From: Sphingomonas xinjiangensis
GTDB lineage: Bacteria; Pseudomonadota; Alphaproteobacteria; Sphingomonadales; Sphingomonadaceae
Direction: 5' to 3'
Assembly (NCBI RefSeq): GCF_014199255.1
Contig: NZ_JACIJF010000004.1
Span: forward strand, 310,001 to 374,000
DNA length: 64,000 nt
A program made the position numbers and the translations under genes. The notes under the pieces are model-generated. The model was given only the letters and a program-made list of their open reading frames with translations. It was not told the origin of the DNA and made no database searches. Below are positions 1-64,000 of this stretch, piece after piece (the stretch's first letter is position 1; each line of letters starts with the position of its first letter).

Positions 1-1012
1 CCGCCACCTGCGCGGTCTCGTGGTCGCGGATTTCGCCCACCATGATCACGTCGGGATCCTGGCGAAGGATCGCGCGCAGGCCGCGTGCGAACGTCATATC
101 GGTGCGTGGATTGACTTGGGTTTGGGCGACGCCCGCCAGCTCATATTCGATCGGATCCTCGACCGTCATGACGTTGCGCTTGCGGTCGTTCAGCCGAGTA
201 AGCGCTGTGTAGAGCGTCGTTGTCTTGCCAGAACCGGTCGGACCGGTGACGAGCAAGATGCCATGTGGACGCTCGAGTAGGCGCCCAAAGACGTCGCGGT
301 CGCGCTCGCTCATGCCCAGGCCGCTCAGATCTAGGCGCAGCGATCCCTTTTCGAGCAAACGCAGCACTACGCGTTCGCCGTGCTGGGTGGGGATGGTGGA
401 GACGCGCGCATCGACATCATGGCCGCCGATGCGCAGGGTCACGCGGCCGTCCTGCGGCACGCGCCGCTCGGCGATGTCAAGCTTGGCCATCACCTTGATC
501 CGGCTGACCAGAAGCGGCGCGAGCGCGCGCGGCGGCTCGATCATGTCGCGCAACACGCCGTCGATGCGGAAGCGTACCACCAGCCGCTTTTCCTGCGTCT
601 CGATATGGACGTCCGACGCACCTTCCTTGACCGCTTCGAGCAGCAGCGCGTTGATCAGGCGGATCACCGGTGCATCGTCGCGGGTGTCCAACAGATCGTC
701 TACCGATGCCGCGCTGTCGGCCAGCGCGGCCAGGTCCATGTCGCCCAGGTCGAAATCGGCAGCCGCACCGGCCCGATCGCTGAAGGTCTGGCTGAGCGCA
801 GCGTCGAATGCCTCGTCGGTCACCGCCACAAGCGGGGCTCCCGGCGCGATCCGTTGCACTTCAAGCAACCCGTCAAGGCCCGCACCCGCGCGGTGCACGC
901 ACTCGATGCCCGCGGACCCTTGCCGCAGCAGCACACCGTGCTTGCGTGCGAAGCTGTACGGGACGGTGCGCGGCGCGGGCGCGTCCTCGATCATGATCAA
1001 GGTCTCGCTCAC
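1..1012 (-). CDS. gspE: Type II secretion ATPase GspE (3' end cut by window)
   Basis: This is the cytoplasmic hexameric ATPase that powers pseudopilus assembly in type II secretion. Reading leftward, 337 codons are visible. They include the Walker A motif [10 protein letters not shown], the Asp box around VEDPIEYE and the Walker B region [12 protein letters not shown] just before the window edge, so the C-terminal zinc-binding and tail parts are missing. An N-terminal GspE_N-like region precedes the ATPase core. The start is a GTG whose first bases overlap the gspM stop (GTGA), implying translational coupling in a gspL-gspM-gspE operon. PilB-type ATPases share the core, but the T2SS neighbours settle the assignment. 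Confidence 0.95.
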
Positions 1013-1506
1013 CCGACAAACTCCACGCTCGCCGAGACCCGCCCAGCCGCAGGACGCCGCTGGATCGACAGCCCCCGCACGCGCAAATTGCTCGTCGCGC
1101 TCAGGTCGGCAAGCCATGCCATCAGCGTGTCGTAGCTGGCGTCCGCCACCGTCACGCGTACACCGCCGGGCATTGCCTGGGGCGCGACAGCAAGCCCGAA
1201 GCCCGACGCTGACGCACTCACCACCTGCGCCGGCGGCCCCTGACGCCGCTGCGTGCGCGCCGTGGTGAGCGTTCCCGCCGCCCGGATGCGCGCTGTCAGC
1301 GTTTCATACGTTCGGATATCCGCCACCGCCTCGGCCCGGGCCGCTTGAAGCGGCTTCACCACGCCAAAGATCAGCACCACGCCCGCGAGCAGCAGGGCGA
1401 GCACGCTCAACAGCACCCGCTCACGCCGGCTCAACGCGCTCCACCAGGCGTCGGCGCGCATCAGCGCCGCGTCGAGTGTCGGCAGATAGGTTACGATCAC
1501 TCTCAT
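1009..1506 (-). CDS. gspM: Type II secretion inner-membrane protein GspM
   Basis: A bitopic inner-membrane protein of 165 residues that partners GspL and GspE in the T2SS assembly platform. It has a short cytoplasmic N-terminus containing SRRERVLLS, one hydrophobic segment at roughly residues 31-50, and a periplasmic ferredoxin-like domain ending in SASVEFVG. The ATG overlaps the gspL stop (ATGA) and its own stop overlaps the gspE GTG start. A longer reading frame through the same bases begins out of frame inside gspL and has no family features, so the start at 1506 is preferred. Confidence 0.9.
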
Positions 1507-2636
1507 GCCGGCCTCGCCGTGATGCGGATGGCCCCGTCCGGCGACTGCGTGACCTGGGCGGGGACCCGCGCCGCGCGCAGCGCCGCGTCGATCCTCCCGA
1601 CCAGTCCGGCTTCGCCACGCTCCACGTCCATCGTCAATGTGTTCGCCTGAAAACCGACGGTCCTGACGGTAAGGCTGCTCGCGATCGGCCCCAGCGCGCC
1701 GGACACGCGCGAGAGCAGCGGCAGGAACAGATCGGGCGCAGCTTCGGCTCCGCTCGGCAGCATGTCGGCCACGCTGGCGGCGAAATCGCCCGATAGGTTG
1801 ACGCCAGGAGCAGCGAGGGCCGCAGCAGCACGCGTTTCGTCGGCACGCCGCCCGGCGATGGTCTGTAGCATCAGCGTGTCGGCTGCGGCGATCACGACAT
1901 GCGCCGCGGCTCCCAGCGCAACGATCCAGCCCGTCCGGCGCCACACGTTGGGCAACGACGCACGCCGCCGTGCGTAGAGCCCCTGACGAAGATCGAGCGC
2001 GGGCTGAAGCAGCCGCGTTGCCAGGGGCTCCGAAGCCAATCCCGCATCCGCCTGCGCCATATCCTCGGGCATTGGCGCGCCATAGGCGGTGACCGGCGGA
2101 CGTCCCGCCGCTTCCCACGCGGCCCGCAGCACCGGCGCGGGGCAGGCGAAGCCCGAACCGTCGCCCGAGCGCACCACCGCGCGCTCGGCGCCGAGGTCGA
2201 CTGCCCACTGCCCTTCCCCCGGCCGCGGCAGCGCCAGCGCGTCGGGCACCATCGCGGCATGGCCCAGCCCGGCATCCTCCGCCGCCTCGACCCAGGCCGC
2301 CATCAGGTCGTGCCGCACCACGCCCACCAGATAGCGCTTCGGCGCGATCTCCGCGCCCAACGCCAGATGCACCGATTCGGCCGGCTCGGCGAGTTGCTCC
2401 TCGACAGCAAAGGGCAATGCTTCCAACCGCTTGGCGCGTGTGGAGAGCGGCAGGTCGACGGCAAGCAGCCGTACCTGCTCGGTGGACACGAGGACGGTTG
2501 CGGGTCCCCCCGGCTCGGCTATGATCAGCCGGCCGCCCGCGAGCGTCCAAACGCCCGCCGCGGGGGCGTCCGTCTGGTCGGGTGCACCAATTGGTCGGGC
2601 AGCTTGTGTCACATTTGCTTCATGGGAAGGACGCAT
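1503..2636 (-). CDS. gspL: Type II secretion protein GspL
   Basis: The inner-membrane platform protein that recruits GspE. It is 377 residues long. An actin-like cytoplasmic domain occupies about residues 25-230 (QVRLLAVDLPLS, LPFAVEEQLAEP). A single membrane helix at about 245-270 (WIVALGAAAHVVIAAADTL) is followed by a periplasmic ferredoxin-like domain that ends ITARPA. It lies directly upstream of gspM with an ATGA overlap. The ATG at 2636 leaves only 9 bp to the divergent gspG start; an in-frame GTG at 2612 would widen the gap. No separate promoter can be seen between the two genes. Confidence 0.9.
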   Translation of the reverse strand: MRPSHEANVTQAARPIGAPDQTDAPAAGVWTLAGGRLIIAEPGGPATVLVSTEQVRLLAVDLPLSTRAKRLEALPFAVEEQLAEPAESVHLALGAEIAPKRYLVGVVRHDLMAAWVEAAEDAGLGHAAMVPDALALPRPGEGQWAVDLGAERAVVRSGDGSGFACPAPVLRAAWEAAGRPPVTAYGAPMPEDMAQADAGLASEPLATRLLQPALDLRQGLYARRRASLPNVWRRTGWIVALGAAAHVVIAAADTLMLQTIAGRRADETRAAAALAAPGVNLSGDFAASVADMLPSGAEAAPDLFLPLLSRVSGALGPIASSLTVRTVGFQANTLTMDVERGEAGLVGRIDAALRAARVPAQVTQSPDGAIRITARPA

Positions 2637-2645
2637 GGGGCGGGG

Positions 2646-3128
2646 ATGCGCATAGAATTGAAACAGTTTAGTGACATCGCACCACCGGAGCCGTCGCGCA
2701 AGCGCCGTGCCGTGCCAAATGGCGAAGCCGGTCTGACCTTGATCGAAATGCTGATCGTGCTGGTGATCATCGCCGTCGTGGCGGGGCTGATCACCATGAA
2801 CGTGATCGGCCGCCCGGATGAAGCGAAGGCGACCACCACCAAGGGCAACATCTCCTCGATCGAAGGCGCGCTAAAGATGTACCGCCTCGACAATGGCGAT
2901 TACCCCACCACCGAGCAGGGGCTCAAGGCGCTGGTCGAAAAGCCCACCGCCCCGCCGGTGCCCGGCAACTGGGCGCAGGGCGGCTACCTATCCGCGCCGC
3001 CACTCGACGGCTGGGAACGGCCCTATGCCTATAGCTCGGATGGCATGAGTTTCACGATCCGATCGCTCGGCAAGGATGCCAAGCCTGGTGGCGACGGCGT
3101 CAACACCGACCTCGAGGGCAAGGGCTGA
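2646..3128 (+). CDS. gspG: Major pseudopilin GspG
   Basis: The major pseudopilin of the T2SS, 160 residues. The prepilin signature GLTLIEMLIVLVIIAVVAG has the cleavage Gly followed by a hydrophobic helix with Glu at +5, although the N-terminal leader is unusually long (about 30 residues). The C-terminal globular part carries GspG hallmarks: YPTTEQGLKALV, the GGYL and PLDGW segments, and a terminal glycine-rich DAKPGGDGVNTDL calcium-site-like region. An in-frame ATG at 2622 would give an even longer leader. It heads the rightward gspG-H-I-C-D operon, and gspH begins 4 bp downstream. Confidence 0.95.
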   Translation: MRIELKQFSDIAPPEPSRKRRAVPNGEAGLTLIEMLIVLVIIAVVAGLITMNVIGRPDEAKATTTKGNISSIEGALKMYRLDNGDYPTTEQGLKALVEKPTAPPVPGNWAQGGYLSAPPLDGWERPYAYSSDGMSFTIRSLGKDAKPGGDGVNTDLEGKG

Positions 3129-3132
3129 TCCC

Positions 3133-3612
3133 ATGCGGGGGGGCGTCAGCATAGGCAAAGGGCATGCCGAAGCCGGCATGACTCTGATCGAGATGCTGAT
3201 CGTGCTGGTCATCATTGGCGTTGCGGCCGGGGCGGTGACGCTCGGCATCGGCGCCGCGACCCGCGCGCCCACCGTCGAGACGGAAGCGCGGCGCCTGGCA
3301 ATGCGGCTTCAGGCCGCTGCCGACGATGCCATGCTGGGCGACCGGATCATCGCCTTCACCGCTGAAAAGCACGGCTACGGCTTTGCCACGATGGGAGCCG
3401 ACGGGCGTATGATTGCCCGCACCGACGACGCCCTCGCCTTTCACCGCCTGCCCTCTGGGATCGTCGTGACACTCAACGTGCGCCCGCCGGTAATGCTGGG
3501 CGTTGACGGCGCCGGGCGGCCGCTTACGGCGGTGATCGAGCGGGGCGATCAGCGCTGGCGCGTCAGCTACGATGGGCTGACCGCCAGCGCCGTTCCGGCG
3601 CCGCGCGCATGA
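3133..3612 (+). CDS. gspH: Minor pseudopilin GspH
   Basis: A minor pseudopilin of 159 residues with a type IV prepilin N-terminus (AGMTLIEMLIVLVIIGVAAG) after a 15-residue leader. The rest matches the small beta-rich GspH fold, including RRLAMRLQAAADDAMLGDR, a conserved GspH segment, and a C-terminal QRWRVSYDG stretch. It sits between gspG and gspI, and its stop overlaps the gspI start by ATGA. GspH normally joins the pseudopilus tip complex with I, J and K. J and K are not found in the stretch that follows. Confidence 0.88.
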   Translation: MRGGVSIGKGHAEAGMTLIEMLIVLVIIGVAAGAVTLGIGAATRAPTVETEARRLAMRLQAAADDAMLGDRIIAFTAEKHGYGFATMGADGRMIARTDDALAFHRLPSGIVVTLNVRPPVMLGVDGAGRPLTAVIERGDQRWRVSYDGLTASAVPAPRA

Positions 3613-3959
3613 ACGACGAGGGTTTTTCGCTGATCGAGGCGCTGGTGGCACTCGCCGTGCTGGCCATCGCCACAGTGGGACTGATGCGCACGGTGGAGTC
3701 GCACATCGATTCAACGCGCGGTCTCGAGCGGCGCAGCGCCGCCATGTGGGCGGCGGAGAACCGGCTGGCCGAAATGGAAGCCGGCATCTCGGGCATGAGT
3801 GAGCAGGTGCCGATGCTGGGTCAGCAGTGGCGCGTAGCGGTCGAGCGCCGCCGCACCGACGATCCCGAGATTCAGCGGGTGCGCGTCAACGTCTTTGCGC
3901 AGAACGAGCGCTCGCCCCTTGCATCGCTCGACGGCTTCGTGGACGGTCGCCGGCGATGA
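3609..3959 (+). CDS. gspI: Minor pseudopilin GspI
   Basis: A minor pseudopilin of 116 residues and the nucleator of the pseudopilus tip. The N-terminus DEGFSLIEALVALAVLAIA is a textbook GspI prepilin helix with a very short leader. It is followed by AAENRLAEMEAG and QQWRVAVERR, typical of the family. The start overlaps the gspH stop and the stop overlaps the gspC start (both ATGA). Instead of gspJ and gspK the next gene is gspC, so the remaining tip proteins must lie outside this window or be absent. Confidence 0.88.
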   Translation: MNDEGFSLIEALVALAVLAIATVGLMRTVESHIDSTRGLERRSAAMWAAENRLAEMEAGISGMSEQVPMLGQQWRVAVERRRTDDPEIQRVRVNVFAQNERSPLASLDGFVDGRRR

Positions 3960-4756
3960 TCCCTGCCCTTAGCCTTACTCCGCGCCAAGCCCGTACGCTG
4001 CTCGACATCCTTACCGGCGCGATGGTGGTGTCGGTCGCCTTCGCGCTTGCCGGGCTGACCTGGCGGATCGCTGGACATGCCGGCACGGGGGCGATCACCG
4101 TGCCATCGGGCCGCAGCGGCCCCGCCGCCATGCCCGACATCGCCCCTGCCCTTGCACTCGCCCCGTTCGGCAAGGCGTCCGCCACCGAGGCTGCGCAGGC
4201 CACTAGCATGCCGTTGGAGTTGAAGGGCGTCGTTGCCGCCATCCCGGCCTCGCTGTCGACCGCCTTCATCGCCGTCAGTGGCCAGCCGGCCGCGCCCTTC
4301 CATGTCGGAGAGGCCGTAAACGGCGCCACCATCCAGGCGATCCTGCGCGACCGAGTGATCCTGTCAACCGGCGGGCGCAGCGAGTACCTAGCCTTTCCCG
4401 ATCCGACTTTATCGCCCGAACAGCGTCAGGCTGCCGCAGCCCAGGGCCCGCAACCTGGCGCCGCCGCGCCTGCCGCGCCCGGCGGCACCGCCGCGCCGTC
4501 CGCCCCGCCCGCCGCGGGCACTGCCGCGCTGTTGCAGCGCTTCGACGCCAGCCCGGTCAATGGCGGCTATCGCATCGGCGACAACGGCCCGCCGGGCATG
4601 GTGCCGGGCGATGTCATCCAATCGGTCAACGGCACGTCGCTGTCCGACCAGACCGCCGCCAACGCCGCTTTTGCCGGCGCCCAGGCGAGCGGCTCCGCCC
4701 AGATCCAGATCCTCCGCGACGGTAAGCGCATCACGCTCACCGTTCCGCTGCGTTAA
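3956..4756 (+). CDS. gspC: Type II secretion inner-membrane protein GspC
   Basis: The protein linking the inner-membrane platform to the secretin; 266 residues. One transmembrane helix lies at about residues 20-42. A homology-region domain follows (LELKGVVAAIPAS, FHVGEAVNGATIQ, RVILSTGGRSEYL), then an Ala/Pro-rich linker of about 35 residues and a C-terminal PDZ-like domain (GMVPGDVIQSVNGTSLSDQ). The start overlaps gspI by ATGA, and gspD begins 12 bp downstream. The PDZ domain is the kind used for substrate or secretin contact in other T2SSs. Confidence 0.9.
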   Translation: MIPALSLTPRQARTLLDILTGAMVVSVAFALAGLTWRIAGHAGTGAITVPSGRSGPAAMPDIAPALALAPFGKASATEAAQATSMPLELKGVVAAIPASLSTAFIAVSGQPAAPFHVGEAVNGATIQAILRDRVILSTGGRSEYLAFPDPTLSPEQRQAAAAQGPQPGAAAPAAPGGTAAPSAPPAAGTAALLQRFDASPVNGGYRIGDNGPPGMVPGDVIQSVNGTSLSDQTAANAAFAGAQASGSAQIQILRDGKRITLTVPLR

Positions 4757-4768
4757 AGAGAACCCCAA

Positions 4769-6865
4769 GTGTCCAAGCTCCGTTCCACTCTCGCCGCACT
4801 CGCGCTCGCCGGCACTGCGCTGGACGCCATGGCGGCAGTCGCGCAGACCGCCGAAACCGAAGCGGCCGACGTCGTGATCAACATGCGCGGTGTGGAGATC
4901 GCCGACGTGGCCGACCAGATCTCCCGCATCACCGGGCGCACCCTGATTCTCGATCCCGCAGTGAAGGGCGCAGTGACCGTCACCTCCGCCACGCCGCTGA
5001 CCAAGGCGGGCGTGTGGGAGCTGTTCCAGTCGGTGCTGCGCGCCAACGGCTTCTCCGCCGTCCGCTCCGGACGCGCGTGGCGCGTGGTGCCTGCCGCCAA
5101 CGCTGTGCGGGATGGTGGCGTGCCGAGCCGCGCCGCCGGGGGTCAGGAACTGGTTACCCGCATGGTGCGGCTGTCCAACGTGCCCTCCGCCGACGTCGCC
5201 CGTGTCGTCCGCCCGCTGGTGGCGACTTTCGGCAGCGTCGAGCCGCTGACCGCGCCCAACGCCATCGTCGTCACCGACTATGCCGACAACGTCCGCCGGG
5301 TGGAGGCGATTGCCCGCCAATTGGATGGCGGCAGCGGCCAGAGCTTCGCGACCATCGGCCTGCGCAACGGCAATGCCGGCGATGTTGCCCAATCGCTCCA
5401 GACCGTGCTCGGCGATGCACAGGGTGGCACCGGCGCGCGCGTCGCCGCCGATCTACGCTCCAACACTGTCATCATCCGCGGCACCCCCGCGGCCGTCGCC
5501 GAGGCACGCCGCATAGCCGTATCGCTCGACCAGCCGGGCGGCGCTACGCCGATCACGCGCATGTTCCGCCTGAACTATGCCGATGCCGAGTCCGTCACCG
5601 ACGTGCTGCGCGGCGTGCTCGGCCAGGGCGAAAGTGCCGACAATCCAGTGGCTCGCAGCCTGTCGGGCGGCAATTCCAATCCGTTCATGCGGCAGAACCC
5701 GTCGCAGATCCTATCCGCTTTGCCGAACAGCTCGGCGGCGACTAGCGGCGGGCTCGGCGCTGCCGCCGCGGCCGGGGGGCTTGGCGGCGGTTTGGGGGGG
5801 GGGCTTGGCGTACAGGCCCAGCCTCAGATGAGCAGCGAGCCGGGGCAGCGTCCGCAGGGCTTTTCCACCCCGGAGCTGACCGTGCAGCCCGCGCCCGAGC
5901 TGAACGCGGTGGTGGTGCGGGGGACGCCCACCGCGATCAACTCGATCGAAGGGCTGATCACCGACCTCGATGTGCGCCGTCCTCAGGTTATCATCGAAGC
6001 TGCGATCGCAGAGATTACCGGTGACGATGCCGAGGCGCTTTCCGTCCAGCTTGGCGCTGCGGGCGCAGTACTCAACCGCGACGGGGCCGGCACATCGTTT
6101 GGTGGCCAGGCCGGAGTGTCGCTTGGGAACCTTCTAACCTCGCTCGGCGTGCCGGCGGGTGCCCTGCTCACCGGCGGCTTTGCGGGCAACGTGTCACTGG
6201 GCGATGATTTCTCCATTCTGGTCCAGGCGCTCGGCGCCTCAACGCGCGCGAACTTGTTGTCTACGCCGCAGATCACCACCCTCGATAACGTCGTCGGCGA
6301 GATCGTCGTCGGCCAGAATGTGCCGTTCGTGACCGGCTCGATCCTGACCAATTCCAGCGACGTGAACCCGTATACCACGATCGAGCGCAAGGATGTCGGT
6401 ATTACCCTGCGCATTCTGCCGCGGGTTAACGCCGGCGACACGATCCGGCTTCAGGTCAATCAGGAAGCCTCGTCGATCGCCAACGTGTCCGTCTCTGGCG
6501 CGTCCGACCTCATCACCAATCGTCGTGCAATCAACACCTCGGTCTTGGCCGACAATGGCGAGACGATCGTGCTCGGCGGTCTCATCAGCGACGATTATCA
6601 GGACTCGCGCCAGCAGGTGCCGATCCTGGGCGACCTGCCGATCGTCGGCGAGCTGTTTAAGAGCCGGCGCGAGCAGCACCAGAAGCGCACGCTGTTCATC
6701 TTCCTCAAGCCGACGATCCTGCGCGACACCGCCGATGCCAGCGCCGCGACCAAGGACCGCTACAACCGCCTCCGCGCCGACGAGATCGAGAACAACCGCC
6801 GCTCCAGCCTGTTGCTCGCCCCGCCGACGCCCAGGCTGACGGTGGAGATCGACGGGATCTACTGA
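4769..6865 (+). CDS. gspD: Secretin GspD, outer-membrane channel of the T2SS
   Basis: The outer-membrane secretin, 698 residues starting at GTG. A Sec-type signal peptide ends near AMAAVAQTA. N0 (INMRGVEIADVADQISRITGR), N1, N2 and N3 domains follow. The N3 loop is interrupted by a Gly-rich insert (encoded around 5740-5815, with a GGLGGGLGGG run). The C-terminal secretin domain carries LLSTPQITTLDNVVGEIVVG, VGITLRILPRVN and VPILGDLPIVGELF. No obvious S-domain lipid pilot site is seen. The last gene of the rightward operon; the converging genes on the other strand begin 9 bp beyond it. Confidence 0.96.
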   Translation: MSKLRSTLAALALAGTALDAMAAVAQTAETEAADVVINMRGVEIADVADQISRITGRTLILDPAVKGAVTVTSATPLTKAGVWELFQSVLRANGFSAVRSGRAWRVVPAANAVRDGGVPSRAAGGQELVTRMVRLSNVPSADVARVVRPLVATFGSVEPLTAPNAIVVTDYADNVRRVEAIARQLDGGSGQSFATIGLRNGNAGDVAQSLQTVLGDAQGGTGARVAADLRSNTVIIRGTPAAVAEARRIAVSLDQPGGATPITRMFRLNYADAESVTDVLRGVLGQGESADNPVARSLSGGNSNPFMRQNPSQILSALPNSSAATSGGLGAAAAAGGLGGGLGGGLGVQAQPQMSSEPGQRPQGFSTPELTVQPAPELNAVVVRGTPTAINSIEGLITDLDVRRPQVIIEAAIAEITGDDAEALSVQLGAAGAVLNRDGAGTSFGGQAGVSLGNLLTSLGVPAGALLTGGFAGNVSLGDDFSILVQALGASTRANLLSTPQITTLDNVVGEIVVGQNVPFVTGSILTNSSDVNPYTTIERKDVGITLRILPRVNAGDTIRLQVNQEASSIANVSVSGASDLITNRRAINTSVLADNGETIVLGGLISDDYQDSRQQVPILGDLPIVGELFKSRREQHQKRTLFIFLKPTILRDTADASAATKDRYNRLRADEIENNRRSSLLLAPPTPRLTVEIDGIY

Positions 6866-6873
6866 GGCGCCGC

Positions 6874-7296
6874 TCAGCCGGCGGGCAGCGGGACGCGCGC
6901 CTGCTGGCTGCCGCGCGTGAAGAAGGCGGCATCGATCGCCAGTGATGCCAATTGCCAGCCATCCACGCTTTCGCCGACGCGCAGCGTTCGTGTTGCGCCA
7001 TCGGCGCCCTTGACGAGCGCCACGGCGTCTTCCCCAAGCCTGCCGACTATACCGACAAGCTGCGGCGCATCCGCCGGCAAGGCCGTGTCCGCCTGCTCGG
7101 CAGGGGTGGCGAATAGCGGCCGTTCGTACACGGCCTGGAGTGCAGGCGGCGCTGCCGGCGCCAGCGGCGACAGCGGCTGGCCCGTCGCTGCAATGGGCGA
7201 GCGTCCACCGGGCAACAACAAGGCGACGGGCATCAGGATCGCGAACGCTCCAGCGCTCAGCAACGGCCACCATGTGCGGGGAATCTTCACTGCCAT
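6874..7296 (-). CDS. T2SS GspN/GspC-like periplasmic anchor protein
   Basis: A 140-residue protein with one N-terminal membrane helix and a periplasmic domain like the homology region of GspC/GspN: YERPLFATPAEQ, then PQLVGIVGRLGEDAVALV, then LRVGESVDGWQLASL. It lacks the PDZ part of the gspC product upstream. It is the last gene of a three-gene leftward set and overlaps the preceding gene by 10 bp. It probably adds to the T2SS inner-membrane platform. The exact family name (GspN versus short GspC) cannot be settled by eye. Confidence 0.65.
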   Translation of the reverse strand: MAVKIPRTWWPLLSAGAFAILMPVALLLPGGRSPIAATGQPLSPLAPAAPPALQAVYERPLFATPAEQADTALPADAPQLVGIVGRLGEDAVALVKGADGATRTLRVGESVDGWQLASLAIDAAFFTRGSQQARVPLPAG

Positions 7297-7751
7297 GGCG
7301 CGACGACTTCTCCGGACAGCCGCACGCCGCCGCCGGCGGCCGGCTCGACTCGCCAGCTTCGCAACCGCATCAGCGGGCGCTCGCGCTCCAGCGCGTCGGC
7401 AAAGGCCAGGACCGCCTTTTCGGCGCCGGAAGCCCGCAGCCGCACCGCCGCGACGCCGTGGGGCATCGGGACCGCCCCGACGGTCTCCACCAATATGCCG
7501 CCGGCCTTGGACAGCCGGTTCACGCGGGTGAGCACCGCAGCGCGCGCAGCCGCTTCATCCGCCGCCGGGATCGCCGCTGCGGGCGCCACGATGGGCGTCA
7601 CCACATCGGGCCGCTGCGCCTCGGCGGCAAGCCGGGTGTGCGCCGTGCGCGCCGCGCGCAACGTCTCCAACGCGTCCGACACGGTGGGGCTCAGGACCAG
7701 CAACGCGGCCGCTCCGAGCGCAGCACCGATCGCAATGGGCGGCAGAGTCAT
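7287..7751 (-). CDS. GspM-type (GspMb/PilO-like) assembly platform protein
   Basis: A 154-residue bitopic protein: an N-terminal hydrophobic helix (AIGAALGAAALLVLSPTV), a short coiled region (TLRAARTAHTRLAAEAQR) and a ferredoxin-like periplasmic domain (VAAVRLRASGAEKAVLAFAD, PLMRLRSWRVEP). This is the architecture of GspM and PilO-like proteins. It overlaps its upstream neighbour by ATGA. Together with its two neighbours it forms a second L/M/N-like module distinct from gspL-gspM at 1009-2636. Confidence 0.62.
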   Translation of the reverse strand: MTLPPIAIGAALGAAALLVLSPTVSDALETLRAARTAHTRLAAEAQRPDVVTPIVAPAAAIPAADEAAARAAVLTRVNRLSKAGGILVETVGAVPMPHGVAAVRLRASGAEKAVLAFADALERERPLMRLRSWRVEPAAGGGVRLSGEVVAPWQ

Positions 7752-8293
7752 TCCGTCTGCCCCCGATACGACACGATCATCGCCGCATCGCTTCGCTGCT
7801 GTCCGATCTCCCGCAACACGGCCAAGGTGGGCACCCGGCGCAGCGCCCCGCGCAGCGCGTCGGGGTCCGGCGTACGCAGTTCCAGCCGCAGCGCGCCGTC
7901 CCCTCCCCGTTCGGCCCGCACGATGCTAGCATCCTTCGGCAATCCGCGGGCCAGCGTATCCAGCGTCGCCGCAAGTGTCGGGCTGTTGACGAGCGGCGCA
8001 AGCAGGTCGCGCGCCTGCTCCGAGGCAACCTGCCGCGCGACGCGCGGCGCCAGCGCTGTCTCAAGCCGATCCGCTTGTGCGCGCTCGCGTCCCGCCAGCA
8101 CATGCGCGCCGGTGATCGTCAGCACCGGAGCGGCCGCAATCAGGGCTGCCAAGCCCGCGGCCTCCCTCCACCGCCGCGACGTCGTCGCCGTCGCCGGTGG
8201 CGGTCCAGCGCCCCGCAGGGTCCGCAGCACCGTGCCCGCCAGGCTCTCGCCCGGCGGAGGCAGATCATCCTTGTCAGGCTCCCCGGCTCGCAT
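7748..8293 (-). CDS. GspL C-terminal-like (PilN-like) membrane protein
   Basis: A 181-residue protein with a Pro-rich cytoplasmic N-terminus, one membrane helix at about residues 48-68 (GLAALIAAAPVLTITGAHVL) and a periplasmic domain with ARGLPKDASIVRAERGGDG and LRGALRRVPTLAVLREI. This resembles PilN and the periplasmic half of GspL without the actin-like domain. It is the first gene of the leftward triplet. Its start lies 38 bp from a Pho box shared with the divergent phoX gene, so the triplet may be phosphate-controlled. Function is inferred from layout and position. Confidence 0.6.
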   Translation of the reverse strand: MRAGEPDKDDLPPPGESLAGTVLRTLRGAGPPPATATTSRRWREAAGLAALIAAAPVLTITGAHVLAGRERAQADRLETALAPRVARQVASEQARDLLAPLVNSPTLAATLDTLARGLPKDASIVRAERGGDGALRLELRTPDPDALRGALRRVPTLAVLREIGQQRSDAAMIVSYRGQTE

Positions 8294-8330
8294 CGCCGCC
8301 GCTTACGCGCTGTGCGGCTTTAGCGCAAAG

Positions 8331-8358
8331 CGTCACATTCACGTCTTGAAAGCGTCAC
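8331..8358 (+). promoter_or_regulatory. Putative Pho box (PhoB operator)
   Basis: Three direct repeats, CGTCAC, CGTCTT and CGTCAC, start at 8331, 8342 and 8353, an exact 11-bp periodicity. PhoB binds tandem YGTCAY-type repeats with 11-bp spacing, so this fits a Pho box. It is placed upstream of the PhoX phosphatase gene (start 8457) and also upstream of the divergent T2SS-like triplet (start 8293). A possible -10 for phoX is CACAAT near 8370. Confidence 0.75.
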
Positions 8359-8456
8359 CCGGATGCAACCACAATCACATCATGTCGTAATTCTGCCCTC
8401 CCAAGAGCGGGTTAGACCGGGTCGCATTTGACTCGGCGTCCTGGGGGACCGATTCC

Positions 8457-10907
8457 ATGAACGACCTGACCGAGACGCCTTTCGGCTATACCGATGGCGA
8501 CGTCGACACCAACACCAGCACCGAGATCACGCTGAACGAACTGGCCGACCGCCGCCTTTCCCGCCGCCAGACGCTACGCGGCGGATCGGCGATCGTCGCC
8601 GCCACGCTCGGTGCGTCAGCGCTTGCCGCATGCGACAGCAACGACGGCAATGAGAGCGACAACAACGCGGCTCCGACCGTCAACGCCGGCGCGGCGATCA
8701 CCACCAGCGCGGGCCGCCTGGTCACGCTGAGCGGTGACGCCAGCGACGACAAGGGCGTGGAAGCCCTGTCATGGACCCAGACAGCTCCCACCGGCACGCC
8801 GGTCACGCTGTCAAACCCGACCAGCAAGACGCCGACCTTCATCGCGCCTGCCGTTGCCGCCGCGACCACCTTCACTTTCCAGCTGGCCGCCGCCGACGCG
8901 CAGGGCCGCACCTCCACCGGCGTCGCGACCGTGACGGTCAATCCCGCGACGCTGGGCTTTACCGCCGTGCCGAAGAACCTGCTCGACGTCGTGAGCGTGC
9001 CCGCCGGCTACACCGTTCAGGTTATCAACCGGGTGGGCGATCCAATCGCCGCGAATGTGCCCGCATACAAGAACGACGGCACCGACACGAACTTCGCCCA
9101 GCGCATCGGCGACCAACACGACGCTTTGCAGTGGTTCGGCCTAAGCAGCACCGGCACCCGCGATGCGAACAGCTCGACGCGCGGCCTGATCGTGCAGAAT
9201 CACGAAAACATCGTTCAAGAGAATTTGCATCCGGCTGGCACCAGCTTTGGCGGCGTTCGTCCCGAAGCAGACGCGCTCAAGGAAATCGAAGCGCACGGCG
9301 TCAGCATCACCGAGGTAACTGAAGGCGCCAACCGCACCTGGACCACCGTTCAGGGTAGCAGCTTCAACCGCCGCCTGACCCCGAACACGCCGATGGTCTT
9401 CAACGGTCCTGCGCGTGGTTCGGACCTGCTCAAGACCGCCTACTCTCCCCTGGGCACCAGCGGCCGCGGCACGATCAACAACTGCGCCAATGGCGTGACC
9501 CCCTGGGGCTCTGCGCTAACCTGCGAAGAGAATTGGGCCGGGTATTTCCGCCGCTTTGCCGACGGCACGCGCACTGCCAAGGAACTCGCGTCGCTCAGCC
9601 GCTATGGCATCAGTGATCGCGCCAACGGCAATTACGGCTGGTCGACCGTGGTCCCCAGCGACCCCGCCGACACCCGCTTCCGCCGCTGGGATGCGCGCGC
9701 GACGGGCAGCTCGGCGACCACCGACTTCCGCAACGAACCCAACCAGTTCGGCTGGGTCGTCGAGTTCGATCCCTACACCCCGAACTCGGTCCCGCGGAAG
9801 CGCACCACGCTCGGCCGTCTTGGCCATGAAGGCGCATGGCCGGGGCGTTTCCAGGCTGGCAAGAAGCCTGCCTGGTACACTGGCGACGACTCGGGGGGCG
9901 AGCATCTCTACAAGTTCGTCTCGGCGACGGCCTGGGTCGAGGCCGATGCCAACGCCACCGACCGCTTGGCGATGGGCGACAAGTATCTCGACACCGGCAC
10001 GCTGTACGTGGCCAAGTTCAATGCCGATGGCACCGGCGCGTGGCTGCCGCTGGTCTATGGCCAGAACGGTATCGACTCGACCTACGCCGCCTACCCGTTC
10101 GCGGATCAGGCTGACGTGCTGATCAACGCCCGCCTCGCCGCGACCGTTGTCGGCGCCACGCCGATGGACCGTCCGGAATGGACGGCCGTCAATCCACAGA
10201 CCGGCGAAGTCTATCTGACACTTACCAACAATGGCGGCCGCGCGCTGGCAAACACCGATGCGGCCAATCCGCGCTCGTACACCGATCCGCGAGTCGACAG
10301 CGCGCGTTCGTCGAGTGGAAACGCCAATGGCCATGTCATCCGCCTGCGCGAGGACGGCGACACCACCGAAGCCACCACGTTCAAGTGGGATATCTATCTG
10401 TTCGGTGCCGGCTCGGATCTCGATCCCGCCAACATCAACGTGTCGGGGCTGACTGCGGATCAGGACTTCTCCAGCCCCGATGGCCTGTGGTTCGCCCGCA
10501 ACACCAACCCCTCGGGCCAGGTCAAGCCGCTACTGTGGCTGCAGACCGATGACGGCGCCTACACCGACGTCACCAACTGCATGATGCTGGCGGCGATCCC
10601 GGGCACCGTCGGCGACGGCGGCGCGCGGACCATCACCAACACCGCCGCGAACGGCGCCACCGCCGCCCAGGCGACCCGCGTCGGCGCGGCACCGACAGCG
10701 GCGACGCTGAAGCGGTTCCTGGTGGGCCCTGTCGGCTGTGAAATCACGGGCGTGGACAGCACCCCGGATGGCCGGACCCTGTTCGTCGGCATTCAGCATC
10801 CCGACGGGCATTGGCCGGATAGCCAGGCGACCGGCACCGCCACGGCGCGTCCGCGCTCGGCGACGGTGGTGATCACCAAAAACGACGGCGGCGTGGTCGG
10901 GCTCTGA
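8457..10907 (+). CDS. phoX: PhoX-family alkaline phosphatase, Tat-exported probable lipoprotein
   Basis: A predicted extracytoplasmic phosphomonoesterase of the PhoX (DUF839) family, 816 residues. A twin-arginine signal SRRQTLRGG at about residues 37-45 is followed by a hydrophobic stretch ending in ALAAC, a lipobox, so it may be a Tat-exported lipoprotein. Residues about 65-165 form an Ig/PKD-like domain (NAGAAITTSAGRLVTLSG) not normally part of PhoX. The catalytic region follows, with HDALQWFGL, GLIVQNHEN, NCANGVTPWGSALTCEEN and LFVGIQHP; PhoX enzymes use Ca and Fe cofactors. A Pho box precedes it and a terminator follows. The neighbouring T2SS is a plausible export route. Confidence 0.9.
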   Translation: MNDLTETPFGYTDGDVDTNTSTEITLNELADRRLSRRQTLRGGSAIVAATLGASALAACDSNDGNESDNNAAPTVNAGAAITTSAGRLVTLSGDASDDKGVEALSWTQTAPTGTPVTLSNPTSKTPTFIAPAVAAATTFTFQLAAADAQGRTSTGVATVTVNPATLGFTAVPKNLLDVVSVPAGYTVQVINRVGDPIAANVPAYKNDGTDTNFAQRIGDQHDALQWFGLSSTGTRDANSSTRGLIVQNHENIVQENLHPAGTSFGGVRPEADALKEIEAHGVSITEVTEGANRTWTTVQGSSFNRRLTPNTPMVFNGPARGSDLLKTAYSPLGTSGRGTINNCANGVTPWGSALTCEENWAGYFRRFADGTRTAKELASLSRYGISDRANGNYGWSTVVPSDPADTRFRRWDARATGSSATTDFRNEPNQFGWVVEFDPYTPNSVPRKRTTLGRLGHEGAWPGRFQAGKKPAWYTGDDSGGEHLYKFVSATAWVEADANATDRLAMGDKYLDTGTLYVAKFNADGTGAWLPLVYGQNGIDSTYAAYPFADQADVLINARLAATVVGATPMDRPEWTAVNPQTGEVYLTLTNNGGRALANTDAANPRSYTDPRVDSARSSSGNANGHVIRLREDGDTTEATTFKWDIYLFGAGSDLDPANINVSGLTADQDFSSPDGLWFARNTNPSGQVKPLLWLQTDDGAYTDVTNCMMLAAIPGTVGDGGARTITNTAANGATAAQATRVGAAPTAATLKRFLVGPVGCEITGVDSTPDGRTLFVGIQHPDGHWPDSQATGTATARPRSATVVITKNDGGVVGL

Positions 10908-10938
10908 GCCCTGCCACCTTGGCTGAACTGAAGGAGGA

Positions 10939-10966
10939 GAGGTTCCGGTTGGAACCTCCCTTTTTG
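10939..10966 (+). terminator. Rho-independent terminator after phoX
   Basis: The arms GAGGTTCC and GGAACCTC (8 bp, GGTT loop) are followed by CC and a run of five T. It lies about 30 bp after the phoX stop. Confidence 0.85.
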
Positions 10967-11055
10967 CTTGGCGGAAGGTCCGCGAGCGCAGGGTGGAGCG
11001 TTGGCCCCCACTCCCGCTTTTGCGGGAGGGAGTTAGAAAAGCCTTGGGCCTTGCG

Positions 11056-11403
11056 TTAGCGGTCCGATCGGCTGACGATATTTGCAGTGCCGTCTGGCGT
11101 GACCGTGATCATATGGCTGCCGCCGCCTGAACAGTCCGCGCGCCACAATGGCCGTCCGTCCTGATCCTCAAGCCGCTGCGAGGTCTTCACTGCCTGACAC
11201 GGCAGCTTCGCATCCAGGATCGCACGGATGAACACGACATTGCGCTGGCGTTCGGGCAAGGCGGCGACCCGCGCGCCGACATCCTCTCCCGAACTGTTGA
11301 CGTTTACGTTGGCCACGGCATTCGCGGCAGGCTCCTGCGTGCCTTCACTCTGACACCCAGCCAGGGCAAGCGCGGCCCCTGCCATCCATAGATATTGCTT
11401 CAT
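11056..11403 (-). CDS. Small predicted lipoprotein
   Basis: A 115-residue protein with a lipoprotein signal (hydrophobic core then LAGC at about residues 14-17). The mature part is short, with an Asn/Ala-rich linker and a domain containing two cysteines (KLPCQAV, WRADCSGGG) that could form a disulphide, ending ANIVSRSDR. I do not recognise a named family. It converges on phoX across a REP-like hairpin near 11010-11035 and lies just downstream of the amidohydrolase pair without clear operon linkage. Confidence 0.75.
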   Translation of the reverse strand: MKQYLWMAGAALALAGCQSEGTQEPAANAVANVNVNSSGEDVGARVAALPERQRNVVFIRAILDAKLPCQAVKTSQRLEDQDGRPLWRADCSGGGSHMITVTPDGTANIVSRSDR

Positions 11404-11484
11404 TTCGATCTCCCAATGCCTTGCACTGGCAATGCCAAAGCCGCCGCCAAGGTTCCGGGCAAGCCGCAGCCCGCCCGGACCGCC

Positions 11485-12792
11485 TTAGTGCTGGTACGCC
11501 TTGGGCAACGCGCCTTCGCGCGGGTTCCAATAACGATCGCGCAGGCGAGTCTGGCGGCTAGTCATCGGCTGCTCGACGCCGTCGATGAACACCTGCACCG
11601 CCGAGGTTCCGATCTCGAGCGGATCGCCGTCCCAGATCACCACGTCACCGCGCCGGCCCGCCCGCAACGAGCCGAACTCGTCGCCCATGCCCAGCGCCTC
11701 GGCCGGGCGGGAGGTGATCGTTGCGAACGCCTCGCCCCAGTTCAGTCCACTCGCGCCAGGAATCTTGCCCAGCGCCACCAGGTTGCCGGCATATTGCTTT
11801 TCCCAGCGTGCCTGGCGGGCTTCGTCCTGGTTAATCGTGCCGATGCCGACCAGCACGCCCGCCGCCTTCATCCGGCCGATATTGGACTGGGTGGCAGCCA
11901 GCTGCTCAAACGAAGACGGCAGGTCGGCCACCGCCGACGCGATCACCGGCACCCCCGCCGCGGCGATCTCACGCGCCACGGTCCAGCCTTCAGTGGCGCC
12001 GACCAGCACCAGCTTGAGCCCGGGCACTTCGCGCTTGAGCTGGAGCAGCACCAGGATGTCGGACGCCCGCTCGACATGCGCCAGGAGCAGGGTGCGGCCC
12101 TGCACCACCGGCACCAGTGCCTCAGCATCGGCACGGGTCAGCAATGCTTCCTTGCCGCGCGCGTTGAAGCCGGCAGGGCTGCGGATATAATCGCGCACTT
12201 CGAACAGCGTGTTCTTGAGCAATGCATAGGCCGCGGAACGGCTGCCCCCGGCAGCACGCGCCCCGGCCTCGCCCCATTCCATGAACTGAAAGGCGCGTGG
12301 GCGCGTGACGGCGTCCATGTCGGCGGCGGTGTCGATCACCGCACCCTGCCCCGCAAAGATCGATCCGCTGCTGTTATCCGGCGCAACTACGGCGCGGGTG
12401 ACACCTTCCAGCCGATTGATCGCCAGCGGCGTGCTTTTCGGGTTCACCGCCGGGGCGACGTCGAGTGCCGCGTCAAAGGGCGAACCGCTTGCCGCGGTGT
12501 CGTTGGTCGCCTCAACGCCGTCGACTTCGACGATGCCCATGCGCGTGAAGCCAGCGAAGATCCCGGGCGACACCCAGCGCCCGCCCGCGTCGATCACACG
12601 CACACCCGCAGGCACGGCCACGCCGCTGCCGGCGCCAACAACGCGTCCGCCGCGCACGACGACCGTGCCACCCTCGACCGGGGCGGACCCGTCGCCGATC
12701 ACGAGTTTGGCGTTGGTGATCACGACGTCCTTCGCGCTAGCGGGCGCCGCCAGACCGATCACCGCTGCTGCGGAAAGAAGCAGCGTCTTCAT
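11485..12792 (-). CDS. Exported amidohydrolase family protein
   Basis: A 435-residue amidohydrolase (imidazolonepropionase-like subgroup) with a Sec signal peptide ending ASA. The N-terminal beta domain includes VVITNAKLVIGDG and GGRWVSPGIFAG, where the usual metal-binding HxH after the PG is replaced by FAGFTR. The C-terminal part has PAEALGMGDEFGSLRAGRRGDVVIWDG. The missing HxH suggests an altered or absent metal centre. Its ATG overlaps the stop of the upstream amidohydrolase (TGATG; a GTG one codon earlier is also possible), so the two are probably co-translated and may function together. Confidence 0.82.
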   Translation of the reverse strand: MKTLLLSAAAVIGLAAPASAKDVVITNAKLVIGDGSAPVEGGTVVVRGGRVVGAGSGVAVPAGVRVIDAGGRWVSPGIFAGFTRMGIVEVDGVEATNDTAASGSPFDAALDVAPAVNPKSTPLAINRLEGVTRAVVAPDNSSGSIFAGQGAVIDTAADMDAVTRPRAFQFMEWGEAGARAAGGSRSAAYALLKNTLFEVRDYIRSPAGFNARGKEALLTRADAEALVPVVQGRTLLLAHVERASDILVLLQLKREVPGLKLVLVGATEGWTVAREIAAAGVPVIASAVADLPSSFEQLAATQSNIGRMKAAGVLVGIGTINQDEARQARWEKQYAGNLVALGKIPGASGLNWGEAFATITSRPAEALGMGDEFGSLRAGRRGDVVIWDGDPLEIGTSAVQVFIDGVEQPMTSRQTRLRDRYWNPREGALPKAYQH

Positions 12793-14204
12793 CACTTCAC
12801 ATCCCCTTCGCCCGGCTGGCCCAGCTCAAAGTCCGATACGGGGCGGAGCTTCGGATTGCTGGCGTCATACAGCAGCGCGCCATCGACCCACACCATCTGC
12901 GGGCGGGTGTAGACGCTGAACGGATTGCCGTTCCACAGCACCGCGTCCGCCATTTTGCCCGGCTTCAGGCTGCCGGTCTGGCGGTCGATGCCCAGCGCCT
13001 TGGCCGGGTTAATCGCGAGCCAGCGCCACGCCTGCGCTTCGGAGATGTCATAGCCGGCCTTGATCCCCGACATGCGCGCCTTGGCAACTTCCTGGTTGAG
13101 GCGCTGAATGCCGTTCTCGTCGTCCGAATGGATCATCGCGCAAGTGCCTTGCTTCTCCAAAATGGCAAGGTTCTCGTTCACTGCGTCATAGGCTTCCATC
13201 TTGAAGCCGTACCAGTCGGCCCACACCGCCGCGCAGGCGCCGTTTTCCTTGAGCAGGTCGGCGATCTTGTACGCCTCCACCGCGTGGTGGAACGCGGTCA
13301 CCTTGTACCCGAATTCCTTGGCCATATCCATGACGTTGGCCATCTCGTCGGCGCGGTAGCAGTGATTCTGGATAAGGATCTCACCGTCCAGCACGCCGCG
13401 CAGCGTGTCCATGGCGATGTCGCGGCCCGGCATCTCGCCGCCTTTGTCCTCATATTTGTCCCAGCGGCGCTTATACTCGGCGGCGCGCGCCCAGGTCTGG
13501 CGGTCGACTGCCATGTTGCCCATCCGGGTCGCCGGCTGGCGCCCCTTCGAGCCATACACGCGCTTGGGGTTCTCGCCGCACGCCATCTTCAGGCCATAAG
13601 GCGCACCGGGGAACTTCATCGCCTGCATCGTGCGCGCATAGACATTCTTGAGCACGACCGAGCGCCCACCGAAAAGATTGGCGGAGCCCGGCAGGACTTG
13701 CAATGTAGTGACGCCGCCATTGGTCAACGCGCGGCTGAAGCCGGGGTCCTGCGGCCACACGCTATGCTCGGCCCACACATCGGCGGTTACCGGCGACGTG
13801 GCTTCGTTGCCGTCGGACAGCGCCGGAACGCCAGGCGAAGGATAGTCGCCCAAATGGCTGTGGATGTCGATCACGCCTGGGGTCAGATACTTGCCCCGCC
13901 CGTCGATCACCGTCACATCGGCGTCGCGGGGCAGGTTTTGCCCCACCGCGACGATCTTGGTATCGCGGAACAGCACGGATCCGCCGTCGATACGCCCGCC
14001 CTCGCCGTCGAGGATCGTGACGTTGGTGACCAGCGTCGCTGCGCCGGGATAGGCATGGTAGGTCGATGGATAGGGATCGTGCGAATACCCCTTGCCCCGC
14101 CCTGGAGCGCGTGCCTGCTCGCTTGAAGCCTGCGGCTTCGTGTCGGCGCTGGTACATCCCGCCAGTGCCACCAGGCTGGCGCCCATCAGCAACGCTTTGA
14201 TCAA
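12792..14204 (-). CDS. Amidohydrolase family lipoprotein
   Basis: A 470-residue amidohydrolase with an N-terminal lipoprotein signal (ALLMGASLVALAGC) from the chosen TTG start, which has GGGGAC 6 bases upstream. An ATG at 14279 would add 25 residues of non-signal-like sequence. The metal-binding DIHSHLGDYPSPG motif follows LTPGVID, and AFHHAVEAY and IHSDDENG supply further candidate metal ligands. The C-terminus has AKALGIDRQTGSLKPGKMADAV. The substrate is unknown; related enzymes act on cyclic amides or peptides. Promoter sequences probably lie in the 225-bp gap to the divergent sensor kinase. Confidence 0.82.
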   Translation of the reverse strand: MIKALLMGASLVALAGCTSADTKPQASSEQARAPGRGKGYSHDPYPSTYHAYPGAATLVTNVTILDGEGGRIDGGSVLFRDTKIVAVGQNLPRDADVTVIDGRGKYLTPGVIDIHSHLGDYPSPGVPALSDGNEATSPVTADVWAEHSVWPQDPGFSRALTNGGVTTLQVLPGSANLFGGRSVVLKNVYARTMQAMKFPGAPYGLKMACGENPKRVYGSKGRQPATRMGNMAVDRQTWARAAEYKRRWDKYEDKGGEMPGRDIAMDTLRGVLDGEILIQNHCYRADEMANVMDMAKEFGYKVTAFHHAVEAYKIADLLKENGACAAVWADWYGFKMEAYDAVNENLAILEKQGTCAMIHSDDENGIQRLNQEVAKARMSGIKAGYDISEAQAWRWLAINPAKALGIDRQTGSLKPGKMADAVLWNGNPFSVYTRPQMVWVDGALLYDASNPKLRPVSDFELGQPGEGDVK

Positions 14205-14429
14205 GATACTTGTCCCCAATGATCCGGCCCGCCCTCTTGGGCTTGCTCGATTGATCGCCGGGTTCCTGCGGCATTGCAAGCATGGTTGCCGTCCGGCAGA
14301 AATTCGTCAGACAATTAATGGCCTTAGAAAATCTTCTCTGGAATTCTACGGAGTTTCACACATAATGTTAACCAATGTAGTTGCTCATGACAGACCTCGC
14401 GATCCTGTGCAGGGGCAGGTGACTTGCGT

Positions 14430-17132
14430 GTGAACGGTATTGAAATGATCCCGGCGCAGCAGCCGGGAACGAAGAACAGGCCGATTGCCGCGTTGCTTGC
14501 TGGCATCGCCGCTATCTGCGCAGCTACGTCTTTTTGCGGCTGGCTTTTCGAGGTCAGGCAACTGCAAACCTTCGGGTTCGACACGTTTCCGATCCGTCCG
14601 TTGACCAGTGTCGGCTATGTAGGTGTCAGCCTCGGGCTACTCGCCTCGATCTGCGACCGGCAGCGCGCGGCGACCTTGCTCTGGATCCTCCCGATCGTCG
14701 TCGCGGCATCGTACATCGCGGAAACTTTGACGGGTAGCGCCTGGAGCCTGGCCCGATTGATCGGCGAGATCCCGCCGCTCGGCTCGGACCATGGCTACAT
14801 ACCGCGACCGCGCTTGATCAGTGCGGGCATTCTCTTGCTGCTCACGATTTCGGCGTTCGGGTCGCGGATCAGGGGCTGGTTTTCCGCCGAAGCGGTCGGG
14901 CTGATCGCAACGGGGGTGCTTTGCTTATCCATGGCTGCCGGCATGATGATCTTGTTCGCCGAGCCGACGCACAAGGTGCCTCAGGTGCTGATCGCCTCCA
15001 TGCCATCCGCATTCATGGGGATTATCCTCTCGATCACGCTGATCCTCCTCAATGCCGATCTGGCAATTGTGCGCGCGGTCGCGAGGCGCCGTGGCAATTG
15101 GTGGATGCTGGCGTTCCTGCCTGCCGCCTTGCTGCTGCCGATCATACCCTCGGTGCTCGAATTGTTCTTTTGGAGCCGCAACGGCATGTCGGCCGCAGCG
15201 ACCGAGGCGCTGGTCACGCTGTGCAATATGCTGATCGTCGGGATGATAACGTTCTGGGCGATCACACGGATATCGCGTGCTCAGGCCCATGCGCTCGAAC
15301 TGTCGGATGCGGTGGATTCGGCTACGGTAGCGATCACCACCGCCGACGGAAGGATCGCCTATTGGTCGGGAGGCTGCGAGCGGCTCTATGGATGGACCGC
15401 AGCCGAAGCGCGCGGGCAATACAAGTATCTACTGCTGCGGTCGGTTTGCCCGATCTACTCGGTCGAATCCCGTCAATCCGATGGTCACATCCAGGAGTTG
15501 ATCGAGCTCCACCGCGATGGCCGGGAAGTGTCCGTGGTCGAACGCGGCGTCAATGTCAGCGGTCCGGGACGCGAACCGGTCATCGCGCTCAAGCTCACGG
15601 ACACCACCGAGCGTCAAAAAGCGATGGAAGCGTTGCGCGACAGCGAGGAACGCCTTGCCGCCGCTTCGCTCGCGCATGAACTGGGCGTGTTCGAATGGGA
15701 TGTGAAAACCGGACGTATCGAATGGTCGCTCGGCACCGAACAGCGGCTGGGGCTTCGGCCCGGCAGCATCAGCAGCTTTGAAAGCTGGCGCGCGCAGGTC
15801 GACCCGTCGGACGTCCAGACTAGTCTCGAAATCATCGCGCGTGCCGTGCAGACCCGCGCGGACCGCTTCAGCTTCCGCTACCGCTTCATCCAGCCCAATG
15901 GCGGGGTTCGCGCGGTGGAGGGATCGTCCCGCGCCTTTTATGACGAGCAGGGCAACCTCGTCCGCACGATCGGTGTCATCCTCGACATCACCCAACGCGA
16001 TGAACATGATTCGGAATTGCGCCGACGCGAAGCCCAACTGCGCTCCATTCTCCAGACCGTTCCCGATGCGATGGTGGTCATCGACAACAACGCCCTGATT
16101 CAGCAGTTCAGCGCCGCTGCGGAGCGCCTCTGGGGTTATCGCGCCGAAGATGTGCTGGGCCGCTCCGCAACGATCCTTGTGCCGGAAAACGTGCGTGAAA
16201 CGCACATGACCGTTCTCCGCCGTTTCCTGGAACATGGTGAAGGGGTGATCGGCGACATTCACACCAGCACGGCGGAATCGGCGGAAGGCCGCTGCTTTCC
16301 TATCGAGATCCGCACAGGCGTCGCGCGGATCGATACGCAATTCTTGTTGACGATGTTCGTACGCGACATGAGCGAACGGCTCGCAACGCAGGAACGTCTG
16401 AGCGATCTCAGCGCCGAAATCGCGCACGTATCGCGGCAAAGCGCGATGAGCGAACTGGCTGCCGATCTGGCGCATGAACTCAACCAGCCGCTCAGTGCCA
16501 CCTCCAATTACCTCTCCGCCGCGCGCATGCTCCTGGAGCGTGGGGAGCAGGGGGAAAAGGTGATCGAACTGCTCCGCACCGCCGTCGATCAAACCCAACG
16601 GGCAGGCGAGATCATCCGACGCCTGCGCGCCTTCATGGCGCGCGGCGAGGTCGAGATGCGCGCGGAATCGATCGAACGGACCGTGCGCGATGCCGCCGAT
16701 CTGGTGCAGGTGGGCACGACGCATTTCAACATCCGCACCGCCTTCCAGCTTGATCCGCAGGTCAGGTTCGTCTTCGCCGACCGCATCCAAGTGCAGCAGG
16801 TGCTGGTGAACCTCATCCGGAATGCGATGCAAGCGCTGCGCGGCTGCGATCGCCCGGACCGCATCATCACCATAAGTTCGCGGAAACTGGACGACCAGAC
16901 GGTCGAAATAGCTGTTGCCGATAATGGTCCCGGCATGCCTGCACAGGTGCTGGAAACCATCTTCACGCGTTTCACGACCACAAAAGGCGGACGCGGCGGA
17001 ATGGGTATTGGCCTTTCGATCAGCAAGCGTATCATCGAAGCCCATGGCGGCTCGCTCAGCGCTGCCAACCAACCAGAAGGGGGCGCGATTTTCCGTTTCA
17101 CTTTGCCGATGATCGAAGGGGGTCACGATTAA
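14430..17132 (+). CDS. Membrane-bound FixL-like sensor histidine kinase with PAS domains
   Basis: A predicted inner-membrane sensor kinase of about 900 residues. About eight hydrophobic segments span residues 10-290. A first PAS follows (DAVDSATVAITTADGRIAYW), then a PAS/PAC (GVFEWDVKTGRIEWS), then a FixL-type PAS (ILQTVPDAMVVIDNNALIQQ). This last PAS has His at residue 592 within RETH, matching the haem ligand of FixL. The transmitter has the H-box LAHELNQPLSA and ATP-binding motifs NLIRNAMQAL, VADNGPGM and GMGIGLSIS. GTG 14430 has AGGTG 8 bases upstream; TTG 14424 and ATG 14445 are alternatives. The partner regulator begins at the next base after the stop. Confidence 0.85.
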   Translation: MNGIEMIPAQQPGTKNRPIAALLAGIAAICAATSFCGWLFEVRQLQTFGFDTFPIRPLTSVGYVGVSLGLLASICDRQRAATLLWILPIVVAASYIAETLTGSAWSLARLIGEIPPLGSDHGYIPRPRLISAGILLLLTISAFGSRIRGWFSAEAVGLIATGVLCLSMAAGMMILFAEPTHKVPQVLIASMPSAFMGIILSITLILLNADLAIVRAVARRRGNWWMLAFLPAALLLPIIPSVLELFFWSRNGMSAAATEALVTLCNMLIVGMITFWAITRISRAQAHALELSDAVDSATVAITTADGRIAYWSGGCERLYGWTAAEARGQYKYLLLRSVCPIYSVESRQSDGHIQELIELHRDGREVSVVERGVNVSGPGREPVIALKLTDTTERQKAMEALRDSEERLAAASLAHELGVFEWDVKTGRIEWSLGTEQRLGLRPGSISSFESWRAQVDPSDVQTSLEIIARAVQTRADRFSFRYRFIQPNGGVRAVEGSSRAFYDEQGNLVRTIGVILDITQRDEHDSELRRREAQLRSILQTVPDAMVVIDNNALIQQFSAAAERLWGYRAEDVLGRSATILVPENVRETHMTVLRRFLEHGEGVIGDIHTSTAESAEGRCFPIEIRTGVARIDTQFLLTMFVRDMSERLATQERLSDLSAEIAHVSRQSAMSELAADLAHELNQPLSATSNYLSAARMLLERGEQGEKVIELLRTAVDQTQRAGEIIRRLRAFMARGEVEMRAESIERTVRDAADLVQVGTTHFNIRTAFQLDPQVRFVFADRIQVQQVLVNLIRNAMQALRGCDRPDRIITISSRKLDDQTVEIAVADNGPGMPAQVLETIFTRFTTTKGGRGGMGIGLSISKRIIEAHGGSLSAANQPEGGAIFRFTLPMIEGGHD

Positions 17133-17747
17133 ATGACAAGAACAGTATATATCGTGGACGACGACGATGCAGTCCGCGCATCGCTGCACACACTGCTTTC
17201 CATCCGCAACGACCTACTGATCCGCAGCTACCGGTCCGGCGATGCATTTCTTCAGGAAGTGAACGACCTCGACCCTGGCATCGTCCTGCTCGATTTCCAC
17301 ATGCCGGGCGCAACCGGTCTGGACGTGCTGACCACCATGAACAAGGATCCGAAATTCGTCGCCATTGTGCTGACGGGTCAGGGGAATGTCGGCCTGGCGG
17401 TGCAGGCTATGAAGGCCGGGGCGCTCGACTTTGTCGAAAAGCCCTATGAAGCCGACGTGCTGATGCAACTGCTGGATACGGCGTTCGCGCGGCTGGAACA
17501 GGGCAGCGAAGCCGCCGCCCGGGTCAACGCCGCCGAAGCGAAGATCGCAAAGCTTTCGCCCCGCGAAACCGATGTGCTCAAGGGCTTGATCGAAGGGCGC
17601 TCGAACAAGATAATTGCCTATGAACTCGATATCAGCCCGCGGACGGTGGAGATCTATCGCGCGAACCTGATGGAGAAGCTTGAAGTCCGCAGCCTGTCCG
17701 AAGCGCTGCGTATCGCCTTCGCTGCGGGACTGTTCCCGAACAGCTGA
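17133..17747 (+). CDS. FixJ/NarL-type response regulator
   Basis: A 204-residue response regulator. The receiver has VYIVDDDDAVRAS (acid pocket), Asp in IVLLDFHMPG (phosphoacceptor), VLTGQGNV, and FVEKPYEADVL (conserved Lys). A LuxR-type helix-turn-helix follows (LSPRETDVLKGLIEGRSNK, ISPRTVEIYRANLMEKL), characteristic of FixJ. It directly follows the sensor kinase and is surely its cognate partner. No target promoter is evident in the window. Confidence 0.92.
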   Translation: MTRTVYIVDDDDAVRASLHTLLSIRNDLLIRSYRSGDAFLQEVNDLDPGIVLLDFHMPGATGLDVLTTMNKDPKFVAIVLTGQGNVGLAVQAMKAGALDFVEKPYEADVLMQLLDTAFARLEQGSEAAARVNAAEAKIAKLSPRETDVLKGLIEGRSNKIIAYELDISPRTVEIYRANLMEKLEVRSLSEALRIAFAAGLFPNS

Positions 17748-17756
17748 AAAGGACCT

Positions 17757-17793
17757 CCACCTCTCTCCGCCGCACAACATAGGAGAGAGGTGG
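17757..17793 (+). terminator. Strong hairpin after the FixJ-type gene
   Basis: The arms CCACCTCTCTCC and GGAGAGAGGTGG pair perfectly over 12 bp around a 13-base loop, 10 bp after the regulator stop. There is no T-run, so it could be a weak terminator or an mRNA 3'-end stabiliser. Confidence 0.6.
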
Positions 17794-17930
17794 TCATCGC
17801 CTGCGCTGCGCAAGCACTGCAGTGCACCAGCGCAGTTATGCAGGTCTGCAGGCGCCTCGTCCGACTTAGGTATAAGTCCCTAAATCGTCACATTTACGAG
17901 GGCGTTCCGACCCACTCTGAGGTTCCACGC

Positions 17931-17936
17931 TATAAT
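17931..17936 (+). promoter_or_regulatory. CTATAAT-type -10 element ahead of chemoreceptor 1
   Basis: TATAAT preceded by C (CCACGCTATAATGAC), about 70 bp before the chemoreceptor start. It is the first of 13 matching elements in the flagellar/chemotaxis half of the window. No GGCA half-site is seen at the usual upstream distance. Confidence 0.6.
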
Positions 17937-18004
17937 GACTTGGTTAAGGGCTCATAGCCGCATCACGGCTGCCCGGAACCTATTCACTACAGCGGACCTC
18001 ACCC

Positions 18005-19858
18005 ATGCTTGAGATGATCAATAACTGGCGGCTGGAAAAGAAACTCGTAGTCGCCTTCACCGTCATCGGGCTTCTGATGGCGGGCGTCGCCGGCGCCGGC
18101 ATTTACGTCATGTCGGAACTTGGAGCCATTGCGACGCGCCACGTAGAGCGCGGAGTCGCAGGTACGGAAACGCTTGGGAGGTTGATGTCGCACCTGCGCG
18201 AACATCGCATCATCGTCATCTCGCAGCTGACGCCCACAAACGATGGGGATCGCCAGAAGTATGTTGACCGCTACGCAGCCAACAAGGAAGCGATCAAGAA
18301 GGCAGTCGCGGACTACGAGCCGCTGGCCGGAGAGTTCCTGCCGGAGCTGAAGGCGATCGACGCGGACATCGCCAAGCTCGAAGACGTCAACGAACAGGTT
18401 TTCAAGCTGACGCTCAGCCAGGGCATGGCTGTGGCGCTTCCCTACTCCAAATCTGAAGGCAAGGATGCGTCCAGCACCGTGCTCAAGCAAGCCGAAGCGC
18501 TGATTGCCCTGCAGCAAAAGCGCTCCACAGCTGCAAATGATGCCGGTCAGGCCTTCGCGTCCAAGGCATTCTGGGCGGTTCTGATCTTGTCCGCGATGGG
18601 GCTCCTGGCACTCGCGGCCATCTGGAAGCTCATCGTGAAGACCGTGTCGTCCCCCCTGACCGACGTGTCGAAGGCCACGTCTGTGCTCGCCGCTGGTGGG
18701 ACCGCCGAAGTGCCTCACCGCAATCGCGCCGACGAACTGGGCGAGGTGGCCAAGGCAGTTGAGCTTTTCCGCGTCGCAGCGGTGGAGCGGGCCGAGGCGG
18801 ACCGAGTCGCGGCTGAAGCACAGCGGATCGTCACGTCGACGTTGCGCGACGGCTTGTCGTCGCTCAGCCAAGGTGACCTCACCGCTCAGATCAAGGCCGA
18901 TTACCCGGCGGACTATGCCGAGCTGAAGACCAACTTCAATGAAGCGCTGTCCAGCCTGCGCGGCCTGATCGGATCGGTGAGCGAGAGCGCCATCGCGATC
19001 CGCACCGGCTCAGGGGAGATTGCCCAGGCCTCCGAGGACCTGGCGCGCCGCACCGAAGCCAACGCCGCCAGCCTTGAGGAGACCTCTGCGGCGGTGACGC
19101 AGATGGACGGCCGCCTCAAGGCCACTGCCGACGCCGCCAACCGCACCGTGGTGCGCGCCGACGGCGCGATCTCCACCGTGGAAGGCGGCCGCACGATCGC
19201 CGACGAAGCGGTGCAGGCGATGGCGCGCGTCGCCGACGGCGCCAAGGGCATCGACAGCGTGATCGAAGGGCTCGACAAGATCGCCTTCCAGACGCGCGTT
19301 CTCGCCATGAACGCCGCGGTCGAAGCAGGCCGCGCGGGTGAGGCGGGCCGCGGCTTCGCGGTCGTCGCGGACCTGGTGTCGGCACTCGCCATGCGCTCGG
19401 AGGAAGAAGCCGCTCGCGCCCGCGATCAGCTCACCGCCACCCAGACTGACATCGTTTCCGCGGTGGAAATGGTGCAGAAGGTCGACGGCGCGCTCGCCAA
19501 CATCTCGGGCGACGTCGCCGAGGTCCACAGCCTACTCGGCCAGATGGCAGCCGACAATCAGGCGCAGTCCACGGCGATCAGTCAGATCAGCGTGGCGATC
19601 GGCACCATGGATCAGTCGACACAGCAGAACGCTGCCATGGTCGAGCAGACCTCCGCCGCTGCCCGCAACCTGACCAGCGAAGTGGCGACGCTCGCCGAAC
19701 AGGCCGCCAAGTTCGATGTCGGAGCAGCCGCGGCACCCAGGTCGTTCCGCCCGGCAGCGCCTCAGCCGCGCACCAAGAGCGCTGGCTACACCTCGCCGGT
19801 GAAGCCGCTGCCAGTGTCGATCTCGGCACAGGCGGAGGACGACTGGGCCTCCTTCTAA
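18005..19858 (+). CDS. Methyl-accepting chemotaxis protein
   Basis: A transmembrane chemoreceptor of 617 residues. TM1 lies at about residues 13-38, and a mostly helical 4-helix-bundle-like sensor region of about 140 residues follows. TM2 is at about 185-210, then HAMP segments, then a long coiled-coil signalling domain whose hairpin tip IAFQTRVLAMNAAVEAGRAG is conserved. It ends DDWASF, resembling the C-terminal aromatic pentapeptide that tethers CheR/CheB. The signalling domain is almost identical to that of the next receptor. It probably signals to the CheA/CheW encoded at 27040-29729. Confidence 0.93.
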   Translation: MLEMINNWRLEKKLVVAFTVIGLLMAGVAGAGIYVMSELGAIATRHVERGVAGTETLGRLMSHLREHRIIVISQLTPTNDGDRQKYVDRYAANKEAIKKAVADYEPLAGEFLPELKAIDADIAKLEDVNEQVFKLTLSQGMAVALPYSKSEGKDASSTVLKQAEALIALQQKRSTAANDAGQAFASKAFWAVLILSAMGLLALAAIWKLIVKTVSSPLTDVSKATSVLAAGGTAEVPHRNRADELGEVAKAVELFRVAAVERAEADRVAAEAQRIVTSTLRDGLSSLSQGDLTAQIKADYPADYAELKTNFNEALSSLRGLIGSVSESAIAIRTGSGEIAQASEDLARRTEANAASLEETSAAVTQMDGRLKATADAANRTVVRADGAISTVEGGRTIADEAVQAMARVADGAKGIDSVIEGLDKIAFQTRVLAMNAAVEAGRAGEAGRGFAVVADLVSALAMRSEEEAARARDQLTATQTDIVSAVEMVQKVDGALANISGDVAEVHSLLGQMAADNQAQSTAISQISVAIGTMDQSTQQNAAMVEQTSAAARNLTSEVATLAEQAAKFDVGAAAAPRSFRPAAPQPRTKSAGYTSPVKPLPVSISAQAEDDWASF

Positions 19859-19878
19859 GCTCTTTCCGTTCACCCAAG

Positions 19879-19911
19879 AAGGGCGTCGCGGCATCCCCGC
19901 GGCGCCCTTTT
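19879..19911 (+). terminator. Terminator after chemoreceptor 1
   Basis: AAGGGCGTCGCGG pairs with CCGCGGCGCCCTT with one G-T wobble; TTT follows. It lies about 20 bp after the stop. Confidence 0.8.
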
Positions 19912-20075
19912 CTGCATCCGCCGTTGATCGGCGCAAGCGATCTCAGTCAGCAATGAAATGTTTCAGATGTTTGTCTGCTTCTCAATCTCTGGGGTTCTAA
20001 AATCCATCTAAGGAGGGTGCCGGGCTGCCGAAGAACATTTCCCTACGTAAAAATACGGTGGCCGTTGCTCTCCCC

Positions 20076-20081
20076 TATAAT
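20076..20081 (+). promoter_or_regulatory. CTATAAT-type -10 element ahead of chemoreceptor 2
   Basis: TCCCCTATAATGCC, 80 bp before the start codon; it matches the C-TATAAT consensus found upstream of other motility genes here. Confidence 0.6.
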
Positions 20082-20160
20082 GCCGCATCGGGTCCCGCCC
20101 AGATAGGTTGATCCAAATCAAAGGGTTGCCACGGCGCAGGGCGAACAAAGGACGATTATA

Positions 20161-21519
20161 ATGCACTGGTTTAGAACCGACGCCCCTATACGCCAAAAGA
20201 TGCTGATCGTGTTCCAGACCATGATTGGCTTCATGGTGGCGATTCAGGCGTCGAGCTTTCTCGGCTGGGTGGGGCAAGCGATCAGCGTCGCACTGATCCT
20301 GACCGCCATCTATCTCGCTCACCAGTTCCGCAATGCGGTGTGCGATCCCTATGTCACCACCGTGGTACGCATGGAGGGGCTTGCCGCGGGCGACCTCAAC
20401 AGCCCTATTCTCTTCAACGACTATAAGGATTGTGTCGGCCGGCTTAGCCGGGGCATGGTCGGCTTTCGCGACGCCGCAGTGGCACAACGTCGTTCGGGCG
20501 AGGAGCAGGCCGAAGTGGTCCGCATTCTGGGAGAAAGCTTCTCGCGTCTGACGCAGGGCGATCTGACCGCGGACGTCACCGCCGACGTGCCGCCAGCCTA
20601 TGCCGAGCTCAAGGACAATTTCAACGAAGCGCTGGCAAGTCTGCGCACGCTGATCGGCTCGGTGAGCGAGAGCGCGATGGCGATCCGCACCGGCTCGGGC
20701 GAGATCGCCCAGGCGTCGGAAGACCTGGCGCGCCGCACCGAAGCCAATGCCGCCAGCCTGGAGCAGACCTCCGCCGCTATTACCCAGATGGACGGTCGAT
20801 TGAAGGCCACGGCGGAAGCCGCCACCCGCACCGTGCACCGCGCCGATGATGCCATCGCCACCGTCGATGGCGGCCGTGCGATCGCCGACGAAGCGGTGCA
20901 GGCGATGGCGCGCGTGGCCGACGGCGCCAAGGGCATCGACAGCGTGATCGAGGGGCTCGACAAGATCGCCTTCCAGACCCGCGTTCTCGCGATGAACGCC
21001 GCGGTCGAAGCAGGCCGCGCCGGCGAGGCGGGTCGTGGCTTCGCGGTCGTCGCCGATCTGGTGTCGGCCCTCGCGATGCGCTCGGAAGAAGAAGCCGCCC
21101 GCGCCCGCGATCAGCTCACCGCCACCCAGACCGACATCGTTTCCGCGGTGGAAATGGTGCAAAAGGTCGACGGCGCGCTCGCCAACATCTCGGGCGACGT
21201 CGCCGAGGTCCACAGCCTGCTCGGTCAGATGGCGGCCGACAACCGCGCCCAATCGAGCGCCATCGGCGAAATCAGCGTCGCGATCGGTACCATGGATCAG
21301 GCCACCCAACAGAATGCCGCCATGGTCGAACAGACCTCGGCCGCTGCCCGCAACCTCACCAGCGAAGTGGTGACGCTCGCCGACCAGACCGGCAAGTTCG
21401 AGGTCGGGCACAGCCGCCCCGCCCCGCTCCTTCTCGCCACAATCGGCGCCGCTTCGTGCGAAGAAGAACTATGTCTCGCCGGTGAAGCCCCTGCCCGCCG
21501 CGCGCGTGACGCAGGATGA
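20161..21519 (+). CDS. Methyl-accepting chemotaxis protein with apparent C-terminal frameshift
   Basis: A 452-codon chemoreceptor with two closely spaced N-terminal membrane segments (about residues 18-60) and essentially no periplasmic domain. A HAMP-like region (RMEGLAAGDLNSPI) and the same signalling domain as the previous receptor follow (IAFQTRVLAMNAAVEAGRAG). The frame as read ends with an unrelated tail. Removing one G from the GGG at 21406-21408 restores AAPPRSF, YVSPVKPLP and a terminal QDDWASF that aligns with receptor 1, ending at 21535. This is either a real one-base insertion that deletes the adaptation tether or a sequencing error. Confidence 0.88.
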   Translation: MHWFRTDAPIRQKMLIVFQTMIGFMVAIQASSFLGWVGQAISVALILTAIYLAHQFRNAVCDPYVTTVVRMEGLAAGDLNSPILFNDYKDCVGRLSRGMVGFRDAAVAQRRSGEEQAEVVRILGESFSRLTQGDLTADVTADVPPAYAELKDNFNEALASLRTLIGSVSESAMAIRTGSGEIAQASEDLARRTEANAASLEQTSAAITQMDGRLKATAEAATRTVHRADDAIATVDGGRAIADEAVQAMARVADGAKGIDSVIEGLDKIAFQTRVLAMNAAVEAGRAGEAGRGFAVVADLVSALAMRSEEEAARARDQLTATQTDIVSAVEMVQKVDGALANISGDVAEVHSLLGQMAADNRAQSSAIGEISVAIGTMDQATQQNAAMVEQTSAAARNLTSEVVTLADQTGKFEVGHSRPAPLLLATIGAASCEEELCLAGEAPARRARDAG

Positions 21520-21559
21520 TTGGGCAAGCTTCTGACCTGCCACCCTCGCTAAACGCAAG

Positions 21560-21590
21560 AGGGCGTCACGAGCGATCGTGGCGCCCTTTT
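21560..21590 (+). terminator. Terminator after chemoreceptor 2
   Basis: AGGGCGTCACG pairs with CGTGGCGCCCT (one wobble) and is followed by TTT. It sits 25 bp after the restored receptor end. Confidence 0.8.
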
Positions 21591-21670
21591 GCTGTCAGGC
21601 TGATCCGCCACGGCAATCAGCAAGTCGCTTGAGACGAACAGGAATGCGCGCTTCTCACGTGCGGCAAGCA

Positions 21671-21708
21671 AAAAAGGGGCGCCAGCGATATCCGCTGCGC
21701 CCCCTTTC
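21671..21708 (-). terminator. Terminator after flaF
   Basis: On the minus strand, GGGGGCGCAGCG and CGCTGGCGCCCC form a GC-rich stem (one bulge) followed by a run of six T, 18 bp past the flaF stop. Confidence 0.8.
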
Positions 21709-21725
21709 TGTTCGGCCTTGCAGGA

Positions 21726-22085
21726 TCAGGCGGCCAGACGCTGGACCTTCAGCCCGTCCATGACGGTACGGTTCAACGCGATCAGTTCGCCGATCGGTTC
21801 GCGGCCAGCCATCACGTCGCTGGTGAAGCGCTGCACCCACAGGCCCAGCGAGATGATCGACGCGCGCAGTTCGACGGGCAGGCTGTTCCCCTCGGCGCCG
21901 CAATCCGTCATGAACGCCGTCCACATCTCACGATTGCGGTGGAGCGGGTTGATCAGCTGGGCTCCCTTGAGACCTGCGGATTCCGCGTCCATCATTTCAC
22001 CGGTAATCTGGCTGAGCAGCCGGTGCTCCGCCGCACGCGGCGTTTCGGCCCGGCTGCGGGCCGCCTGATAGGCAGTAATGGTCAT
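21726..22085 (-). CDS. flaF: Flagellar biosynthesis regulator FlaF
   Basis: A 119-residue, all-helical protein of the alphaproteobacterial FlaF family, which with FlbT controls flagellin synthesis or secretion after transcription. Diagnostic stretches are AYQAARSRAETPRAAEHRLL, a central Asn/Arg/Met-rich HRNREMWTAF and a C-terminal LGLWVQRFTSDVM. It is transcribed alone, leftwards, with a good AAAGGAG site 8 bases before the ATG. The flbT partner is not in the window and flagellin lies 35 kb away. A minus-strand TAGAAT near 22115 could be its -10. Confidence 0.88.
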   Translation of the reverse strand: MTITAYQAARSRAETPRAAEHRLLSQITGEMMDAESAGLKGAQLINPLHRNREMWTAFMTDCGAEGNSLPVELRASIISLGLWVQRFTSDVMAGREPIGELIALNRTVMDGLKVQRLAA

Positions 22086-22148
22086 GCTGGCTCCTTTGAT
22101 GACCCGCTCATTCTAGAACGAAATCACAGGATCGGTCGGGTTCCTTCC

Positions 22149-22154
22149 TATAAG
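22149..22154 (+). promoter_or_regulatory. CTATAAG-type -10 element ahead of the HAD/methyltransferase pair
   Basis: TTCCTTCCTATAAGATT, 46 bp before the TTG start at 22200. It matches the motility consensus and suggests that the modification genes belong to the flagellar regulon. Confidence 0.6.
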
Positions 22155-22199
22155 ATTCATGCGTTCACCAATGCGGGCGCGCTTTCAGGGAACCGGCAT

Positions 22200-24611
22200 T
22201 TGCCCGACATCATCCTTCCGCACGATCTTCCCACCGCGCTTGATGGTCGCGACGGGCTGAAGCTGCTATCGCTGGATTGCTTCGACACGCTGCTGTGGCG
22301 CGACTGCCACGCGCCCAAGGACCTGTTCGGCACGCTGCCCAACACCACGGTGACACAGCGCCAATGGGCCGAGCAGCGCGCTCGGGCTGGCGCCGAGTTG
22401 CGCCACGGCCGCGAAGAGGTCACCATCGCGGAAATCTACCGCGAGCTGCTGCCCAACGGCAGCGCGGACGACCGGAATGCGGCGATCCGCCACGAGCTCG
22501 ACGCCGAAGCCGCGCATTGCTTCGCCTTTGGACCGACAGTCAAGTTGATGCAGGCGGCCAAGCACCGCGGCATGCAAGTCATCATCGTCTCGGACACCTA
22601 TCTCGACGCGGACCGGCTGCGCGATCTGATCGCCACGGCGGCGGGCGAAGAAGTCGCCAGCCTGATCGACCGGATCTTCTGCTCGTCGGCCTATGGCAAG
22701 CCGAAGAGCATGGGTCTGTATGGCGAGGTGTTGAAGGCGCTGAACGTTCGCCCGCAAACAATCCTGCACATCGGCGACAACTTTCGTGCCGACGTTACGG
22801 GCGTTTCACCCTTCGGCGTTCATACGCTCCATCTCAAGCAATTTGACCAAGACACAGAACAGCGCCTGCGCCTGGAATCTGCGGTCAACGCCATGCTGCA
22901 CCCGGTGCAGACCGGTCTCGCCGCCACGCACCAGCCGCACCGCGCAACCTTGTCGGCGGTCGAGCCCACCATCCAGGACCCGGCCGAAGCGTTCGGCTTC
23001 GCCACACTCGGACCCGTGCTTCACGGCTATGACCGCTGGCTGGCCGCAGAGGCCGCAGAACTTGCCGCCAGGAACGGGGGCAAGATCCACCACGTATTCC
23101 TGATGCGCGATGGGTATCTGCCGCAGCTGGTGCATCAAGCGAGCGGCGGCGACGCCGGCCACGCGGTCGAGATCAGCCGCTTCACGGCCACCGCTGCTTC
23201 CTTCGTCGATGGCGAAGCAGTCGAGCGCTACATCCAGATCGAGGAAGAAAGCGAGCCCCGCGTCGTCGCCAAGCAGTTGCTGCTGGCACCTGCCGAAATC
23301 GACACGGTCCTCGGGAAGTCGCCGAGCGGCAAGGGTGCGTATGCCGCGCTTGCTCGCGCCGTCCGCACGCCCGCACGCCTGCGCCGTATCACGAACGCTT
23401 CTGCGGCGTTCGCTGACCGGCTGATTGCGCATGTCCGCCGCACCGTCGATCCCGCGCCCGGCGACACGCTGATGCTGGTTGACCTCGGCTACAACGGATC
23501 AGTTCAGAACGACATCGAACCGCTTCTGCGAGAGCGGCTGGGGGTGCATGTCGCGGGCCGCTACTTGCTGCTGCGCGAACAGTTCCGTGCGGGCTTGGAC
23601 AAAAAGGGCTTCATCGGCCACGATCAGTATGACGGTAGTACGCTGGAGGCGCTATGCACCAACGTTGCCGTGCTCGAACAGCTGTGCACCGTCGCGCAGG
23701 GCTCGGTGGTCGATTACCAACCCGATGGCACGCCGATCCGCAAGGGCAACAGCATCAAGGCGCGCCAAAGCGCGCTGCGCGAGCGTATCCAGGCCGGCTG
23801 TGTCCGCTTCAGTCGGTCCCAAGCGAGCATGACGATCCGCCGCGCCGCGCCGCACGAGGCTCAGATGTGGCGCCGCGCCGCTGCGGCCGTACTCGGTCGA
23901 CTCATGTATCTGCCGATGGCGCAGGAGCTGGCGGTACTGCGCGAGTTCGAGCATGACGTGAACCTGGGCGTCGACGATACCGTGGCGCTGTTCGATCATG
24001 CGATCGCGCACCGTGGCCTGCGCCGTCGCGGCCTGTTCTACATGAAGGGTGCCGACCGCATGTACCTGCCCGCCGAACTCCACGGCGAAGGCTTGGCGCT
24101 CAAGCTCAGCCTGTTGACGCACAAGCGCTTCGGCCTGGGATTGAAGCATGCTGACTTCGTCGACCGCACCCTCTCGCTGCCGGTGATCGTCGCCGACGGA
24201 CGTGACGTCTCCACCAGCACCGTGAACGCTACTCCAACGCATGACGGCTATTACCTCGCGGCCATCCCGGTCGGTGATTGCCGCCTGTCCATTGGACTTC
24301 AGTTCGGCAAGCTGTTCGATTGGGTACAGGTCGAGAGCGCGGTATTCGTGCCGGCATCACACTTCGGCGACAAGCGGGGCCCCGGGTCGGAAGAAGTCGA
24401 TGGCCTGCCCTCGCTGGATGGCATGGAGCAGACCGCGCCGCACTTGTTCCGCTGCGCCGATGCGAGCGCCTTCATGATGGTTCCGCCGCCGCCCCGCCGC
24501 GACGACCGGCAGATGCTCCTGGCCGTCACCTTCCGCCCCATCGCCCCGCGTCAGGCACCGCCCGCCGCGGCCGCCCATACCCTAGCCCACGCTTCGGGAG
24601 TTTCCGCATGA
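22200..24611 (+). CDS. Large HAD-superfamily protein, probable flagellin/glycan modification
   Basis: A protein of 803 residues. The N-terminal HAD domain has motif I LLSLDCFDTLLWR (DxxxT-type nucleophile region), motif II VIIVSDTYLDADRLR, a Lys in YGKPKSMG, and ILHIGDNFRADVTG as the metal-binding motif. A second half (about residues 280-800) has HVFLMRDGYLPQLVH and LVDLGYNGSVQ, seen in large HAD proteins linked to glycan loci; its function is unknown. TTG 22200 is chosen because AGGGA lies 8 bases upstream; earlier starts lie before the promoter. It is coupled to a methyltransferase by ATGA. A role in modifying flagellin is inferred from position. Confidence 0.75.
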   Translation: MPDIILPHDLPTALDGRDGLKLLSLDCFDTLLWRDCHAPKDLFGTLPNTTVTQRQWAEQRARAGAELRHGREEVTIAEIYRELLPNGSADDRNAAIRHELDAEAAHCFAFGPTVKLMQAAKHRGMQVIIVSDTYLDADRLRDLIATAAGEEVASLIDRIFCSSAYGKPKSMGLYGEVLKALNVRPQTILHIGDNFRADVTGVSPFGVHTLHLKQFDQDTEQRLRLESAVNAMLHPVQTGLAATHQPHRATLSAVEPTIQDPAEAFGFATLGPVLHGYDRWLAAEAAELAARNGGKIHHVFLMRDGYLPQLVHQASGGDAGHAVEISRFTATAASFVDGEAVERYIQIEEESEPRVVAKQLLLAPAEIDTVLGKSPSGKGAYAALARAVRTPARLRRITNASAAFADRLIAHVRRTVDPAPGDTLMLVDLGYNGSVQNDIEPLLRERLGVHVAGRYLLLREQFRAGLDKKGFIGHDQYDGSTLEALCTNVAVLEQLCTVAQGSVVDYQPDGTPIRKGNSIKARQSALRERIQAGCVRFSRSQASMTIRRAAPHEAQMWRRAAAAVLGRLMYLPMAQELAVLREFEHDVNLGVDDTVALFDHAIAHRGLRRRGLFYMKGADRMYLPAELHGEGLALKLSLLTHKRFGLGLKHADFVDRTLSLPVIVADGRDVSTSTVNATPTHDGYYLAAIPVGDCRLSIGLQFGKLFDWVQVESAVFVPASHFGDKRGPGSEEVDGLPSLDGMEQTAPHLFRCADASAFMMVPPPPRRDDRQMLLAVTFRPIAPRQAPPAAAAHTLAHASGVSA

Positions 24612-25420
24612 GCCTGTTGATCCATTCCATGTCCGAGTTTTCCGACATCATCCTAGGCACGCTGCACGCCGCCGAAGCGCGCGCGATCACGGAAATCGGC
24701 GCCGAATTCGGCGGCATGTCGCAACAGCTAGCCGCCTATGCCCAAGTGCTCGGCGGCAGCCTGACCAGCATCGATCCCGCGCCGAAGCCCGAGTTTCTCG
24801 ATTGGGTCGCCTCCGCTCCGGCCGTGCGCCACATCGCCGGAACCAGCCTTGAGGTGATGGCCGACTGCCGCGATGTCGATGCCTGGGTGATCGACGGCGA
24901 CCATAATTATTACACGGTCTCCAACGAGCTTCGCATAGCCGATGAACTGTCGCGCCGCGACGGCAAGCCGCTTCTGCTCATCCTGCACGACATCAGCTGG
25001 CCCTGCGCCCGCCGCGACAGCTACTACGCGCCCGAACGTATTCCTGCCGACCATCGTCATCCGTACAGCTTCGATGGTGGCGTCACCATCGGCGACCCCG
25101 GCTGCGCGGACGGGCGCGGGTTCCGTGGCATGGGCCAGTTCGCCTGGGCCACCCATGAAGGCGGCCCACGCAACGGGGTCCTGACCGCGGTCGAGGATTT
25201 CCTCGCGCAAGCCGATACGCAGGCGCGTCCGCTGTCGTTCGCCAACATCCCCGCGGTGTTCGGCCTGGGCATTGTGTTCGATGCGTCCGCCCCTTGGGCC
25301 GCGGAGGTGACCCGCGTGGTGGAGCCTTATCACAACAACAGCCTGCTCGCCTCGCTCGAGCTCAACCGCCTCCAGAACTATCTGGCGGTGATCGACGCGC
25401 AGGATCGCCTCGCCGCGTAA
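24608..25420 (+). CDS. Class I SAM-dependent methyltransferase-like protein
   Basis: A 270-residue protein coupled to the HAD gene by an ATGA overlap. The Rossmann-like start ARAITEIGAEFGGMSQQLAAY resembles the SAM-binding motif I region. LTSIDPAP is a candidate acidic loop, and AWVIDGDHNYYTVSNEL is typical of Methyltransf_24-type enzymes, followed by LLLILHDISWP. These enzymes often methylate sugars or amino groups in glycan pathways. Together with the HAD protein and the nearby flagellar genes it suggests modification of flagellin or its glycan. The substrate cannot be read from sequence. Confidence 0.72.
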   Translation: MSLLIHSMSEFSDIILGTLHAAEARAITEIGAEFGGMSQQLAAYAQVLGGSLTSIDPAPKPEFLDWVASAPAVRHIAGTSLEVMADCRDVDAWVIDGDHNYYTVSNELRIADELSRRDGKPLLLILHDISWPCARRDSYYAPERIPADHRHPYSFDGGVTIGDPGCADGRGFRGMGQFAWATHEGGPRNGVLTAVEDFLAQADTQARPLSFANIPAVFGLGIVFDASAPWAAEVTRVVEPYHNNSLLASLELNRLQNYLAVIDAQDRLAA

Positions 25421-25460
25421 CTTTAATGGCCGGGAACCCGCCAGCAGGTGGGACCCGTCC

Positions 25461-25466
25461 TATAAT
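25461..25466 (+). promoter_or_regulatory. CTATAAT-type -10 element ahead of motA-che operon
   Basis: CCCGTCCTATAATTGA, 36 bp before the motA ATG. It is the only recognisable promoter for the long chemotaxis operon that follows. Confidence 0.65.
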
Positions 25467-25501
25467 TGACCAAGCACCATGCACTTAGAACAGGTATCGC
25501 C

Positions 25502-26386
25502 ATGCTGAACGGCGTCGGTTTCATTATCATCCTCGTCTGCGTCTTTGGCAGCTTCATGATGGCTGGCGGCAAGATGGACATCATCGTCCACGCCCTGCCG
25601 CACGAGCTCATGGCGATCGGCGGCGCCTCCATCGGCGCGTTCGTCGTCTCGAACTCGATGGCGACGGTGAAGAAGGCTGGCGGCGGCATCATGCGGTCCT
25701 TCAAGGGCAGCAAGTGGAAGGCGCAGGACTATAAGGACCTGCTCACCATGATGTTCGGCATCCTGTCGACCTTCAAGAAGGGCGGCGCCACCGCGCTCGA
25801 GCCGCATCTCGACAAGCCTGAGGAAAGCAGCCTCTTTACGCCCTATCCGCGGCTGCTCAAGGATCATCACCTGATCGAATTCACCTGCGATTACCTGCGC
25901 ATGATGACGGTCAATTTCGAGGATCCGCACCAACTCGAAGCGGCGATGGACGCCGACATCGAAAAGCATCATCATGAAGAGGCCGGTCCGCAGCACGCGC
26001 TGCAGATCATGGCCGACGGCCTGCCCGCAGTGGGAATCGTGGCCGCGGTGCTCGGCGTCATCAAGACGATGGGCTCGATCGATCAGCCAACCGAGATCCT
26101 CGGTGCCATGATCGGCGGCGCGCTTGTCGGTACCTTTCTGGGCATCCTTCTCAGCTACTGCCTTGTGGGTCCGCTCGCGGCGAAGCTGCTCGAAACGATC
26201 GAACAGGACTCCAAGCCCTTCTTCATCGTGAAGACCGCGATTGTCGCTTACGCCCAGAACCAGCCGGTTCAGGTCGCGATCGAGATCGCCCGCCGCATGA
26301 CGCCGTCGGCCTACGCACCGACCTTCCAGCAACTAGAAACTGCACTCGACGAGGCGAAAAATGGACTCAACCCTGCCACTGCATGA
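25502..26386 (+). CDS. motA: Flagellar stator protein MotA
   Basis: The proton-channel stator subunit, 294 residues with four membrane helices: TM1 about residues 3-22, TM2 about 30-50 (HELMAIGGASIGAFVV), TM3 about 173-193 (GLPAVGIVAAVLGVIKTMG) with the conserved Pro, and TM4 about 205-228. The cytoplasmic loop carries the charged residues that touch FliG. The ATG at 25502 is chosen because an upstream TTG at 25466 overlaps the promoter. It heads a tightly packed chemotaxis operon, and motB lies ten genes downstream rather than adjacent, which is unusual. Confidence 0.95.
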   Translation: MLNGVGFIIILVCVFGSFMMAGGKMDIIVHALPHELMAIGGASIGAFVVSNSMATVKKAGGGIMRSFKGSKWKAQDYKDLLTMMFGILSTFKKGGATALEPHLDKPEESSLFTPYPRLLKDHHLIEFTCDYLRMMTVNFEDPHQLEAAMDADIEKHHHEEAGPQHALQIMADGLPAVGIVAAVLGVIKTMGSIDQPTEILGAMIGGALVGTFLGILLSYCLVGPLAAKLLETIEQDSKPFFIVKTAIVAYAQNQPVQVAIEIARRMTPSAYAPTFQQLETALDEAKNGLNPATA

Positions 26387-26681
26387 CGCAGCACATGACG
26401 GGGCGGTGCGCCTGCCGGCGCACGGCACCACCGTTACCGCCGAAGATCTGCGCGTGGGCCTCGTCCTCGCCGCCGACCGCAACGACGCGATCGAGGTTGA
26501 TGCCTCGGACGTGGAGAGCGTCGGTCAGGCCGTGCTCCAGCTCCTCGTCGCAGCCCGCAACGAAGCCTCGGCCGCCGGCCAGGACTTCCGCATCGTAAAC
26601 CCCAGCCAAGCCTTTGTCGAACGCGTGACAAGCTGCCACCTGGCGCACGCAGTCGGCCTCGAAACCGGAGACGCCCTGTGA
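26361..26681 (+). CDS. STAS-domain protein in chemotaxis operon
   Basis: A 106-residue protein overlapping the end of motA by 26 bp and the next gene (cheY) by 4. The sequence EVDASDVESVGQAVLQLLVA and the C-terminal AFVERVTSCHLAHAVGL fit a STAS fold of the anti-anti-sigma type. The usual phospho-Ser position after the Asp-Ala-Ser stretch is plausible (DASDVESVG). In other bacteria STAS proteins in che operons affect adaptation or motor control; here its role is unknown. Confidence 0.72.
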   Translation: MDSTLPLHDAAHDGAVRLPAHGTTVTAEDLRVGLVLAADRNDAIEVDASDVESVGQAVLQLLVAARNEASAAGQDFRIVNPSQAFVERVTSCHLAHAVGLETGDAL

Positions 26682-27043
26682 GCAAGTTGATCCTTACCGT
26701 CGATGACTCCGCGAGCATGCGCATGCTGCTCAAGACGTCGTTGACCGCGCAGGGCTACCGCATCGAAGCGGCGAACGACGGCCAGCACGGCCTGGAGCGC
26801 ATGCACGAGGTCAAGCCCGACCTGCTGATCACCGACATCAACATGCCCAAGATGGACGGCTTTGAGCTGATCGAGGCGGTACGCGCCGAGGGCCAGTTCC
26901 GCGGCACCCCAATCCTCGTCCTCTCGACCGAATTCTCGGACGAGAAGAAGCAGCGCGCCCGCTCGGCCGGCGCCACCGGCTGGATCACCAAGCCGTTCGA
27001 AGCCACCAAGCTGGGGGCGGCCATCCGTCGCGTGTGCCCATGA
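26678..27043 (+). CDS. cheY: Chemotaxis response regulator CheY (first copy)
   Basis: A single-domain receiver of 121 residues with a GTG start overlapping the STAS gene. ILTVDDSASMRML holds the acid pair and LLITDINMPKMDG the phospho-Asp. LSTEFSDEKK has the conserved Ser/Thr and WITKPFEATKL the switch Lys. It precedes cheA (ATGA overlap). Two CheY proteins are encoded in this operon; which one binds FliM cannot be told from sequence. Confidence 0.93.
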   Translation: MSKLILTVDDSASMRMLLKTSLTAQGYRIEAANDGQHGLERMHEVKPDLLITDINMPKMDGFELIEAVRAEGQFRGTPILVLSTEFSDEKKQRARSAGATGWITKPFEATKLGAAIRRVCP

Positions 27044-29241
27044 GCGACGAACTCGACGAAATCCAGGCGATCTTCTTCGAAGAATGCACTGAAGGCCTGG
27101 TTACCGCGGAGCAGGGCCTGTCGGCCATGCAGGGCGGCGACGTGTCGGCCGAGACCATCGCCGGCGTGTTCCGCGCGGTGCACTCGATCAAGGGCGGCGC
27201 CGGTGCGTTCGGCCATGCCGACCTGACAGCCTTCGCGCACAAGTTCGAGAACGTGCTGGACGAAGTCCGCGGCGGCAAGATAGCCCCGACGCCCGGCGTC
27301 GTGAAGGTGATGCTCGCCTCGTTCGACCTGCTGTCCGACCACGTCGAAGCCGCCAAAGGTCTGGCCGGACGTCCCAACGACGCCGCCGCGCTTGCCGCAC
27401 TCGAAAAGGTGCTGGTGGAACGCGGTGCCGGCGACGGTGCTCCCGCAGCCGCCCCGGTTGCGGCGCCAGCCGCTGCGCCCGCTCCTGCCCCGGCAGCGGC
27501 CGAGGACGATTTCGGATTCACCCCCGTGCTCGTCTCGCTCGACGACTTCGAGGCGCCGTCTAGCGCTTCAAGCGACGGCGCGTGGGTTATCCGCTTCAAG
27601 CCTTCCCAGGCCGCACTCGCCAATGCCGGCGAGCCGCTGCTGATCATCCGCGAACTCGAGACGCTCGGCGCGACCATCGAGGCGGTCGACGTCACGACCG
27701 TCCCGCCGCTGCGCGATCTTGACCCCGAGAACGCATATTTCACTTGGACGCTCAGCATGCCCGCCGACGTTCCCGAGAACGACATCCGCGACTGTTTCGA
27801 TTTCGTCGCCCCGGATTCGGTGATCGAGATTGAGCGCGCACGCACGGAGTCCGCCGCCGACCCTTTTGATTTCGCGCCCATTTCGGCTCCCGCTGCCGAG
27901 GCGGACGAGATGGGCTTCGTTCCCGTCTCCGCTTTGATCGAAAATTTCGACGCGAACATCGACCAAGTCGTTCAGGCGATCGCCAATGCCGGCGCCGCGC
28001 TGGCGGCGGCACCCCCGCCTGCCCCGGCCACCGAAGCCGCTGCCACGCCCAAGGCCGTGGAAGCCGCGCAGACGATCCGCGTCGATCTTGCCAAGCTTGA
28101 TCTGCTCTTGAACCTCGTCGGCGAGCTGGTGATCCGCAACTCGATCCTGGCCGACCGGCTCTCGCCGGCCGATCGCCAGCGCGTGGAACTGCCCGAACTC
28201 GCCCGCCTGACGCGTCAGATCCAGGACAACGTCATGTCGCTGCGCGCCCAGCCGATCAAGCAGGCCTTCAGCCGCGTGCCGCGCATGCTGCGCGACCTCT
28301 CGGTCGAAACCGGCAAGACGATCAACCTGGAAACGAGCGGTGAAACCACCGAAGTCGATAAGGGCGTGATCGAGAAGATCGGCGATCCCCTCACCCACAT
28401 GATCCGCAACGCCGCGGATCACGGGCTGGAAAGCGCCCAAGAGCGTATCGCTGCAGGCAAGGAGCCGGCCGGCACGATCTGGCTGTCCGCCGAGCAGAAG
28501 GGTGCCCGCATCTTTGTGCGCGTCCGCGACAACGGCCGCGGCATCAATCGCGAACGCGTCCGCGCCAAGGCGATCGAAAAGGGCATCATCAGCGCCGACG
28601 CGCAGCTGACCAACGAAGAGATCGATCAGCTGATCTGCGCGCCCGGCTTCTCGACCGCGGAAACCATCTCGAACATTTCCGGCCGCGGCGTCGGCATGGA
28701 TGTGGTGCGCTCCAACGTCGAAGCGCTCGGCGGCCGTATCGAGATCACCTCGGTTCCTGGCGAAGGCACCACCTTCACGATGGTTCTGCCGCTGACCCTT
28801 GCGATCCTGGACGGCATGATCGTCCGCCTCGCCAGCCAGCGGTTCGTGCTGCCGCTCACCCATGTGCTCGAAACCGTTCAGCCCGAGCCGGGCCAGGTCA
28901 AGCGCACCTCGCCCGACACCGAAGTGATCGACATGCGCGGCGAATATGTGCCGGTAAAGCGTGCCGTCGACATCTTCGGCCTCAACGACGATCGCGCGAT
29001 CGAGGAATCGCTGGTGGTGATCGTCGAGAGCGAGGGCCATGGCAAGGTCGGCCTCGTCGTCGATACCATCGATGATCGCCGTGAAGTGGTGATCAAGAGC
29101 CTTGACCAGAACCTGCATCCGATCCGCGGTCTGGGTGGCGCGACCATCCTGGGCGATGGCTCGATCGCGCTCATTCTCGACATCGAGGCGCTCGTCGCCG
29201 CCTCCGCTACTCGCTTCACGCCAAAAGGACTGGCAGCATGA
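27040..29241 (+). CDS. cheA: Chemotaxis histidine kinase CheA
   Basis: The sensor kinase of the chemoreceptor arrays, 733 residues. The P1 (Hpt) domain has the phospho-His at residue 48 in AVHSIKGGAG. An Ala/Pro linker follows, then an intermediate domain (WVIRFKPSQAALANAGEPLL) that differs from the enterobacterial P2. P3 dimerisation follows (IRVDLAKLDLLLNLVGELVI), then the P4 ATPase (HMIRNAADHGLE, DNGRGIN, GRGVGMDVV) and the CheW-like P5 at the C-terminus. The ATG at 27040 overlaps the cheY stop; an earlier GTG at 27034 is less likely. Confidence 0.96.
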   Translation: MSDELDEIQAIFFEECTEGLVTAEQGLSAMQGGDVSAETIAGVFRAVHSIKGGAGAFGHADLTAFAHKFENVLDEVRGGKIAPTPGVVKVMLASFDLLSDHVEAAKGLAGRPNDAAALAALEKVLVERGAGDGAPAAAPVAAPAAAPAPAPAAAEDDFGFTPVLVSLDDFEAPSSASSDGAWVIRFKPSQAALANAGEPLLIIRELETLGATIEAVDVTTVPPLRDLDPENAYFTWTLSMPADVPENDIRDCFDFVAPDSVIEIERARTESAADPFDFAPISAPAAEADEMGFVPVSALIENFDANIDQVVQAIANAGAALAAAPPPAPATEAAATPKAVEAAQTIRVDLAKLDLLLNLVGELVIRNSILADRLSPADRQRVELPELARLTRQIQDNVMSLRAQPIKQAFSRVPRMLRDLSVETGKTINLETSGETTEVDKGVIEKIGDPLTHMIRNAADHGLESAQERIAAGKEPAGTIWLSAEQKGARIFVRVRDNGRGINRERVRAKAIEKGIISADAQLTNEEIDQLICAPGFSTAETISNISGRGVGMDVVRSNVEALGGRIEITSVPGEGTTFTMVLPLTLAILDGMIVRLASQRFVLPLTHVLETVQPEPGQVKRTSPDTEVIDMRGEYVPVKRAVDIFGLNDDRAIEESLVVIVESEGHGKVGLVVDTIDDRREVVIKSLDQNLHPIRGLGGATILGDGSIALILDIEALVAASATRFTPKGLAA

Positions 29242-29729
29242 ACACCGAAACCACCAACACCGATTGCAAGATCGTCACTTTCATCCTGGGTCACCAGACC
29301 TTCGGCATCGACATGACCGCGCTGATCGAGATTCGTGAGTGGGAAAACCCCACTCCGCTTCCCAACGTACCTGGTTTCATCAAGGGTGTGACAAACCTGC
29401 GCGGCAACGTGATCCCGGTCGTGGGCCTGGCCGAGCGCCTGGGCTGGGAGCCCAGCGCGATCCATGCCCGCTCGTGCATCCTGGTCGTGAATATCCTGGG
29501 CAAGCAGGCCGGCTTTCTGGTCGATGAAGTCAATGACATCGTCGCCATCAACCGGTCCGAGATCCAGCCGGCTCCGGAAGTCGAGACGATCGAATCCAGT
29601 GTGATCGACGGCCTGGTCCGCATCACCACCCGTGCCAAGGACGGCACCCGGGACGAGAACGGCACCATGGTGCTGCTGCTCGACCTCGATGCGCTGAGCC
29701 TCACCAAGCATCTGGATCTCGCAGCATGA
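29238..29729 (+). CDS. cheW: Chemotaxis coupling protein CheW
   Basis: A 163-residue adaptor that links receptors to CheA. It is an SH3-like fold with FILGHQTFGIDMTALIEIRE, TPLPNVPGFIKGVTNLRGNV (the receptor/CheA-contact region) and VDEVNDIVAINRSEI. ATGA overlaps join it to cheA upstream and cheR downstream. Confidence 0.95.
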   Translation: MNTETTNTDCKIVTFILGHQTFGIDMTALIEIREWENPTPLPNVPGFIKGVTNLRGNVIPVVGLAERLGWEPSAIHARSCILVVNILGKQAGFLVDEVNDIVAINRSEIQPAPEVETIESSVIDGLVRITTRAKDGTRDENGTMVLLLDLDALSLTKHLDLAA

Positions 29730-30613
29730 ACGCAGCCGGCAGCGCCGGTCTGGCGCTCGCCGGCTCCTCCGGCAGCGCAGCGGCCCATAATGCAGAGCTG
29801 ACTCCGCGTGACTTCGCCGCGATCGCAGCGATCATGCACAGCGATGCACGCATCGAGCTGATCCCGGCCAAGACCACGTTGGTGCAGTCGCGCCTGGCGC
29901 GTCGCCTGCGCGAGCATGGTCTGGCCCGGTTCTCCGAATATGTCGCAATGGTGCAGTCCAACCCCGAGGAACGGCACGCAATGGTGGTGGCGCTCACCAC
30001 CAACCACACGCACTTCTTTCGCGAGCCCCATCACTTCGACCATTTCCGCGAAACGGTTTTGCCCGTGCTCAAGCGCAAGCAGGGTCCGATCCGCATCTGG
30101 TCGGCAGGATGCTCGTCGGGCGAGGAAGTCTACACCATCGCCATGTGCCTGCTCGGCAAGGACCGCAGTTCGGCGTCGTGGCTGCGCAGTGCCGATGTGC
30201 GCCTGCTCGCCACCGACATCGCGCCGCATGTGGTGGAATCGGTCCAGCGCGGCTTCTATGCCGACAACGTCGCGTCGGGCGTGCCCGAACCGTATCGCAG
30301 CGCGTGGATGCGCCCCGCCCAGGGCGGCTTCATGATGGCCGACGAGGCACGGCAGATGGTCACGGCAAAGGTGCTCAACCTGTTCCAGCCGACCTGGCCG
30401 CTCAAGGCGCAGTATGACGTGATCTTCTGCCGCAACGTGATGATCTACTTCGCCGATCCGGCAAAGGAAGAACTCGAGGCACGCTTCGTGGATCAGCTGG
30501 CCCCTGGCGGTCACTTGTATATCGGTCACTCCGAACGCCTGATCGGCGCGGCGGCGGCGAAGATGCAGTCGTGCGGCCACACCATCTATGCCAAGCCGGA
30601 GGGCCGAGGATGA
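29726..30613 (+). CDS. cheR: Chemoreceptor methyltransferase CheR
   Basis: SAM-dependent receptor-glutamate methyltransferase, 295 residues. The N-terminal helical domain has SRLARRLREHGL. The catalytic domain has the NHTHFFREPHHF region, motif I IWSAGCSSGEEVYTIAM, and FCRNVMIYF. The first 25 residues are Ala/Gly/Ser-rich and low-complexity. Coupled to cheW and cheB by ATGA overlaps. Confidence 0.95.
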   Translation: MNAAGSAGLALAGSSGSAAAHNAELTPRDFAAIAAIMHSDARIELIPAKTTLVQSRLARRLREHGLARFSEYVAMVQSNPEERHAMVVALTTNHTHFFREPHHFDHFRETVLPVLKRKQGPIRIWSAGCSSGEEVYTIAMCLLGKDRSSASWLRSADVRLLATDIAPHVVESVQRGFYADNVASGVPEPYRSAWMRPAQGGFMMADEARQMVTAKVLNLFQPTWPLKAQYDVIFCRNVMIYFADPAKEELEARFVDQLAPGGHLYIGHSERLIGAAAAKMQSCGHTIYAKPEGRG

Positions 30614-31650
30614 GACCCGTCCGTACGCTGATCGTTGACGACAGTGCCTCGATGCGCGCGACGCTGAAGCGAATGCTGTCCGCCGACCCGGAGATCGAGG
30701 TTGTCGGTGCCGCCAACGATCCCTTCGCCGCGCGCGACATGATCAAGACGCTCCACCCCGACGTGCTGACGCTCGACGTCGAGATGCCGGGAATGGACGG
30801 GCTGTCGTTCCTGGAACGCATCATGCGCCTGCGCCCCATGCCGGTGGTGATGTGCTCCACGCTCACTGCCCGAGGTGCCGAAGTCACGATCGAGGCGCTG
30901 CGCCTGGGTGCGGTCGACTATGTCACCAAGCCCAGTGGGACGCCCGACGATATCGAGCGCGACGCCGTGCTGCTGTGCGAAAAGGTCAAGAGTGCCGGCC
31001 GTTCCGCCGTGCGATCGGGCCCGCAGCGCATTGCCGATCAGCCGGCACTCGCCGGCGGCGGCGCGGGCAAGCTGATCGCGATCGGCTCGTCCACCGGCGG
31101 TGTCGAAGCGCTGTTCTCGGTACTGCCCGCTTTGCCTGCGGATTGCCCGCCGGTGCTGATCGTCCAGCACATGCCGGCAAGCTTCACCAAGAGCTTTGCC
31201 GACCGTCTGAACGGCGATTGTCGCGTTCATGTAACGGAAGCTGCGCACGGCATGCAGGTACAGCCAGGAACCGTCTATATTGCTCCTGGAGGGGAAACCC
31301 ACATGGAGCTGGCTGGCGGGGTCGCGGGCCGCATCATGTTGCGGCCCGGCTCGCCGGTAACGGGACACCGTCCTTCGGTGGATGTACTGTTCCGCTCGAT
31401 AGTGCCGCTGGGTGCAGCCGGGGTCGGAGTGATCCTGACCGGCATGGGCTCGGACGGAGCCGAAGGATTGCTGGCCATGCGGCGCGCAGGCGCGCGCACG
31501 CTGAGTCAGAGCCGCGACACCTGTGTCGTGTGGGGCATGCCCCGTGCGGCCAAGGAAGCCGGCGCGGTGGAAAAGGAAGTTGGTCTGTCTGGCATGCCCG
31601 AGGCGATCCTCAAGGCATGCCGCGAAACGAGTAAGGTTGGGAGCGTCTGA
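30610..31650 (+). CDS. cheB: Chemoreceptor methylesterase CheB
   Basis: Protein-glutamate methylesterase and glutaminase of 346 residues. The receiver domain has LIVDDSASMRATL and VLTLDVEMPGMDG. A linker follows, then the esterase domain with the catalytic Ser in IGSSTGGVEAL, His in IVQHMPASFTKSFA and Asp in TGMGSDGAEGLL. The ATG at 30610 overlaps the cheR stop, and the stop overlaps the next cheY start (TGATG). Confidence 0.95.
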   Translation: MRPVRTLIVDDSASMRATLKRMLSADPEIEVVGAANDPFAARDMIKTLHPDVLTLDVEMPGMDGLSFLERIMRLRPMPVVMCSTLTARGAEVTIEALRLGAVDYVTKPSGTPDDIERDAVLLCEKVKSAGRSAVRSGPQRIADQPALAGGGAGKLIAIGSSTGGVEALFSVLPALPADCPPVLIVQHMPASFTKSFADRLNGDCRVHVTEAAHGMQVQPGTVYIAPGGETHMELAGGVAGRIMLRPGSPVTGHRPSVDVLFRSIVPLGAAGVGVILTGMGSDGAEGLLAMRRAGARTLSQSRDTCVVWGMPRAAKEAGAVEKEVGLSGMPEAILKACRETSKVGSV

Positions 31651-32039
31651 TGCCTGCTGCTGCAGCAATCAAGGTAATGGTCGTGGACGACCAGACCAGT
31701 ATGCGTGCGATGATCCGTCGCGCCTTGCAGGACCTGGGCTTCAAGGATGTCCGTGACAAGCCCGGCGCCATCGAGGCGCTGGAATCGATCAAGAGCGACC
31801 GGGTGCACCTGGTCATCTCGGACTTCAACATGCCCGACATGGACGGCCTCCAGTTCCTGGAAGCTGTGCGCAAGGATCCGGTGATCGGCAAGACCGTGTT
31901 CATCATGCTGACGGGTTCGGCCGACAAGGAGATCGTCCAGAAGGCCGCGGCTCTCGGCGTCAACAACTACGTCGTGAAGCCGTTCGCCCCTGCCGCCCTG
32001 AAGGAAAAGATCGAGCGCGTCTTTGGCGAGCTGACCTGA
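31650..32039 (+). CDS. cheY: Chemotaxis response regulator CheY (second copy)
   Basis: A 129-residue receiver: VMVVDDQTSMRAMI, phospho-Asp in VISDFNMPDMDG, IMLTGSADKE, and YVVKPFAPAALKEK. It is closer to the motor-binding type of CheY than the first copy (DVRDKPGAIEALE, FNMPDMDGL), but this is a weak inference. It overlaps cheB and cheD by TGATG. Confidence 0.93.
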   Translation: MPAAAAIKVMVVDDQTSMRAMIRRALQDLGFKDVRDKPGAIEALESIKSDRVHLVISDFNMPDMDGLQFLEAVRKDPVIGKTVFIMLTGSADKEIVQKAAALGVNNYVVKPFAPAALKEKIERVFGELT

Positions 32040-32563
32040 TGCGCCGCGTGTCGATCGTTCAGGGTGAGAATGCGATCGTCGCTGAGCCGGAGGTCCTGAT
32101 CTCCACGCTTCTCGGCAGCTGCGTTGCCGCCTGCCTCTATGACCCCGTCGCCAAGCTGGGTGGGATGAACCACTTCCTGCTGGGCGAGCCTGGGGCGGAT
32201 CACCGCGTCGGCATGAACGAGATGTCGCGTTACGGGCTGCATGCTATGGAGTTGCTCATCAACGGCATGATGGCGCGTGGCGCGATGCGGAGCCGGTTGC
32301 GCGCTCATCTCTATGGCGGTGGCAACATCGTCTCCGGGCTGGGCTCGATCGGCTCTTCCAATGCCGCTTTCGCCCGCCGTTTCATGGCGGATGAAGGCAT
32401 CGAGGTCGCGCATAGCGACCTTGGCGGAACCTCGGCGCGCAAGGTGGAATTCCTGGCGTATGACGGGCGCAGCCGCTGCAGCCGGGTTGCCGACCGCGTG
32501 CCTGAGCTTCCGCCCATTCCCGTATCCCTGCCGTCGTCCGTCGGCGAGTTGGAGCTTTTCTGA
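32039..32563 (+). CDS. cheD: Chemoreceptor glutamine deamidase CheD
   Basis: A 174-residue deamidase that converts receptor Gln to Glu and aids CheB/CheR adaptation. The catalytic Cys lies in LGSCVAACLYD, the His in GGMNHFLLG and the Thr in DLGGTSARKVEF. YGGGNIV is also family-typical. It overlaps cheY and the next short gene. Confidence 0.93.
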   Translation: MRRVSIVQGENAIVAEPEVLISTLLGSCVAACLYDPVAKLGGMNHFLLGEPGADHRVGMNEMSRYGLHAMELLINGMMARGAMRSRLRAHLYGGGNIVSGLGSIGSSNAAFARRFMADEGIEVAHSDLGGTSARKVEFLAYDGRSRCSRVADRVPELPPIPVSLPSSVGELELF

Positions 32564-32922
32564 TGTCGTGCCTGCCCGTCCCAGCCGATACCGTCCAGGC
32601 CGAGCCGCTTGTCGGTTACGATCCCTATGCGGACGCGCTGCACAGCGTGATTGCCGGCGAACTGCGGGAAATGCGTGACATGCTCGAAAAGCTGGCCGAA
32701 GTGCTCGTCGCGGACGAACAGTTCGCCCATGCGCATATCGAGCAGCTCCAGTCGTTCGATTACCTGATCCAGCACACCGATGAATGCGCGAGCCTGCTCG
32801 AGCGGGTTATCGAGGGCCAGGATACTCTGAGCGCGATCAGCGGCGTGCGTCTTGCGGAGGTCCAGGCCCGCCTGCGCGACGCACTCAGCAGCCAATGGCG
32901 TGGATTCACCGATGAAGAATGA
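32563..32922 (+). CDS. Hypothetical helical protein of the chemotaxis operon
   Basis: A 119-residue protein of unknown family between cheD and motB, overlapping both (motB by 11 bp). It is predicted largely helical, with REMRDMLEKLAEVLVADEQF and FDYLIQHTDECASLLERVIE suggesting a helical bundle or coiled coil. No signal peptide or membrane segment is seen. Its position suggests a role with CheD or MotB, possibly a phosphatase-like or adaptor function, but no motif supports a firm call. Confidence 0.7.
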   Translation: MSCLPVPADTVQAEPLVGYDPYADALHSVIAGELREMRDMLEKLAEVLVADEQFAHAHIEQLQSFDYLIQHTDECASLLERVIEGQDTLSAISGVRLAEVQARLRDALSSQWRGFTDEE

Positions 32923-33745
32923 ACGCCCGATCATCATCAAGAGGGTCAAGAAGGTCGCTGGCGGCCATCATGGCGGCGCCTGGAAGGTCGCCTATGCCGA
33001 CTTCGTGACCGCGATGATGGCGTTTTTCATGCTGCTCTGGTTGATTTCGAACCCGGACAAGGAACGGCTGAAGGGCCTTGCCCAATATTTCTCGCCCAGC
33101 GTGGGCGACGGCACGCCCGCCACCCCGGTGTTAGGCTCGTCGGCGGGCATGGGCGGCCAGGCGCGCAACGCGTCGACGGACCGGAGCAAGGCGACGGGCA
33201 CGCCCACCAGCGCGGCGGCAACCGCCGGCTCGGCGCGCGGCGGCACCGCCAACGTGCCCGCATCGATGCGCGTCATGGCGTCGGAGCTTCAGGTGGCGCT
33301 CGACGCCGTCAGCCAGGAGCAGGGCAAGAACACCCAGATCGAATCCACCAAGGACGGTCTGCGCATCACCCTGATGGACACCGACAAGCAGTCGATGTTC
33401 CGCTCCAATACGGCCGAGATGAACCCGTTCGCGCGCGGCCTGCTCGCAAAGGTGGCGGAGCGCCTCGCAACGTCGGGCGCGCAGCTCGCGATCGAAGGGC
33501 ATACCGACGGCGCTGGCGGTCAGAGCGACATGAACTGGCGCTTGTCGGGCGAACGCGCGCTTGCCGCCCGCTCGGCGCTCGTGGCGCTCGGCATCACGCC
33601 GGACCGCTTCGCCGAAGTGGTCGCGATGGGCGCTACCAAGCCGGTCTACCCCGACCAGCCGGACCGGCCTGAGAACCGCCGCATCACCGTGCTGGTCAAG
33701 GCCGAAGCGTCCGCCCTTCCCTCCGACAGCAGCTTCCAGTTCTAA
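32912..33745 (+). CDS. motB: Flagellar stator protein MotB
   Basis: The peptidoglycan-anchored stator subunit, 277 residues. The N-terminal helix has the proton-carrying Asp in AYADFVTAMMAFFMLLWLIS, then a plug-like segment PDKERLKGLAQYF, a Gly/Thr/Ala linker, and an OmpA-type domain (LAIEGHTDGAGG, LSGERALAARSAL, RPENRRITVLV). It overlaps the hypothetical gene upstream. It is separated from motA by the whole che operon but probably co-transcribed with it. Confidence 0.95.
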   Translation: MKNERPIIIKRVKKVAGGHHGGAWKVAYADFVTAMMAFFMLLWLISNPDKERLKGLAQYFSPSVGDGTPATPVLGSSAGMGGQARNASTDRSKATGTPTSAAATAGSARGGTANVPASMRVMASELQVALDAVSQEQGKNTQIESTKDGLRITLMDTDKQSMFRSNTAEMNPFARGLLAKVAERLATSGAQLAIEGHTDGAGGQSDMNWRLSGERALAARSALVALGITPDRFAEVVAMGATKPVYPDQPDRPENRRITVLVKAEASALPSDSSFQF

Positions 33746-33755
33746 AGGCATGACG

Positions 33756-34205
33756 ATGAAGAAGGTTTTGTTCCTCCTCGCCACGATGCTCGCGGGCCTA
33801 GGTGCTGGTGGCGGCGCGGCCTATGCGACGGTCAGCATCCTGGGCCCGGCCAAGCCCGGCGCGCATGGCGCGGAGGCCGCGGGCGACGCCACCCCGCTCA
33901 GCTTCGTTGACGGCGGCAAGATCATGGCGCCGCTCGTCTTCGCCGATGGGCGCCTGTCGGGCTATGTCCAGTTCCAGATCCAGCTTGAGGTGCCGGCCGA
34001 CAAGGCCGATTCCGTTACGGCGCGCTTGCCCTTGCTGCTGCATGCGATCAACATGCGCACGTTCAAGACGCCGATGGCGGCTGGTCCCGACGGCCAGCTT
34101 CCCGACGTGGAAGCGTTCCGCAAGGTCGTGATGGCCTCGGCGCCCGAAGCGTTCGGCGCCGGTGTCATCAACAAGGTGGCGATCACGGCGGCGACGCCTG
34201 CGTGA
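33756..34205 (+). CDS. FliL-like exported or membrane-anchored motility protein
   Basis: A 149-residue protein with an N-terminal signal/anchor (VLFLLATMLAGLGAGGGAAY) and a periplasmic domain with IMAPLVFADGRLSGYVQFQI. ATG 33756 is preferred over 33750 because AAAGG lies 7 bases upstream. Its pattern recalls FliL-type stator-associated proteins, and it aligns visibly with the product at 63408-63824 (PLVFADGRLSG against PIIDADRVSGS). The position directly after motB supports a stator-linked role. Confidence 0.62.
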   Translation: MKKVLFLLATMLAGLGAGGGAAYATVSILGPAKPGAHGAEAAGDATPLSFVDGGKIMAPLVFADGRLSGYVQFQIQLEVPADKADSVTARLPLLLHAINMRTFKTPMAAGPDGQLPDVEAFRKVVMASAPEAFGAGVINKVAITAATPA

Positions 34206-34240
34206 CACTCGGTTTTAGTAGTAGTTAGGAGTACCTGGTC

Positions 34241-34888
34241 GTGAGATCCGACATCGCCGCCCCTCAGAACATGGAAGCTGCCGGTGACTGCCCAGCAACC
34301 GTTGAGCGGGCCGAGCGCATCGTCACGACGCTGCTGATCGGCAAGTTGCTCTCGGCCAATGGTCCGGATCAGCTTTGCCGCATTCGCAACATCTCGGCCA
34401 CCGGCATGCTGATCGAGACGCACCGCCCATTGGGCTTCGGCTCCTGGCTCGCGGTGGAGCTGCGCAGCGGGGAGAAGCTTCAGGGCACGGTTGCCTGGAG
34501 CGGCACCGGCCGCGCCGGCGTGCAGTTCTTGACCCCTATCCAGGTCGACCGCATCTTGGCCGAGGCCAAGCAGAGCGCGGCGCCGACGCGGCTGCGCGCC
34601 GTGCAGCAGCCGCGCGCACCCCGCTTCGATGTACAGTGTCCGGCCAGCATCAGCAGCAATGGCCGCTATATCGATGTCATGCTCGAAAACGTGTCGCAAA
34701 GCGGTGCGTGCGTCTCCATGAGCCGTCCGCCCAAGCGCGATACCGAGGTGATCCTGTCGATCCCCGGCCTCCCCAGCCGCCGGTGCACCACGCGCTGGAG
34801 CGACGACAAGGCCGCGGGCCTGCTGTTTTTAGAGGTGATCCCCTATCACGAGCTCGACGCCTGGCTCGAGCATGTCGACGCCTTGTAA
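34241..34888 (+). CDS. Tandem PilZ-domain protein
   Basis: A 215-residue protein with two PilZ-like units: IRNISATGMLIET with WSGTGRAGVQFL in the first, and LENVSQSGACVSM in the second. The first unit contains an NxSxxG motif, but the RxxxR c-di-GMP arm is not obvious. The second is preceded by QQPRAPRFDV, which could supply it. It starts at GTG with TAGGAG upstream and ends the che/mot stretch, so it may couple c-di-GMP to motor behaviour like YcgR. No c-di-GMP binding can be claimed from sequence alone. Confidence 0.78.
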   Translation: MRSDIAAPQNMEAAGDCPATVERAERIVTTLLIGKLLSANGPDQLCRIRNISATGMLIETHRPLGFGSWLAVELRSGEKLQGTVAWSGTGRAGVQFLTPIQVDRILAEAKQSAAPTRLRAVQQPRAPRFDVQCPASISSNGRYIDVMLENVSQSGACVSMSRPPKRDTEVILSIPGLPSRRCTTRWSDDKAAGLLFLEVIPYHELDAWLEHVDAL

Positions 34889-34890
34889 AA

Positions 34891-34911
34891 TCCTCCCCGT
34901 AAGGGGGGAGG
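34891..34911. repeat. REP-like palindrome
   Basis: TCCTCCCC, GTA and GGGGGGAGG form a short palindrome just after the PilZ gene, of the kind repeated in sphingomonad intergenic regions. It continues into a GC-rich stretch of about 100 bp with no gene. Confidence 0.5.
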
Positions 34912-35017
34912 TAGCAGGCGCAGCCTGACCGAGGCGGAGGACTCCGCCACTGATGAATAGCTTACCGCCATCTCTGATGGCTTCGGCGCCACCTTCCGCT
35001 TGCGGGGAAGAATGCAT

Positions 35018-35060
35018 AAACAAAGAAACCCCGCCGCATCGCGACGGGGTTTCTTTGTTT
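35018..35060. terminator. Bidirectional terminator between PilZ gene and fliP
   Basis: AAACAAAGAAACCCCG and CGGGGTTTCTTTGTTT pair perfectly (16 bp) around an 11-base loop. A/T-rich tails occur on both sides, so it can end transcripts from both converging genes. Confidence 0.88.
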
Positions 35061-35081
35061 TCTCGGTCGCTTCGAACGTCG

Positions 35082-35822
35082 CTACGTCGCGAAGCTCTTG
35101 ACCAGCGACCCCGCAACCAGCGCCCATCCATCGACCAGCACGAAGAAGATGATCTTCATCGGCAACGATATCGTCGGCGGCGGCAACATCATCATGCCCA
35201 TCGCCATCAGCACCGCCGAAACCGCCAGGTCGATCACCAGGAACGGCAGCAGCAGCAGAAAGCCGATCTCGAACGCGCGCCGCAGTTCGGAAATCATGAA
35301 CGCCGGCGCCAACGTCGTCAGCGGAGTGGCCGCGCGCGTCTCGATCGGCTTGCCCGCCATTTCGGCGAACAGCTTGAGATCGGTATCGCGCACCTGGCCC
35401 AGCATGAACTGGCGGAACGGCTCGGCGGTCCGCTCGAACGCCTGGGTCTCGGTGATCTGATTCTTGGTATAAGGCTCGACACCCTGGCTCCAAGACTTCT
35501 CAAAGGTCGGCGCCATCACGAAAAATGACAGGAACAGCGCCAGGCTGATGATAACCGGGTTTGGCGGCACGCCCTGCGCACCGATGCCGGCGCGGAGCAA
35601 GGACAGTGCCACCACCATGCGAGTGAAGCTGGTGACCGTCATCAGCAGGCCCGGCGCCAGGCTGAGCACGGTCAGCATCAGCACCAGCTGGATAGCCTTG
35701 GCTGACATTGCGCCGTCCGCGCCTGCCGCTGCGCCTAGATTGATGGTGGCGCCCTGCGCCTGCGCGTGCGCTGCCACCGGCAGCATCACGAGCAGCGCGG
35801 CCGCCCCAAGCAACTTACGCAT
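35082..35822 (-). CDS. fliP: Flagellar export protein FliP
   Basis: A core component of the flagellar type III export gate, 246 residues. A cleavable signal peptide (PVAAHAQAQ) precedes the FliP domain: PGLLMTVTSFTRMVVALSLL, GVPPNPVIISLALFLSFFVM, ELRRAFEIGFLLLLPFLVID and MMMLPPPTISLPMKIIFFVL. It is the last gene of the leftward fliN-fliO-fliP operon and overlaps fliO by 8 bp. Confidence 0.95.
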   Translation of the reverse strand: MRKLLGAAALLVMLPVAAHAQAQGATINLGAAAGADGAMSAKAIQLVLMLTVLSLAPGLLMTVTSFTRMVVALSLLRAGIGAQGVPPNPVIISLALFLSFFVMAPTFEKSWSQGVEPYTKNQITETQAFERTAEPFRQFMLGQVRDTDLKLFAEMAGKPIETRAATPLTTLAPAFMISELRRAFEIGFLLLLPFLVIDLAVSAVLMAMGMMMLPPPTISLPMKIIFFVLVDGWALVAGSLVKSFAT

Positions 35823-36414
35823 TCAGTGCCTCGCGAACCGCGCGGCGGTTCCACCGGGCAGTGTCGCGCGGGCGGCGGGTGCGCTTCGCTGCGGGATTGG
35901 CGGCTTCCGCTTTGGCCTTGCGGCGCTCGGACAGGTCGACGACCTCGGCCAGCTCTGCGGCGGGCGCTTCCACCACGACGTTGTCCTGCTCGGTTGCCAG
36001 GGGCTCGACGGCGATCACCGCGTCCTGCACCTCCGCCACGTCGTCCTCGACAGGCTTGGGCAGCTTGATCAGCTTTGCGAAGTTGGCTGCAAAGGCTGGC
36101 AGTTCCGGCATAGCCAGCTTGACCGGCTCGGGCGCGGGCTGCGCGGGCGGCGCGATGATGCCGGTTTCCAGCGTAGCGCTGCCCTCGGGGCCGATCAGCA
36201 CCAGATGCTCATGTCCGTCCCGGCGGATCAGCGCCACTGACCGCTTCTGGTCCAGCGACAGCCGCTCCACCAGTTCGACGCGCTTGCGGCTGGTGGCCGA
36301 CACGCGGCCCGGCAGTTTGATGTCGTACCGCTTCACCATCCACAGCGCGCCCGCAAGCATGCCCAGGACGAGGCCCAGCGCACCCAGGGTACGCAGCATC
36401 GACAAGATATCCAT
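35815..36414 (-). CDS. fliO: Flagellar export assembly protein FliO
   Basis: A 199-residue membrane protein with one helix (TLGALGLVLGMLAGALWMV) near the N-terminus, a conserved cytoplasmic patch RVELVERLSLDQKRSVALIR, and a long Ala/Pro/Glu-rich tail ending in basic residues. FliO assists assembly of the FliP-containing export gate. The ATG overlaps the upstream fliN stop, and its end overlaps fliP. Confidence 0.85.
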   Translation of the reverse strand: MDILSMLRTLGALGLVLGMLAGALWMVKRYDIKLPGRVSATSRKRVELVERLSLDQKRSVALIRRDGHEHLVLIGPEGSATLETGIIAPPAQPAPEPVKLAMPELPAFAANFAKLIKLPKPVEDDVAEVQDAVIAVEPLATEQDNVVVEAPAAELAEVVDLSERRKAKAEAANPAAKRTRRPRDTARWNRRAVREALNA

Positions 36415-36650
36415 CAGTGGCGCTGCTTCTTCACGAGGTCGGAAATTTCCAGCGACATCTGGTCGCCATCGACCAGGATGCGGCCTGTGGCGACCAGTTC
36501 GCCGTTGACATAGACAAGGCTGGGATCGTCCTGGCCGCAATCCAGGGCAATCATTGCCCCGCGGCTCATCTGCAGGATCTGCCGGATCGGCACTTCGGCG
36601 GAGCCGAGCACGATCGACAGGTCCACCATAATTCCATCGAGTACGGACAT
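36414..36650 (-). CDS. fliN: Short FliN-type (SpoA domain) switch protein
   Basis: A 78-residue protein consisting of a SpoA/FliN domain only: VDLSIVLGSAEVPIRQILQM, PSLVYVNGELVATGRILVDG. It is the first gene of the leftward export operon. A second, longer FliN is encoded at 49499-49849, so this may be a paralogue with a different place in the C-ring or in sorting-platform-like contacts of the export gate. The ATG lies 20 bp from the CTATAAA promoter region. Confidence 0.85.
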   Translation of the reverse strand: MSVLDGIMVDLSIVLGSAEVPIRQILQMSRGAMIALDCGQDDPSLVYVNGELVATGRILVDGDQMSLEISDLVKKQRH

Positions 36651-36669
36651 GCGCTCACCTTTCCCGGAC

Positions 36670-36675
36670 TTTATA
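36670..36675 (-). promoter_or_regulatory. CTATAAA-type -10 element for fliN-fliO-fliP
   Basis: On the minus strand, CCTTCCTATAAAGTC lies 20 bp before the short fliN start. A perfect GGCA-N5-TGCC palindrome starts 45 bp upstream of it, the same distance as the distal site at fliF. Confidence 0.6.
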
Positions 36676-36707
36676 GGAAGGATTTTCCGGGGCCTGCGCG
36701 GCGGGGC

Positions 36708-36720
36708 GGCAAAAATTGCC
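36708..36720. promoter_or_regulatory. GGCA-N5-TGCC palindrome (putative FlbD-type operator)
   Basis: GGCAAAAATTGCC on the plus strand, flanked by CTAG, in the divergent space between fliN-O-P and flgC. It lies 45 bp from the fliN-side TATAAA. It resembles the Caulobacter ftr element bound by FlbD as I recall it (CGGC..AAA.GC), which is established knowledge; binding here is inferred. Confidence 0.6.
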
Positions 36721-36912
36721 TAGGGAGTTTCACGGGAGCGCGGTGGTGCCGCGGCGCATCCCCACTCCGCACCGGGAGAGGGTCTGGGAAAAGGGAGGTG
36801 TTCCCCCTACAAAATCATCGCTCCAAAGGCGCACTCTCACCCTCTTCTTCAGAAAGCACCCCGTCCCCGTACAACCCCGGAGGACCTTTTTTCCGCCCAT
36901 CCGCCCACCCCC

Positions 36913-36925
36913 GGCAATTCTTGCC
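36913..36925. promoter_or_regulatory. GGCA-N5-TGCC palindrome ahead of flgC
   Basis: GGCAATTCTTGCC, followed directly by TACAAT (36926-36931), which could be the -10 for flgC. Here the site abuts the -10 rather than lying 25 to 45 bp upstream, so a repressive or autoregulatory arrangement is possible. The rest of the 36651-36970 gap is GC-rich, REP-like sequence with no gene. Confidence 0.58.
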
Positions 36926-36970
36926 TACAATGGGAGGGAATGGCCGCTCATGGCCCTGGAGCTTATACGA

Positions 36971-37378
36971 ATGGACTTGAAGGCTTCGCTCGGCGTTTCC
37001 GCATCCGGCCTGCGTGCGCAGTCGCTGCGCATGCGTGTCATTGCGGAGAACCTGGCCAACCAGGACTCCGTCGCGAACACCGCCGGGGGTGATCCCTATC
37101 GCCGCCGCGTCGCCAGCTTCTCAGCCGAGGTGGATCGTGCGACGGGCGCCACCGGCGTCAAGATCAAGTCGATCGAAAACGACAAGTCCGATTTCACTCG
37201 CGTGTACCAGCCCGGCCACCCAGCGGCGGACGGCGAGGGCTATGTGCTCAAGCCCAACGTCAACTCGCTGGTAGAAACCGCCGACATGAAGGCGGCCCAG
37301 CGTAGCTACGAAGCCAATCTCAATGCCATCGAGGCCGCAAAGAGCCTGACGATGCGCACCATCGACCTTCTCAAGTAA
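36971..37378 (+). CDS. flgC: Flagellar proximal rod protein FlgC
   Basis: A rod protein of 135 residues. The N-terminus LKASLGVSASGLRAQSLRMR with ENLANQDSV, DPYRRRV in the middle and the C-terminal coiled helix SLVETADMKAAQRSYEANL are FlgC hallmarks. ATG 36971 gives the family-typical MDL start with GGAG 9 bases upstream; ATG 36950 would add seven residues. It heads flgC-fliE-fliQ-fliR-flhB. Its usual partner flgB lies 6 kb away on the other strand. Confidence 0.92.
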   Translation: MDLKASLGVSASGLRAQSLRMRVIAENLANQDSVANTAGGDPYRRRVASFSAEVDRATGATGVKIKSIENDKSDFTRVYQPGHPAADGEGYVLKPNVNSLVETADMKAAQRSYEANLNAIEAAKSLTMRTIDLLK

Positions 37379-37405
37379 CACCTCCTTTCCAAAGGAATAT
37401 TCTAC

Positions 37406-37729
37406 ATGTCCATCGGCGCACTTGATGCGGCGTCGGCCTATGGCCGCGTCCAAGGCCTGGGCTCTGCCCTTGGCTCCTCCTCCGCCCCTAAGATCGGCGG
37501 CAGCGACAATGGCGGGGGCTTCGGCTCCATGGTCGAAAGTCTGGTCACGGGCACCGCGCAACAGATGCGCACCGCCGAACACGCTTCGGCCATGCAGGTT
37601 GCCGGCAAGGGCGACCTGATCGACGTGGTCACTGCGATCGGCGCTGCCGAGACCGCGCTCGATACCATGGTGGCAGTGCGCGACCGCGTGGTCGGCGCTT
37701 ACACCGACATCATGCGCATGCAGATCTGA
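37406..37729 (+). CDS. fliE: Flagellar MS-ring/rod junction protein FliE
   Basis: A 107-residue protein. It has a low-complexity Gly/Ser N-terminus and a helical C-terminal part (TAEHASAMQVAGKGDLIDVV, AETALDTMVAVRDRVVGAYT) typical of FliE, which joins the rod to the MS ring and export gate. AAAGGA precedes the ATG, and the stop overlaps fliQ by TGATG. Confidence 0.92.
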   Translation: MSIGALDAASAYGRVQGLGSALGSSSAPKIGGSDNGGGFGSMVESLVTGTAQQMRTAEHASAMQVAGKGDLIDVVTAIGAAETALDTMVAVRDRVVGAYTDIMRMQI

Positions 37730-37992
37730 TGTCGTCGTCGCAGGTCATCGAACTCACCGAGGCGACGTTGATGCTGGTGCTCACCGTGTGTGGGCCCCTG
37801 CTACTGACGTCGCTGATCGTCGGCGTCTTCATCGGCCTGTTCCAGGCACTCACTCAGATCCAGGAAACCACCCTCACCTTCGTGCCCAAGCTGATGGCGA
37901 TGGGTTTGGTCTTCCTGCTCATGCTGCCTACGATGGGGCAGGCGCTGAACGGCTTCATGCTGAAGCTCAGCGACCTGATCATCACCGGATGA
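37729..37992 (+). CDS. fliQ: Flagellar export protein FliQ
   Basis: An 87-residue export-gate component with two membrane helices (LMLVLTVCGPLLLTSLIVGV and KLMAMGLVFLLMLPTMGQAL) around ALTQIQETTLTFVPK. It overlaps fliE and fliR. Confidence 0.95.
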   Translation: MSSSQVIELTEATLMLVLTVCGPLLLTSLIVGVFIGLFQALTQIQETTLTFVPKLMAMGLVFLLMLPTMGQALNGFMLKLSDLIITG

Positions 37993-38747
37993 TCATACCC
38001 GCCGACCTGGAGCTTCAGGTCACCGCCTTCTTCATCGTGTTCGCGCGTGTCGGCGCGGTGCTGATGCTGCTGCCGCTTTACGGCGAGGATGCGATTCCCG
38101 GCCGTATTCGGCTGATGATCGCGTTCGCGATGTCGGCGGCGCTTTACGGCATGCTCGGCGCACCGGCGCGTGCGCTGGTGGAGGGTGGCGCGGTGCTTCC
38201 CGCGGTGCTGGTCACCGAACTCATGACCGGTCTCGCGATGGGCATGATCGTCAAGATCCTGTTCTACGCGATCTCCATGGCCGGCTCGATCATCAGCCTT
38301 CAGATCGGCTTTTCCTCGGCAGTGATCTTCGATCCTTCGCAGAGCGGCCAGGTGCCGATCCTGTCCAAGATGGCGACCATGGCCGCGGTGCTCGTGTGCA
38401 TGGCGCTTCAGGTCCATCATCTCTGGATCGGCGCGATCGTCCACAGCTATCAAAGCTTTCCCGTCGGCGGCCTGCCTCCGATGCATGACTTCGCCGAGCT
38501 GGCTGTGGCGGCGGTCGGCCGCTCGATGACGCTGGCGATCAGCCTCGCCGCACCCTTCCTCGTATACGGCATCGTCTTCAACGTGGCGCTGGGCCTGGCG
38601 GCGCGCGTGGCCCCGGCGATCCAGGTCTTCTTCATCGCCCAGCCGCTCAACCTGCTGCTCGGCATCAGCCTGCTCGCCGCGACGATCGGCACGATCCTCA
38701 CCGTCTTCGCCCAGTCGATGGGTGACGCCATGCAAGGGAGCTGGTGA
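37989..38747 (+). CDS. fliR: Flagellar export protein FliR
   Basis: A 252-residue export-gate protein with multiple membrane helices: FFIVFARVGAVLMLLPLYGE at the N-terminus, AGSIISLQIGFSSAVIFDPS in the middle, and IQVFFIAQPLNLLLGISLLA near the end. The ATG overlaps the fliQ stop, and the stop overlaps the flhB start (TGATG). Confidence 0.95.
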   Translation: MIIPADLELQVTAFFIVFARVGAVLMLLPLYGEDAIPGRIRLMIAFAMSAALYGMLGAPARALVEGGAVLPAVLVTELMTGLAMGMIVKILFYAISMAGSIISLQIGFSSAVIFDPSQSGQVPILSKMATMAAVLVCMALQVHHLWIGAIVHSYQSFPVGGLPPMHDFAELAVAAVGRSMTLAISLAAPFLVYGIVFNVALGLAARVAPAIQVFFIAQPLNLLLGISLLAATIGTILTVFAQSMGDAMQGSW

Positions 38748-39814
38748 TGGCCGGCGGTGGCGACGATGAGGACAAGACACACGATCCTACAGACAAGAAG
38801 CTGGAGGACGCCCGCAAAAAGGGCGACGTACCGATGGCGCCCGAGATGCGCCACGCCGCGATGTTCGTGGCGATGCTGGTCGTCATGGGGGGCCTGGGCG
38901 CCTACACCCTGCAACTGATGGGCGGCGTGTTCGTCCGGCTATGGGGCAGCGCGGAGGACTTCCGCATGGATCCCGCCGGCGCGCAGAGCGTCGCCACAGG
39001 CCTTTTGGGCACGGTGGCCTCGGCGATGCTGCCCGTCATGGCGGCATTGTTCGGCCTGGGCCTTTTAGGCGGCGTCCTTCAGGGAAGACCGATGATCGCG
39101 TGGAGCCGGGTCAAGCCGAAATGGTCCAAGCTCAATCCGGCCAGTGGTTTCGCCCGCATGTTCGGCAAGCAGTCGCTGATGGAATTCGGCAAGACGTTGG
39201 TCAAGCTGTGCCTTGTCGTCGGCATCGCCGCGACCATCGCCTGGCCCCATGCCGCTGGCATCGATCGGCTGGTCGGCGCCGACCTGAACTCGGTTGGTGC
39301 GGCGATCAACGACATCGTTGACGCGATGCTACGCCCGATCGCAATGCTGGTCGGTGCGCTCGCGCTGTTCGACTTCGTCTGGCAGCGCCGCGCCTTCATG
39401 AAGCGCATGAAAATGAGCCTTCAGGAAATCAAGGACGAGTATAAGCAGTCCGAAGGTGACCCGAAGATCAAGGGCAAGATCCGCCAGCTCCAGATGAAGC
39501 GTTCGCGCAGCCGCATGATGGCGAACGTGCCAAAGGCAAGCGTAGTGATCACCAACCCGACCCATTATGCGATCGCGCTTCAATATGATCACGGCGCCAT
39601 GGCTGCGCCGGTGGTGGTGGCAAAGGGCGTCGACGCGCTTGCACTCAAGATTCGTGAGATCGCCGGTGGGCATCATATTCCGCTGGTGGAAAATCGCCCT
39701 CTCGCCCGTGCGCTGTACGCCAGCGCCGAGATCGATCAGCCGATCCCGGTCGAACATTATGCCGCGGTGGCTGAAGTCATCAGCTACGTGCTGCGGATTT
39801 CAAAGAAGAGCTGA
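38747..39814 (+). CDS. flhB: Flagellar export switch protein FlhB
   Basis: An export substrate-specificity switch of 355 residues. The N-terminal hydrophilic start DKTHDPTDKKLEDARKKGDV is followed by four membrane segments, then a cytoplasmic domain with the autocleavage site NPTH in VITNPTHYAIALQYD. The end KVDALA-like region GVDALALKIREIAGGHHIPL is also conserved. ATG 38747 overlaps the fliR stop; an in-frame GTG one codon earlier is possible. Last gene of the flgC operon, followed by a REP-like repeat. Confidence 0.95.
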   Translation: MAGGGDDEDKTHDPTDKKLEDARKKGDVPMAPEMRHAAMFVAMLVVMGGLGAYTLQLMGGVFVRLWGSAEDFRMDPAGAQSVATGLLGTVASAMLPVMAALFGLGLLGGVLQGRPMIAWSRVKPKWSKLNPASGFARMFGKQSLMEFGKTLVKLCLVVGIAATIAWPHAAGIDRLVGADLNSVGAAINDIVDAMLRPIAMLVGALALFDFVWQRRAFMKRMKMSLQEIKDEYKQSEGDPKIKGKIRQLQMKRSRSRMMANVPKASVVITNPTHYAIALQYDHGAMAAPVVVAKGVDALALKIREIAGGHHIPLVENRPLARALYASAEIDQPIPVEHYAAVAEVISYVLRISKKS

Positions 39815-39838
39815 TCCGCCGCGCAGGCCTATACCACT

Positions 39839-39932
39839 ACCCGGCGGAGGCCAGGGCCCAGTTGCCATGTCCTTTGCAAAGACAGGATGCATCTGCACGG
39901 CGTCAAGACTGGCCCCGGCCTTCGCTGGGGAA
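39839..39932. repeat. REP-like inverted repeat
   Basis: CCGGCGGAGGCCAGGGCCCAGT and ACTGGCCCCGGCCTTCGCTG are imperfect inverted copies about 45 bp apart, with a TGTCCTTTGCAAAGACA palindrome between. They fill the gap between converging flhB and fliX and may act as a terminator. Confidence 0.55.
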
Positions 39933-39986
39933 CCACTCAACCATTCAGCTTTCGTAGCACCGGAACCGAGCCCGGAATCCGTGCCC

Positions 39987-40412
39987 TCAAGCCTCGACGT
40001 CGTACTTCGCCAGCTCCACCCGCACGCGCAGGTCGATATCCGCAAGAATCTGCGCCAGCACCGGCTCGTCGGGCGTATCGAGCGTCTGCGACCACTGCGC
40101 GATCTCCCGCAGGCGCTCGACGCTGGGCACACCCACCAGCACTTCCTTGTGGAGATGGTCGAGCATCTCGACCCCGCGCTCGGCCTGGGCGGCAAGTCTC
40201 CGGCGACGATCCATCATCGGATCGGCAGCGGCAAGCGTCACCAGCATGGCGACGTTGGGCACCGGGTTGGTGACGTTGGTCTGCTGCTGAAGCGGGAGCG
40301 GCGCTGCGGCGGGCGCCTTCTCTTCGCGCGTCACCGAGAAGCTTTCCGCAGCCTTGGGCAACGCAGCCAGCAGGCTGTGCGCCATCAGTTGAGGGATATT
40401 CTCGATCCGCAC
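39987..40412 (-). CDS. fliX: Class II flagellar assembly regulator FliX
   Basis: A 141-residue homologue of Caulobacter FliX, which in that organism controls FlbD activity according to flagellar assembly state. The C-terminal half matches the family: MMDRRRRLAAQAERGVEMLD, a TPDEPVLAQIL segment and the ending DLRVRVELAKYDVEA. The GTG at 40412 has AAGGA about 10 bases upstream; an ATG at 40445 would add 11 residues. It is divergent from flgI, the same arrangement as in Caulobacter. FlbD is encoded at 49849. Confidence 0.88.
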   Translation of the reverse strand: MRIENIPQLMAHSLLAALPKAAESFSVTREEKAPAAAPLPLQQQTNVTNPVPNVAMLVTLAAADPMMDRRRRLAAQAERGVEMLDHLHKEVLVGVPSVERLREIAQWSQTLDTPDEPVLAQILADIDLRVRVELAKYDVEA

Positions 40413-40453
40413 GAAATACAGGTCCTTTGAGCCGCACCGGCCCATCCTTGTCC

Positions 40454-40459
40454 TATAAG
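40454..40459 (+). promoter_or_regulatory. CTATAAG-type -10 element ahead of flgI
   Basis: CTTGTCCTATAAGAAGG, 43 bp before the flgI ATG and 42 bp from the divergent fliX start. A degenerate CGCACGAAATACAGG sits about 45 bp upstream; no perfect palindrome. Confidence 0.58.
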
Positions 40460-40496
40460 AAGGTTACGGAAGTTTTTCCACTTTCCGAGGGGATTC

Positions 40497-41600
40497 ATGA
40501 AGCGTCTGGCCGCACCGTTCCTGCTCCTGATGGCGACCGCCGGCTTTGTGCCGCACGCGGCCGCGCAGACGCGGATCAAGGACATTGTCGACGTCGAGAA
40601 CGTCCGGGAGAACCAACTGGTCGGCTACGGCCTGGTGGTCGGCCTTGCCGGCACCGGCGACCGCCTGCGCAACACGCCCTTCACCGAGGAATCAATGCAG
40701 GCGATGCTCGAGCGCATGGGCGTGAACGTCCGCGGCACGGACATGAAGACGCAGAATGTCGCCGCCGTCTCGATCACCGCCACCATGCCTCCCTTCGCGC
40801 GCTCGGGCTCGCGGATCGATGTCCAGGTCGCCGCACTCGGCGACGCGTCCAGCCTCCAGGGCGGCACGCTGATCGCCTCGTCGCTGCGCGCACTCGACGG
40901 TGAAATCTACGCCGTCGCCCAGGGCAATGTCGCCGTGTCGGGCTTCAAGGGCCAGGGTGCCGCCGCCAGCGTCAGCCGCGGCGTCACCACCTCGGCCCGC
41001 ATCGCCGGCGGCGGCATCATCGAGCGCGAAGTGCCCTATGCCCTCGCCTCGGCTACCAGCCTGAAGCTCGCGCTCAAGAACCCGGACTTCGCCACGGCCA
41101 GCCGCATCGCGGGCGCGATCAACAATCGGTTCGGCGGCACCGCCAAGGTGCTCGATCCCGGCACGGTGGAAGTCGCGCCAGGCGGCGGCTTTGGCGGCAA
41201 TGTCATCGATTTGGTCACCCAGGTCGGCGACTTGCCGATCAAGGTCGACCAGCCTGCGCGCGTCGTGATCAACGAAGCCTCCGGCACCGTAGTCATGAAC
41301 AGCGAAGTCAAGATCAGCCCAGTGGCGATCGCGCAGGGCGGGTTGACCATCACCGTCACCGAAACGCCGCAGGTCTCTCAGCCCGCGCCCTTCTCGGACG
41401 GTCAGACCACGGTCGTGCCGCGCACCCAGGTGCAGGTCGACGACGGCAGCGGCGCCAGCCTTGCCATGGTCAACGGCGCCTCGCTGCAGTCGCTGGTCAG
41501 CGGGCTCAACACGCTCGGCGTTTCCCCGCGAGACCTGATCACCATCCTTCAGGCGATCAAGACGTCCGGCGCGCTCCAGGCGGAAATCGAGGTACAGTGA
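40497..41600 (+). CDS. flgI: Flagellar P-ring protein FlgI
   Basis: The periplasmic P-ring subunit, 367 residues. A signal peptide (AGFVPHAAAQ) precedes RIKDIVDVENVRENQLVGYG, GTGDRLRNTPFT, ERMGVNVRGTDMKTQNVAAV and the C-terminal ISPRDLITILQAIKTSGALQ. GAGGGG precedes the ATG. The stop overlaps the next start by TGATG. Confidence 0.96.
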   Translation: MKRLAAPFLLLMATAGFVPHAAAQTRIKDIVDVENVRENQLVGYGLVVGLAGTGDRLRNTPFTEESMQAMLERMGVNVRGTDMKTQNVAAVSITATMPPFARSGSRIDVQVAALGDASSLQGGTLIASSLRALDGEIYAVAQGNVAVSGFKGQGAAASVSRGVTTSARIAGGGIIEREVPYALASATSLKLALKNPDFATASRIAGAINNRFGGTAKVLDPGTVEVAPGGGFGGNVIDLVTQVGDLPIKVDQPARVVINEASGTVVMNSEVKISPVAIAQGGLTITVTETPQVSQPAPFSDGQTTVVPRTQVQVDDGSGASLAMVNGASLQSLVSGLNTLGVSPRDLITILQAIKTSGALQAEIEVQ

Positions 41601-41890
41601 TGAACGACATCTCTCCTGTCTCCCTGCCCGCCGCGCCGGCCAAGCCGATGCCCAAGGTGGACGCCAAGAACCAGCAGACCGCGAAGGATTTCGAGGCCGT
41701 GTTCCTTGGCCAGATGACGCAGCTGATGATGTCCAGCGTCCAACAGGACGGCGACTTCAACGGCGGTGCGGGCGAAGAGATGTTCCGCGGCATCCTGGCC
41801 GAAAAGCTGGGAACCGAAATCGCAAAGCGCGGCGGGATCGGCCTTGCCCCCGTTGTCCTAGATCAAATCATCAAGCTTCAGGGTAAATGA
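41600..41890 (+). CDS. flgJ: FlgJ-type rod-binding protein (no muramidase domain)
   Basis: A 96-residue protein matching only the N-terminal rod-cap domain of FlgJ: KDFEAVFLGQMTQLMMSSVQ and EEMFRGILAEKLGTEIAKRG. The peptidoglycan-hydrolase half of enterobacterial FlgJ is absent, as in other alphaproteobacteria, so another enzyme must open the wall. Overlaps flgI and the following gene. Confidence 0.88.
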   Translation: MNDISPVSLPAAPAKPMPKVDAKNQQTAKDFEAVFLGQMTQLMMSSVQQDGDFNGGAGEEMFRGILAEKLGTEIAKRGGIGLAPVVLDQIIKLQGK

Positions 41891-42312
41891 TGACCGAGCA
41901 CCTCCTCGACGCCATGGTTTCGCTCACTTCGCTGATGGAGGAGGAGAGCGAGCAGCTGGCCCGCTCACCCTATCTTCCGGTATTGTCCGAAATCGCCAAT
42001 GCCAAGCTGCGCCTCACCGGTCGCATCGAAGCCGAGGTCGCGCGGCTCAAGCGCGGCAATCAGAATTGGATGGCAGCCCTGGACGAGGAAGCGCGTACGC
42101 AGCTCGCCGACGTCACCCGCCTCCTGCTCGACGCGTCGGAGGTCAACAAGAAGGTCCTGTCTCGTCAGATCGAGTTGTCGTCCGAGATGATGGCCGCGAT
42201 CGCCAAGGAGGCGAAGCGCCTGACCGGCACGCGCAACATCACTTATGGCGCATGCGGCGGGATGGGCGGCATGGACGCTCCGGCCCCGATCTCGATCAAC
42301 GCGCGGCTGTAA
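41887..42312 (+). CDS. FlgN-like export chaperone
   Basis: A 141-residue helical protein: LMEEESEQLARSPYLPVLSE, ANAKLRLTGRIEAEVARL and a long C-terminal helix ending near AIAKEAKRLTG. This suits a FlgN-type chaperone for hook-filament junction proteins, though no residues are diagnostic. The start is ATGATG overlapping the flgJ stop. A terminator follows at 42338. Confidence 0.68.
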   Translation: MMTEHLLDAMVSLTSLMEEESEQLARSPYLPVLSEIANAKLRLTGRIEAEVARLKRGNQNWMAALDEEARTQLADVTRLLLDASEVNKKVLSRQIELSSEMMAAIAKEAKRLTGTRNITYGACGGMGGMDAPAPISINARL

Positions 42313-42337
42313 ACGCCCTCGCCCGCACGAAGCAAAT

Positions 42338-42375
42338 GGCCCCGCCCTCACCCGAGGTGCGGGGTCATTTCGTTT
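42338..42375 (+). terminator. Terminator after the flgI-flgJ-flgN operon
   Basis: GGCCCCGC pairs with GCGGGGTC (one wobble), and ATTTCGTTTT follows, 26 bp after the stop. Confidence 0.75.
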
Positions 42376-42673
42376 TCACGTGAGCCGAAGCAAGCCCCTC
42401 GTCATACACGAGGGGACGCATCCGGGCGTCCACGGCAGATTTCGGCGCCAGCCGGGGTCTCGCCAAGCGCGGATATGTCGATGTCGGTTTGTGCGTGCGG
42501 CACTGCCGCAGCCCCCTGAAGACCGGGCGGCAAGAGGGATCGGCCGCCCGGCCGAAGTCCCGTAAAGTGCGACCCTCGGGGCTCTGGGCCCTATCTGGCA
42601 CGCCTCGCTCGATCGGGAACTACGCAGTTTCCCTGATTGGTCCCGGATCGGGTCAACCAGGGAGCAGTCGGCG
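42376..42673. other. Gene-free GC-rich region with strong secondary structure
   Basis: About 300 bp between the flgN-like gene and the end of flgB. No reading frame looks coding. It holds a hairpin CCGGGCGGC/GCCGCCCGG at 42523-42551, a GGAACTACGCAGTTTCC imperfect palindrome near 42613 and a second inverted repeat GGTCCCGGATCGGGTCAACC near 42638. It could be an untranslated RNA, a flgB 3' region or a promoter region for an unseen gene. I cannot assign it. Confidence 0.45.
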
Positions 42674-43075
42674 TCAGCTGCGGCCGATCGCGGACTTCAT
42701 CATCTGCATCTGCTTGCGATACAGGTTGGTCATCGCGGTGAAGTCCGCCTGGACCTCGCCCATCTTGAGCAACTGGTCTTCCAGCGTGACGTTGTTGCCG
42801 TCGGGCTTGGTCTCGCTGATGTCCTTGTCGAAGATGATGCCGGCATTCACCGGCTGAACGGCCCCCAGGCTCTTCATCCGCCCGGTCAGCTCGACCTTGG
42901 GCTTCTGGATCATGCCGCTGCCGCCGACCAGGCCGGCAAAGCTCGGCTGCTCGACCTCGCGGGCTTTGTAGCCCGGCGTCTCGCTGTTGGCGATGTTGGT
43001 CGCGATCACCCGCTGGCGATCCGACAGATTCTGCATCCGCTCGCGAATGCCGGCAAGGATGGGAGGCGTGCTCAT
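42674..43075 (-). CDS. flgB: Flagellar proximal rod protein FlgB
   Basis: A rod protein of 133 residues: RMQNLSDRQRVIATNIANSE with the TPGYKAREV motif, and a C-terminal region NNVTLEDQLLKMGEVQADFT. It lies 5 bp downstream of the large FlaEY-like gene and is probably co-transcribed with it. The normal flgB-flgC linkage is broken here (flgC at 36971). Confidence 0.93.
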   Translation of the reverse strand: MSTPPILAGIRERMQNLSDRQRVIATNIANSETPGYKAREVEQPSFAGLVGGSGMIQKPKVELTGRMKSLGAVQPVNAGIIFDKDISETKPDGNNVTLEDQLLKMGEVQADFTAMTNLYRKQMQMMKSAIGRS

Positions 43076-43080
43076 GCGTG

Positions 43081-45861
43081 TCAGAATCCGTAGCTGGTGG
43101 TGGCGGGGCTGGAGAGACGATTAAGCGCGGCTTGGTAATTCGCCAGCTGCGCGCTTTCACGCGCCGTAGACGCGCCGCCGCTCCCGGTGTTCTTGACGCC
43201 GTCGACCAAAGCCGCCTTGGTATCGTCCCAATAGAGCGAGCGATATGCGGTCTGCGACATGGAAAGGGCCGAGCCGATCTTGGACAAGGCGACCTTGGCA
43301 TTATCCAGCGTCGAGAGGCTCAGCGCGCTGTTCAGGCCCAAACCGAAATTTCCGCCGGGCCGGACCTTCACGTCATCACTGCCGACCGTGGCCTGCTTGG
43401 CTATGCGCTGCGGCTCGATGCCCAGCTTGGCCAGCGCATCCTGGTTCGCTCTGCCGCTGATCAGCTCCAGTTCGTGGCCGGCCTTCATGGTGATGCGCAG
43501 CTGCTGCGTGCCATTGACCGTCACTGCCGTGACCGTGCCCTTGGATGCGCCCAGCGTGCTCTGAATGCGCGTGGCGATCGCCTTCAGCGTATCGCCCGCC
43601 TGGATCTCCACTCGGCGAAGAGCCCCGTCATCGGCGCGCATCGAGAAGAAATCGCCGGCCCGCAACGTCGTCTGGCTCGCAACTTTCTGCGACGCTTCGG
43701 CATTGATGACGCCCCGCGGCAGCCCAAGTGCCGATACCGCGCTCGCACCGCCCCGATCGGCCGCGATCCGCACAGGCTCGGTCCGGATCAGCGGCTGTCC
43801 GAACTGCTTGGTGCTCGCGATCGCGCCTGTCGCCGTATCGATTCGGGTGACGAACCCGTCGGTAGGACCGGTCCGCGTGCCCGCCAGATCGCCGGTGGTG
43901 CGACCGCCGGCATAGAGCGCGCCGTTCATGAACGCGAGACTGTCGATCTGGTCGTCCGCTGCCGTGCCGACATAGGTAACGCTGGCATTGCCCAGCCCCG
44001 CATCGATGCGCGCGACAAAGCCGTCGCGCCCGTCGCTCTTGGCATTGGCTTGTGTGCCCTGCACAGCGGCGCTCGTCGCGCCGCCAACGGCAATGCTGCC
44101 GTCCTCGGCCACGGCGATCGCGCGCACATCCGCCGTGCCCAGGCTGATGCTGCCCAGGTCGGTGGAAAGCGCGTTCGCCTGGAACTTCATCACCGACGCG
44201 ACGCCGTTCGTGGACACGACCGCCAGCAGGTTACCGTCCTGACCGACCGCCAACGCGTTGATGGAGTCCGCCCCCGCACCGGCGATCGTGCGCTGCTCGG
44301 CGACCTTGCCGTTGCTGCCGATCCGCGCGACGAATGCGTCGCCGCCATTGGCCGCGGTGCGTCCCGCGACAAAGACCGACCCGTCAGCTCCCACCGTGAC
44401 GGCCTTGGCCGCATCGGCGCCGCCGGAACGGAGAACGGTTGCGAATTGCTCGTCGCCGTTCGCGGCATATTTGGCGACCACCATGTTGGCATCGGCAGAG
44501 GTGATGCCATTGAAGCTGCCGGTCACGTTACCCGCCACGACGATGCTGCCATCGGAACCGACCGAGACTGCGGCACCCGAGGAAGCGCCATTGGCACCCA
44601 GGCTTCGCTGCCACACCACCTTGCCTGTGCTGTCCATCTTGGTCAGGTACAAATTGTTGTCGCCGTCGGACCGGTTCGTGCCCAGATCGCCGCTGGTCGT
44701 ACCGACCACATAGGTGTTGCCTTGCGCATCGGTAGTGGCTGCCGCCGCATCCGTGCTGGCATAGGCGTTGCTGGTCTTGGTGGTGGTCGTCGTCACCTTA
44801 CCGGCGGAATCAGTCGACGCGGTGGTGACCGTCGTCGTCTTGCCGGAGAGTTCATTCTGCGCGGTTGTCTGCCGATCAAGCGCGGCGATGTTGCCCATCG
44901 AGATTTGGACGTTGCCACTTGCCGGATCGTTCAGTCGAAACACGCGCGCGGCGGTCGGGGCGTCCAATGGCGTCTGCCCAGCGGCGACTACCAACGAGTC
45001 CTTGGCATCCACTTGCTCCAGGCTAACCTTTTCCAGGCTCAGCGGGGTCTTGAGCGTGATGCCCCATTTGCCATCGCTGGTCTTCTCCGCGACAAAGCTC
45101 GCTGACCAGCGCTTCTCCGGCTCGCCCGCGGCGTCGGTCTTGGGCGTGCCGTCTGGATTGTAGACCAACGACGCTTTGATCGCCGCGTTCAGCTGATCGA
45201 CCACCGAATTGATCGTGGGCGGCTGCGTGCCCTGCGAAAGGTCGACGCTGAGCGTCTCGGTCGAGGTGCCGCGCGTCAGGTTGATCTTGAACTGTTCCTG
45301 GCCTGTCAGCCCGGGAACGGCTTCCGTGCGCGTCTTGACGATGCCTTTTCCATCCGCTTCGTAAGGCGACCCGGTGACGAGCTTGGTGGAAGATACAGTG
45401 GTGCTGCTGTTCCCGAAGGACAGGTTTACCAAGTCCGATGGCGCTGAGCCGATGAAGCCCTGAAGGTCCGCTAGTCCCTTGGCAAAGGCTTTCTGATACT
45501 GCGTGCGTTGCGCGTCGGAGGTCTTGGTCGAGCTCGCCGCCTCGGCAAGCACACGCAGCTTGTCCAGCGCTTTGAACGCCGTGAAGCTCGTCGCCACGTC
45601 GTCGGTCAGAATCACGCCCGCGCTGTCGGTGGTGGCCTTGTCGATGATGGTCTTGGAACCGAGGACCGCGCTCAGCTGCGCGGAGATCGACTTGCCGGTC
45701 GTTGGATCCTTCCACGGAGGTGTGGTCGTCTGCGCGGCGAACAGCGCCTTAGCGGTGCGCACCGCTTTGCTGTCGAACGCGATGGGCGCGAAACTGGTCA
45801 TTGAGTTCGTGCCTGTAAGCAGGCTCAGCCCGACCAGACTTCCCGATAAATTAACCGACAT
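43081..45861 (-). CDS. Large FlaEY-like flagellar protein with internal propeller repeats
   Basis: A protein of 926 residues with no signal peptide. The N-terminal 150 residues and the C-terminal 150 are helical (NAKVALSKIGSALSMSQTAY), like axial flagellar proteins. In between lie at least six repeats of the type DAAKAVTVGADGSVFVAGRT, DSINALAVGQDGNLLAV, DQIDSLAFMNGALYAGG, i.e. SBBP-type beta-propeller repeats. Caulobacter FlaEY proteins have a comparable place in flagellar loci, but I assign this by layout, not by alignment. It is divergent from fliG over a symmetric promoter and followed by flgB. Confidence 0.6.
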   Translation of the reverse strand: MSVNLSGSLVGLSLLTGTNSMTSFAPIAFDSKAVRTAKALFAAQTTTPPWKDPTTGKSISAQLSAVLGSKTIIDKATTDSAGVILTDDVATSFTAFKALDKLRVLAEAASSTKTSDAQRTQYQKAFAKGLADLQGFIGSAPSDLVNLSFGNSSTTVSSTKLVTGSPYEADGKGIVKTRTEAVPGLTGQEQFKINLTRGTSTETLSVDLSQGTQPPTINSVVDQLNAAIKASLVYNPDGTPKTDAAGEPEKRWSASFVAEKTSDGKWGITLKTPLSLEKVSLEQVDAKDSLVVAAGQTPLDAPTAARVFRLNDPASGNVQISMGNIAALDRQTTAQNELSGKTTTVTTASTDSAGKVTTTTTKTSNAYASTDAAAATTDAQGNTYVVGTTSGDLGTNRSDGDNNLYLTKMDSTGKVVWQRSLGANGASSGAAVSVGSDGSIVVAGNVTGSFNGITSADANMVVAKYAANGDEQFATVLRSGGADAAKAVTVGADGSVFVAGRTAANGGDAFVARIGSNGKVAEQRTIAGAGADSINALAVGQDGNLLAVVSTNGVASVMKFQANALSTDLGSISLGTADVRAIAVAEDGSIAVGGATSAAVQGTQANAKSDGRDGFVARIDAGLGNASVTYVGTAADDQIDSLAFMNGALYAGGRTTGDLAGTRTGPTDGFVTRIDTATGAIASTKQFGQPLIRTEPVRIAADRGGASAVSALGLPRGVINAEASQKVASQTTLRAGDFFSMRADDGALRRVEIQAGDTLKAIATRIQSTLGASKGTVTAVTVNGTQQLRITMKAGHELELISGRANQDALAKLGIEPQRIAKQATVGSDDVKVRPGGNFGLGLNSALSLSTLDNAKVALSKIGSALSMSQTAYRSLYWDDTKAALVDGVKNTGSGGASTARESAQLANYQAALNRLSSPATTSYGF

Positions 45862-45888
45862 CGCGACCCCGCATCCGCATCACCCTCC

Positions 45889-45894
45889 TATAAT
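45889..45894. promoter_or_regulatory. Symmetric CTATAATAG element between flaEY-like gene and fliG
   Basis: CCTCCTATAATAGAGG gives TATAAT towards fliG (64 bp before its ATG) and CTATTATAG towards the FlaEY-like gene (28 bp before its ATG). No GGCA palindrome is seen nearby. Confidence 0.6.
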
Positions 45895-45957
45895 AGAGGG
45901 ACATGTGACCCGCCATGTGCGGCCACGACCATTAATTTTGCGTGAGGGTCCCCGACC

Positions 45958-46992
45958 ATGAGCCTGATGGCGCCGATTGCCGAACCGCCCGAACTCAAGC
46001 GTTTCAGCGGCCCGCAGCGCGCGGCCGCACTGATGCTGGCGCTCGGCAAGGAACATGGTGCGCCGATCTGGGAGCAGCTGTCGACCGAAGAGATCAAGGA
46101 GCTCTCGTCGAACATCGCTGGCCTTGGCCGCGTGCCATCTACGGTGGTCGAGCATCTGCTGATCCAGTTCACGGGCGAAGTCGCCTCGATGGCCTCGATG
46201 CACGGCAGCTATGAAACCACCGAGCGCCTGCTCGGCGGAATTCTGCCCAACGAAAAGGTCCGTGAGATCATGGAGGACATTCGTGGTCCTTCCGGCCGCA
46301 CCATGTGGGACAAGCTGTCGAACGTCAGCGAAAGCGTCCTCGCAGGCGCACTGAAGCACGAATATCCGCAGACGGTCGCGGTGATCCTTTCCAAGCTGCG
46401 CCCGGATCACGCCGCGCGCGTGCTGGCAGAGCTTCCGCGCGAGTTCTCGGTCGACGTCATCATGCGCATGCTGCGCATGGAGACCGTCCAGAAGGATGTG
46501 ATCAACCAGGTCGAACAAACGCTCAAGAGCGAGTTCATGACCAACCTGTCGCGTTCGCAGAAGCGGGACCCGCACGAGGCCATGGCCGAGCTGTTCAACT
46601 CGCTCGACCGCTCGACCGAGGAAGCGATGCTCACGGCGCTCGACAATAAGGCGCCCGAAAGCGCCGAGCGCATCCGCGCCCTCATGTTCACCTTCGAGGA
46701 TCTGGCCGGCCTGCTGCCCGCCGCCGTCGCGGTGATCGTCCGCAACGCCGACAAGCGCGAAATGGCGCTGGCGCTCAAGGGTGCGCCCGAGGAGCTCAAG
46801 AAGCTGTTCTTCGGCGCGATGACCGAACGTGCGGCAAAGCTGATGCGCGAGGACATGTCTGCGATGGGTCCGGTCCGTGCCCGCGATTGCGAAGAAGCAC
46901 AGTCGACACTGGTGCGCCTGGCCAAGAACCTGGCCGACCGCGGCGAGATCCTGCTGGTCGATCCCAAGTCCGACGACGCGATGATCATCTAA
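45958..46992 (+). CDS. fliG: Flagellar motor switch protein FliG
   Basis: The rotor protein that meets the MotA stator, 344 residues. N-terminal: RFSGPQRAAALMLALGKEHG. Middle domain: EYPQTVAVILSKLRPDHAAR (EHPQ-type motif with Tyr in place of His). C-terminal torque helix: LFFGAMTERAAKLMREDMSA with charged residues facing MotA. fliH follows 3 bp downstream; fliF, usually upstream of fliG, lies after fliH. Confidence 0.96.
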   Translation: MSLMAPIAEPPELKRFSGPQRAAALMLALGKEHGAPIWEQLSTEEIKELSSNIAGLGRVPSTVVEHLLIQFTGEVASMASMHGSYETTERLLGGILPNEKVREIMEDIRGPSGRTMWDKLSNVSESVLAGALKHEYPQTVAVILSKLRPDHAARVLAELPREFSVDVIMRMLRMETVQKDVINQVEQTLKSEFMTNLSRSQKRDPHEAMAELFNSLDRSTEEAMLTALDNKAPESAERIRALMFTFEDLAGLLPAAVAVIVRNADKREMALALKGAPEELKKLFFGAMTERAAKLMREDMSAMGPVRARDCEEAQSTLVRLAKNLADRGEILLVDPKSDDAMII

Positions 46993-46995
46993 GGA

Positions 46996-47676
46996 ATGGC
47001 GACCATGACCTTCCAGACCGTTGAGCGTTTCGCTTTCGACCGCATCTTCTCGCTTGGCGCCGAGGATGCGAACGCCGCCCCCGCGCCCGACCTCGATCTG
47101 GAGGTAAGCGCACTCAAGGCCGAGATCGCGCTGATGAAGGCCGATCACGAAGCCCAGGTCGCGCTCGCCCGCGCCGAAGGGTTCGAAGCCGGGCTGCAAC
47201 AGGCCCGAGCCGAACGCGACGTGGCGCTGCTCAGCGCGGTGGATGCGCTCCAGGCCGGTATCGAAGCGCTCGACGAGCGCTTCGCTGAGGTATCGGAGCG
47301 CGTCACCGGCGAAGCCGCCGAGATCGCGCTGGCCGCAGCCGACATGATCGCCGGCCGCGCGCTGGAAACGGCGCCCGCCGACACCATCGACCAGGCGATT
47401 GGCCGCGTGCTCGGCACCGTCGCCCGCGGAACCGAGCTGGAGATCCGCGTCCATCCCGACCTGATCGAGATGGTCGAGACCAAAATCGCCGAACGTCAAT
47501 CCAAGGACCGCCGTCGCCTCGCCCTCACTGTGATCGGCGACGTGACTCTCTCCCCGGGCGACGCGATGATCGGCTGGGACCAGGGAGGGCTCTCGCTCGA
47601 CGCCGGCGCCCGCCGCCAGGCCGTGCAGGCCGAACTCGCCGCTCTTCTTCCCAGCGCTGCCGACGCCATCAACTAA
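46996..47676 (+). CDS. fliH: FliH (FlbE)-type flagellar export protein
   Basis: A 226-residue regulator of the export ATPase. A long central coiled region (EVSALKAEIALMKADHEAQV, EGFEAGLQQARAERDVALL) precedes the C-terminal FliH domain: TELEIRVHPDLIEMVE and DVTLSPGDAMIGWDQGGLSL. fliI does not follow, so the ATPase gene is elsewhere. A strong hairpin with a T-run follows at 47693-47734. Confidence 0.88.
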   Translation: MATMTFQTVERFAFDRIFSLGAEDANAAPAPDLDLEVSALKAEIALMKADHEAQVALARAEGFEAGLQQARAERDVALLSAVDALQAGIEALDERFAEVSERVTGEAAEIALAAADMIAGRALETAPADTIDQAIGRVLGTVARGTELEIRVHPDLIEMVETKIAERQSKDRRRLALTVIGDVTLSPGDAMIGWDQGGLSLDAGARRQAVQAELAALLPSAADAIN

Positions 47677-47692
47677 GCACCCGCAAACCCGG

Positions 47693-47734
47693 AGGTCACC
47701 GCCACAAGCGTACGCTTGGGCCGGTGACCTGTTT
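47693..47734 (+). terminator. Terminator after fliH
   Basis: AGGTCACCG pairs with CGGTGACCT around an inner CAAGCG/CGCTTG stem, and GTTTTG follows. Confidence 0.72.
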
Positions 47735-47773
47735 TGCGTCGAAGCGTGAAGAACGCCCTCCGTATCTTCACTA

Positions 47774-47804
47774 GGCAAAAAATTCCCACCCGGCACAAAC
47801 TGCC
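47774..47804. promoter_or_regulatory. Two GGCA-N5-TGCC-type sites ahead of fliF
   Basis: Site 1, 47774-47786, is GGCAAAAAATTCC (one mismatch in the right half). Site 2, 47792-47804, is GGCACAAACTGCC (perfect). They are 18 bp apart, 45 and 27 bp upstream of TATAAG at 47819. CCGGCACAAACTGCCG closely resembles the Caulobacter FlbD-bound ftr pattern. Confidence 0.65.
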
Positions 47805-47818
47805 GCCCGCCACCCTCC

Positions 47819-47824
47819 TATAAG
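47819..47824 (+). promoter_or_regulatory. CTATAAG-type -10 element ahead of fliF
   Basis: CACCCTCCTATAAGTTAA, 53 bp before the TTG start of fliF, with two operator-like sites upstream. Confidence 0.65.
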
Positions 47825-47871
47825 TTAACCGAGGGGCATTTCCGCCCCATGGTCCACTTGGCGGGGCGGTT

Positions 47872-49488
47872 TTGGAAGCGATCAAGAAACTAGTCGGGCA
47901 GATTGGCCCGCAGCGGCTGATGATAATGGGAGGCGTCGCGTTCGCGCTGCTCGCCGCCCTGACCTTCATGGCCACCCGCGGCTCGGCTCCCCAGCTCGGC
48001 TACCTCTACACCGACCTCGATCCTTCGGCGGCGGCGACCATCACCGAGAAGCTCAAGGCACAGAACGTGGAATACACGCTCTCGGCCGACGGCACGTCGA
48101 TCATGGCGCCGCAGGACAAGTTGGCCGAACTGCGCATGAGCATGGCCGGCGAGAAGCTGGGCGGAAAGATCGGCTATGAGGTCCTCGACGAGGAACAGCC
48201 CTTCGGCGTCTCGGCCAGCCGCGCCAAGATGAACGAGACCCGCGCCGTCGAGGGCGAGCTCTCCAAGTCGATCCAGACCATCCAGGACGTCAGCGCCGCG
48301 CGCGTCCACATCGTCATGCCCGAGCGCGCGATGTTCGCGAACGAGAGCCGCAAGGCCACCGCCGCCGTCACCGTCAAGACCAAGGGTCACCTCTCGTCCG
48401 AGAGCGTCGCCTCGATCCGCTATCTCGTCTCCTCCTCGGTGCCTGAGCTTTCGCCCGAAGCGGTGTCGGTGGTCGACCAGACCGGCGCCCTGCTCGCTCG
48501 CGCCGGTGATGCCAGCACCGCCGGTGCCGGCGATGCCGACGAGCGCCAGGCCGCCGTCGAGACCAAGCTTCGCCAGGAAGTGGAATCGCTGCTCGAGCCG
48601 ATCGTCGGCCAGGGTAAGGTCCGCGCCGAAGTGTCGGCCCAGATCGACCGTGATCAGACCCGCGAGGAAGCCAATGTCTTCGATCCCGACAAGCAGGTGA
48701 TCTCGCGCCAGGTCACCGTCGAGAGCGGCGACCAGAACCAGGAGAATGACGCGGCACCCGGCCTCGCCACGGTCGGCGCCCAGCTGCCCGAAGCGCAGGG
48801 CCAGGCCAACAATGCGCCCGGCGCCTCCAAGAATTCGCGTTCGAACCAGAATTCCGAAGACACCACCTACGACAACAGCTCGACCAAGACCGTCACGCTG
48901 CGCACCCCAGGCAAGATCACCCGCCTCTCGGTCGCGGTGATGGTCGATGGCGGCGAAAAGGGCCTGCCCCAGCAACAGATGCAGCGCCTCCAGCGCCTGG
49001 TCGAGAATGCAGTCGGCATGGACTCCGAACGCGGCGACAGCGTGGTCGTGGAAAGCATGCGCTTCACCGGCGACGACAGCTTGGCGGACAAGGACACCGG
49101 CTTCTTCTCCACTCTCCCGATGGACAAGATCTGGGGCCTCATCCAGATCCTCGTGATCGGCGCGATTGGCCTGATGGCGATCCGCATGCTGAAGCCCAAG
49201 GCCGCCGCGCCCGAACTGCCCGCCCTTGTGGCTGCAGATGGCGGCCAGCTCTCTGCCCAGTCACCCGAGATGCTGGCCCTGGCCGAGCGTGCCGCCGATG
49301 GCGACGCCGACGCGATGAAGCAGCTCGAAGCGATGGGCAGCGAACAGCAGCCCCTGCTCGATCAGGAAATCGCCCTCGCTCAGGTAGACGGGCGCATCAA
49401 ACTCTCCGCGCTCAAGCGCATCGGCGACGCCATCACTGCAAGCCCGCCCGAAGCGGCTTCCGTGATCCGCCAATGGATGAATGCATAA
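47872..49488 (+). CDS. fliF: Flagellar MS-ring protein FliF
   Basis: The inner-membrane ring protein, 538 residues. TM1 lies at about residues 16-36. The ring-building region has GYLYTDLDPSAAATITEKLK, LGGKIGYEVLDEEQPFGVSA and RVHIVMPERAMFANES. A second TM at about 420-440 is followed by a C-terminal FliG-binding tail (LDQEIALAQVDGRIKLSALK). The start is TTG, with GGGGCGG a few bases upstream. It begins the fliF-fliN-flbD operon. Confidence 0.95.
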   Translation: MEAIKKLVGQIGPQRLMIMGGVAFALLAALTFMATRGSAPQLGYLYTDLDPSAAATITEKLKAQNVEYTLSADGTSIMAPQDKLAELRMSMAGEKLGGKIGYEVLDEEQPFGVSASRAKMNETRAVEGELSKSIQTIQDVSAARVHIVMPERAMFANESRKATAAVTVKTKGHLSSESVASIRYLVSSSVPELSPEAVSVVDQTGALLARAGDASTAGAGDADERQAAVETKLRQEVESLLEPIVGQGKVRAEVSAQIDRDQTREEANVFDPDKQVISRQVTVESGDQNQENDAAPGLATVGAQLPEAQGQANNAPGASKNSRSNQNSEDTTYDNSSTKTVTLRTPGKITRLSVAVMVDGGEKGLPQQQMQRLQRLVENAVGMDSERGDSVVVESMRFTGDDSLADKDTGFFSTLPMDKIWGLIQILVIGAIGLMAIRMLKPKAAAPELPALVAADGGQLSAQSPEMLALAERAADGDADAMKQLEAMGSEQQPLLDQEIALAQVDGRIKLSALKRIGDAITASPPEAASVIRQWMNA

Positions 49489-49498
49489 GGACATGGCC

Positions 49499-49849
49499 AT
49501 GAACACCGAACCCCATGACATCATCCCCAGCGACGCCTCCGATCCGGCCGGTCCCGTGTTCGAGGACTTCACCGGCGGCGCTGCAGACCATGCCGCTGCG
49601 CAAGGTTCCGAAGCACTCGAAGCCGTCCATGACGTGCCCGTAAAGGTTCAGGCGGTGCTCGGCCGCGCCCGCATGCCGGTCGGCGAACTGCTCCAGCTCG
49701 GCTCAGGCACGGTGGTCGAGCTTGATCGCCGCGTCGGTGAGCCGGTGGACATCTTCGTCAACGATCGCCTGATCGCCCGCGGCGAAGTGGTGCTGATCGA
49801 CAACGCGCTAGGCGTCACCCTCACCGAAATCGTGCGGCAGGACCGTTGA
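49499..49849 (+). CDS. fliN: Flagellar motor switch protein FliN (full length)
   Basis: A 116-residue C-ring protein with an acidic, Ala-rich N-terminal extension and a C-terminal SpoA domain: VHDVPVKVQAVLGRARMPVG, SGTVVELDRRVGEPVDIFVN, RLIARGEVVLIDNALGVTL. ATG 49499 is chosen because AAGGA lies 6 to 7 bases upstream. The stop overlaps flbD by TGATG. This is the typical FliN; the short paralogue is at 36414. Confidence 0.93.
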   Translation: MNTEPHDIIPSDASDPAGPVFEDFTGGAADHAAAQGSEALEAVHDVPVKVQAVLGRARMPVGELLQLGSGTVVELDRRVGEPVDIFVNDRLIARGEVVLIDNALGVTLTEIVRQDR

Positions 49850-51180
49850 TGTCGGCCATCCGCATGTTGTTGGTTGGCGTACCCGGCAGCGAGTTTCGGC
49901 TTGCCGCCGAACTCGCCCGCGGCTCGGGCGCCGACGTCACCATGGCCGACACGGCTGACCAGGCGCTTGAAATGCTCCGCGCCGAGGGTGCCGACCTGGT
50001 CATGATCGATGTCGAGACCGACGTGCCCGGCTTCATGGCGCGTCTGCGCGCCGAACGCTTCCCGGTGCCGGTGCTGGCCTGCGGGATCGAAGCGCCGGCT
50101 GAGCGTGCCGTCGCCGCCATCCGCGCCGGTGCCCGCGACTATGTCCCCCTGCCCCCACAGCGCGATCTGATCGCCGCCGCCATAGCCTCGGTGGTGACGC
50201 GCAAGCCCTCCAGCAGCATCGGCGCCCATCCCGCGGTGGCCCGCGCCATGGCACTTGCCGGCGCGGTCGCCCCGACCGGCGCGCCAGTGCTTGTGACGGG
50301 TGAGAAGGGCAGCGGCAAGGAAACCATGGCCCGCGCCATCCATGACGCGTCCGGGCGGGGCGACCCGCTGCTGGTCGCCGAATGCGCCGGCGTCGCCGCC
50401 GAGGTGCTCGAATCCGATCTGTTCGGCCACGAAGCCGGCGCCTTCCCCGCTGCCGCGGCACGCCGCATCGGCCGCCTGGAGCAGGCCGGCACTGGTAGCA
50501 TCATCCTGCGCGAAGTGGGTGCGCTTGCCCCCACCACTCAGGCCCGCTTGCTCGCCGCGATCATCGAAGGCCGCTTCACGCGGATCGGTGGCACCGAGCC
50601 GGTGCCGTTCCGCGCGCGTCTGATCGCCACCACCAGCATGGACCTGGAAGACGCCGTCGAAAGCGGCAGCTTCCGCGCCGACTTGCTCGTCCGGCTAGGG
50701 CTGGTCCGCGTCGCCGTGCCGTCCCTGCGCGAACGCGGCGACGACGTGATCCAGTTGGCCAGGCACCTGGCCGAACGCCTCGCCCACAATGACGGCGTGC
50801 TCGTCCGCCCGTTCAGCGACGCCGCGCTGGCATTGCTCGCCGGTTATCCTTGGCCGGGCAACATCCGCGAGCTTGAGGATTGCGTGCATCGCGCAGTGCT
50901 GCTCGCTGCAGGTACGGAGATCGACGCCGGGGACTTCGTCCTTTCGGACGGCACGCGCCTGATCGACCTTGAACAGAGCGAACCGAACCGCTTTCAGATC
51001 GAGAGCCTGGTCGGCCGCACGGTGGAAGAAGTCGAGCGCGAGCTGATCCTGCACACGCTGGTGCGCTGCCAGGGCAACCGCACTTCGGCCTCGAACATCC
51101 TGGGCATTTCGGTGCGCACCATGCGCAACAAGCTGCGGACGTTCATCGAAGCCGGCATCGCCGTCTCGCCTGCGATCTGA
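49849..51180 (+). CDS. flbD: FlbD-type transcriptional regulator with degenerate AAA+ motifs
   Basis: A 443-residue regulator in the position of Caulobacter flbD (after fliN, before flhA). The N-terminal receiver is degenerate: no Asp pair (MLLVGVPGSE) and no switch Lys. The AAA+ core keeps Walker A GEKGSGKE (151-158), but the sigma54-contact loop reads GAFPAA (197-202) instead of GAFTGA, and Walker B reads IILREV with Arg 221 in place of Asp. The C-terminal Fis-type helix-turn-helix is intact (NRTSASNILGISVRTMRNKL). DNA binding is likely; sigma54 activation is doubtful. FliX, its probable partner, is at 39987. Confidence 0.88.
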   Translation: MSAIRMLLVGVPGSEFRLAAELARGSGADVTMADTADQALEMLRAEGADLVMIDVETDVPGFMARLRAERFPVPVLACGIEAPAERAVAAIRAGARDYVPLPPQRDLIAAAIASVVTRKPSSSIGAHPAVARAMALAGAVAPTGAPVLVTGEKGSGKETMARAIHDASGRGDPLLVAECAGVAAEVLESDLFGHEAGAFPAAAARRIGRLEQAGTGSIILREVGALAPTTQARLLAAIIEGRFTRIGGTEPVPFRARLIATTSMDLEDAVESGSFRADLLVRLGLVRVAVPSLRERGDDVIQLARHLAERLAHNDGVLVRPFSDAALALLAGYPWPGNIRELEDCVHRAVLLAAGTEIDAGDFVLSDGTRLIDLEQSEPNRFQIESLVGRTVEEVERELILHTLVRCQGNRTSASNILGISVRTMRNKLRTFIEAGIAVSPAI

Positions 51181-51208
51181 TGGTGGAGGGGCCCTCTCCT
51201 TCCCATCT

Positions 51209-51320
51209 CCCTCTCCCGCCTGCGGGAAAGGGCCGGGGTGAGGGTCAGTCTACCACAGGCGACACGCTCAAGATCACTCCACACACCCTCACCCAACCCT
51301 CTCCCGCAAGCGGGAGAAGG
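51209..51320. repeat. Pair of inverted REP-like repeats between flbD and flhA
   Basis: CTCCCGCCTGCGGGAAAGGG near 51212 and its near-inverse near 51297-51316 (CCCTCTCCCGCAAGCGGGAG) form a pair of opposite palindromes. Each can fold alone or with the other. It probably separates flbD and flhA transcripts. Confidence 0.65.
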
Positions 51321-51340
51321 CTAGAAGGCTCGAACCGCTG

Positions 51341-53428
51341 ATGCCTCCCGCGATCAACACTCTCTTCCAGCGCATGGGCCTGAACCGCGACCTAGCGCTC
51401 GCCGGCGCGGTCATCGCGATCATCGCGATGCTGATCCTGCCGATCCCGGGCTGGCTGCTGGATATGGGCCTGGCGCTCTCGATCACCGTGTCGGTCATGA
51501 TCCTCATGACCTCGCTGTTCATCGAAAAGCCGCTGGAACTGTCGGCCTTCCCGACGATCCTGCTGGTCGCGACGATGCTGCGCCTTGGTTTGAACCTCGC
51601 CTCCACCCGCCTGATCCTGACTCATGGCCATGAAGGCCCCGACGCCGCCGGCGGCGTGATCGGGGCGTTCGGCGAGTTCCTGATGGGCGGCGACGTCATC
51701 ATCGGCCTCACCATCTTCATGATCCTGATCGTGATCAACTTCGTGGTGATCACAAAGGGTGCGGGTCGTATTGCAGAAGTGGCAGCACGCTTCAGCCTCG
51801 ATTCGATGCCCGGCAAGCAGATGGCGATCGACGCCGATCTGTCCGCAGGCATGATCGACGAGACCCAGGCCAAGGAACGCCGCGCCGAAGTCGAGGCCGA
51901 AAGCGGCTTCTACGGTTCGATGGACGGTGCCTCGAAGTTCGTGAAAGGCGACGCGGTCGCCGGGCTGCTCATCACTGCCGTCAACGTCATCGTCGGCTTG
52001 CTCGTCGGCGTCACTTCGCACGGTCTTCCGATCGGCGAGGCTTTCCACACCTACACCGTACTCACTGCCGGCGATGGCCTGGTCAGCCAGATTCCGGCGC
52101 TGATCATCTCGATCGCCGCGGGCCTGCTCGTCTCCAAGGGCGGCATCGCGGGCAAGACCGGCGCGGCGCTCGGCGACCAGCTCGGCCGCTATCCCAAGGC
52201 GTTCGGCATGGTCTCGTTCCTGATGGGTGCGCTCGCGCTCATGCCGGGGCTGCCCTTCATCCCCTTCGCCGCTTTCTCCGGCGCTGCCGGCTACGCCGCC
52301 TGGAAGATGAGCAAGAAGGCCGAAGCCAAGCAGGTCATGGAACGCGTCACCGCCGCCCAGGAACAGGCCGCGGTCGCGTCGGCGATCGTCGAGCAGCCCA
52401 TCTCCGAAACGCTCGCGATCGACGCGGTGCGCATCGAGATCGGCTACGCCCTCCTGCCGATGATCAATGAAGCCGAGCGTGAGCCGCGGCTCGACGATCA
52501 GGTCCGCGCGCTGCGCCGTCAGATGGCGACCGATTTCGGCTTCGTGCTGCCTTCGGTGCGCATCATCGACAATATGGGCCTCCAGCCCAACGAATACGTC
52601 ATCACCATCAAGGAGACGGAGGCCGCACGCGGCAACATCCGCCTCGACAAGCTGCTGCTGATCAATCCCGGCGGTGCCCCTGTCGGCCTGCCAGGCGAAA
52701 CGACCCGCGAGCCGGTATTCGGCCTGCCCGCCTTGTGGATCGATCGCGAGCTTCGCGACGAAGCCGGCTTCCGCGGCCTGACCGTGGTCGAATGCGGCAC
52801 GATCATCACCACGCACCTGACCGAACTGGTCAAGGACAACATCGCCGACTTGCTTTCCTACACCGAAACGCAGAAGCTGCTGACCGAAGTCCACAAGGAC
52901 TCGGAAAAGCTCGTCGCCGACATCATCCCGTCCAAAGTCTCGATCTCCAGCGTCCAGCGCATCCTTCAGAACCTGCTGTCGGAAGGCATCTCGATCCGCG
53001 ATGTCCCCACGATCCTGGAAGGCATCGCCGAAGCCGCGCCGCTGACCAACAACCTGACCCAGATGACCGAACATGTCCGCTCGCGTCTGGCCCGCCAGAT
53101 CAGCGCCAGCCAGGTCCGCGGCGACGCCATCCCGGTGGTCACGCTGTCACCGGAATGGGACCAGGCATTCGCGGAATCGATCCTTGGTTCGGGCGACGAG
53201 CGTCAGCTGGCGATGGCGCCGTCGATGCTCCAGAAGTTCATCGCCTCGACCCGCGAGACCTATGACCGGCTGGCGCAGGATGGCGAGATCCCCTGCCTGC
53301 TCACCAGCCCGTCGATCCGCCCATTCGTCCGCTCGATCATTGAGCGCGTGCGCCCGGCGACCGTGGTGATGTCGCAGAACGAGATCCATGCCCGCGCCCG
53401 AATTCGCGCGCTCGGCACCATCGGGTGA
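51341..53428 (+). CDS. flhA: Flagellar export gate protein FlhA
   Basis: The largest export-gate component, 695 residues with eight predicted membrane helices in the first 330. It has the conserved FHIPEP-type core: LRLGLNLASTRLILTHGHEG, ARFSLDSMPGKQMAIDADLS and GAMDGA-like GFYGSMDGASKFVKGDAVAG. A large cytoplasmic domain forms the nonameric ring (VIELGYAL-like VRIEIGYALLPMI, LPVLSP-like VTLSPEWDQAF). GAAGG lies upstream of the ATG, after the REP repeat. Confidence 0.96.
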   Translation: MPPAINTLFQRMGLNRDLALAGAVIAIIAMLILPIPGWLLDMGLALSITVSVMILMTSLFIEKPLELSAFPTILLVATMLRLGLNLASTRLILTHGHEGPDAAGGVIGAFGEFLMGGDVIIGLTIFMILIVINFVVITKGAGRIAEVAARFSLDSMPGKQMAIDADLSAGMIDETQAKERRAEVEAESGFYGSMDGASKFVKGDAVAGLLITAVNVIVGLLVGVTSHGLPIGEAFHTYTVLTAGDGLVSQIPALIISIAAGLLVSKGGIAGKTGAALGDQLGRYPKAFGMVSFLMGALALMPGLPFIPFAAFSGAAGYAAWKMSKKAEAKQVMERVTAAQEQAAVASAIVEQPISETLAIDAVRIEIGYALLPMINEAEREPRLDDQVRALRRQMATDFGFVLPSVRIIDNMGLQPNEYVITIKETEAARGNIRLDKLLLINPGGAPVGLPGETTREPVFGLPALWIDRELRDEAGFRGLTVVECGTIITTHLTELVKDNIADLLSYTETQKLLTEVHKDSEKLVADIIPSKVSISSVQRILQNLLSEGISIRDVPTILEGIAEAAPLTNNLTQMTEHVRSRLARQISASQVRGDAIPVVTLSPEWDQAFAESILGSGDERQLAMAPSMLQKFIASTRETYDRLAQDGEIPCLLTSPSIRPFVRSIIERVRPATVVMSQNEIHARARIRALGTIG

Positions 53429-53437
53429 TTACTCTCC

Positions 53438-53443
53438 TATAAT
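53438..53443 (+). promoter_or_regulatory. CTATAAT-type -10 element ahead of fliK
   Basis: TTACTCTCCTATAATGATC, 48 bp before fliK. A CGGCA half-site starts 24 bp upstream (53414), inside the end of flhA. Confidence 0.6.
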
Positions 53444-53485
53444 GATCAACGTGGTCCCTTGAGGGGCCGGGCAAGAGGCGCCTGA

Positions 53486-55117
53486 ATGCAGATCAACGCT
53501 TTCGGTTTTCCGCTTGGGACCAGCATCGCCGGCGGCAACGCCGCGGGTGCGCCGGCCCTGGGTTTTCTTCAGGCGCTAGGCGTCGCCGGCGCGGGTCAGG
53601 CCGTTGCACCGACGGGCGGCGTCGCCATCATGCCGGCTACCAGCCTGGGCGACATGGGTCAGACCATCGGTCTCATGGCCGGCGCGCAGCCGGGCACGGG
53701 CGTCAACGATGCGCGGCTGCCCGCCGCAGCCTTTTCCGTTTCAAGCGCGCCTAGCCCACTCTTGCCGCAGGGCAACGCGCTGGCCAGCCCCACGACGCTT
53801 TCCGCGACGCCAACCGCGCCCACGCTGGCAGCGGATACGGCGAATGCGGCGGATGTGGCGCATGTGACCGTCCTTCCCGCAGCACAGCCTGCGCCTGAAA
53901 AGCCGATCCTAGCGTCGCTACAGACGACCACCTCCTTGTCGGGCCTGCTCGCAACTGCGGTGCGACCAGTGGCCGAGGCGCCTGCCGCACCGCCTGCCGC
54001 GCCGCCTGCCGCACCGCCTGCCGCACCGCCTGCCGCGCCGCTTGCCGCCGGTACTGCCACGCCCGTGAAACCCGGGTCAGCCCAACCCGTCATCGCCGAT
54101 GCGGCTCTAGCCCCGGCACCGGCGCAGGTGCCGCTCGACGACAGCGACGCTGTCCTTGCGGCAAATCCGCAGCCCGTTGCCGTGGAAGAGCCCGCAACGC
54201 CGGCCAAGGGCAAACCCGCCAAGCCTGCGGATCAGGAAACCGATTCGTTCCTCCCAGCCGAGGGAGCCCCTCAGCCCCTCGTCGCCGCGCCTGTCGCTCC
54301 TCATCTCGCGCCGCAGCAGGTGACCGCACAACCGCCGGCCGCGCAGAAGCAGGCTGAGACCCAGCTTCAGGCCGCTGGCCGCCAGCCGCGTGCCCCCGGC
54401 ACCCAGACCGCTGGTACCGAGGCGCTCCGCAAGCCCGGCGCCGAAACGGCGCAGTTGGACAGCGGAGCCCAGTCGCAGCTCGGCGACGCGGTCGGCGGTG
54501 ACTTCGCCCGCGCCGTGCAGGCCGCAGCGGGCGACAATAGCGCATTCGCGCAGGACGGGGGCCAGCCCCACGAGCAGCAAGCGAAGTTCGAAGGCACCGC
54601 CGCTGCGGTGTCGCAACCCGCCCACACCGCGCCGAGCACCGGCACCACGGCTGCCGCGCCCGCCGCGCCGCTCGCGCAAGAGCCGGTCGTCGCCACGCGC
54701 GCCGGTCAGTTTGGCCATGCCATGGGCGTGGAGATCGCGCGCAAGGTCGAAGCCGGGGAGGAAACGCTGCGCGTCCGCCTCAACCCAGACAATCTGGGCC
54801 GCATCGAAGTGACGCTTGCCTTTGACGACGGCGCGCTGAAGGCGACCGTGCGCGCGGAGAGCCAGCGTGCGCTCGACTTGCTGCGCCAGGACATGCCCGA
54901 TCTCGCCCGCACGCTTGACCAGGCCGGCGTCCGCACCGACGCGCAGAGCTTCCGCTTCGAAACGCGTGCCGACACCGGCAGCGGCCAGCAACAAGGGGGC
55001 AATCAGCAGCAGCGCGGGCACAACCCGCAGCAGCAGCACGCCCAAGCCGACGATCTCGAACCCGCTCCTGCGTATCGCGCGATCCGCGCCGATGGGCAGG
55101 TCGACCTTCTCGCCTGA
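53486..55117 (+). CDS. fliK: Flagellar hook-length control protein FliK
   Basis: A 543-residue ruler protein. It has a long low-complexity Ala/Pro/Gln-rich middle with six APPA repeats, and a C-terminal Flg_hook domain (RKVEAGEETLRVRLNPDNLG, LRQDMPDLARTLDQAGVRTD), followed by a Gln-rich tail. FliK sets hook length and triggers FlhB switching. flgD follows 9 bp downstream. Confidence 0.9.
   Translation: MQINAFGFPLGTSIAGGNAAGAPALGFLQALGVAGAGQAVAPTGGVAIMPATSLGDMGQTIGLMAGAQPGTGVNDARLPAAAFSVSSAPSPLLPQGNALASPTTLSATPTAPTLAADTANAADVAHVTVLPAAQPAPEKPILASLQTTTSLSGLLATAVRPVAEAPAAPPAAPPAAPPAAPPAAPLAAGTATPVKPGSAQPVIADAALAPAPAQVPLDDSDAVLAANPQPVAVEEPATPAKGKPAKPADQETDSFLPAEGAPQPLVAAPVAPHLAPQQVTAQPPAAQKQAETQLQAAGRQPRAPGTQTAGTEALRKPGAETAQLDSGAQSQLGDAVGGDFARAVQAAAGDNSAFAQDGGQPHEQQAKFEGTAAAVSQPAHTAPSTGTTAAAPAAPLAQEPVVATRAGQFGHAMGVEIARKVEAGEETLRVRLNPDNLGRIEVTLAFDDGALKATVRAESQRALDLLRQDMPDLARTLDQAGVRTDAQSFRFETRADTGSGQQQGGNQQQRGHNPQQQHAQADDLEPAPAYRAIRADGQVDLLA
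53978..54049 (+). repeat. Six tandem 12-bp repeats within fliK
   Basis: Six near-identical units of CCGCCTGCCGCR encode (A/P)PA repeats in the FliK linker. Slippage would lengthen or shorten the protein in 4-residue steps without a frameshift. Confidence 0.8.
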
Positions 55118-55126
55118 GGACTGACC

Positions 55127-55783
55127 ATGACGACCGTGAACACCAACGCCGCCGCGATCACCGACGCCAAGACCCAGGCCGCGTCGACGAAGCTCAGCGC
55201 CGACTATGACATGTTCCTGAAGCTGCTGACCGCGCAGATGCAGAACCAGGATCCGCTCGATCCGATGGACACCGCGCAATACACCCAGCAGCTGGTGCAA
55301 TATTCGCAGGTCGAACAGTCGATCGAGCAGACCTCGACGCTCAAGACCATGCTCGCCACCATGGGGACGCAGAACCTGACCCAGGCTTCGTCGCTGATCG
55401 GCCGCGCGGTCGAGACCGACAGCGCCACCGCCGGCCTCGCGACCGGCTCGCCCGCCCAGTGGGTGTGGGACGCCCCGCGCAACGCCGCCACCATCACCGC
55501 CACGATCAGGGACGACAAGGGCAAGGTCGTCGACACCCGCGACGTCAAGGCCGGCGCCGCCAGCGGCACCTTTGAATGGGACGGCAAGACCAGCGCGGGC
55601 AAGGAACTGGCCGGCGGCAACTACACCGTGTCGCTCGACGGTGTCGACGCCTCGGGCAACAAGGTCGCGGTAACGCCGCACGCAGTGGGCAAGGTCAGCG
55701 ACGTTCAGCTCGAAGGCAACAACGTGCTGGTCACGATCAACGGCATGCAGATCTCTTCCGGCCGGCTCGTCCGCATCGGCTGA
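55127..55783 (+). CDS. flgD: Flagellar hook-capping protein FlgD
   Basis: A hook-cap scaffold of 218 residues. N-terminal: DYDMFLKLLTAQMQNQDPLD and the PMDTAQYTQQLVQYSQVEQS signature. The C-terminal Ig-like FLIPYR/Tudor-like part has GTFEWDGKTSAGKELAGGNY. It ends the fliK-flgD unit; a strong terminator follows. Confidence 0.94.
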   Translation: MTTVNTNAAAITDAKTQAASTKLSADYDMFLKLLTAQMQNQDPLDPMDTAQYTQQLVQYSQVEQSIEQTSTLKTMLATMGTQNLTQASSLIGRAVETDSATAGLATGSPAQWVWDAPRNAATITATIRDDKGKVVDTRDVKAGAASGTFEWDGKTSAGKELAGGNYTVSLDGVDASGNKVAVTPHAVGKVSDVQLEGNNVLVTINGMQISSGRLVRIG

Positions 55784-55808
55784 ACCCTGCCGCCTTTCCG
55801 GCTTCCAG

Positions 55809-55848
55809 GCGCCGGCGGCATGCTCTTGGGGCACGCCGCCGGCGCTTT
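55809..55848 (+). terminator. Terminator after flgD
   Basis: GCGCCGGCGGC and GCCGCCGGCGC form a perfect 11-bp stem followed by TTTGCGTTG. Confidence 0.78.
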
Positions 55849-55938
55849 GCGTTGAGGGGGTTCCCGAAACGGCCCCGGGGCAAACCCGTAGCGGGCATCT
55901 GCTGAGCCTGCCGGGCGGTCGCGGGCCTACCGCCTTGC

Positions 55939-55944
55939 TATAAT
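55939..55944 (+). promoter_or_regulatory. Extended -10 promoter for the putative small RNA
   Basis: CTTGCTATAATGA: TATAAT with TGC directly before it (extended -10). It belongs to the C-TATAAT set but leads to no coding region; the next plus-strand structure is an RNA hairpin. Confidence 0.65.
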
Positions 55945-55950
55945 GAAAGA

Positions 55951-56078
55951 AGAGAAGCGGGCGGGCCGGTTCATCCCCTCTACGGACCGCCCGCTTCTCC
56001 CCCTATCCGTGTTTTTCCCTAGGCACGGCTGTACAAGCGTAGCGCAGGCCGGTTGTTCGCAACCGGCCTGCTTTCGTT
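55951..56078 (+). ncRNA. Putative small RNA with two strong stem-loops
   Basis: It begins about 7 bp after the extended -10. Stem 1 is a perfect 13-bp pair, GAGAAGCGGGCGG (55952-55964) with CCGCCCGCTTCTC (55987-55999), enclosing a 22-base loop and followed by TTTTT at 56012. Stem 2 is a perfect 12-bp pair, GCAGGCCGGTTG and CAACCGGCCTGC (56044-56071), with a UUCG tetraloop and TTTCGTTT after it, a good terminator. The loop of stem 1 contains GGCCGGTT, which also occurs in stem 2, so the two stems could compete. No ORF of quality is present on either strand across it. Confidence 0.68.
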
Positions 56079-56179
56079 TGCGGGTCGCCGATGGGCGCCC
56101 TTCTCCCGCGCAGCACGCACGAAAAAGGGCCGCGCAGTTCCCTGCCGGCCCCTTTCAGATCGCAGCTCTCAAGCGGGCG

Positions 56180-56581
56180 TCAGTGCACTCGCGCCTCCGC
56201 GCGGCGGCCCAGCTCGCGGGCATGCGCGCTCACCAGGCACAGCTCGGCATAGAGCCGGTCCCAGAACGGTGCTGGGATATCCAGTGGCATCTCGCCGCCT
56301 TGCTTCAGCCCCAGGCAGGCGGCCGGCTGGAGCGCCAGCGCGAAGCGCGTGCCGAACGTCCCATCCACCTGCTCTTCGGGCAGCGCGTGCGGCACGGCGA
56401 GCCTGGCGGACATGATATAGCCCGAAAGCACTTCGACCCCATAACCGTCTAGCAGCACGCGCGGTTGGCCGTTCACGTCGGGCCGTTCCAGGACGATCAG
56501 CGCGCCCCGGGGATGCTCCTCCACGCTCACCCGCAGGCGGCTGCCGAACGCATCGGTAATTTCACGAATTCGAGGGAACAA
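56180..56581 (-). CDS. Hypothetical protein downstream of flagellin
   Basis: A 133-residue protein of unknown family, predicted mostly mixed alpha/beta with no signal peptide: GSRLRVSVEEHPRGALIVLE, VRPHALPEE-like AVPHALPEEQVDG, and QGGEMPLDIPAPFWDRLYAE. TTG 56581 is chosen because CAGGAG lies 8 bases upstream; a GTG at 56590 sits too close to that site. It has its own CTATAAG promoter after the flagellin terminator, so it belongs to the motility regulon by promoter type. Confidence 0.62.
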   Translation of the reverse strand: MFPRIREITDAFGSRLRVSVEEHPRGALIVLERPDVNGQPRVLLDGYGVEVLSGYIMSARLAVPHALPEEQVDGTFGTRFALALQPAACLGLKQGGEMPLDIPAPFWDRLYAELCLVSAHARELGRRAEARVH

Positions 56582-56604
56582 GTGTAACACTCCTGTCTCC
56601 CTTC

Positions 56605-56610
56605 CTTATA
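56605..56610 (-). promoter_or_regulatory. CTATAAG-type -10 element ahead of the hypothetical gene
   Basis: On the minus strand, TTATTCTTCTATAAGGAAG, about 25 bp before the TTG start. A CGGCA half-site starts 24 bp upstream. Confidence 0.58.
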
Positions 56611-56644
56611 GAAGAATAAACCATCGCCCGTGCCGCTGCGGCGA

Positions 56645-56682
56645 ACAAAAAAAGAAGGCCGGGATGTTTCCATCCCGGCCTC
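56645..56682 (-). terminator. Terminator after flagellin
   Basis: On the minus strand, AGGCCGGGATG and CATCCCGGCCT form a perfect stem with a GAAA loop, followed by TC and a run of seven T. Confidence 0.92.
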
Positions 56683-56722
56683 CAGATAGTCAGGGCCGTA
56701 AATCCAGACGGGAAGCCTGGTC

Positions 56723-57541
56723 TTAACGGAACAGCGACGTGATGGTCTGCGGCGCCTGGTTGGCGATCGACAGAGCCTGGACACCCAGCTGCTGCTTGAC
56801 CTGCAGAGCCTGCAGACGAGCAGATTCCTTGGCCAGATCGGCATCCACCAGGTTGCCGATGCCGCCTTCGATGGCGTCCGACAGCTTGCTCACGAAGCTC
56901 GACTGACCGTCGATCTTGCGCGAAGCCGAGCCGAGCACGCTCAGCTTGGTGTTGACCACCTTCTGCTGCGCGTCGAGGTTGTTGACCATCGTCTTCGCGG
57001 TCGCTGCGTCCGTGAACGTTGCGCCGAGAGCGGTGACAACAGCACCGAAGTCCTGGTTCGCAACCGTCAGGGGCGAGGCAGTCGTGTCAGTCGACTGCAG
57101 CGCGCTGACGCTGCCGCCGCTGGCCTTCAGCAGGTTGGTTCCGTTGAACTCGGAGGAGTCGATGACCGTATTGATCTGCTCCTTGAGTGCATCGAAATCC
57201 TTGCCGATGGCCGTACGGCTGTCGGCATCCAGGCCCGCGTCGGAAGCTTCCGTCGCCTTCGCCTTCATCTGGTTCATCAGGTCCGAGATCTGCTCGGCAC
57301 CGGCGACTGCGACGTCAGTCGTGCTCTTGGCACGGCTGAGCGACGAAGACACCGCCTTCAGGCCGCCAACGTCGCCACGGAGGGTCTGGGCGATCGTGAA
57401 CGATGCCGAGTCATCCTTGGTCGACGCAACGCTCAGGCCGGTGTTGATGCGGCTCTGAACCTGCGACAGGCCCTTGTTGGTGTCGTTGAGGCTCTGGAGA
57501 GCCGCCATTGCACCGGTGTTCGTGTTGACAGAGAAACCCAT
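56723..57541 (-). CDS. Flagellin
   Basis: A filament subunit of 272 residues, the compact type. N-terminal D0/D1: GAMAALQSLNDTNKGLSQVQ and the RINTGLSVASTKDDSASFTI signature. A short variable middle covers about residues 130-195. The C-terminal D1/D0 is LSDAIEGGIGNLVDADLAKE and ends APQTITSLFR. It has an AAGGAAG site before the ATG and hairpins in the leader. It is the probable substrate of the HAD/methyltransferase pair at 22200-25420. Confidence 0.95.
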   Translation of the reverse strand: MGFSVNTNTGAMAALQSLNDTNKGLSQVQSRINTGLSVASTKDDSASFTIAQTLRGDVGGLKAVSSSLSRAKSTTDVAVAGAEQISDLMNQMKAKATEASDAGLDADSRTAIGKDFDALKEQINTVIDSSEFNGTNLLKASGGSVSALQSTDTTASPLTVANQDFGAVVTALGATFTDAATAKTMVNNLDAQQKVVNTKLSVLGSASRKIDGQSSFVSKLSDAIEGGIGNLVDADLAKESARLQALQVKQQLGVQALSIANQAPQTITSLFR

Positions 57542-57565
57542 GATAATCTTCCTTCTAGGATAAGA

Positions 57566-57600
57566 ACCGCTTCTGCGGTCCGGGTCGGAAGCGCCGACCC
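57566..57600 (-). promoter_or_regulatory. Structured 5' leader of flagellin mRNA
   Basis: Two small hairpins lie 25 to 60 bp before the ATG: ACCGC-AGAA-GCGGT and GGGTCGG-CGCTT-CCGACCC (minus strand). In Caulobacter, FlbT acts on the flagellin leader; a similar role for FlaF/FlbT here is inference. The 57601-57893 stretch further upstream is AT-rich near 57655-57700 and should hold the flagellin promoter, but I see no clear sigma28 or CTATAAT element there. Confidence 0.5.
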
Positions 57601-57893
57601 TCGACTTGATGCGTCTGCACCTTGCCCTTCCATCATGGGAAGAAATTCATGACCAACCAAATAATCTCGAAAATTTAGATGGTTACCATAAAGTAAACAT
57701 GCCCGGCTTGTGCTTTGTTACTGTTCCAGCATGGAAAAATCCTCCCCCAAAGGGCGTAGGGATCATGCGCAGCATGGTGGAGGGGCAGGCGCCACAAGCA
57801 TGCGGGTCACGCGCCTGCCTCTCACCAGCGTCCCGGTCCCCTCGCCTTCCAGAAGAGGATCGCCAGATTGCTCAGCCGGGAGACCACAAACAA

Positions 57894-57925
57894 AAAGCCC
57901 GCCCGGGTCTCCCCGGGCGGGCTTT
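57894..57925. terminator. Bidirectional terminator after flgH
   Basis: AAAGCCCGCCCGGG and CCCGGGCGGGCTTT pair perfectly (14 bp, 4-base loop). On the minus strand it is followed by TTTTTG, ending the flgF-G-A-H operon. Confidence 0.92.
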
Positions 57926-57946
57926 CCTGTCAGCAGGAGCTGAAAA

Positions 57947-58714
57947 TCAGAACGGAAACAGCGCGTCGTAAATCTGCTGCCCCCAGCGCGCCTGCTGCGC
58001 GTCGGTCAGCTGGCCCTTGCCACCATAGATCACGCGTGCCTCGGCGATCTGGCTGTGCTGGATCGAATTGTCGCGGGCGATGTCCTCGGGCCGGATGATG
58101 CCCGTGACGATCAGCTCGCGCATCTCGAAGTTCACGCGCACTTCCTGGCGGCCCTTGATCATCAGGTTGCCGTTCGGCAGCACCTGGGTGACGATCGCGG
58201 CCATCGTCATGTTGATCGTCTCGGATCGGTTGGTGGATCCGCCACCGGCATATTTCGATCCCGAATTGGTCTCGAACACCTTGCCCGCATCGGCGCCCAG
58301 CACGTCGGCGACCGGCTTGATGCCCAGCAGATTGCCCAGCCCGCCATTTTCAGAGCCGCCCCGCGTGCGCGACGTCGTGTTGCCCAGATCGGCCTTGTCC
58401 TGGATGTTGATCTTGATCTTCAGGATGTCGCCCTGCTCGCGCGCGCGCTGGTCGCGGAAGAACGCGCCCGCGCCGGTGCGGAACAGCGATGCGCTCGCCT
58501 GCTGCTGGGGCGCTGGGCCGGCGATCTGCGCGCCCATGGCACCTGGGCGGCGCGCGCGGTCGGCCGGTGCCGCCAGCGACGCCTCCAGTTCGGGCGTGTC
58601 GATCGGCGACATTTCGGACAGCTTCGGCGCCTTGCCGACCTGCTTCAAACGGCCCGCGGCACCGCAGCCCGACAATGTGGCGCCCAGCGCCACGACGAGA
58701 ATGATCTTGCGCAT
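57947..58714 (-). CDS. flgH: Flagellar L-ring lipoprotein FlgH
   Basis: The outer-membrane L-ring subunit, 255 residues with lipobox LSGC at about residues 14-17. Conserved segments are ASLFRTGAGAFFRDQRAREQ, GDILKIKINIQDKA, MAAIVTQVLPNGNLMIKGRQ and GIIRPEDIARDNSIQHSQIA. Last gene of the leftward flgF-G-A-H operon. Confidence 0.96.
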   Translation of the reverse strand: MRKIILVVALGATLSGCGAAGRLKQVGKAPKLSEMSPIDTPELEASLAAPADRARRPGAMGAQIAGPAPQQQASASLFRTGAGAFFRDQRAREQGDILKIKINIQDKADLGNTTSRTRGGSENGGLGNLLGIKPVADVLGADAGKVFETNSGSKYAGGGSTNRSETINMTMAAIVTQVLPNGNLMIKGRQEVRVNFEMRELIVTGIIRPEDIARDNSIQHSQIAEARVIYGGKGQLTDAQQARWGQQIYDALFPF

Positions 58715-58725
58715 AAACGAACTCC

Positions 58726-59151
58726 TTACGGTGCGGAGACCCGGACGACGCCGGATCCATCCACCATGCCATCGAGCGTGCGGCTCGTGCTGTTGGTCAC
58801 CACGCGGACCATGTCGCCCTTTCCGCCTCCGGTCAGCGCCCGGCCCGATGCGGTGATCAGCAGCGTGCCGCTGGCCAGCTTGATCGTCACCGGCTCGCCG
58901 CGGCGGACCAGCTGCGGGGTCATCACGTCGGTGCGGCGCACGATCGTGCCCGGCGCCAGGTTGCGCGTGGCTTCCATGCCCGCGGCATCCTCGATGCCCA
59001 GCGCCCCGCGTGCCGCGGCGACGGTACGGCCCTCCATCGTGAAGTCGCCCGCTTCCAGCCGGTCGCCCTTGGACACGGCATGGCCGAGCACCGCGACCTG
59101 CACGTCCTCGGCGGGTCCCGCCAGCAGCGCGAGTGCCAGGAACAGGCTCAT
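58726..59151 (-). CDS. flgA: P-ring assembly chaperone FlgA
   Basis: A 141-residue periplasmic chaperone for FlgI with a short signal peptide (LFLALALLAGPA). The SAF domain has AVSKGDRLEAGDF, ATRNLAPGTIVRRTDVMTPQ and VRRGEPVTIKLASGTLLITA. It is shorter than enterobacterial FlgA because the N-terminal subdomain is reduced. The start overlaps the flgG stop. Confidence 0.92.
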   Translation of the reverse strand: MSLFLALALLAGPAEDVQVAVLGHAVSKGDRLEAGDFTMEGRTVAAARGALGIEDAAGMEATRNLAPGTIVRRTDVMTPQLVRRGEPVTIKLASGTLLITASGRALTGGGKGDMVRVVTNSTSRTLDGMVDGSGVVRVSAP

Positions 59152-59933
59152 CAGCGCAGCTGGCTGGTGGTGGCCAGCATCTCGTCTGCCGTCTTCACGA
59201 CGCGGCTGTTCATTTCATAGGCGCGCTGCGCGGTGATCAAGTTGGTGATCTCGGCAACCGGATTGACGTTGGATGCCTCGACAAAGCCCTGCATCAGCGT
59301 GCCCATGCCGGGCTCGCCCGGTGCGGCGACGGTCGGATTGCCCGATGCCGCGGTTTCCAGGAACAGGTTCCCGCCCTTCGCTTCCAGGCCACCTTCGTTC
59401 ATGAACGTCGCGAGTTCCAGCTGGCCCAGCTGCTGCGGCTGCGCGTCGCCGGCGATAACCGCCTGGACCTGGCCCGACTTGGATACCGTCACGTCGACCA
59501 CATTCTGCGGCACGGTGATGTCCGGCAGCACGCGGAAGCCGTCATTGGTTACCAGCTCGCCCTGGTCAGAAACGCCGAACGAACCGTCGCGGGTATAGCC
59601 AGTGGTGCCGTCGGGCAGCTCGATCTGGAAATAGCCATGGCCCTGGATCGCCAGGTCATAGCGGTTGTCGGTCTGCTGGGTCGCACCCTGCTCGTTGATG
59701 CGATAGACTGCGGCGGTCTTCACGCCGGAACCGATCTGGATGCCGGTCGGCACGTTGGTGGTGGCGCTCGACGCCGAACCCGGACGCACGACCTGCTCGT
59801 ACAGAAGGTCCTGGAACTCCGCGCGCTGGCGCTTGAAGCCAGTGGTGTTCATGTTGGCAATGTTGTTCGAGATGACGTCGACATTGGTCTGCTGTGCGAG
59901 CATGCCGGTGCCGGCGATGGAGAGCGTACGCAT
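59151..59933 (-). CDS. flgG: Flagellar distal rod protein FlgG
   Basis: A rod protein of 260 residues: TGMLAQQTNVDVISNNIANM, NTTGFKRQRAEFQDLLYEQV, YTRDGSFGVSDQGELVTNDG and the C-terminal VNPVAEITNLITAQRAYEMN. 28 bp lie between it and flgF. Confidence 0.97.
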   Translation of the reverse strand: MRTLSIAGTGMLAQQTNVDVISNNIANMNTTGFKRQRAEFQDLLYEQVVRPGSASSATTNVPTGIQIGSGVKTAAVYRINEQGATQQTDNRYDLAIQGHGYFQIELPDGTTGYTRDGSFGVSDQGELVTNDGFRVLPDITVPQNVVDVTVSKSGQVQAVIAGDAQPQQLGQLELATFMNEGGLEAKGGNLFLETAASGNPTVAAPGEPGMGTLMQGFVEASNVNPVAEITNLITAQRAYEMNSRVVKTADEMLATTSQLR

Positions 59934-59961
59934 GGGTCTGTTTCCTCTGATTTAGTGCGCG

Positions 59962-60699
59962 TCAGCCGACGCGGCTAAGCTTGTCGATTGCCGACTTGCG
60001 CATGTCGGCCATGCTGTCGGCCAGGCTCTTGCTGGTCTGGTAGGCGCGCAGGATCTCGACCATGTCGGTCGTTTCCTGGATGGCGTTGACGTTGGATCCT
60101 TCGATGCCGCCGCCGCGGATCCGGGTCTCGGCGGACGGCAGTTCGCGGCCGCCCTGGCCACGCAACAGACCGTCGCCGCGCGGGTCGAGCTGCGCTTCGT
60201 CGAACGAGGTCACAGCGAGCCGGCCCAGCGGGCCGGTGCGCCCGTTGATCGTGCCGTCCAGGCCGATGGACAGGTTGGGGGCCTCTTCGGGCGGGATCGT
60301 GATCGGCTTGCCGCCCTCGCCCAGCACCTTGTTGCCGCTGGAGGTGGCGAGCTCGCCGGTGGGCAGCATCTTGAGCAGACCGGCACGCGTATAGGCAGTC
60401 GTGCCGTCCGGCGCCTCGACGCTCAGATAACCCTTACCTTCGATCATCACGTCCAGCGCGTTGCCTGTCGGCTGGAACGTGCCTTGGGTGGCGTCGTGCA
60501 CGGCGCCGTAATCCAGCACGAACGACGTCTTGTTCGCGGGCTTTATGACGCTGTCGGTCTTCTCGACATATTCACGGAACACCGGCTGCTCGCGCTTGAA
60601 ACCGGCCGTATTCATGTTCGCGAGATTGTTCGCGGCAACATCCATACGGCGGCGGAGCGCCTGTTCCTGGCTCAGCAATACATAAGAGGAGATGTCCAC
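59962..60699 (-). CDS. flgF: Flagellar rod protein FlgF
   Basis: A proximal-rod protein of 245 residues from a GTG start that has AAGGA 7 bases upstream. Conserved parts are LSQEQALRRRMDVAANNLAN, MNTAGFKREQPVFREYV, YTRAGLLKMLPTGELATSSG and the C-terminal NVNAIQETTDMVEILRAYQT. A longer in-frame extension upstream lacks family features and runs into the promoter shared with fliL. First gene of flgF-G-A-H. Confidence 0.94.
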   Translation of the reverse strand: MDISSYVLLSQEQALRRRMDVAANNLANMNTAGFKREQPVFREYVEKTDSVIKPANKTSFVLDYGAVHDATQGTFQPTGNALDVMIEGKGYLSVEAPDGTTAYTRAGLLKMLPTGELATSSGNKVLGEGGKPITIPPEEAPNLSIGLDGTINGRTGPLGRLAVTSFDEAQLDPRGDGLLRGQGGRELPSAETRIRGGGIEGSNVNAIQETTDMVEILRAYQTSKSLADSMADMRKSAIDKLSRVG

Positions 60700-60727
60700 C
60701 GGACCGTCCTTCACTTTTTTGTCGCTA

Positions 60728-60740
60728 GGCAGAAATTGCC
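60728..60740. promoter_or_regulatory. GGCA-N5-TGCC palindrome between flgF and fliL
   Basis: GGCAGAAATTGCC, flanked by CTA, 25 bp upstream of the fliL TATAAT and about 30 bp from the flgF GTG. It lies where it could activate fliL and block or activate flgF. Confidence 0.65.
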
Positions 60741-60752
60741 GGGTGACGCCTC

Positions 60753-60758
60753 TATAAT
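60753..60758. promoter_or_regulatory. Symmetric CTATAATAG element between flgF and fliL
   Basis: CCTCTATAATAGGAAG: TATAAT towards fliL (57 bp to its ATG) and CTATTATAG towards flgF. Confidence 0.62.
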
Positions 60759-60814
60759 AGGAAGAAATCGGGCGGCTCGGTCGCCGGAACGCAGATTTTC
60801 TAGAGGACCCAGGA

Positions 60815-61357
60815 ATGTCGTCTGCCGAGATCGTCGAAGAAGGTGCCACGCCGGCACCCACTAAGAAGTCCAAGAAGAAGCTCATCATCATCGGTTCTGC
60901 CGCGGCCGTGCTTCTGCTCGGCGGCGGCGGCGGCGCGGCGATGATGCTCTCGGGTGGCGACGCCAAGGCCGAAGCTTCGGCTGAAAGCGGCCATGGTGAA
61001 GAAGCCGCTGCGGAAGAGTCTGCCGAGGGCGATCATGGCGGCGGCGAAGGCAAGGATGCCTTTGTCGACGTGCCCGCGATGGTTGTGAACCTGCGCTCGC
61101 CCGACGGCGCCGCGCGCTTCCTCAAGGTTCATCTGATGCTGGTGCCCGGTCCCAAGAGCGACGTGGAGGCACTCAAGGCAAAGCTGCCGCTGATCCTCGA
61201 CGCCTATCAGCCGTTCCTGCGCGAACTTCGGCCCGAAGATCTGGCCGGTTCGGCGGCGGTGTTCCGCATCAAGGAAGAGATGCTGTCGCGCGCCAACCAG
61301 GCGGTCGGCGCCGGGGTGGTCAAGGACGTGCTGATTCAGGATCTGGTGCAGCAATGA
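60815..61357 (+). CDS. fliL: Flagellar basal-body protein FliL
   Basis: A stator-associated inner-membrane protein of 180 residues. One helix (LIIIGSAAAVLLLGGGGGAA) and an acidic/His linker precede the periplasmic FliL domain: DVPAMVVNLRSPDGAARFLK, VHLMLVPGPKSDVEALKAKL and the C-terminal VKDVLIQDLVQQ. It overlaps fliM by ATGA. Confidence 0.92.
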   Translation: MSSAEIVEEGATPAPTKKSKKKLIIIGSAAAVLLLGGGGGAAMMLSGGDAKAEASAESGHGEEAAAEESAEGDHGGGEGKDAFVDVPAMVVNLRSPDGAARFLKVHLMLVPGPKSDVEALKAKLPLILDAYQPFLRELRPEDLAGSAAVFRIKEEMLSRANQAVGAGVVKDVLIQDLVQQ

Positions 61358-62382
61358 TCGATCTCGACGATTTCGACCTTCCCGAACCGCCGATGCCGCC
61401 GATGGGCGGCGACGGCGATATCGGGTTCGACCAGGCTGACATTGATGCGCTGTTCGGCGATCTCGGTGGCCCGGTGGAAAAGAAGAAGGGCCTGCGCGCC
61501 GTCATCGAATCCAAGGTCATCAGCCAAGAGCGTCTGCCGATGCTCGAAGTGGTCTGCGACCGCGTGGTACGTGCCTTTGCCAGCTCGATGCGCAACCTGA
61601 CCTCGGACGCGATCGACGTCAGCCTCGAGGAAGTGACCTCCATCCGCTTCGGCGACTTCATGAACCGCATCATGCTGCCTTCGATGGTCGGCGTGTTCCA
61701 GGTCAAGGAGTGGGAGAATTACGGCCTCATCACCGTTAACTCGGGCCTGATCTATTCGGTGGTCGATGCGCTGCTCGGCGGTCGCGGCGGTAGCGGCAGC
61801 GCCCCGGTCGTGATCGACGGCCGCGCTTTCACGACGATCGAGACGGCGCTGGTGTCGCGCATGCTGGAACTGGCGCTGTCGGACTTTGCCGAAGCGTTCA
61901 CGCCGATCGAGCCGGTGACGATGGAGCTGGAGCGGGTGGAATCCAATCCGCGCTTCGCCGCGATCGCCGGCACCTCGAACATCTGCGCCGTGGCCACCTT
62001 CCGCGTCGACATGGAAGGCCGTGGCGGCGAGTTCTCGCTGCTCTTCCCTTATGCCACGCTTGAGCCGGTACGCCACAAGCTGCTGCAACGCTTCATGGGT
62101 GAGAAGTCCGGGCGCGACAGCATCTGGGAAGCGCACATGGCCGCTGAGATCCGCAAGACCCAGGTCATCGTCGACGTGGTGCTCGGTGAAAAGGCCATGC
62201 CACTCGCCGAATTGAAGGCGCTGGAGGTCGGCCAGACCATCGCGCTGCACAAGAGCCCCGACGACCCTCTCGATCTGGCCTGTGGTGGCGTGAAGCTCGC
62301 CCAGACCCAGATCGGCCAGCGCCGCGGCAAGGTCGCCGTGCGCCTCATCACTGACGTTTCCAAGGAAAGGATGCCCGCATGA
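61354..62382 (+). CDS. fliM: Flagellar motor switch protein FliM
   Basis: The C-ring protein that binds phospho-CheY, 342 residues. The N-terminal CheY-binding segment is FDQADIDALFGDL. The CheC-like middle domain has GDFMNRIMLPSMVGVFQVKE and LGGRGGSGSAPV. The C-terminal SpoA domain has VDVVLGEKAMPLAELKALEV. It overlaps fliL and the next gene. Confidence 0.95.
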   Translation: MIDLDDFDLPEPPMPPMGGDGDIGFDQADIDALFGDLGGPVEKKKGLRAVIESKVISQERLPMLEVVCDRVVRAFASSMRNLTSDAIDVSLEEVTSIRFGDFMNRIMLPSMVGVFQVKEWENYGLITVNSGLIYSVVDALLGGRGGSGSAPVVIDGRAFTTIETALVSRMLELALSDFAEAFTPIEPVTMELERVESNPRFAAIAGTSNICAVATFRVDMEGRGGEFSLLFPYATLEPVRHKLLQRFMGEKSGRDSIWEAHMAAEIRKTQVIVDVVLGEKAMPLAELKALEVGQTIALHKSPDDPLDLACGGVKLAQTQIGQRRGKVAVRLITDVSKERMPA

Positions 62383-62771
62383 GCTTCGCGCTTCTCGCCA
62401 ACGCGCTCACCATGATCTTCTGCATGGCCGTGCTCGTGCAGAGCGTCCGGATGATGCGGAGCCTGCGCACCGTCAAGGATGGCGCCCTGACCGAAACCGT
62501 CAACGCGCTTGAAAAGGCCACTGCCGGCGCGCGCGCCGTGCTGGCCGACATGAAGTCGACGCTCGGCACCGATTGCGCCCAGCATGCCCGCCTGGTCGAG
62601 CAGGCGCGCGATCTGCGCGACGAGCTGTCCGACATGATCGGCATCGCAGACGGCGCGTGTGAGCGCATCGTCAACGCCGTCGGCCTCGCCAACGCCCAGC
62701 GCCCGACTACCGAAGTCGACGCCGACGCCGACGCCGAAGCAAAGGCCGACGCCGAAGCAGAGCACGTCTGA
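62379..62771 (+). CDS. Conserved flagellar-operon protein (DUF6468-like)
   Basis: A 130-residue protein with one N-terminal membrane helix (ALLANALTMIFCMAVLVQSV) and a helical, probably coiled cytoplasmic part, then an Ala/Asp/Glu-rich tail (DADADAEAKADAEAE). This layout fits the DUF6468 family found beside fliM in alphaproteobacteria, but the family name is from memory and moderately sure. The start overlaps the fliM stop. Confidence 0.62.
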   Translation: MSFALLANALTMIFCMAVLVQSVRMMRSLRTVKDGALTETVNALEKATAGARAVLADMKSTLGTDCAQHARLVEQARDLRDELSDMIGIADGACERIVNAVGLANAQRPTTEVDADADAEAKADAEAEHV

Positions 62772-63328
62772 TGGCACGCCCCTCCCTCCTCCTGATGACC
62801 GCCGCCGCTTCTGCGCTCGCGGTCGTCGCCAACGCTGCCAGCATCGCGGCGCCCGACGCGCAGAACGCGCCCAAGACCCGCCTCGGCAATTCGATCGAGC
62901 AGGACCTGAGTGCCAGCGACGCCGCGGCGGCGCGCCGCAAGCGCGGTCTGGATCTGCGCGAACAGGCTGCCAAGGCTGCCGAGGCGCGGCTTCAGGCCGA
63001 CATGGCGGCGCGTCAGCAGCAGCAGGCCGCCACGACGCAGACCGCCGCCAATGGTGGCCCTGCCGAGGCGCCCGACGCGCAGTTCGACGAACTCGCCCGC
63101 ATCTATCAGGCGATGAAGCCTGCAAAGGCTGCGCTCGTGTTCGAACAGCTGGAGATGGAAGTGCAGATGAAGGTCGCGCAGCGCATGCGCGAGCGTTCCA
63201 CGGCACTGATCCTGGCGGCGATGACTCCCAAGGGCGCCGCTGCGCTTTCCATGGCGCTCGCGCGCCGCAGCGCTGGTCGACCGCAAGTCGCGGCAGCCGG
63301 GCCCAAGCCAGTCCCGAAAGCGCGCTAA
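62771..63328 (+). CDS. MotE-like periplasmic flagellar protein
   Basis: A 185-residue protein with a signal peptide or anchor (AAASALAVVANAASIAAP), a coiled coil (DLREQAAKAAEARLQADMAA), and a C-terminal MgtE-N-like part IYQAMKPAKAALVFEQLEME with RSTALILAAMTPKGAAALSM. It resembles MotE, the alphaproteobacterial stator-related chaperone. It follows fliM and the DUF gene in one operon. Confidence 0.72.
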   Translation: MARPSLLLMTAAASALAVVANAASIAAPDAQNAPKTRLGNSIEQDLSASDAAAARRKRGLDLREQAAKAAEARLQADMAARQQQQAATTQTAANGGPAEAPDAQFDELARIYQAMKPAKAALVFEQLEMEVQMKVAQRMRERSTALILAAMTPKGAAALSMALARRSAGRPQVAAAGPKPVPKAR

Positions 63329-63349
63329 GCCTTTCTGACAACAACGAAA

Positions 63350-63377
63350 AAAGGCCGGAGCATCCACTCCGGCCTTT
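63350..63377. terminator. Terminator after the fliL operon
   Basis: AAAGGCCGGAG and CTCCGGCCTTT pair perfectly (11 bp) and are followed by GTTGTTTT. It also serves the converging FliL-like gene through the preceding A-run. Confidence 0.88.
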
Positions 63378-63407
63378 GTTGTTTTCCGCGTCGACCAGAT
63401 AGTGGCT

Positions 63408-63824
63408 TCAACCCGCCGAAGCCGACACCTCGACGATGAGCACCTTTGCGATGCCCGGGTTGGCTACCTTGATCGCAGCCGTCAGGTCATGATCCAGCCG
63501 CTCGGCGTCCACCGCCCGCAGACCCGACGCGTTCAACCGCGCAAACTCCAGCCCCGCAGCGACCGTCGCCTGGCGCAGCATGGGCATCTCCGCGGTGGCC
63601 TTGGCCGCAGCCTCGGCATTCGCGGCTTCCAGCACCAGCTTGAACTTGAGCGAACCGCTTACCCGATCGGCGTCGATGATCGGCACGATGACCTGCTCCA
63701 TCGTCACTAGGTTGAGGCCCTCGGCACTGCCGCCGCCGCCGCCCGAAGCCTGGGCATCGCCGCCCGGCAGCGGCAACACCGCCGACGAAGCCAGCGCCAG
63801 CGCTGCCATGGTTCCGTTACGCAC
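63408..63824 (-). CDS. FliL-like exported protein, paralogue of the motB-linked gene
   Basis: A 138-residue protein with a signal peptide (MAALALASSAVLPLPGGDAQA) and a periplasmic domain VIVPIIDADRVSGSLKFKLV with LRAVDAERLDHDLTAAIKVA and IAKVLIVEVSAS. It aligns by eye with the product at 33756-34205 and more loosely with FliL. It is divergent from the last, truncated gene over a symmetric CTATAATAG element. Confidence 0.62.
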   Translation of the reverse strand: MRNGTMAALALASSAVLPLPGGDAQASGGGGGSAEGLNLVTMEQVIVPIIDADRVSGSLKFKLVLEAANAEAAAKATAEMPMLRQATVAAGLEFARLNASGLRAVDAERLDHDLTAAIKVANPGIAKVLIVEVSASAG

Positions 63825-63869
63825 ACGAATCTCCTGTGAACCCGGCAGCCATTCAGACCGCCAATCCTC

Positions 63870-63875
63870 TATAAT
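63870..63875. promoter_or_regulatory. Symmetric CTATAATAG element at the right end
   Basis: CCTCTATAATAGGAG: TATAAT towards the truncated gene at 63902 and CTATTATAG towards the FliL-like gene (46 bp to its ATG). A CCGGCA half-site starts 26 bp upstream of the TATAAT. Confidence 0.62.
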
Positions 63876-63901
63876 AGGAGAAACTGTTAGCAGGTGTTTC
63901 C

Positions 63902-64000
63902 TTGAGCTTTGATCAACGCCCCGGAAAAATGCGCGTGGTCTCGGACAGCAGCAGCGGTCCGCAGATGCGTCGCACCGATGATTCCTCCGGTGCGCTATCT
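63902..64000 (+). CDS. N-terminus of an unidentified motility-regulon gene (truncated)
   Basis: Thirty-three codons from a TTG start with AGGTG 5 bases upstream, or from an ATG at 63929. The visible residues (SFDQRPGKMRVVSDSSSG...) are hydrophilic and Ser-rich, with no recognisable family. The CTATAAT-type promoter just upstream suggests it belongs to the flagellar regulon. Confidence 0.5.
   Translation, partial: MSFDQRPGKMRVVSDSSSGPQMRRTDDSSGALS

Follow-up and report, generated by a model that had tools for sequence, protein, structure and literature searches.

A CTATAA promoter-like class in a Sphingomonas flagellar cluster, with a linked sigma-70-family protein as its probable reader

Introduction

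In the Caulobacter hierarchy of FlbD/FliX, sigma-54 and CtrA, FlbD represses fliF at ftr4, according to the accessible part of PMC3930126. The flagellar cluster of Sphingomonas xinjiangensis likewise encodes FlbD, a FliX-like protein, FlbT and FlaF, and palindromes at its fliF agree with FlbD repression as described in the accessible parts of PMC3930126 and PMC3096577. It differs from Caulobacter in that its FlbD is without the sigma-54 loop, consensus sigma-54 promoters were not found, and CtrA-like sites lie mainly at flagellin.

As in the enteric FliA (sigma-28) regulon, a sigma-70-family protein is encoded with the flagellum and is predicted to serve motor, chemotaxis and flagellar genes; we have coined the name sigF for the gene and SigF for the protein. 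The -10 element TCCTATAA also agrees with the FliA -10, GCCGATAA, at 6/8 places. Unlike FliA, SigF scores 30.6 bits (27.2 in the genome search) with the FliA/WhiG model TIGR02479, for which the NCBIfam cut-off is 189.6. The promoter consensus is TCCTATAAT with an SSACCG-like -35, not GCCGATAA with a TAAA-type -35, and flagellin is the weakest target here. General consensus strings were used for sigma-54, CtrA, FliA, ECF factors and RpoD.

The rpoE6 gene of Azospirillum brasilense is also an alternative sigma gene within an alphaproteobacterial flagellar cluster, but its product is an ECF factor for a minor flagellin, whereas the predicted targets of SigF are most flagellar and chemotaxis operons (PMC12826043, in excerpt). 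By description alone, the clusters of Sphingomonas sp. WG are apparently the same system, with FlbD, FliX and FlbT and no fliA or flhDC; their authors assign FlbD the Caulobacter role of sigma-54 activator, and excerpts of the paper name no cluster sigma factor (PMC8921679). Plant-associated Sphingomonas often have two flagella that were acquired independently, with different expression of their flagellins (PMC13015449, in excerpt). For the separation of the two flagella the excerpts of PMC13015449 give no explanation, and the main text as excerpted is without the words 'sigma' and 'promoter'. Among literature titles, a set that excludes the text of subscription papers (e.g. on Sphingomonas sp. 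A1 and S2M10), none describes the promoter class or the sigma gene treated below.

CTATAA elements in the window

The window is the whole stretch of 64,000 nucleotides that was analysed. A sequence-only reading had listed 13 sites in it, and on re-reading all 13 are C-TATAA with T, G or A as the next base. Every one is intergenic. Both strands together hold 15 CTATAA copies, the remaining two (20421 and 25729) being intragenic, against a mean of 1.43 and a largest count of 5 in 100 dinucleotide-preserving shuffles; the set is indeed unlikely by chance, as had been claimed. The plus-strand positions first given correctly mark the T of TATAA, while the two minus-strand numbers were off by a few bases because the elements occupy 36671-36676 and 56606-56611. 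YYCTATAA has 72 copies in the 4.47 Mb genome, 11 of them within the window, and TCCTATAA has 18 copies genome-wide, 9 of them within the flagellar cluster of ~57 kb.

The elements are as follows, fractions giving the relatives in which an element is kept. Gene starts are from our own codon-score gene caller. Flank scoring was trained on other genomes with the same gene excluded, and it separates 14 cluster sites from 30 intragenic sites (p 1.1e-7).

17930..17935, plus strand: CTATAAT promoter-like element, 74 bp 5' of chemoreceptor gene 18005-19858; flank score 8.6
20075..20080, plus strand: CTATAAT element ahead of chemoreceptor gene 20200-21519; modest flank score, 2.6
22148..22153, plus strand: CTATAAG element ahead of HAD-hydrolase-like and methyltransferase-like genes (22200-25420); kept 5/5; low flank score, -3.0
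25460..25465, plus strand: CTATAAT element ahead of motA and the che operon; kept 9/9
36671..36676, minus strand: CTATAAA element ahead of a FliN-domain gene (36414-36650), fliO and fliP; kept 4/4; flank score 13.7
40453..40458, plus strand: CTATAAG element ahead of flgI; kept 6/6; flank score 8.0
45888..45896, both strands as -10: CTATAATAG ahead of fliG-fliH, with gene 43081-45801 diverging from them on the minus strand; fliG 8/9; top flank score, 15.0
47818..47823, plus strand: CTATAAG element ahead of fliF-fliN-flbD; kept 8/8; flank score 14.1
53437..53442, plus strand: CTATAAT element ahead of fliK-flgD; kept 4/4; low flank score, -1.2
55938..55943, plus strand: CTATAAT element ahead of a hairpin small RNA; flank score 0.4
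56606..56611, minus strand: CTATAAG element ahead of a 136-aa gene (56180-56590) upstream of a flagellin gene; 3/4
60752..60760, both strands as -10: CTATAATAG, flanked by flgF (minus) and fliL-fliM (plus); fliL 4/5
63869..63877, both strands as -10: CTATAATAG ahead of a short ORF and a 574-aa gene; divergent gene 63408-63824, a weak FliL match

Most of the genes originally assigned to these sites were right, including the FliN-domain gene, fliO and fliP behind the minus-strand site at 36675. The assignment of fliL to 63870 was wrong: what follows is the short ORF and then the 574-aa gene, of unassigned family, and fliL sits after 60753. Gene identities were checked and upheld for flgE, flgF, flgG, flgA, flgK, the flgL-like gene, flbT, fliI, fliK, fliE and fliQ; the gene at 36971 is flgC and that at 37406 is fliE. 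The names fliJ and o72656 are labels by position only.

The class across Sphingomonas

In 12 flagellar clusters of the same genus the leading 6-mer upstream of flagellar and chemotaxis genes is CTATAA, found in 86/179 regions versus 14/230 for other genes, counts that leave out genes with a gap of <45 bases and blast matches of <35% identity. The enrichment that the sequence-only reading had proposed to look for in relatives is therefore present, the case that would have refuted it (a motif just as common ahead of non-motility genes) does not hold, and the positions correspond ahead of orthologous genes. Seven further genomes have CTATAA in 59/112 flagellar upstream regions. For the genus's second flagellar system the figure is 0/153 upstream regions, a set that takes in every gene called in the 40-kb stretches surrounding the other FliG, whatever its identity. 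The comparison with other families (3/76 versus 136/776 upstream regions, operon-internal genes counted) is a weak one because few genes matched and G+C differs.

The promoters share a layout: an A/T block ~38 bases upstream, CCG in the -35 place, TCCTATAAT, and a likely start base that is a purine, with +13 a purine in 126/146. TCC directly ahead of TATAA is conserved (88/146), and TATAA preceded by G, A or T is rare (1, 1 and 2 of 179 flagellar upstream regions). The -35 TTGACA had been reported absent, and TTGAC is indeed at the -35 place in 0/146 promoters, although TTGACA is enriched ahead of other genes (12 versus 4.3 expected); the position is not empty, however, being occupied by the CCG element, which is weak in the window's genome (1/14 promoters).

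The class had been thought to drive early and late flagellar genes together. This holds in part: the strict motif is found for C-ring, MS-ring, export, P-ring, motor and chemotaxis genes and for some chemoreceptors, while hook, rod and flagellin genes mostly lack it. Hook gene flgE has it in 3/12 cases and rod gene flgF in 0/5; with one-mismatch versions counted, 6/12 and 4/5 respectively are above the 95% null. For flagellin the strict motif is at 0/8 and a degraded version is above the 95% null at 2/8. A CtrA-like site (TTAA-N7-TTAA) is present at 4/8 flagellin genes; overall it occurs in 8/179 flagellar regions, mainly flagellin, versus 3/230 others, and CtrA is an unlikely general reader. 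Of 17 chemoreceptor genes outside the cluster, 5 carry a match that exceeds the 95% null, a count that omits one fragment below cut-off and two inside-cluster genes. A few class sites precede genes with no known motility link, e.g. a lactate/malate dehydrogenase gene.

A sigma-70-family gene linked to the class

The gene sigF, a divergent member of the sigma-70 family, lies after the cluster, 10 kb beyond the window. In 18/18 clusters read it follows flbT-fliI-fliJ plus one further gene; in two of these clusters a gene is interposed. SigF has recognisable sigma domains 2 and 4, the sigma-70 family regions 2 and 4; its AlphaFold model has pTM 0.37 and the structural matches span single domains. 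The strict motif is upstream of sigF itself in 5/12 genomes.

Across 61 genomes of the genus, sigF is inherited with this flagellum: alpha-type FliG and sigF occur together in 18, sigF alone in 1, FliG alone in none and neither in 42. TCCTATAAK has a median of 13 copies per genome with sigF (n=19) and 2 without (n=42); sigF and the motif lie in one cluster, and their co-occurrence is therefore partly automatic. When the presence of sigF was predicted beforehand from motif counts, it was found in 6/9 predicted and 1/15 unpredicted genomes (p 0.004). Three genomes (G071, G072 and G076) lack sigF despite at least 9 motif copies, and four (G015, G034, G038 and G043) have it with 2-4. The window's genome has three sigF copies; only the linked one is associated with this flagellum across genomes.

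The type of SigF region 4 and CCG at -35 co-vary between genomes (17/32 versus 18/105 promoters), though the contrast is essentially a single evolutionary event, and the only new type B genome has 2/4. The SigF of G070 was assigned to type A by identity (78%) and not by region 4, because the gene is in pieces, apparently at contig ends. The last 80 residues of RpoD are identical in 18/19 genomes.

FlbD, sigma-54 and the palindromes

The regulatory genes and palindromes of the window are these:

49849..51180, plus strand: FlbD, with sigma-54 loop GAFTGA changed to GAFPAA, Walker B Asp to Arg, and the Fis-type DNA-binding domain retained
39987..40445, minus strand: fliX-like gene, under the curated cut-offs (48.1 against 153); FliX is the FlbD partner in Caulobacter
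21726..22085, minus strand: flaF, scoring 96.2 where the NCBIfam cut-off is 91
36708..36720, minus strand: GGCA-N5-TGCC palindrome centred 38 bases 5' of the C; putative FlbD-type activator site
47792..47804, plus strand: GGCA-N5-TGCC palindrome lying across the fliF promoter's -35 region; putative FlbD-type repressor site
60728..60740, plus strand: GGCA-N5-TGCC palindrome within the fliL promoter spacer; putative FlbD-type repressor site

Both the sigma-54 interaction domain (153.4 bits) and the Fis-type HTH (46.2 bits) of this FlbD are recognised by Pfam models. GAFTGA is altered in 12/12 full-length copies from these clusters (the 147-aa FlbD called in G069 was left out of the alignment) and intact in 19/19 from related families, 4/23 genomes having been dropped where the best match was no clear FlbD. 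Walker B Asp is Arg in the 8 copies read.

The absence of a sigma-54 promoter pair, noted from the sequence at the outset, extends to relatives: 1/179 flagellar and chemotaxis upstream regions reaches 9/12 matches, that one before fixL, in a scan with a thin positive control (two 11/12 sites in seven other-family clusters, one of them 266 bp before a flgK match, and 0/76 upstream regions at 10/12). For GG-N10-GC in the TGGCAC...TTGCA context, 84 kb of G000 has no site at 11/12, versus the 2 in the seven control clusters.

As a candidate FlbD-type site, GGCA-N5-TGCC is found in 41/179 flagellar versus 2/230 other regions. Promoters that bear it are a minority, 46/146. At flbT and at the FliN-domain operon the palindrome sits at about -38.

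What reads the class

The thirteen sites form one promoter-like class (A/T block, CCG-type -35, TCCTATAAT), which is probably read by RNA polymerase with SigF. Since the usual -10 of sigma-70 is TATAAT as well, RpoD is a possible reader, though one that we consider clearly less likely. An activator, e.g. FlbD, at the A/T block or palindrome would then replace the missing -35, and SigF would have another task. Besides the -10 core, the A/T block at -38 would suit an activator or the alpha subunit, there are the -38 palindromes just mentioned, and some CTATAATG sites lie ahead of genes without a known motility link. Against RpoD are the lack of TTGAC when TTGACA is enriched ahead of other genes, the conserved TCC, the constancy of the last 80 RpoD residues between genomes that differ in -35 preference, the lack of the class in the second flagellar system of the same genomes, and a palindrome in less than a third of the promoters.

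A reader of another kind, whether an ECF factor, RpoH, an unlinked sigF paralogue or several of these, seems improbable. The three sigF copies speak for it, but only the linked sigF tracks this flagellum, and neither the ECF element (GGAAC) nor that of RpoH is seen in the promoter alignment.

Canonical FliA or sigma-54 is a very improbable reader, in spite of the 6/8 agreement of TCCTATAA with the FliA -10 and of an encoded RpoN. No canonical FliA over cut-off was found in four genomes with only this FliG, the window's own among them (G000, G002, G035 and G078), all of which have the class, and FliA goes with the other flagellum; it is ruled out in these genomes unless the gene was missed in assembly gaps. 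Sigma-54 was rejected on the absence of consensus promoters and the altered FlbD, with the scan's control as thin as stated.

Intergenic stretches are richer in A/T, but a repeated string due to chance or composition is refuted by the shuffles, the rarity of TATAA after other bases, the conservation before orthologues and the 0/153 around the other flagellar system.

Transcription would start at the conserved purine 13-14 bases past the C. FlbD, having kept its DNA-binding domain, may bind the GGCA-N5-TGCC palindromes without sigma-54, activating from about -38 (flbT and the FliN-domain/fliO/fliP operon) and repressing from about -20 (fliF and fliL). The class is likely common to basal-body, motor and chemotaxis genes and the small RNA, hook and rod genes having versions with one mismatch; flagellin, with the weakest version, may be set apart by its CtrA-like site. 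On the wider history we are evenly divided: the regulon may have left sigma-54, with FlbD losing its contact and ATPase residues to become a plain DNA-binding switch, a new non-FliA sigma taking over one promoter class (basal-body, motor, chemotaxis and small RNA), and FliA versus SigF separating the two flagella of a cell.

If true, each flagellum would have a sigma factor and a promoter code to itself, a directly testable answer to how the two stay separate. It would also correct the view of FlbD in these bacteria as a sigma-54 activator (PMC8921679, in excerpt), and would mean that an enhancer-dependent regulon can move to another sigma class while retaining apparent operator sites.

Additional observations

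Missing from the sequence-only reading are the A/T block and CCG element of the promoters, the sigma-like gene beyond the window and FlbD's loss of its sigma-54 parts.

The predicted small RNA has no Rfam match above gathering score. Its hairpin is present in 5/10 genomes inspected:

55949..56072, plus strand: predicted small RNA; its long hairpin, with AUCCCCUC as the loop, is followed by a terminator-like stem

Occurrence of the C-TATAA element

All 13 C-TATAA sites listed by the sequence-only reading are present and intergenic. The core, CTATAA, occurs 15 times in the window, against a mean of 1.43 (largest 5) in 100 dinucleotide-preserving shuffles, which bears out the view that such a set is unlikely by chance; two copies that the reading did not list, at 20421 and 25729, both lie within genes. 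A genome-wide search for YYCTATAA yielded 72 copies with 11 inside the window. Of the 18 copies of TCCTATAA in the 4.47-Mb genome, the ~57-kb flagellar cluster holds 9. As annotated with NCBIfam and Pfam, the cluster holds chemoreceptors, motA-che, a FliN-domain gene with fliO and fliP, flgC, fliE, fliQ, fliR, flhB, flgI, fliG-fliH, fliF-fliN-flbD, flhA, fliK-flgD, flagellin, flgH-flgA-flgG-flgF, fliL-fliM, flaF, a fliX-like gene and a flgB-like gene. We are nearly certain that this promoter-like class is real and conserved.

Conservation before orthologous genes

Clusters of the window's flagellar type (alpha-type, with its own FliG) were taken from eleven additional Sphingomonas genomes, and 179 flagellar or chemotaxis upstream regions were compared with 230 regions ahead of other genes from these stretches. 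The most enriched 6-mer was CTATAA, present in 86 of the 179 regions and in 14 of the 230, and so is indeed rarer upstream of non-motility genes. It precedes fliF (8/8), motA (9/9), flgI (6/6), the HAD/methyltransferase pair (5/5), fliK (4/4), the FliN-domain/fliO/fliP operon (4/4), fliG (8/9), fliL (4/5), flbT (10/12) and, at a lower rate, flgE (3/12); it was absent upstream of flagellin (0/8), flgF (0/5), flgK (0/3), flaF (0/9) and the fliX-like gene (0/6). Seven additional genomes gave CTATAA in 59 of 112 upstream regions. With mismatch-tolerant scoring, where the tested gene was excluded from training and a pass meant a score above the 95% null, flgF passed in 4/5 regions, flgE in 6/12, flagellin in 2/8, and fliF (8/8) and flgI (6/6) throughout; passes were lower for fliK (only 2/4), motA (7/9) and the sigF regions (4/12).

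Structure of the element

When 86 promoters are aligned on CTATAA (C = 0), positions -38 to -35 form an A/T block. The -35 place carries C at -20 in 61% and at -19 in 63% of promoters and G at -18 in 49%, with T almost excluded directly ahead. TCC fills -2 to 0, +6 is T or G, and a purine at +13 is followed by A at +14. Of the full set of 146 promoters, 126 have the +13 purine; A and T make up 80% of positions -38 to -35 versus 31% of -30 to -23. Counted from a start at +13/+14, the conserved parts would correspond to -35 and -10 elements plus an upstream block near -50. The earlier statement that no -35 TTGACA accompanies these sites holds, since none of the 146 promoters has TTGAC at the -35 place. 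An element of another kind does stand there, the C/C/G at -20/-19/-18, which is weak in the window's genome. Upstream of other genes TTGACA is enriched (12 versus 4.3 expected).

A score of the flanking bases alone, trained on other genomes minus the same gene, separated 14 cluster sites of the window's genome from 30 intragenic sites (P = 1.1e-7). Eleven of the 14 outscored every intragenic site, and the other three precede fliK, the HAD pair and a chemoreceptor gene.

A probable sigma factor gene in the flagellar cluster

Some 10 kb beyond the window's end, in the same cluster, lies a gene for a sigma-70-family-like protein of 346 aa, here called sigF (L001:9947-10987; contig place C4:383947-384984). 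It follows flbT-fliI, a gene in fliJ's place and one more gene, and this arrangement recurs in all 18 clusters read, with one intervening gene in two. Pfam recognised region 4 over the cut-off and region 2 slightly under it, and as FliA the protein scored 30.6 against a cut-off of 189.6, far short. Its predicted model resembles sigma factors, best in domain 2, at a pTM of only 0.37. All 29 loci that a scan of named genomes returned as close relatives are from Sphingomonas, and S. trueperi DSM 7225 and S. pituitosa NBRC 102491 each have one; among the best 120 of 728 hits of a protein search, Stakelama and Sphingosinicella are also present.

Across 61 same-genus genomes, 18 have both alpha-type FliG and sigF, one (G043) sigF alone, none FliG alone and 42 neither. 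The median number of TCCTATAAK copies per genome is 13 with sigF (n = 19) versus 2 without (n = 42; P = 3.7e-7). A prediction set beforehand expected sigF in those 9 of 24 unseen genomes that had motif counts of at least 9; the gene was found in 6 of these (3 were without it) versus 1 of the 15 others (P = 0.004). Co-occurrence alone does not prove reading, because sigF and the motif share one cluster.

Region 2 of SigF is near-invariant, as is the -10, and region 4 falls into two main types, A and B, with genome G017 intermediate. CCG occupies the -35 place in 17/32 promoters of type B genomes versus 18/105 of type A, and in 4/9 of G017; genomes added afterwards gave 2/4 (one type B) and 11/56 (six type A). 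In evolutionary terms the comparison amounts to essentially a single contrast. Of 19 of these genomes, 18 share one sequence for the last 80 residues of RpoD and the other is 99% identical, so RpoD region 4 does not explain the -35 shift. We consider reading by RpoD plus an activator, the main rival, rather unlikely, and reading by SigF, the best-supported mechanism, probable.

The window's genome also carries two unlinked sigF paralogues, at C3:360245-361201 and C29:6457-7413 (96% and 82% identity over residues 1-319), the latter with a well-scoring CTCTATAAT ~440 bases upstream. In G070 sigF is fragmented over contigs C2, C3, C5 and C8 (L148-L151), with some pieces at contig ends, perhaps a repeat-broken assembly of two copies and not a broken gene. 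In G043 the alpha-type cluster on contig C6 (L122-L125) is partial: sigF, flbT and the hook, rod and flagellin genes are there, and its FliG is missing.

FliA and the second flagellar system

The window's FliG is 71-90% alike in only some members of the genus; a second FliG, ~26% alike, occurs in most, instead of it or besides it. Upstream regions in 40-kb stretches round the second FliG in ten genomes (five also with sigF) had CTATAA in 0 of 153. PMC13015449 describes two independently acquired, differently expressed flagella in Sphingomonas. Canonical FliA scored over cut-off in 21 of 28 genomes; lacking it were G000 (the window's genome), G002, G035 and G078, which have alpha-type FliG only, and G018, which also lacks any FliG match. 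G038 has FliA split in two pieces, and that of G043 falls slightly under cut-off. The survey, together with FliA genes mentioned for S. wittichii and strain A1 in PMC8921679, shows that canonical FliA does occur in Sphingomonas; from its distribution by FliG type, FliA accompanies the other flagellum and sigF the alpha-type one. According to PMC12826043, Alphaproteobacteria have no known flagellum-specific sigma factor; the paper reports an ECF factor in Azospirillum.

FlbD and sigma-54

As the sequence-only reading had it, no consensus sigma-54 promoter was found ahead of the flagellar genes, in a scan with a thin positive control; RpoN is encoded nonetheless. For Sphingomonas sp. WG, PMC8921679 takes the scheme to be like that of Caulobacter, where FlbD activates sigma-54 promoters; related background on FlbD/FliX appears in PMC3096577 and PMC3930126. 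The GAFTGA loop is changed in 12 of 12 full-length alpha-system FlbD proteins (GAFPAA in the window's), and the Walker B Asp is Arg in all 8 inspected there. The FlbD of G017 has lost the AAA+ domain (146 aa), and that of G069 is 147 aa as called. The Fis-type HTH is kept, and Pfam still recognises the window's sigma-54 domain as a whole. In FlbD from other families of the order, GAFTGA and the Walker B motif are intact (19/19).

Of 179 flagellar upstream regions, 41 carry the palindrome GGCA-N5-TGCC, versus 2 of 230 others; among the 146 promoters, 46 have it. Two placements are preferred: -38 to -35, with 19 boxes that belong largely to flbT and the FliN-domain operon, and -23 to -18, with 24 that belong largely to fliF and fliL. 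FlbD is the natural candidate here, because Caulobacter FlbD represses fliF via ftr4 and activates later genes (PMC3930126); by this analogy we infer that it may bind GGCA-N5-TGCC.

Other sites and targets

CTATAATAG, common to three divergent gene pairs (window 45888, at fliG; 60752, at fliL; and 63869), is readable as a -10 on both strands, in agreement with the divergent promoters scored separately; these may be bidirectional promoters. A CtrA-like TTAA-N7-TTAACC lies ~-160 from flagellin genes in 4 of 8 upstream regions, and also before sigF in G002 and G035.

Directly after a CTATAAT element is one further predicted feature:

55949-56072, + strand, predicted small RNA 3′ of flgD, a hairpin with loop AUCCCCUC

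An Rfam search with it gave nothing above gathering score. Five of 10 genomes inspected have the hairpin, and bases differ on both stem sides; its CTATAAT site, outside the 14-site test set, has a flank score of 0.4.

A FixL/FixJ-like pair (window 14424-17747, +) adjoins the chemoreceptors and is perhaps an oxygen input into motility; several relatives have similar genes close to the cluster. A 906-aa SBBP/beta-propeller-like protein (window 43081-45801, -) is divergent from fliG, and most of the clusters read encode a homologue.

Elsewhere in the genome, 5 of 17 chemoreceptor genes have an upstream match over the 95% null. On contig C3, CTCTATAATG at L026:2192, with a high flank score (8.2), stands upstream of a lactate/malate dehydrogenase family gene, where it possibly links the class to metabolism or is an ordinary RpoD site.
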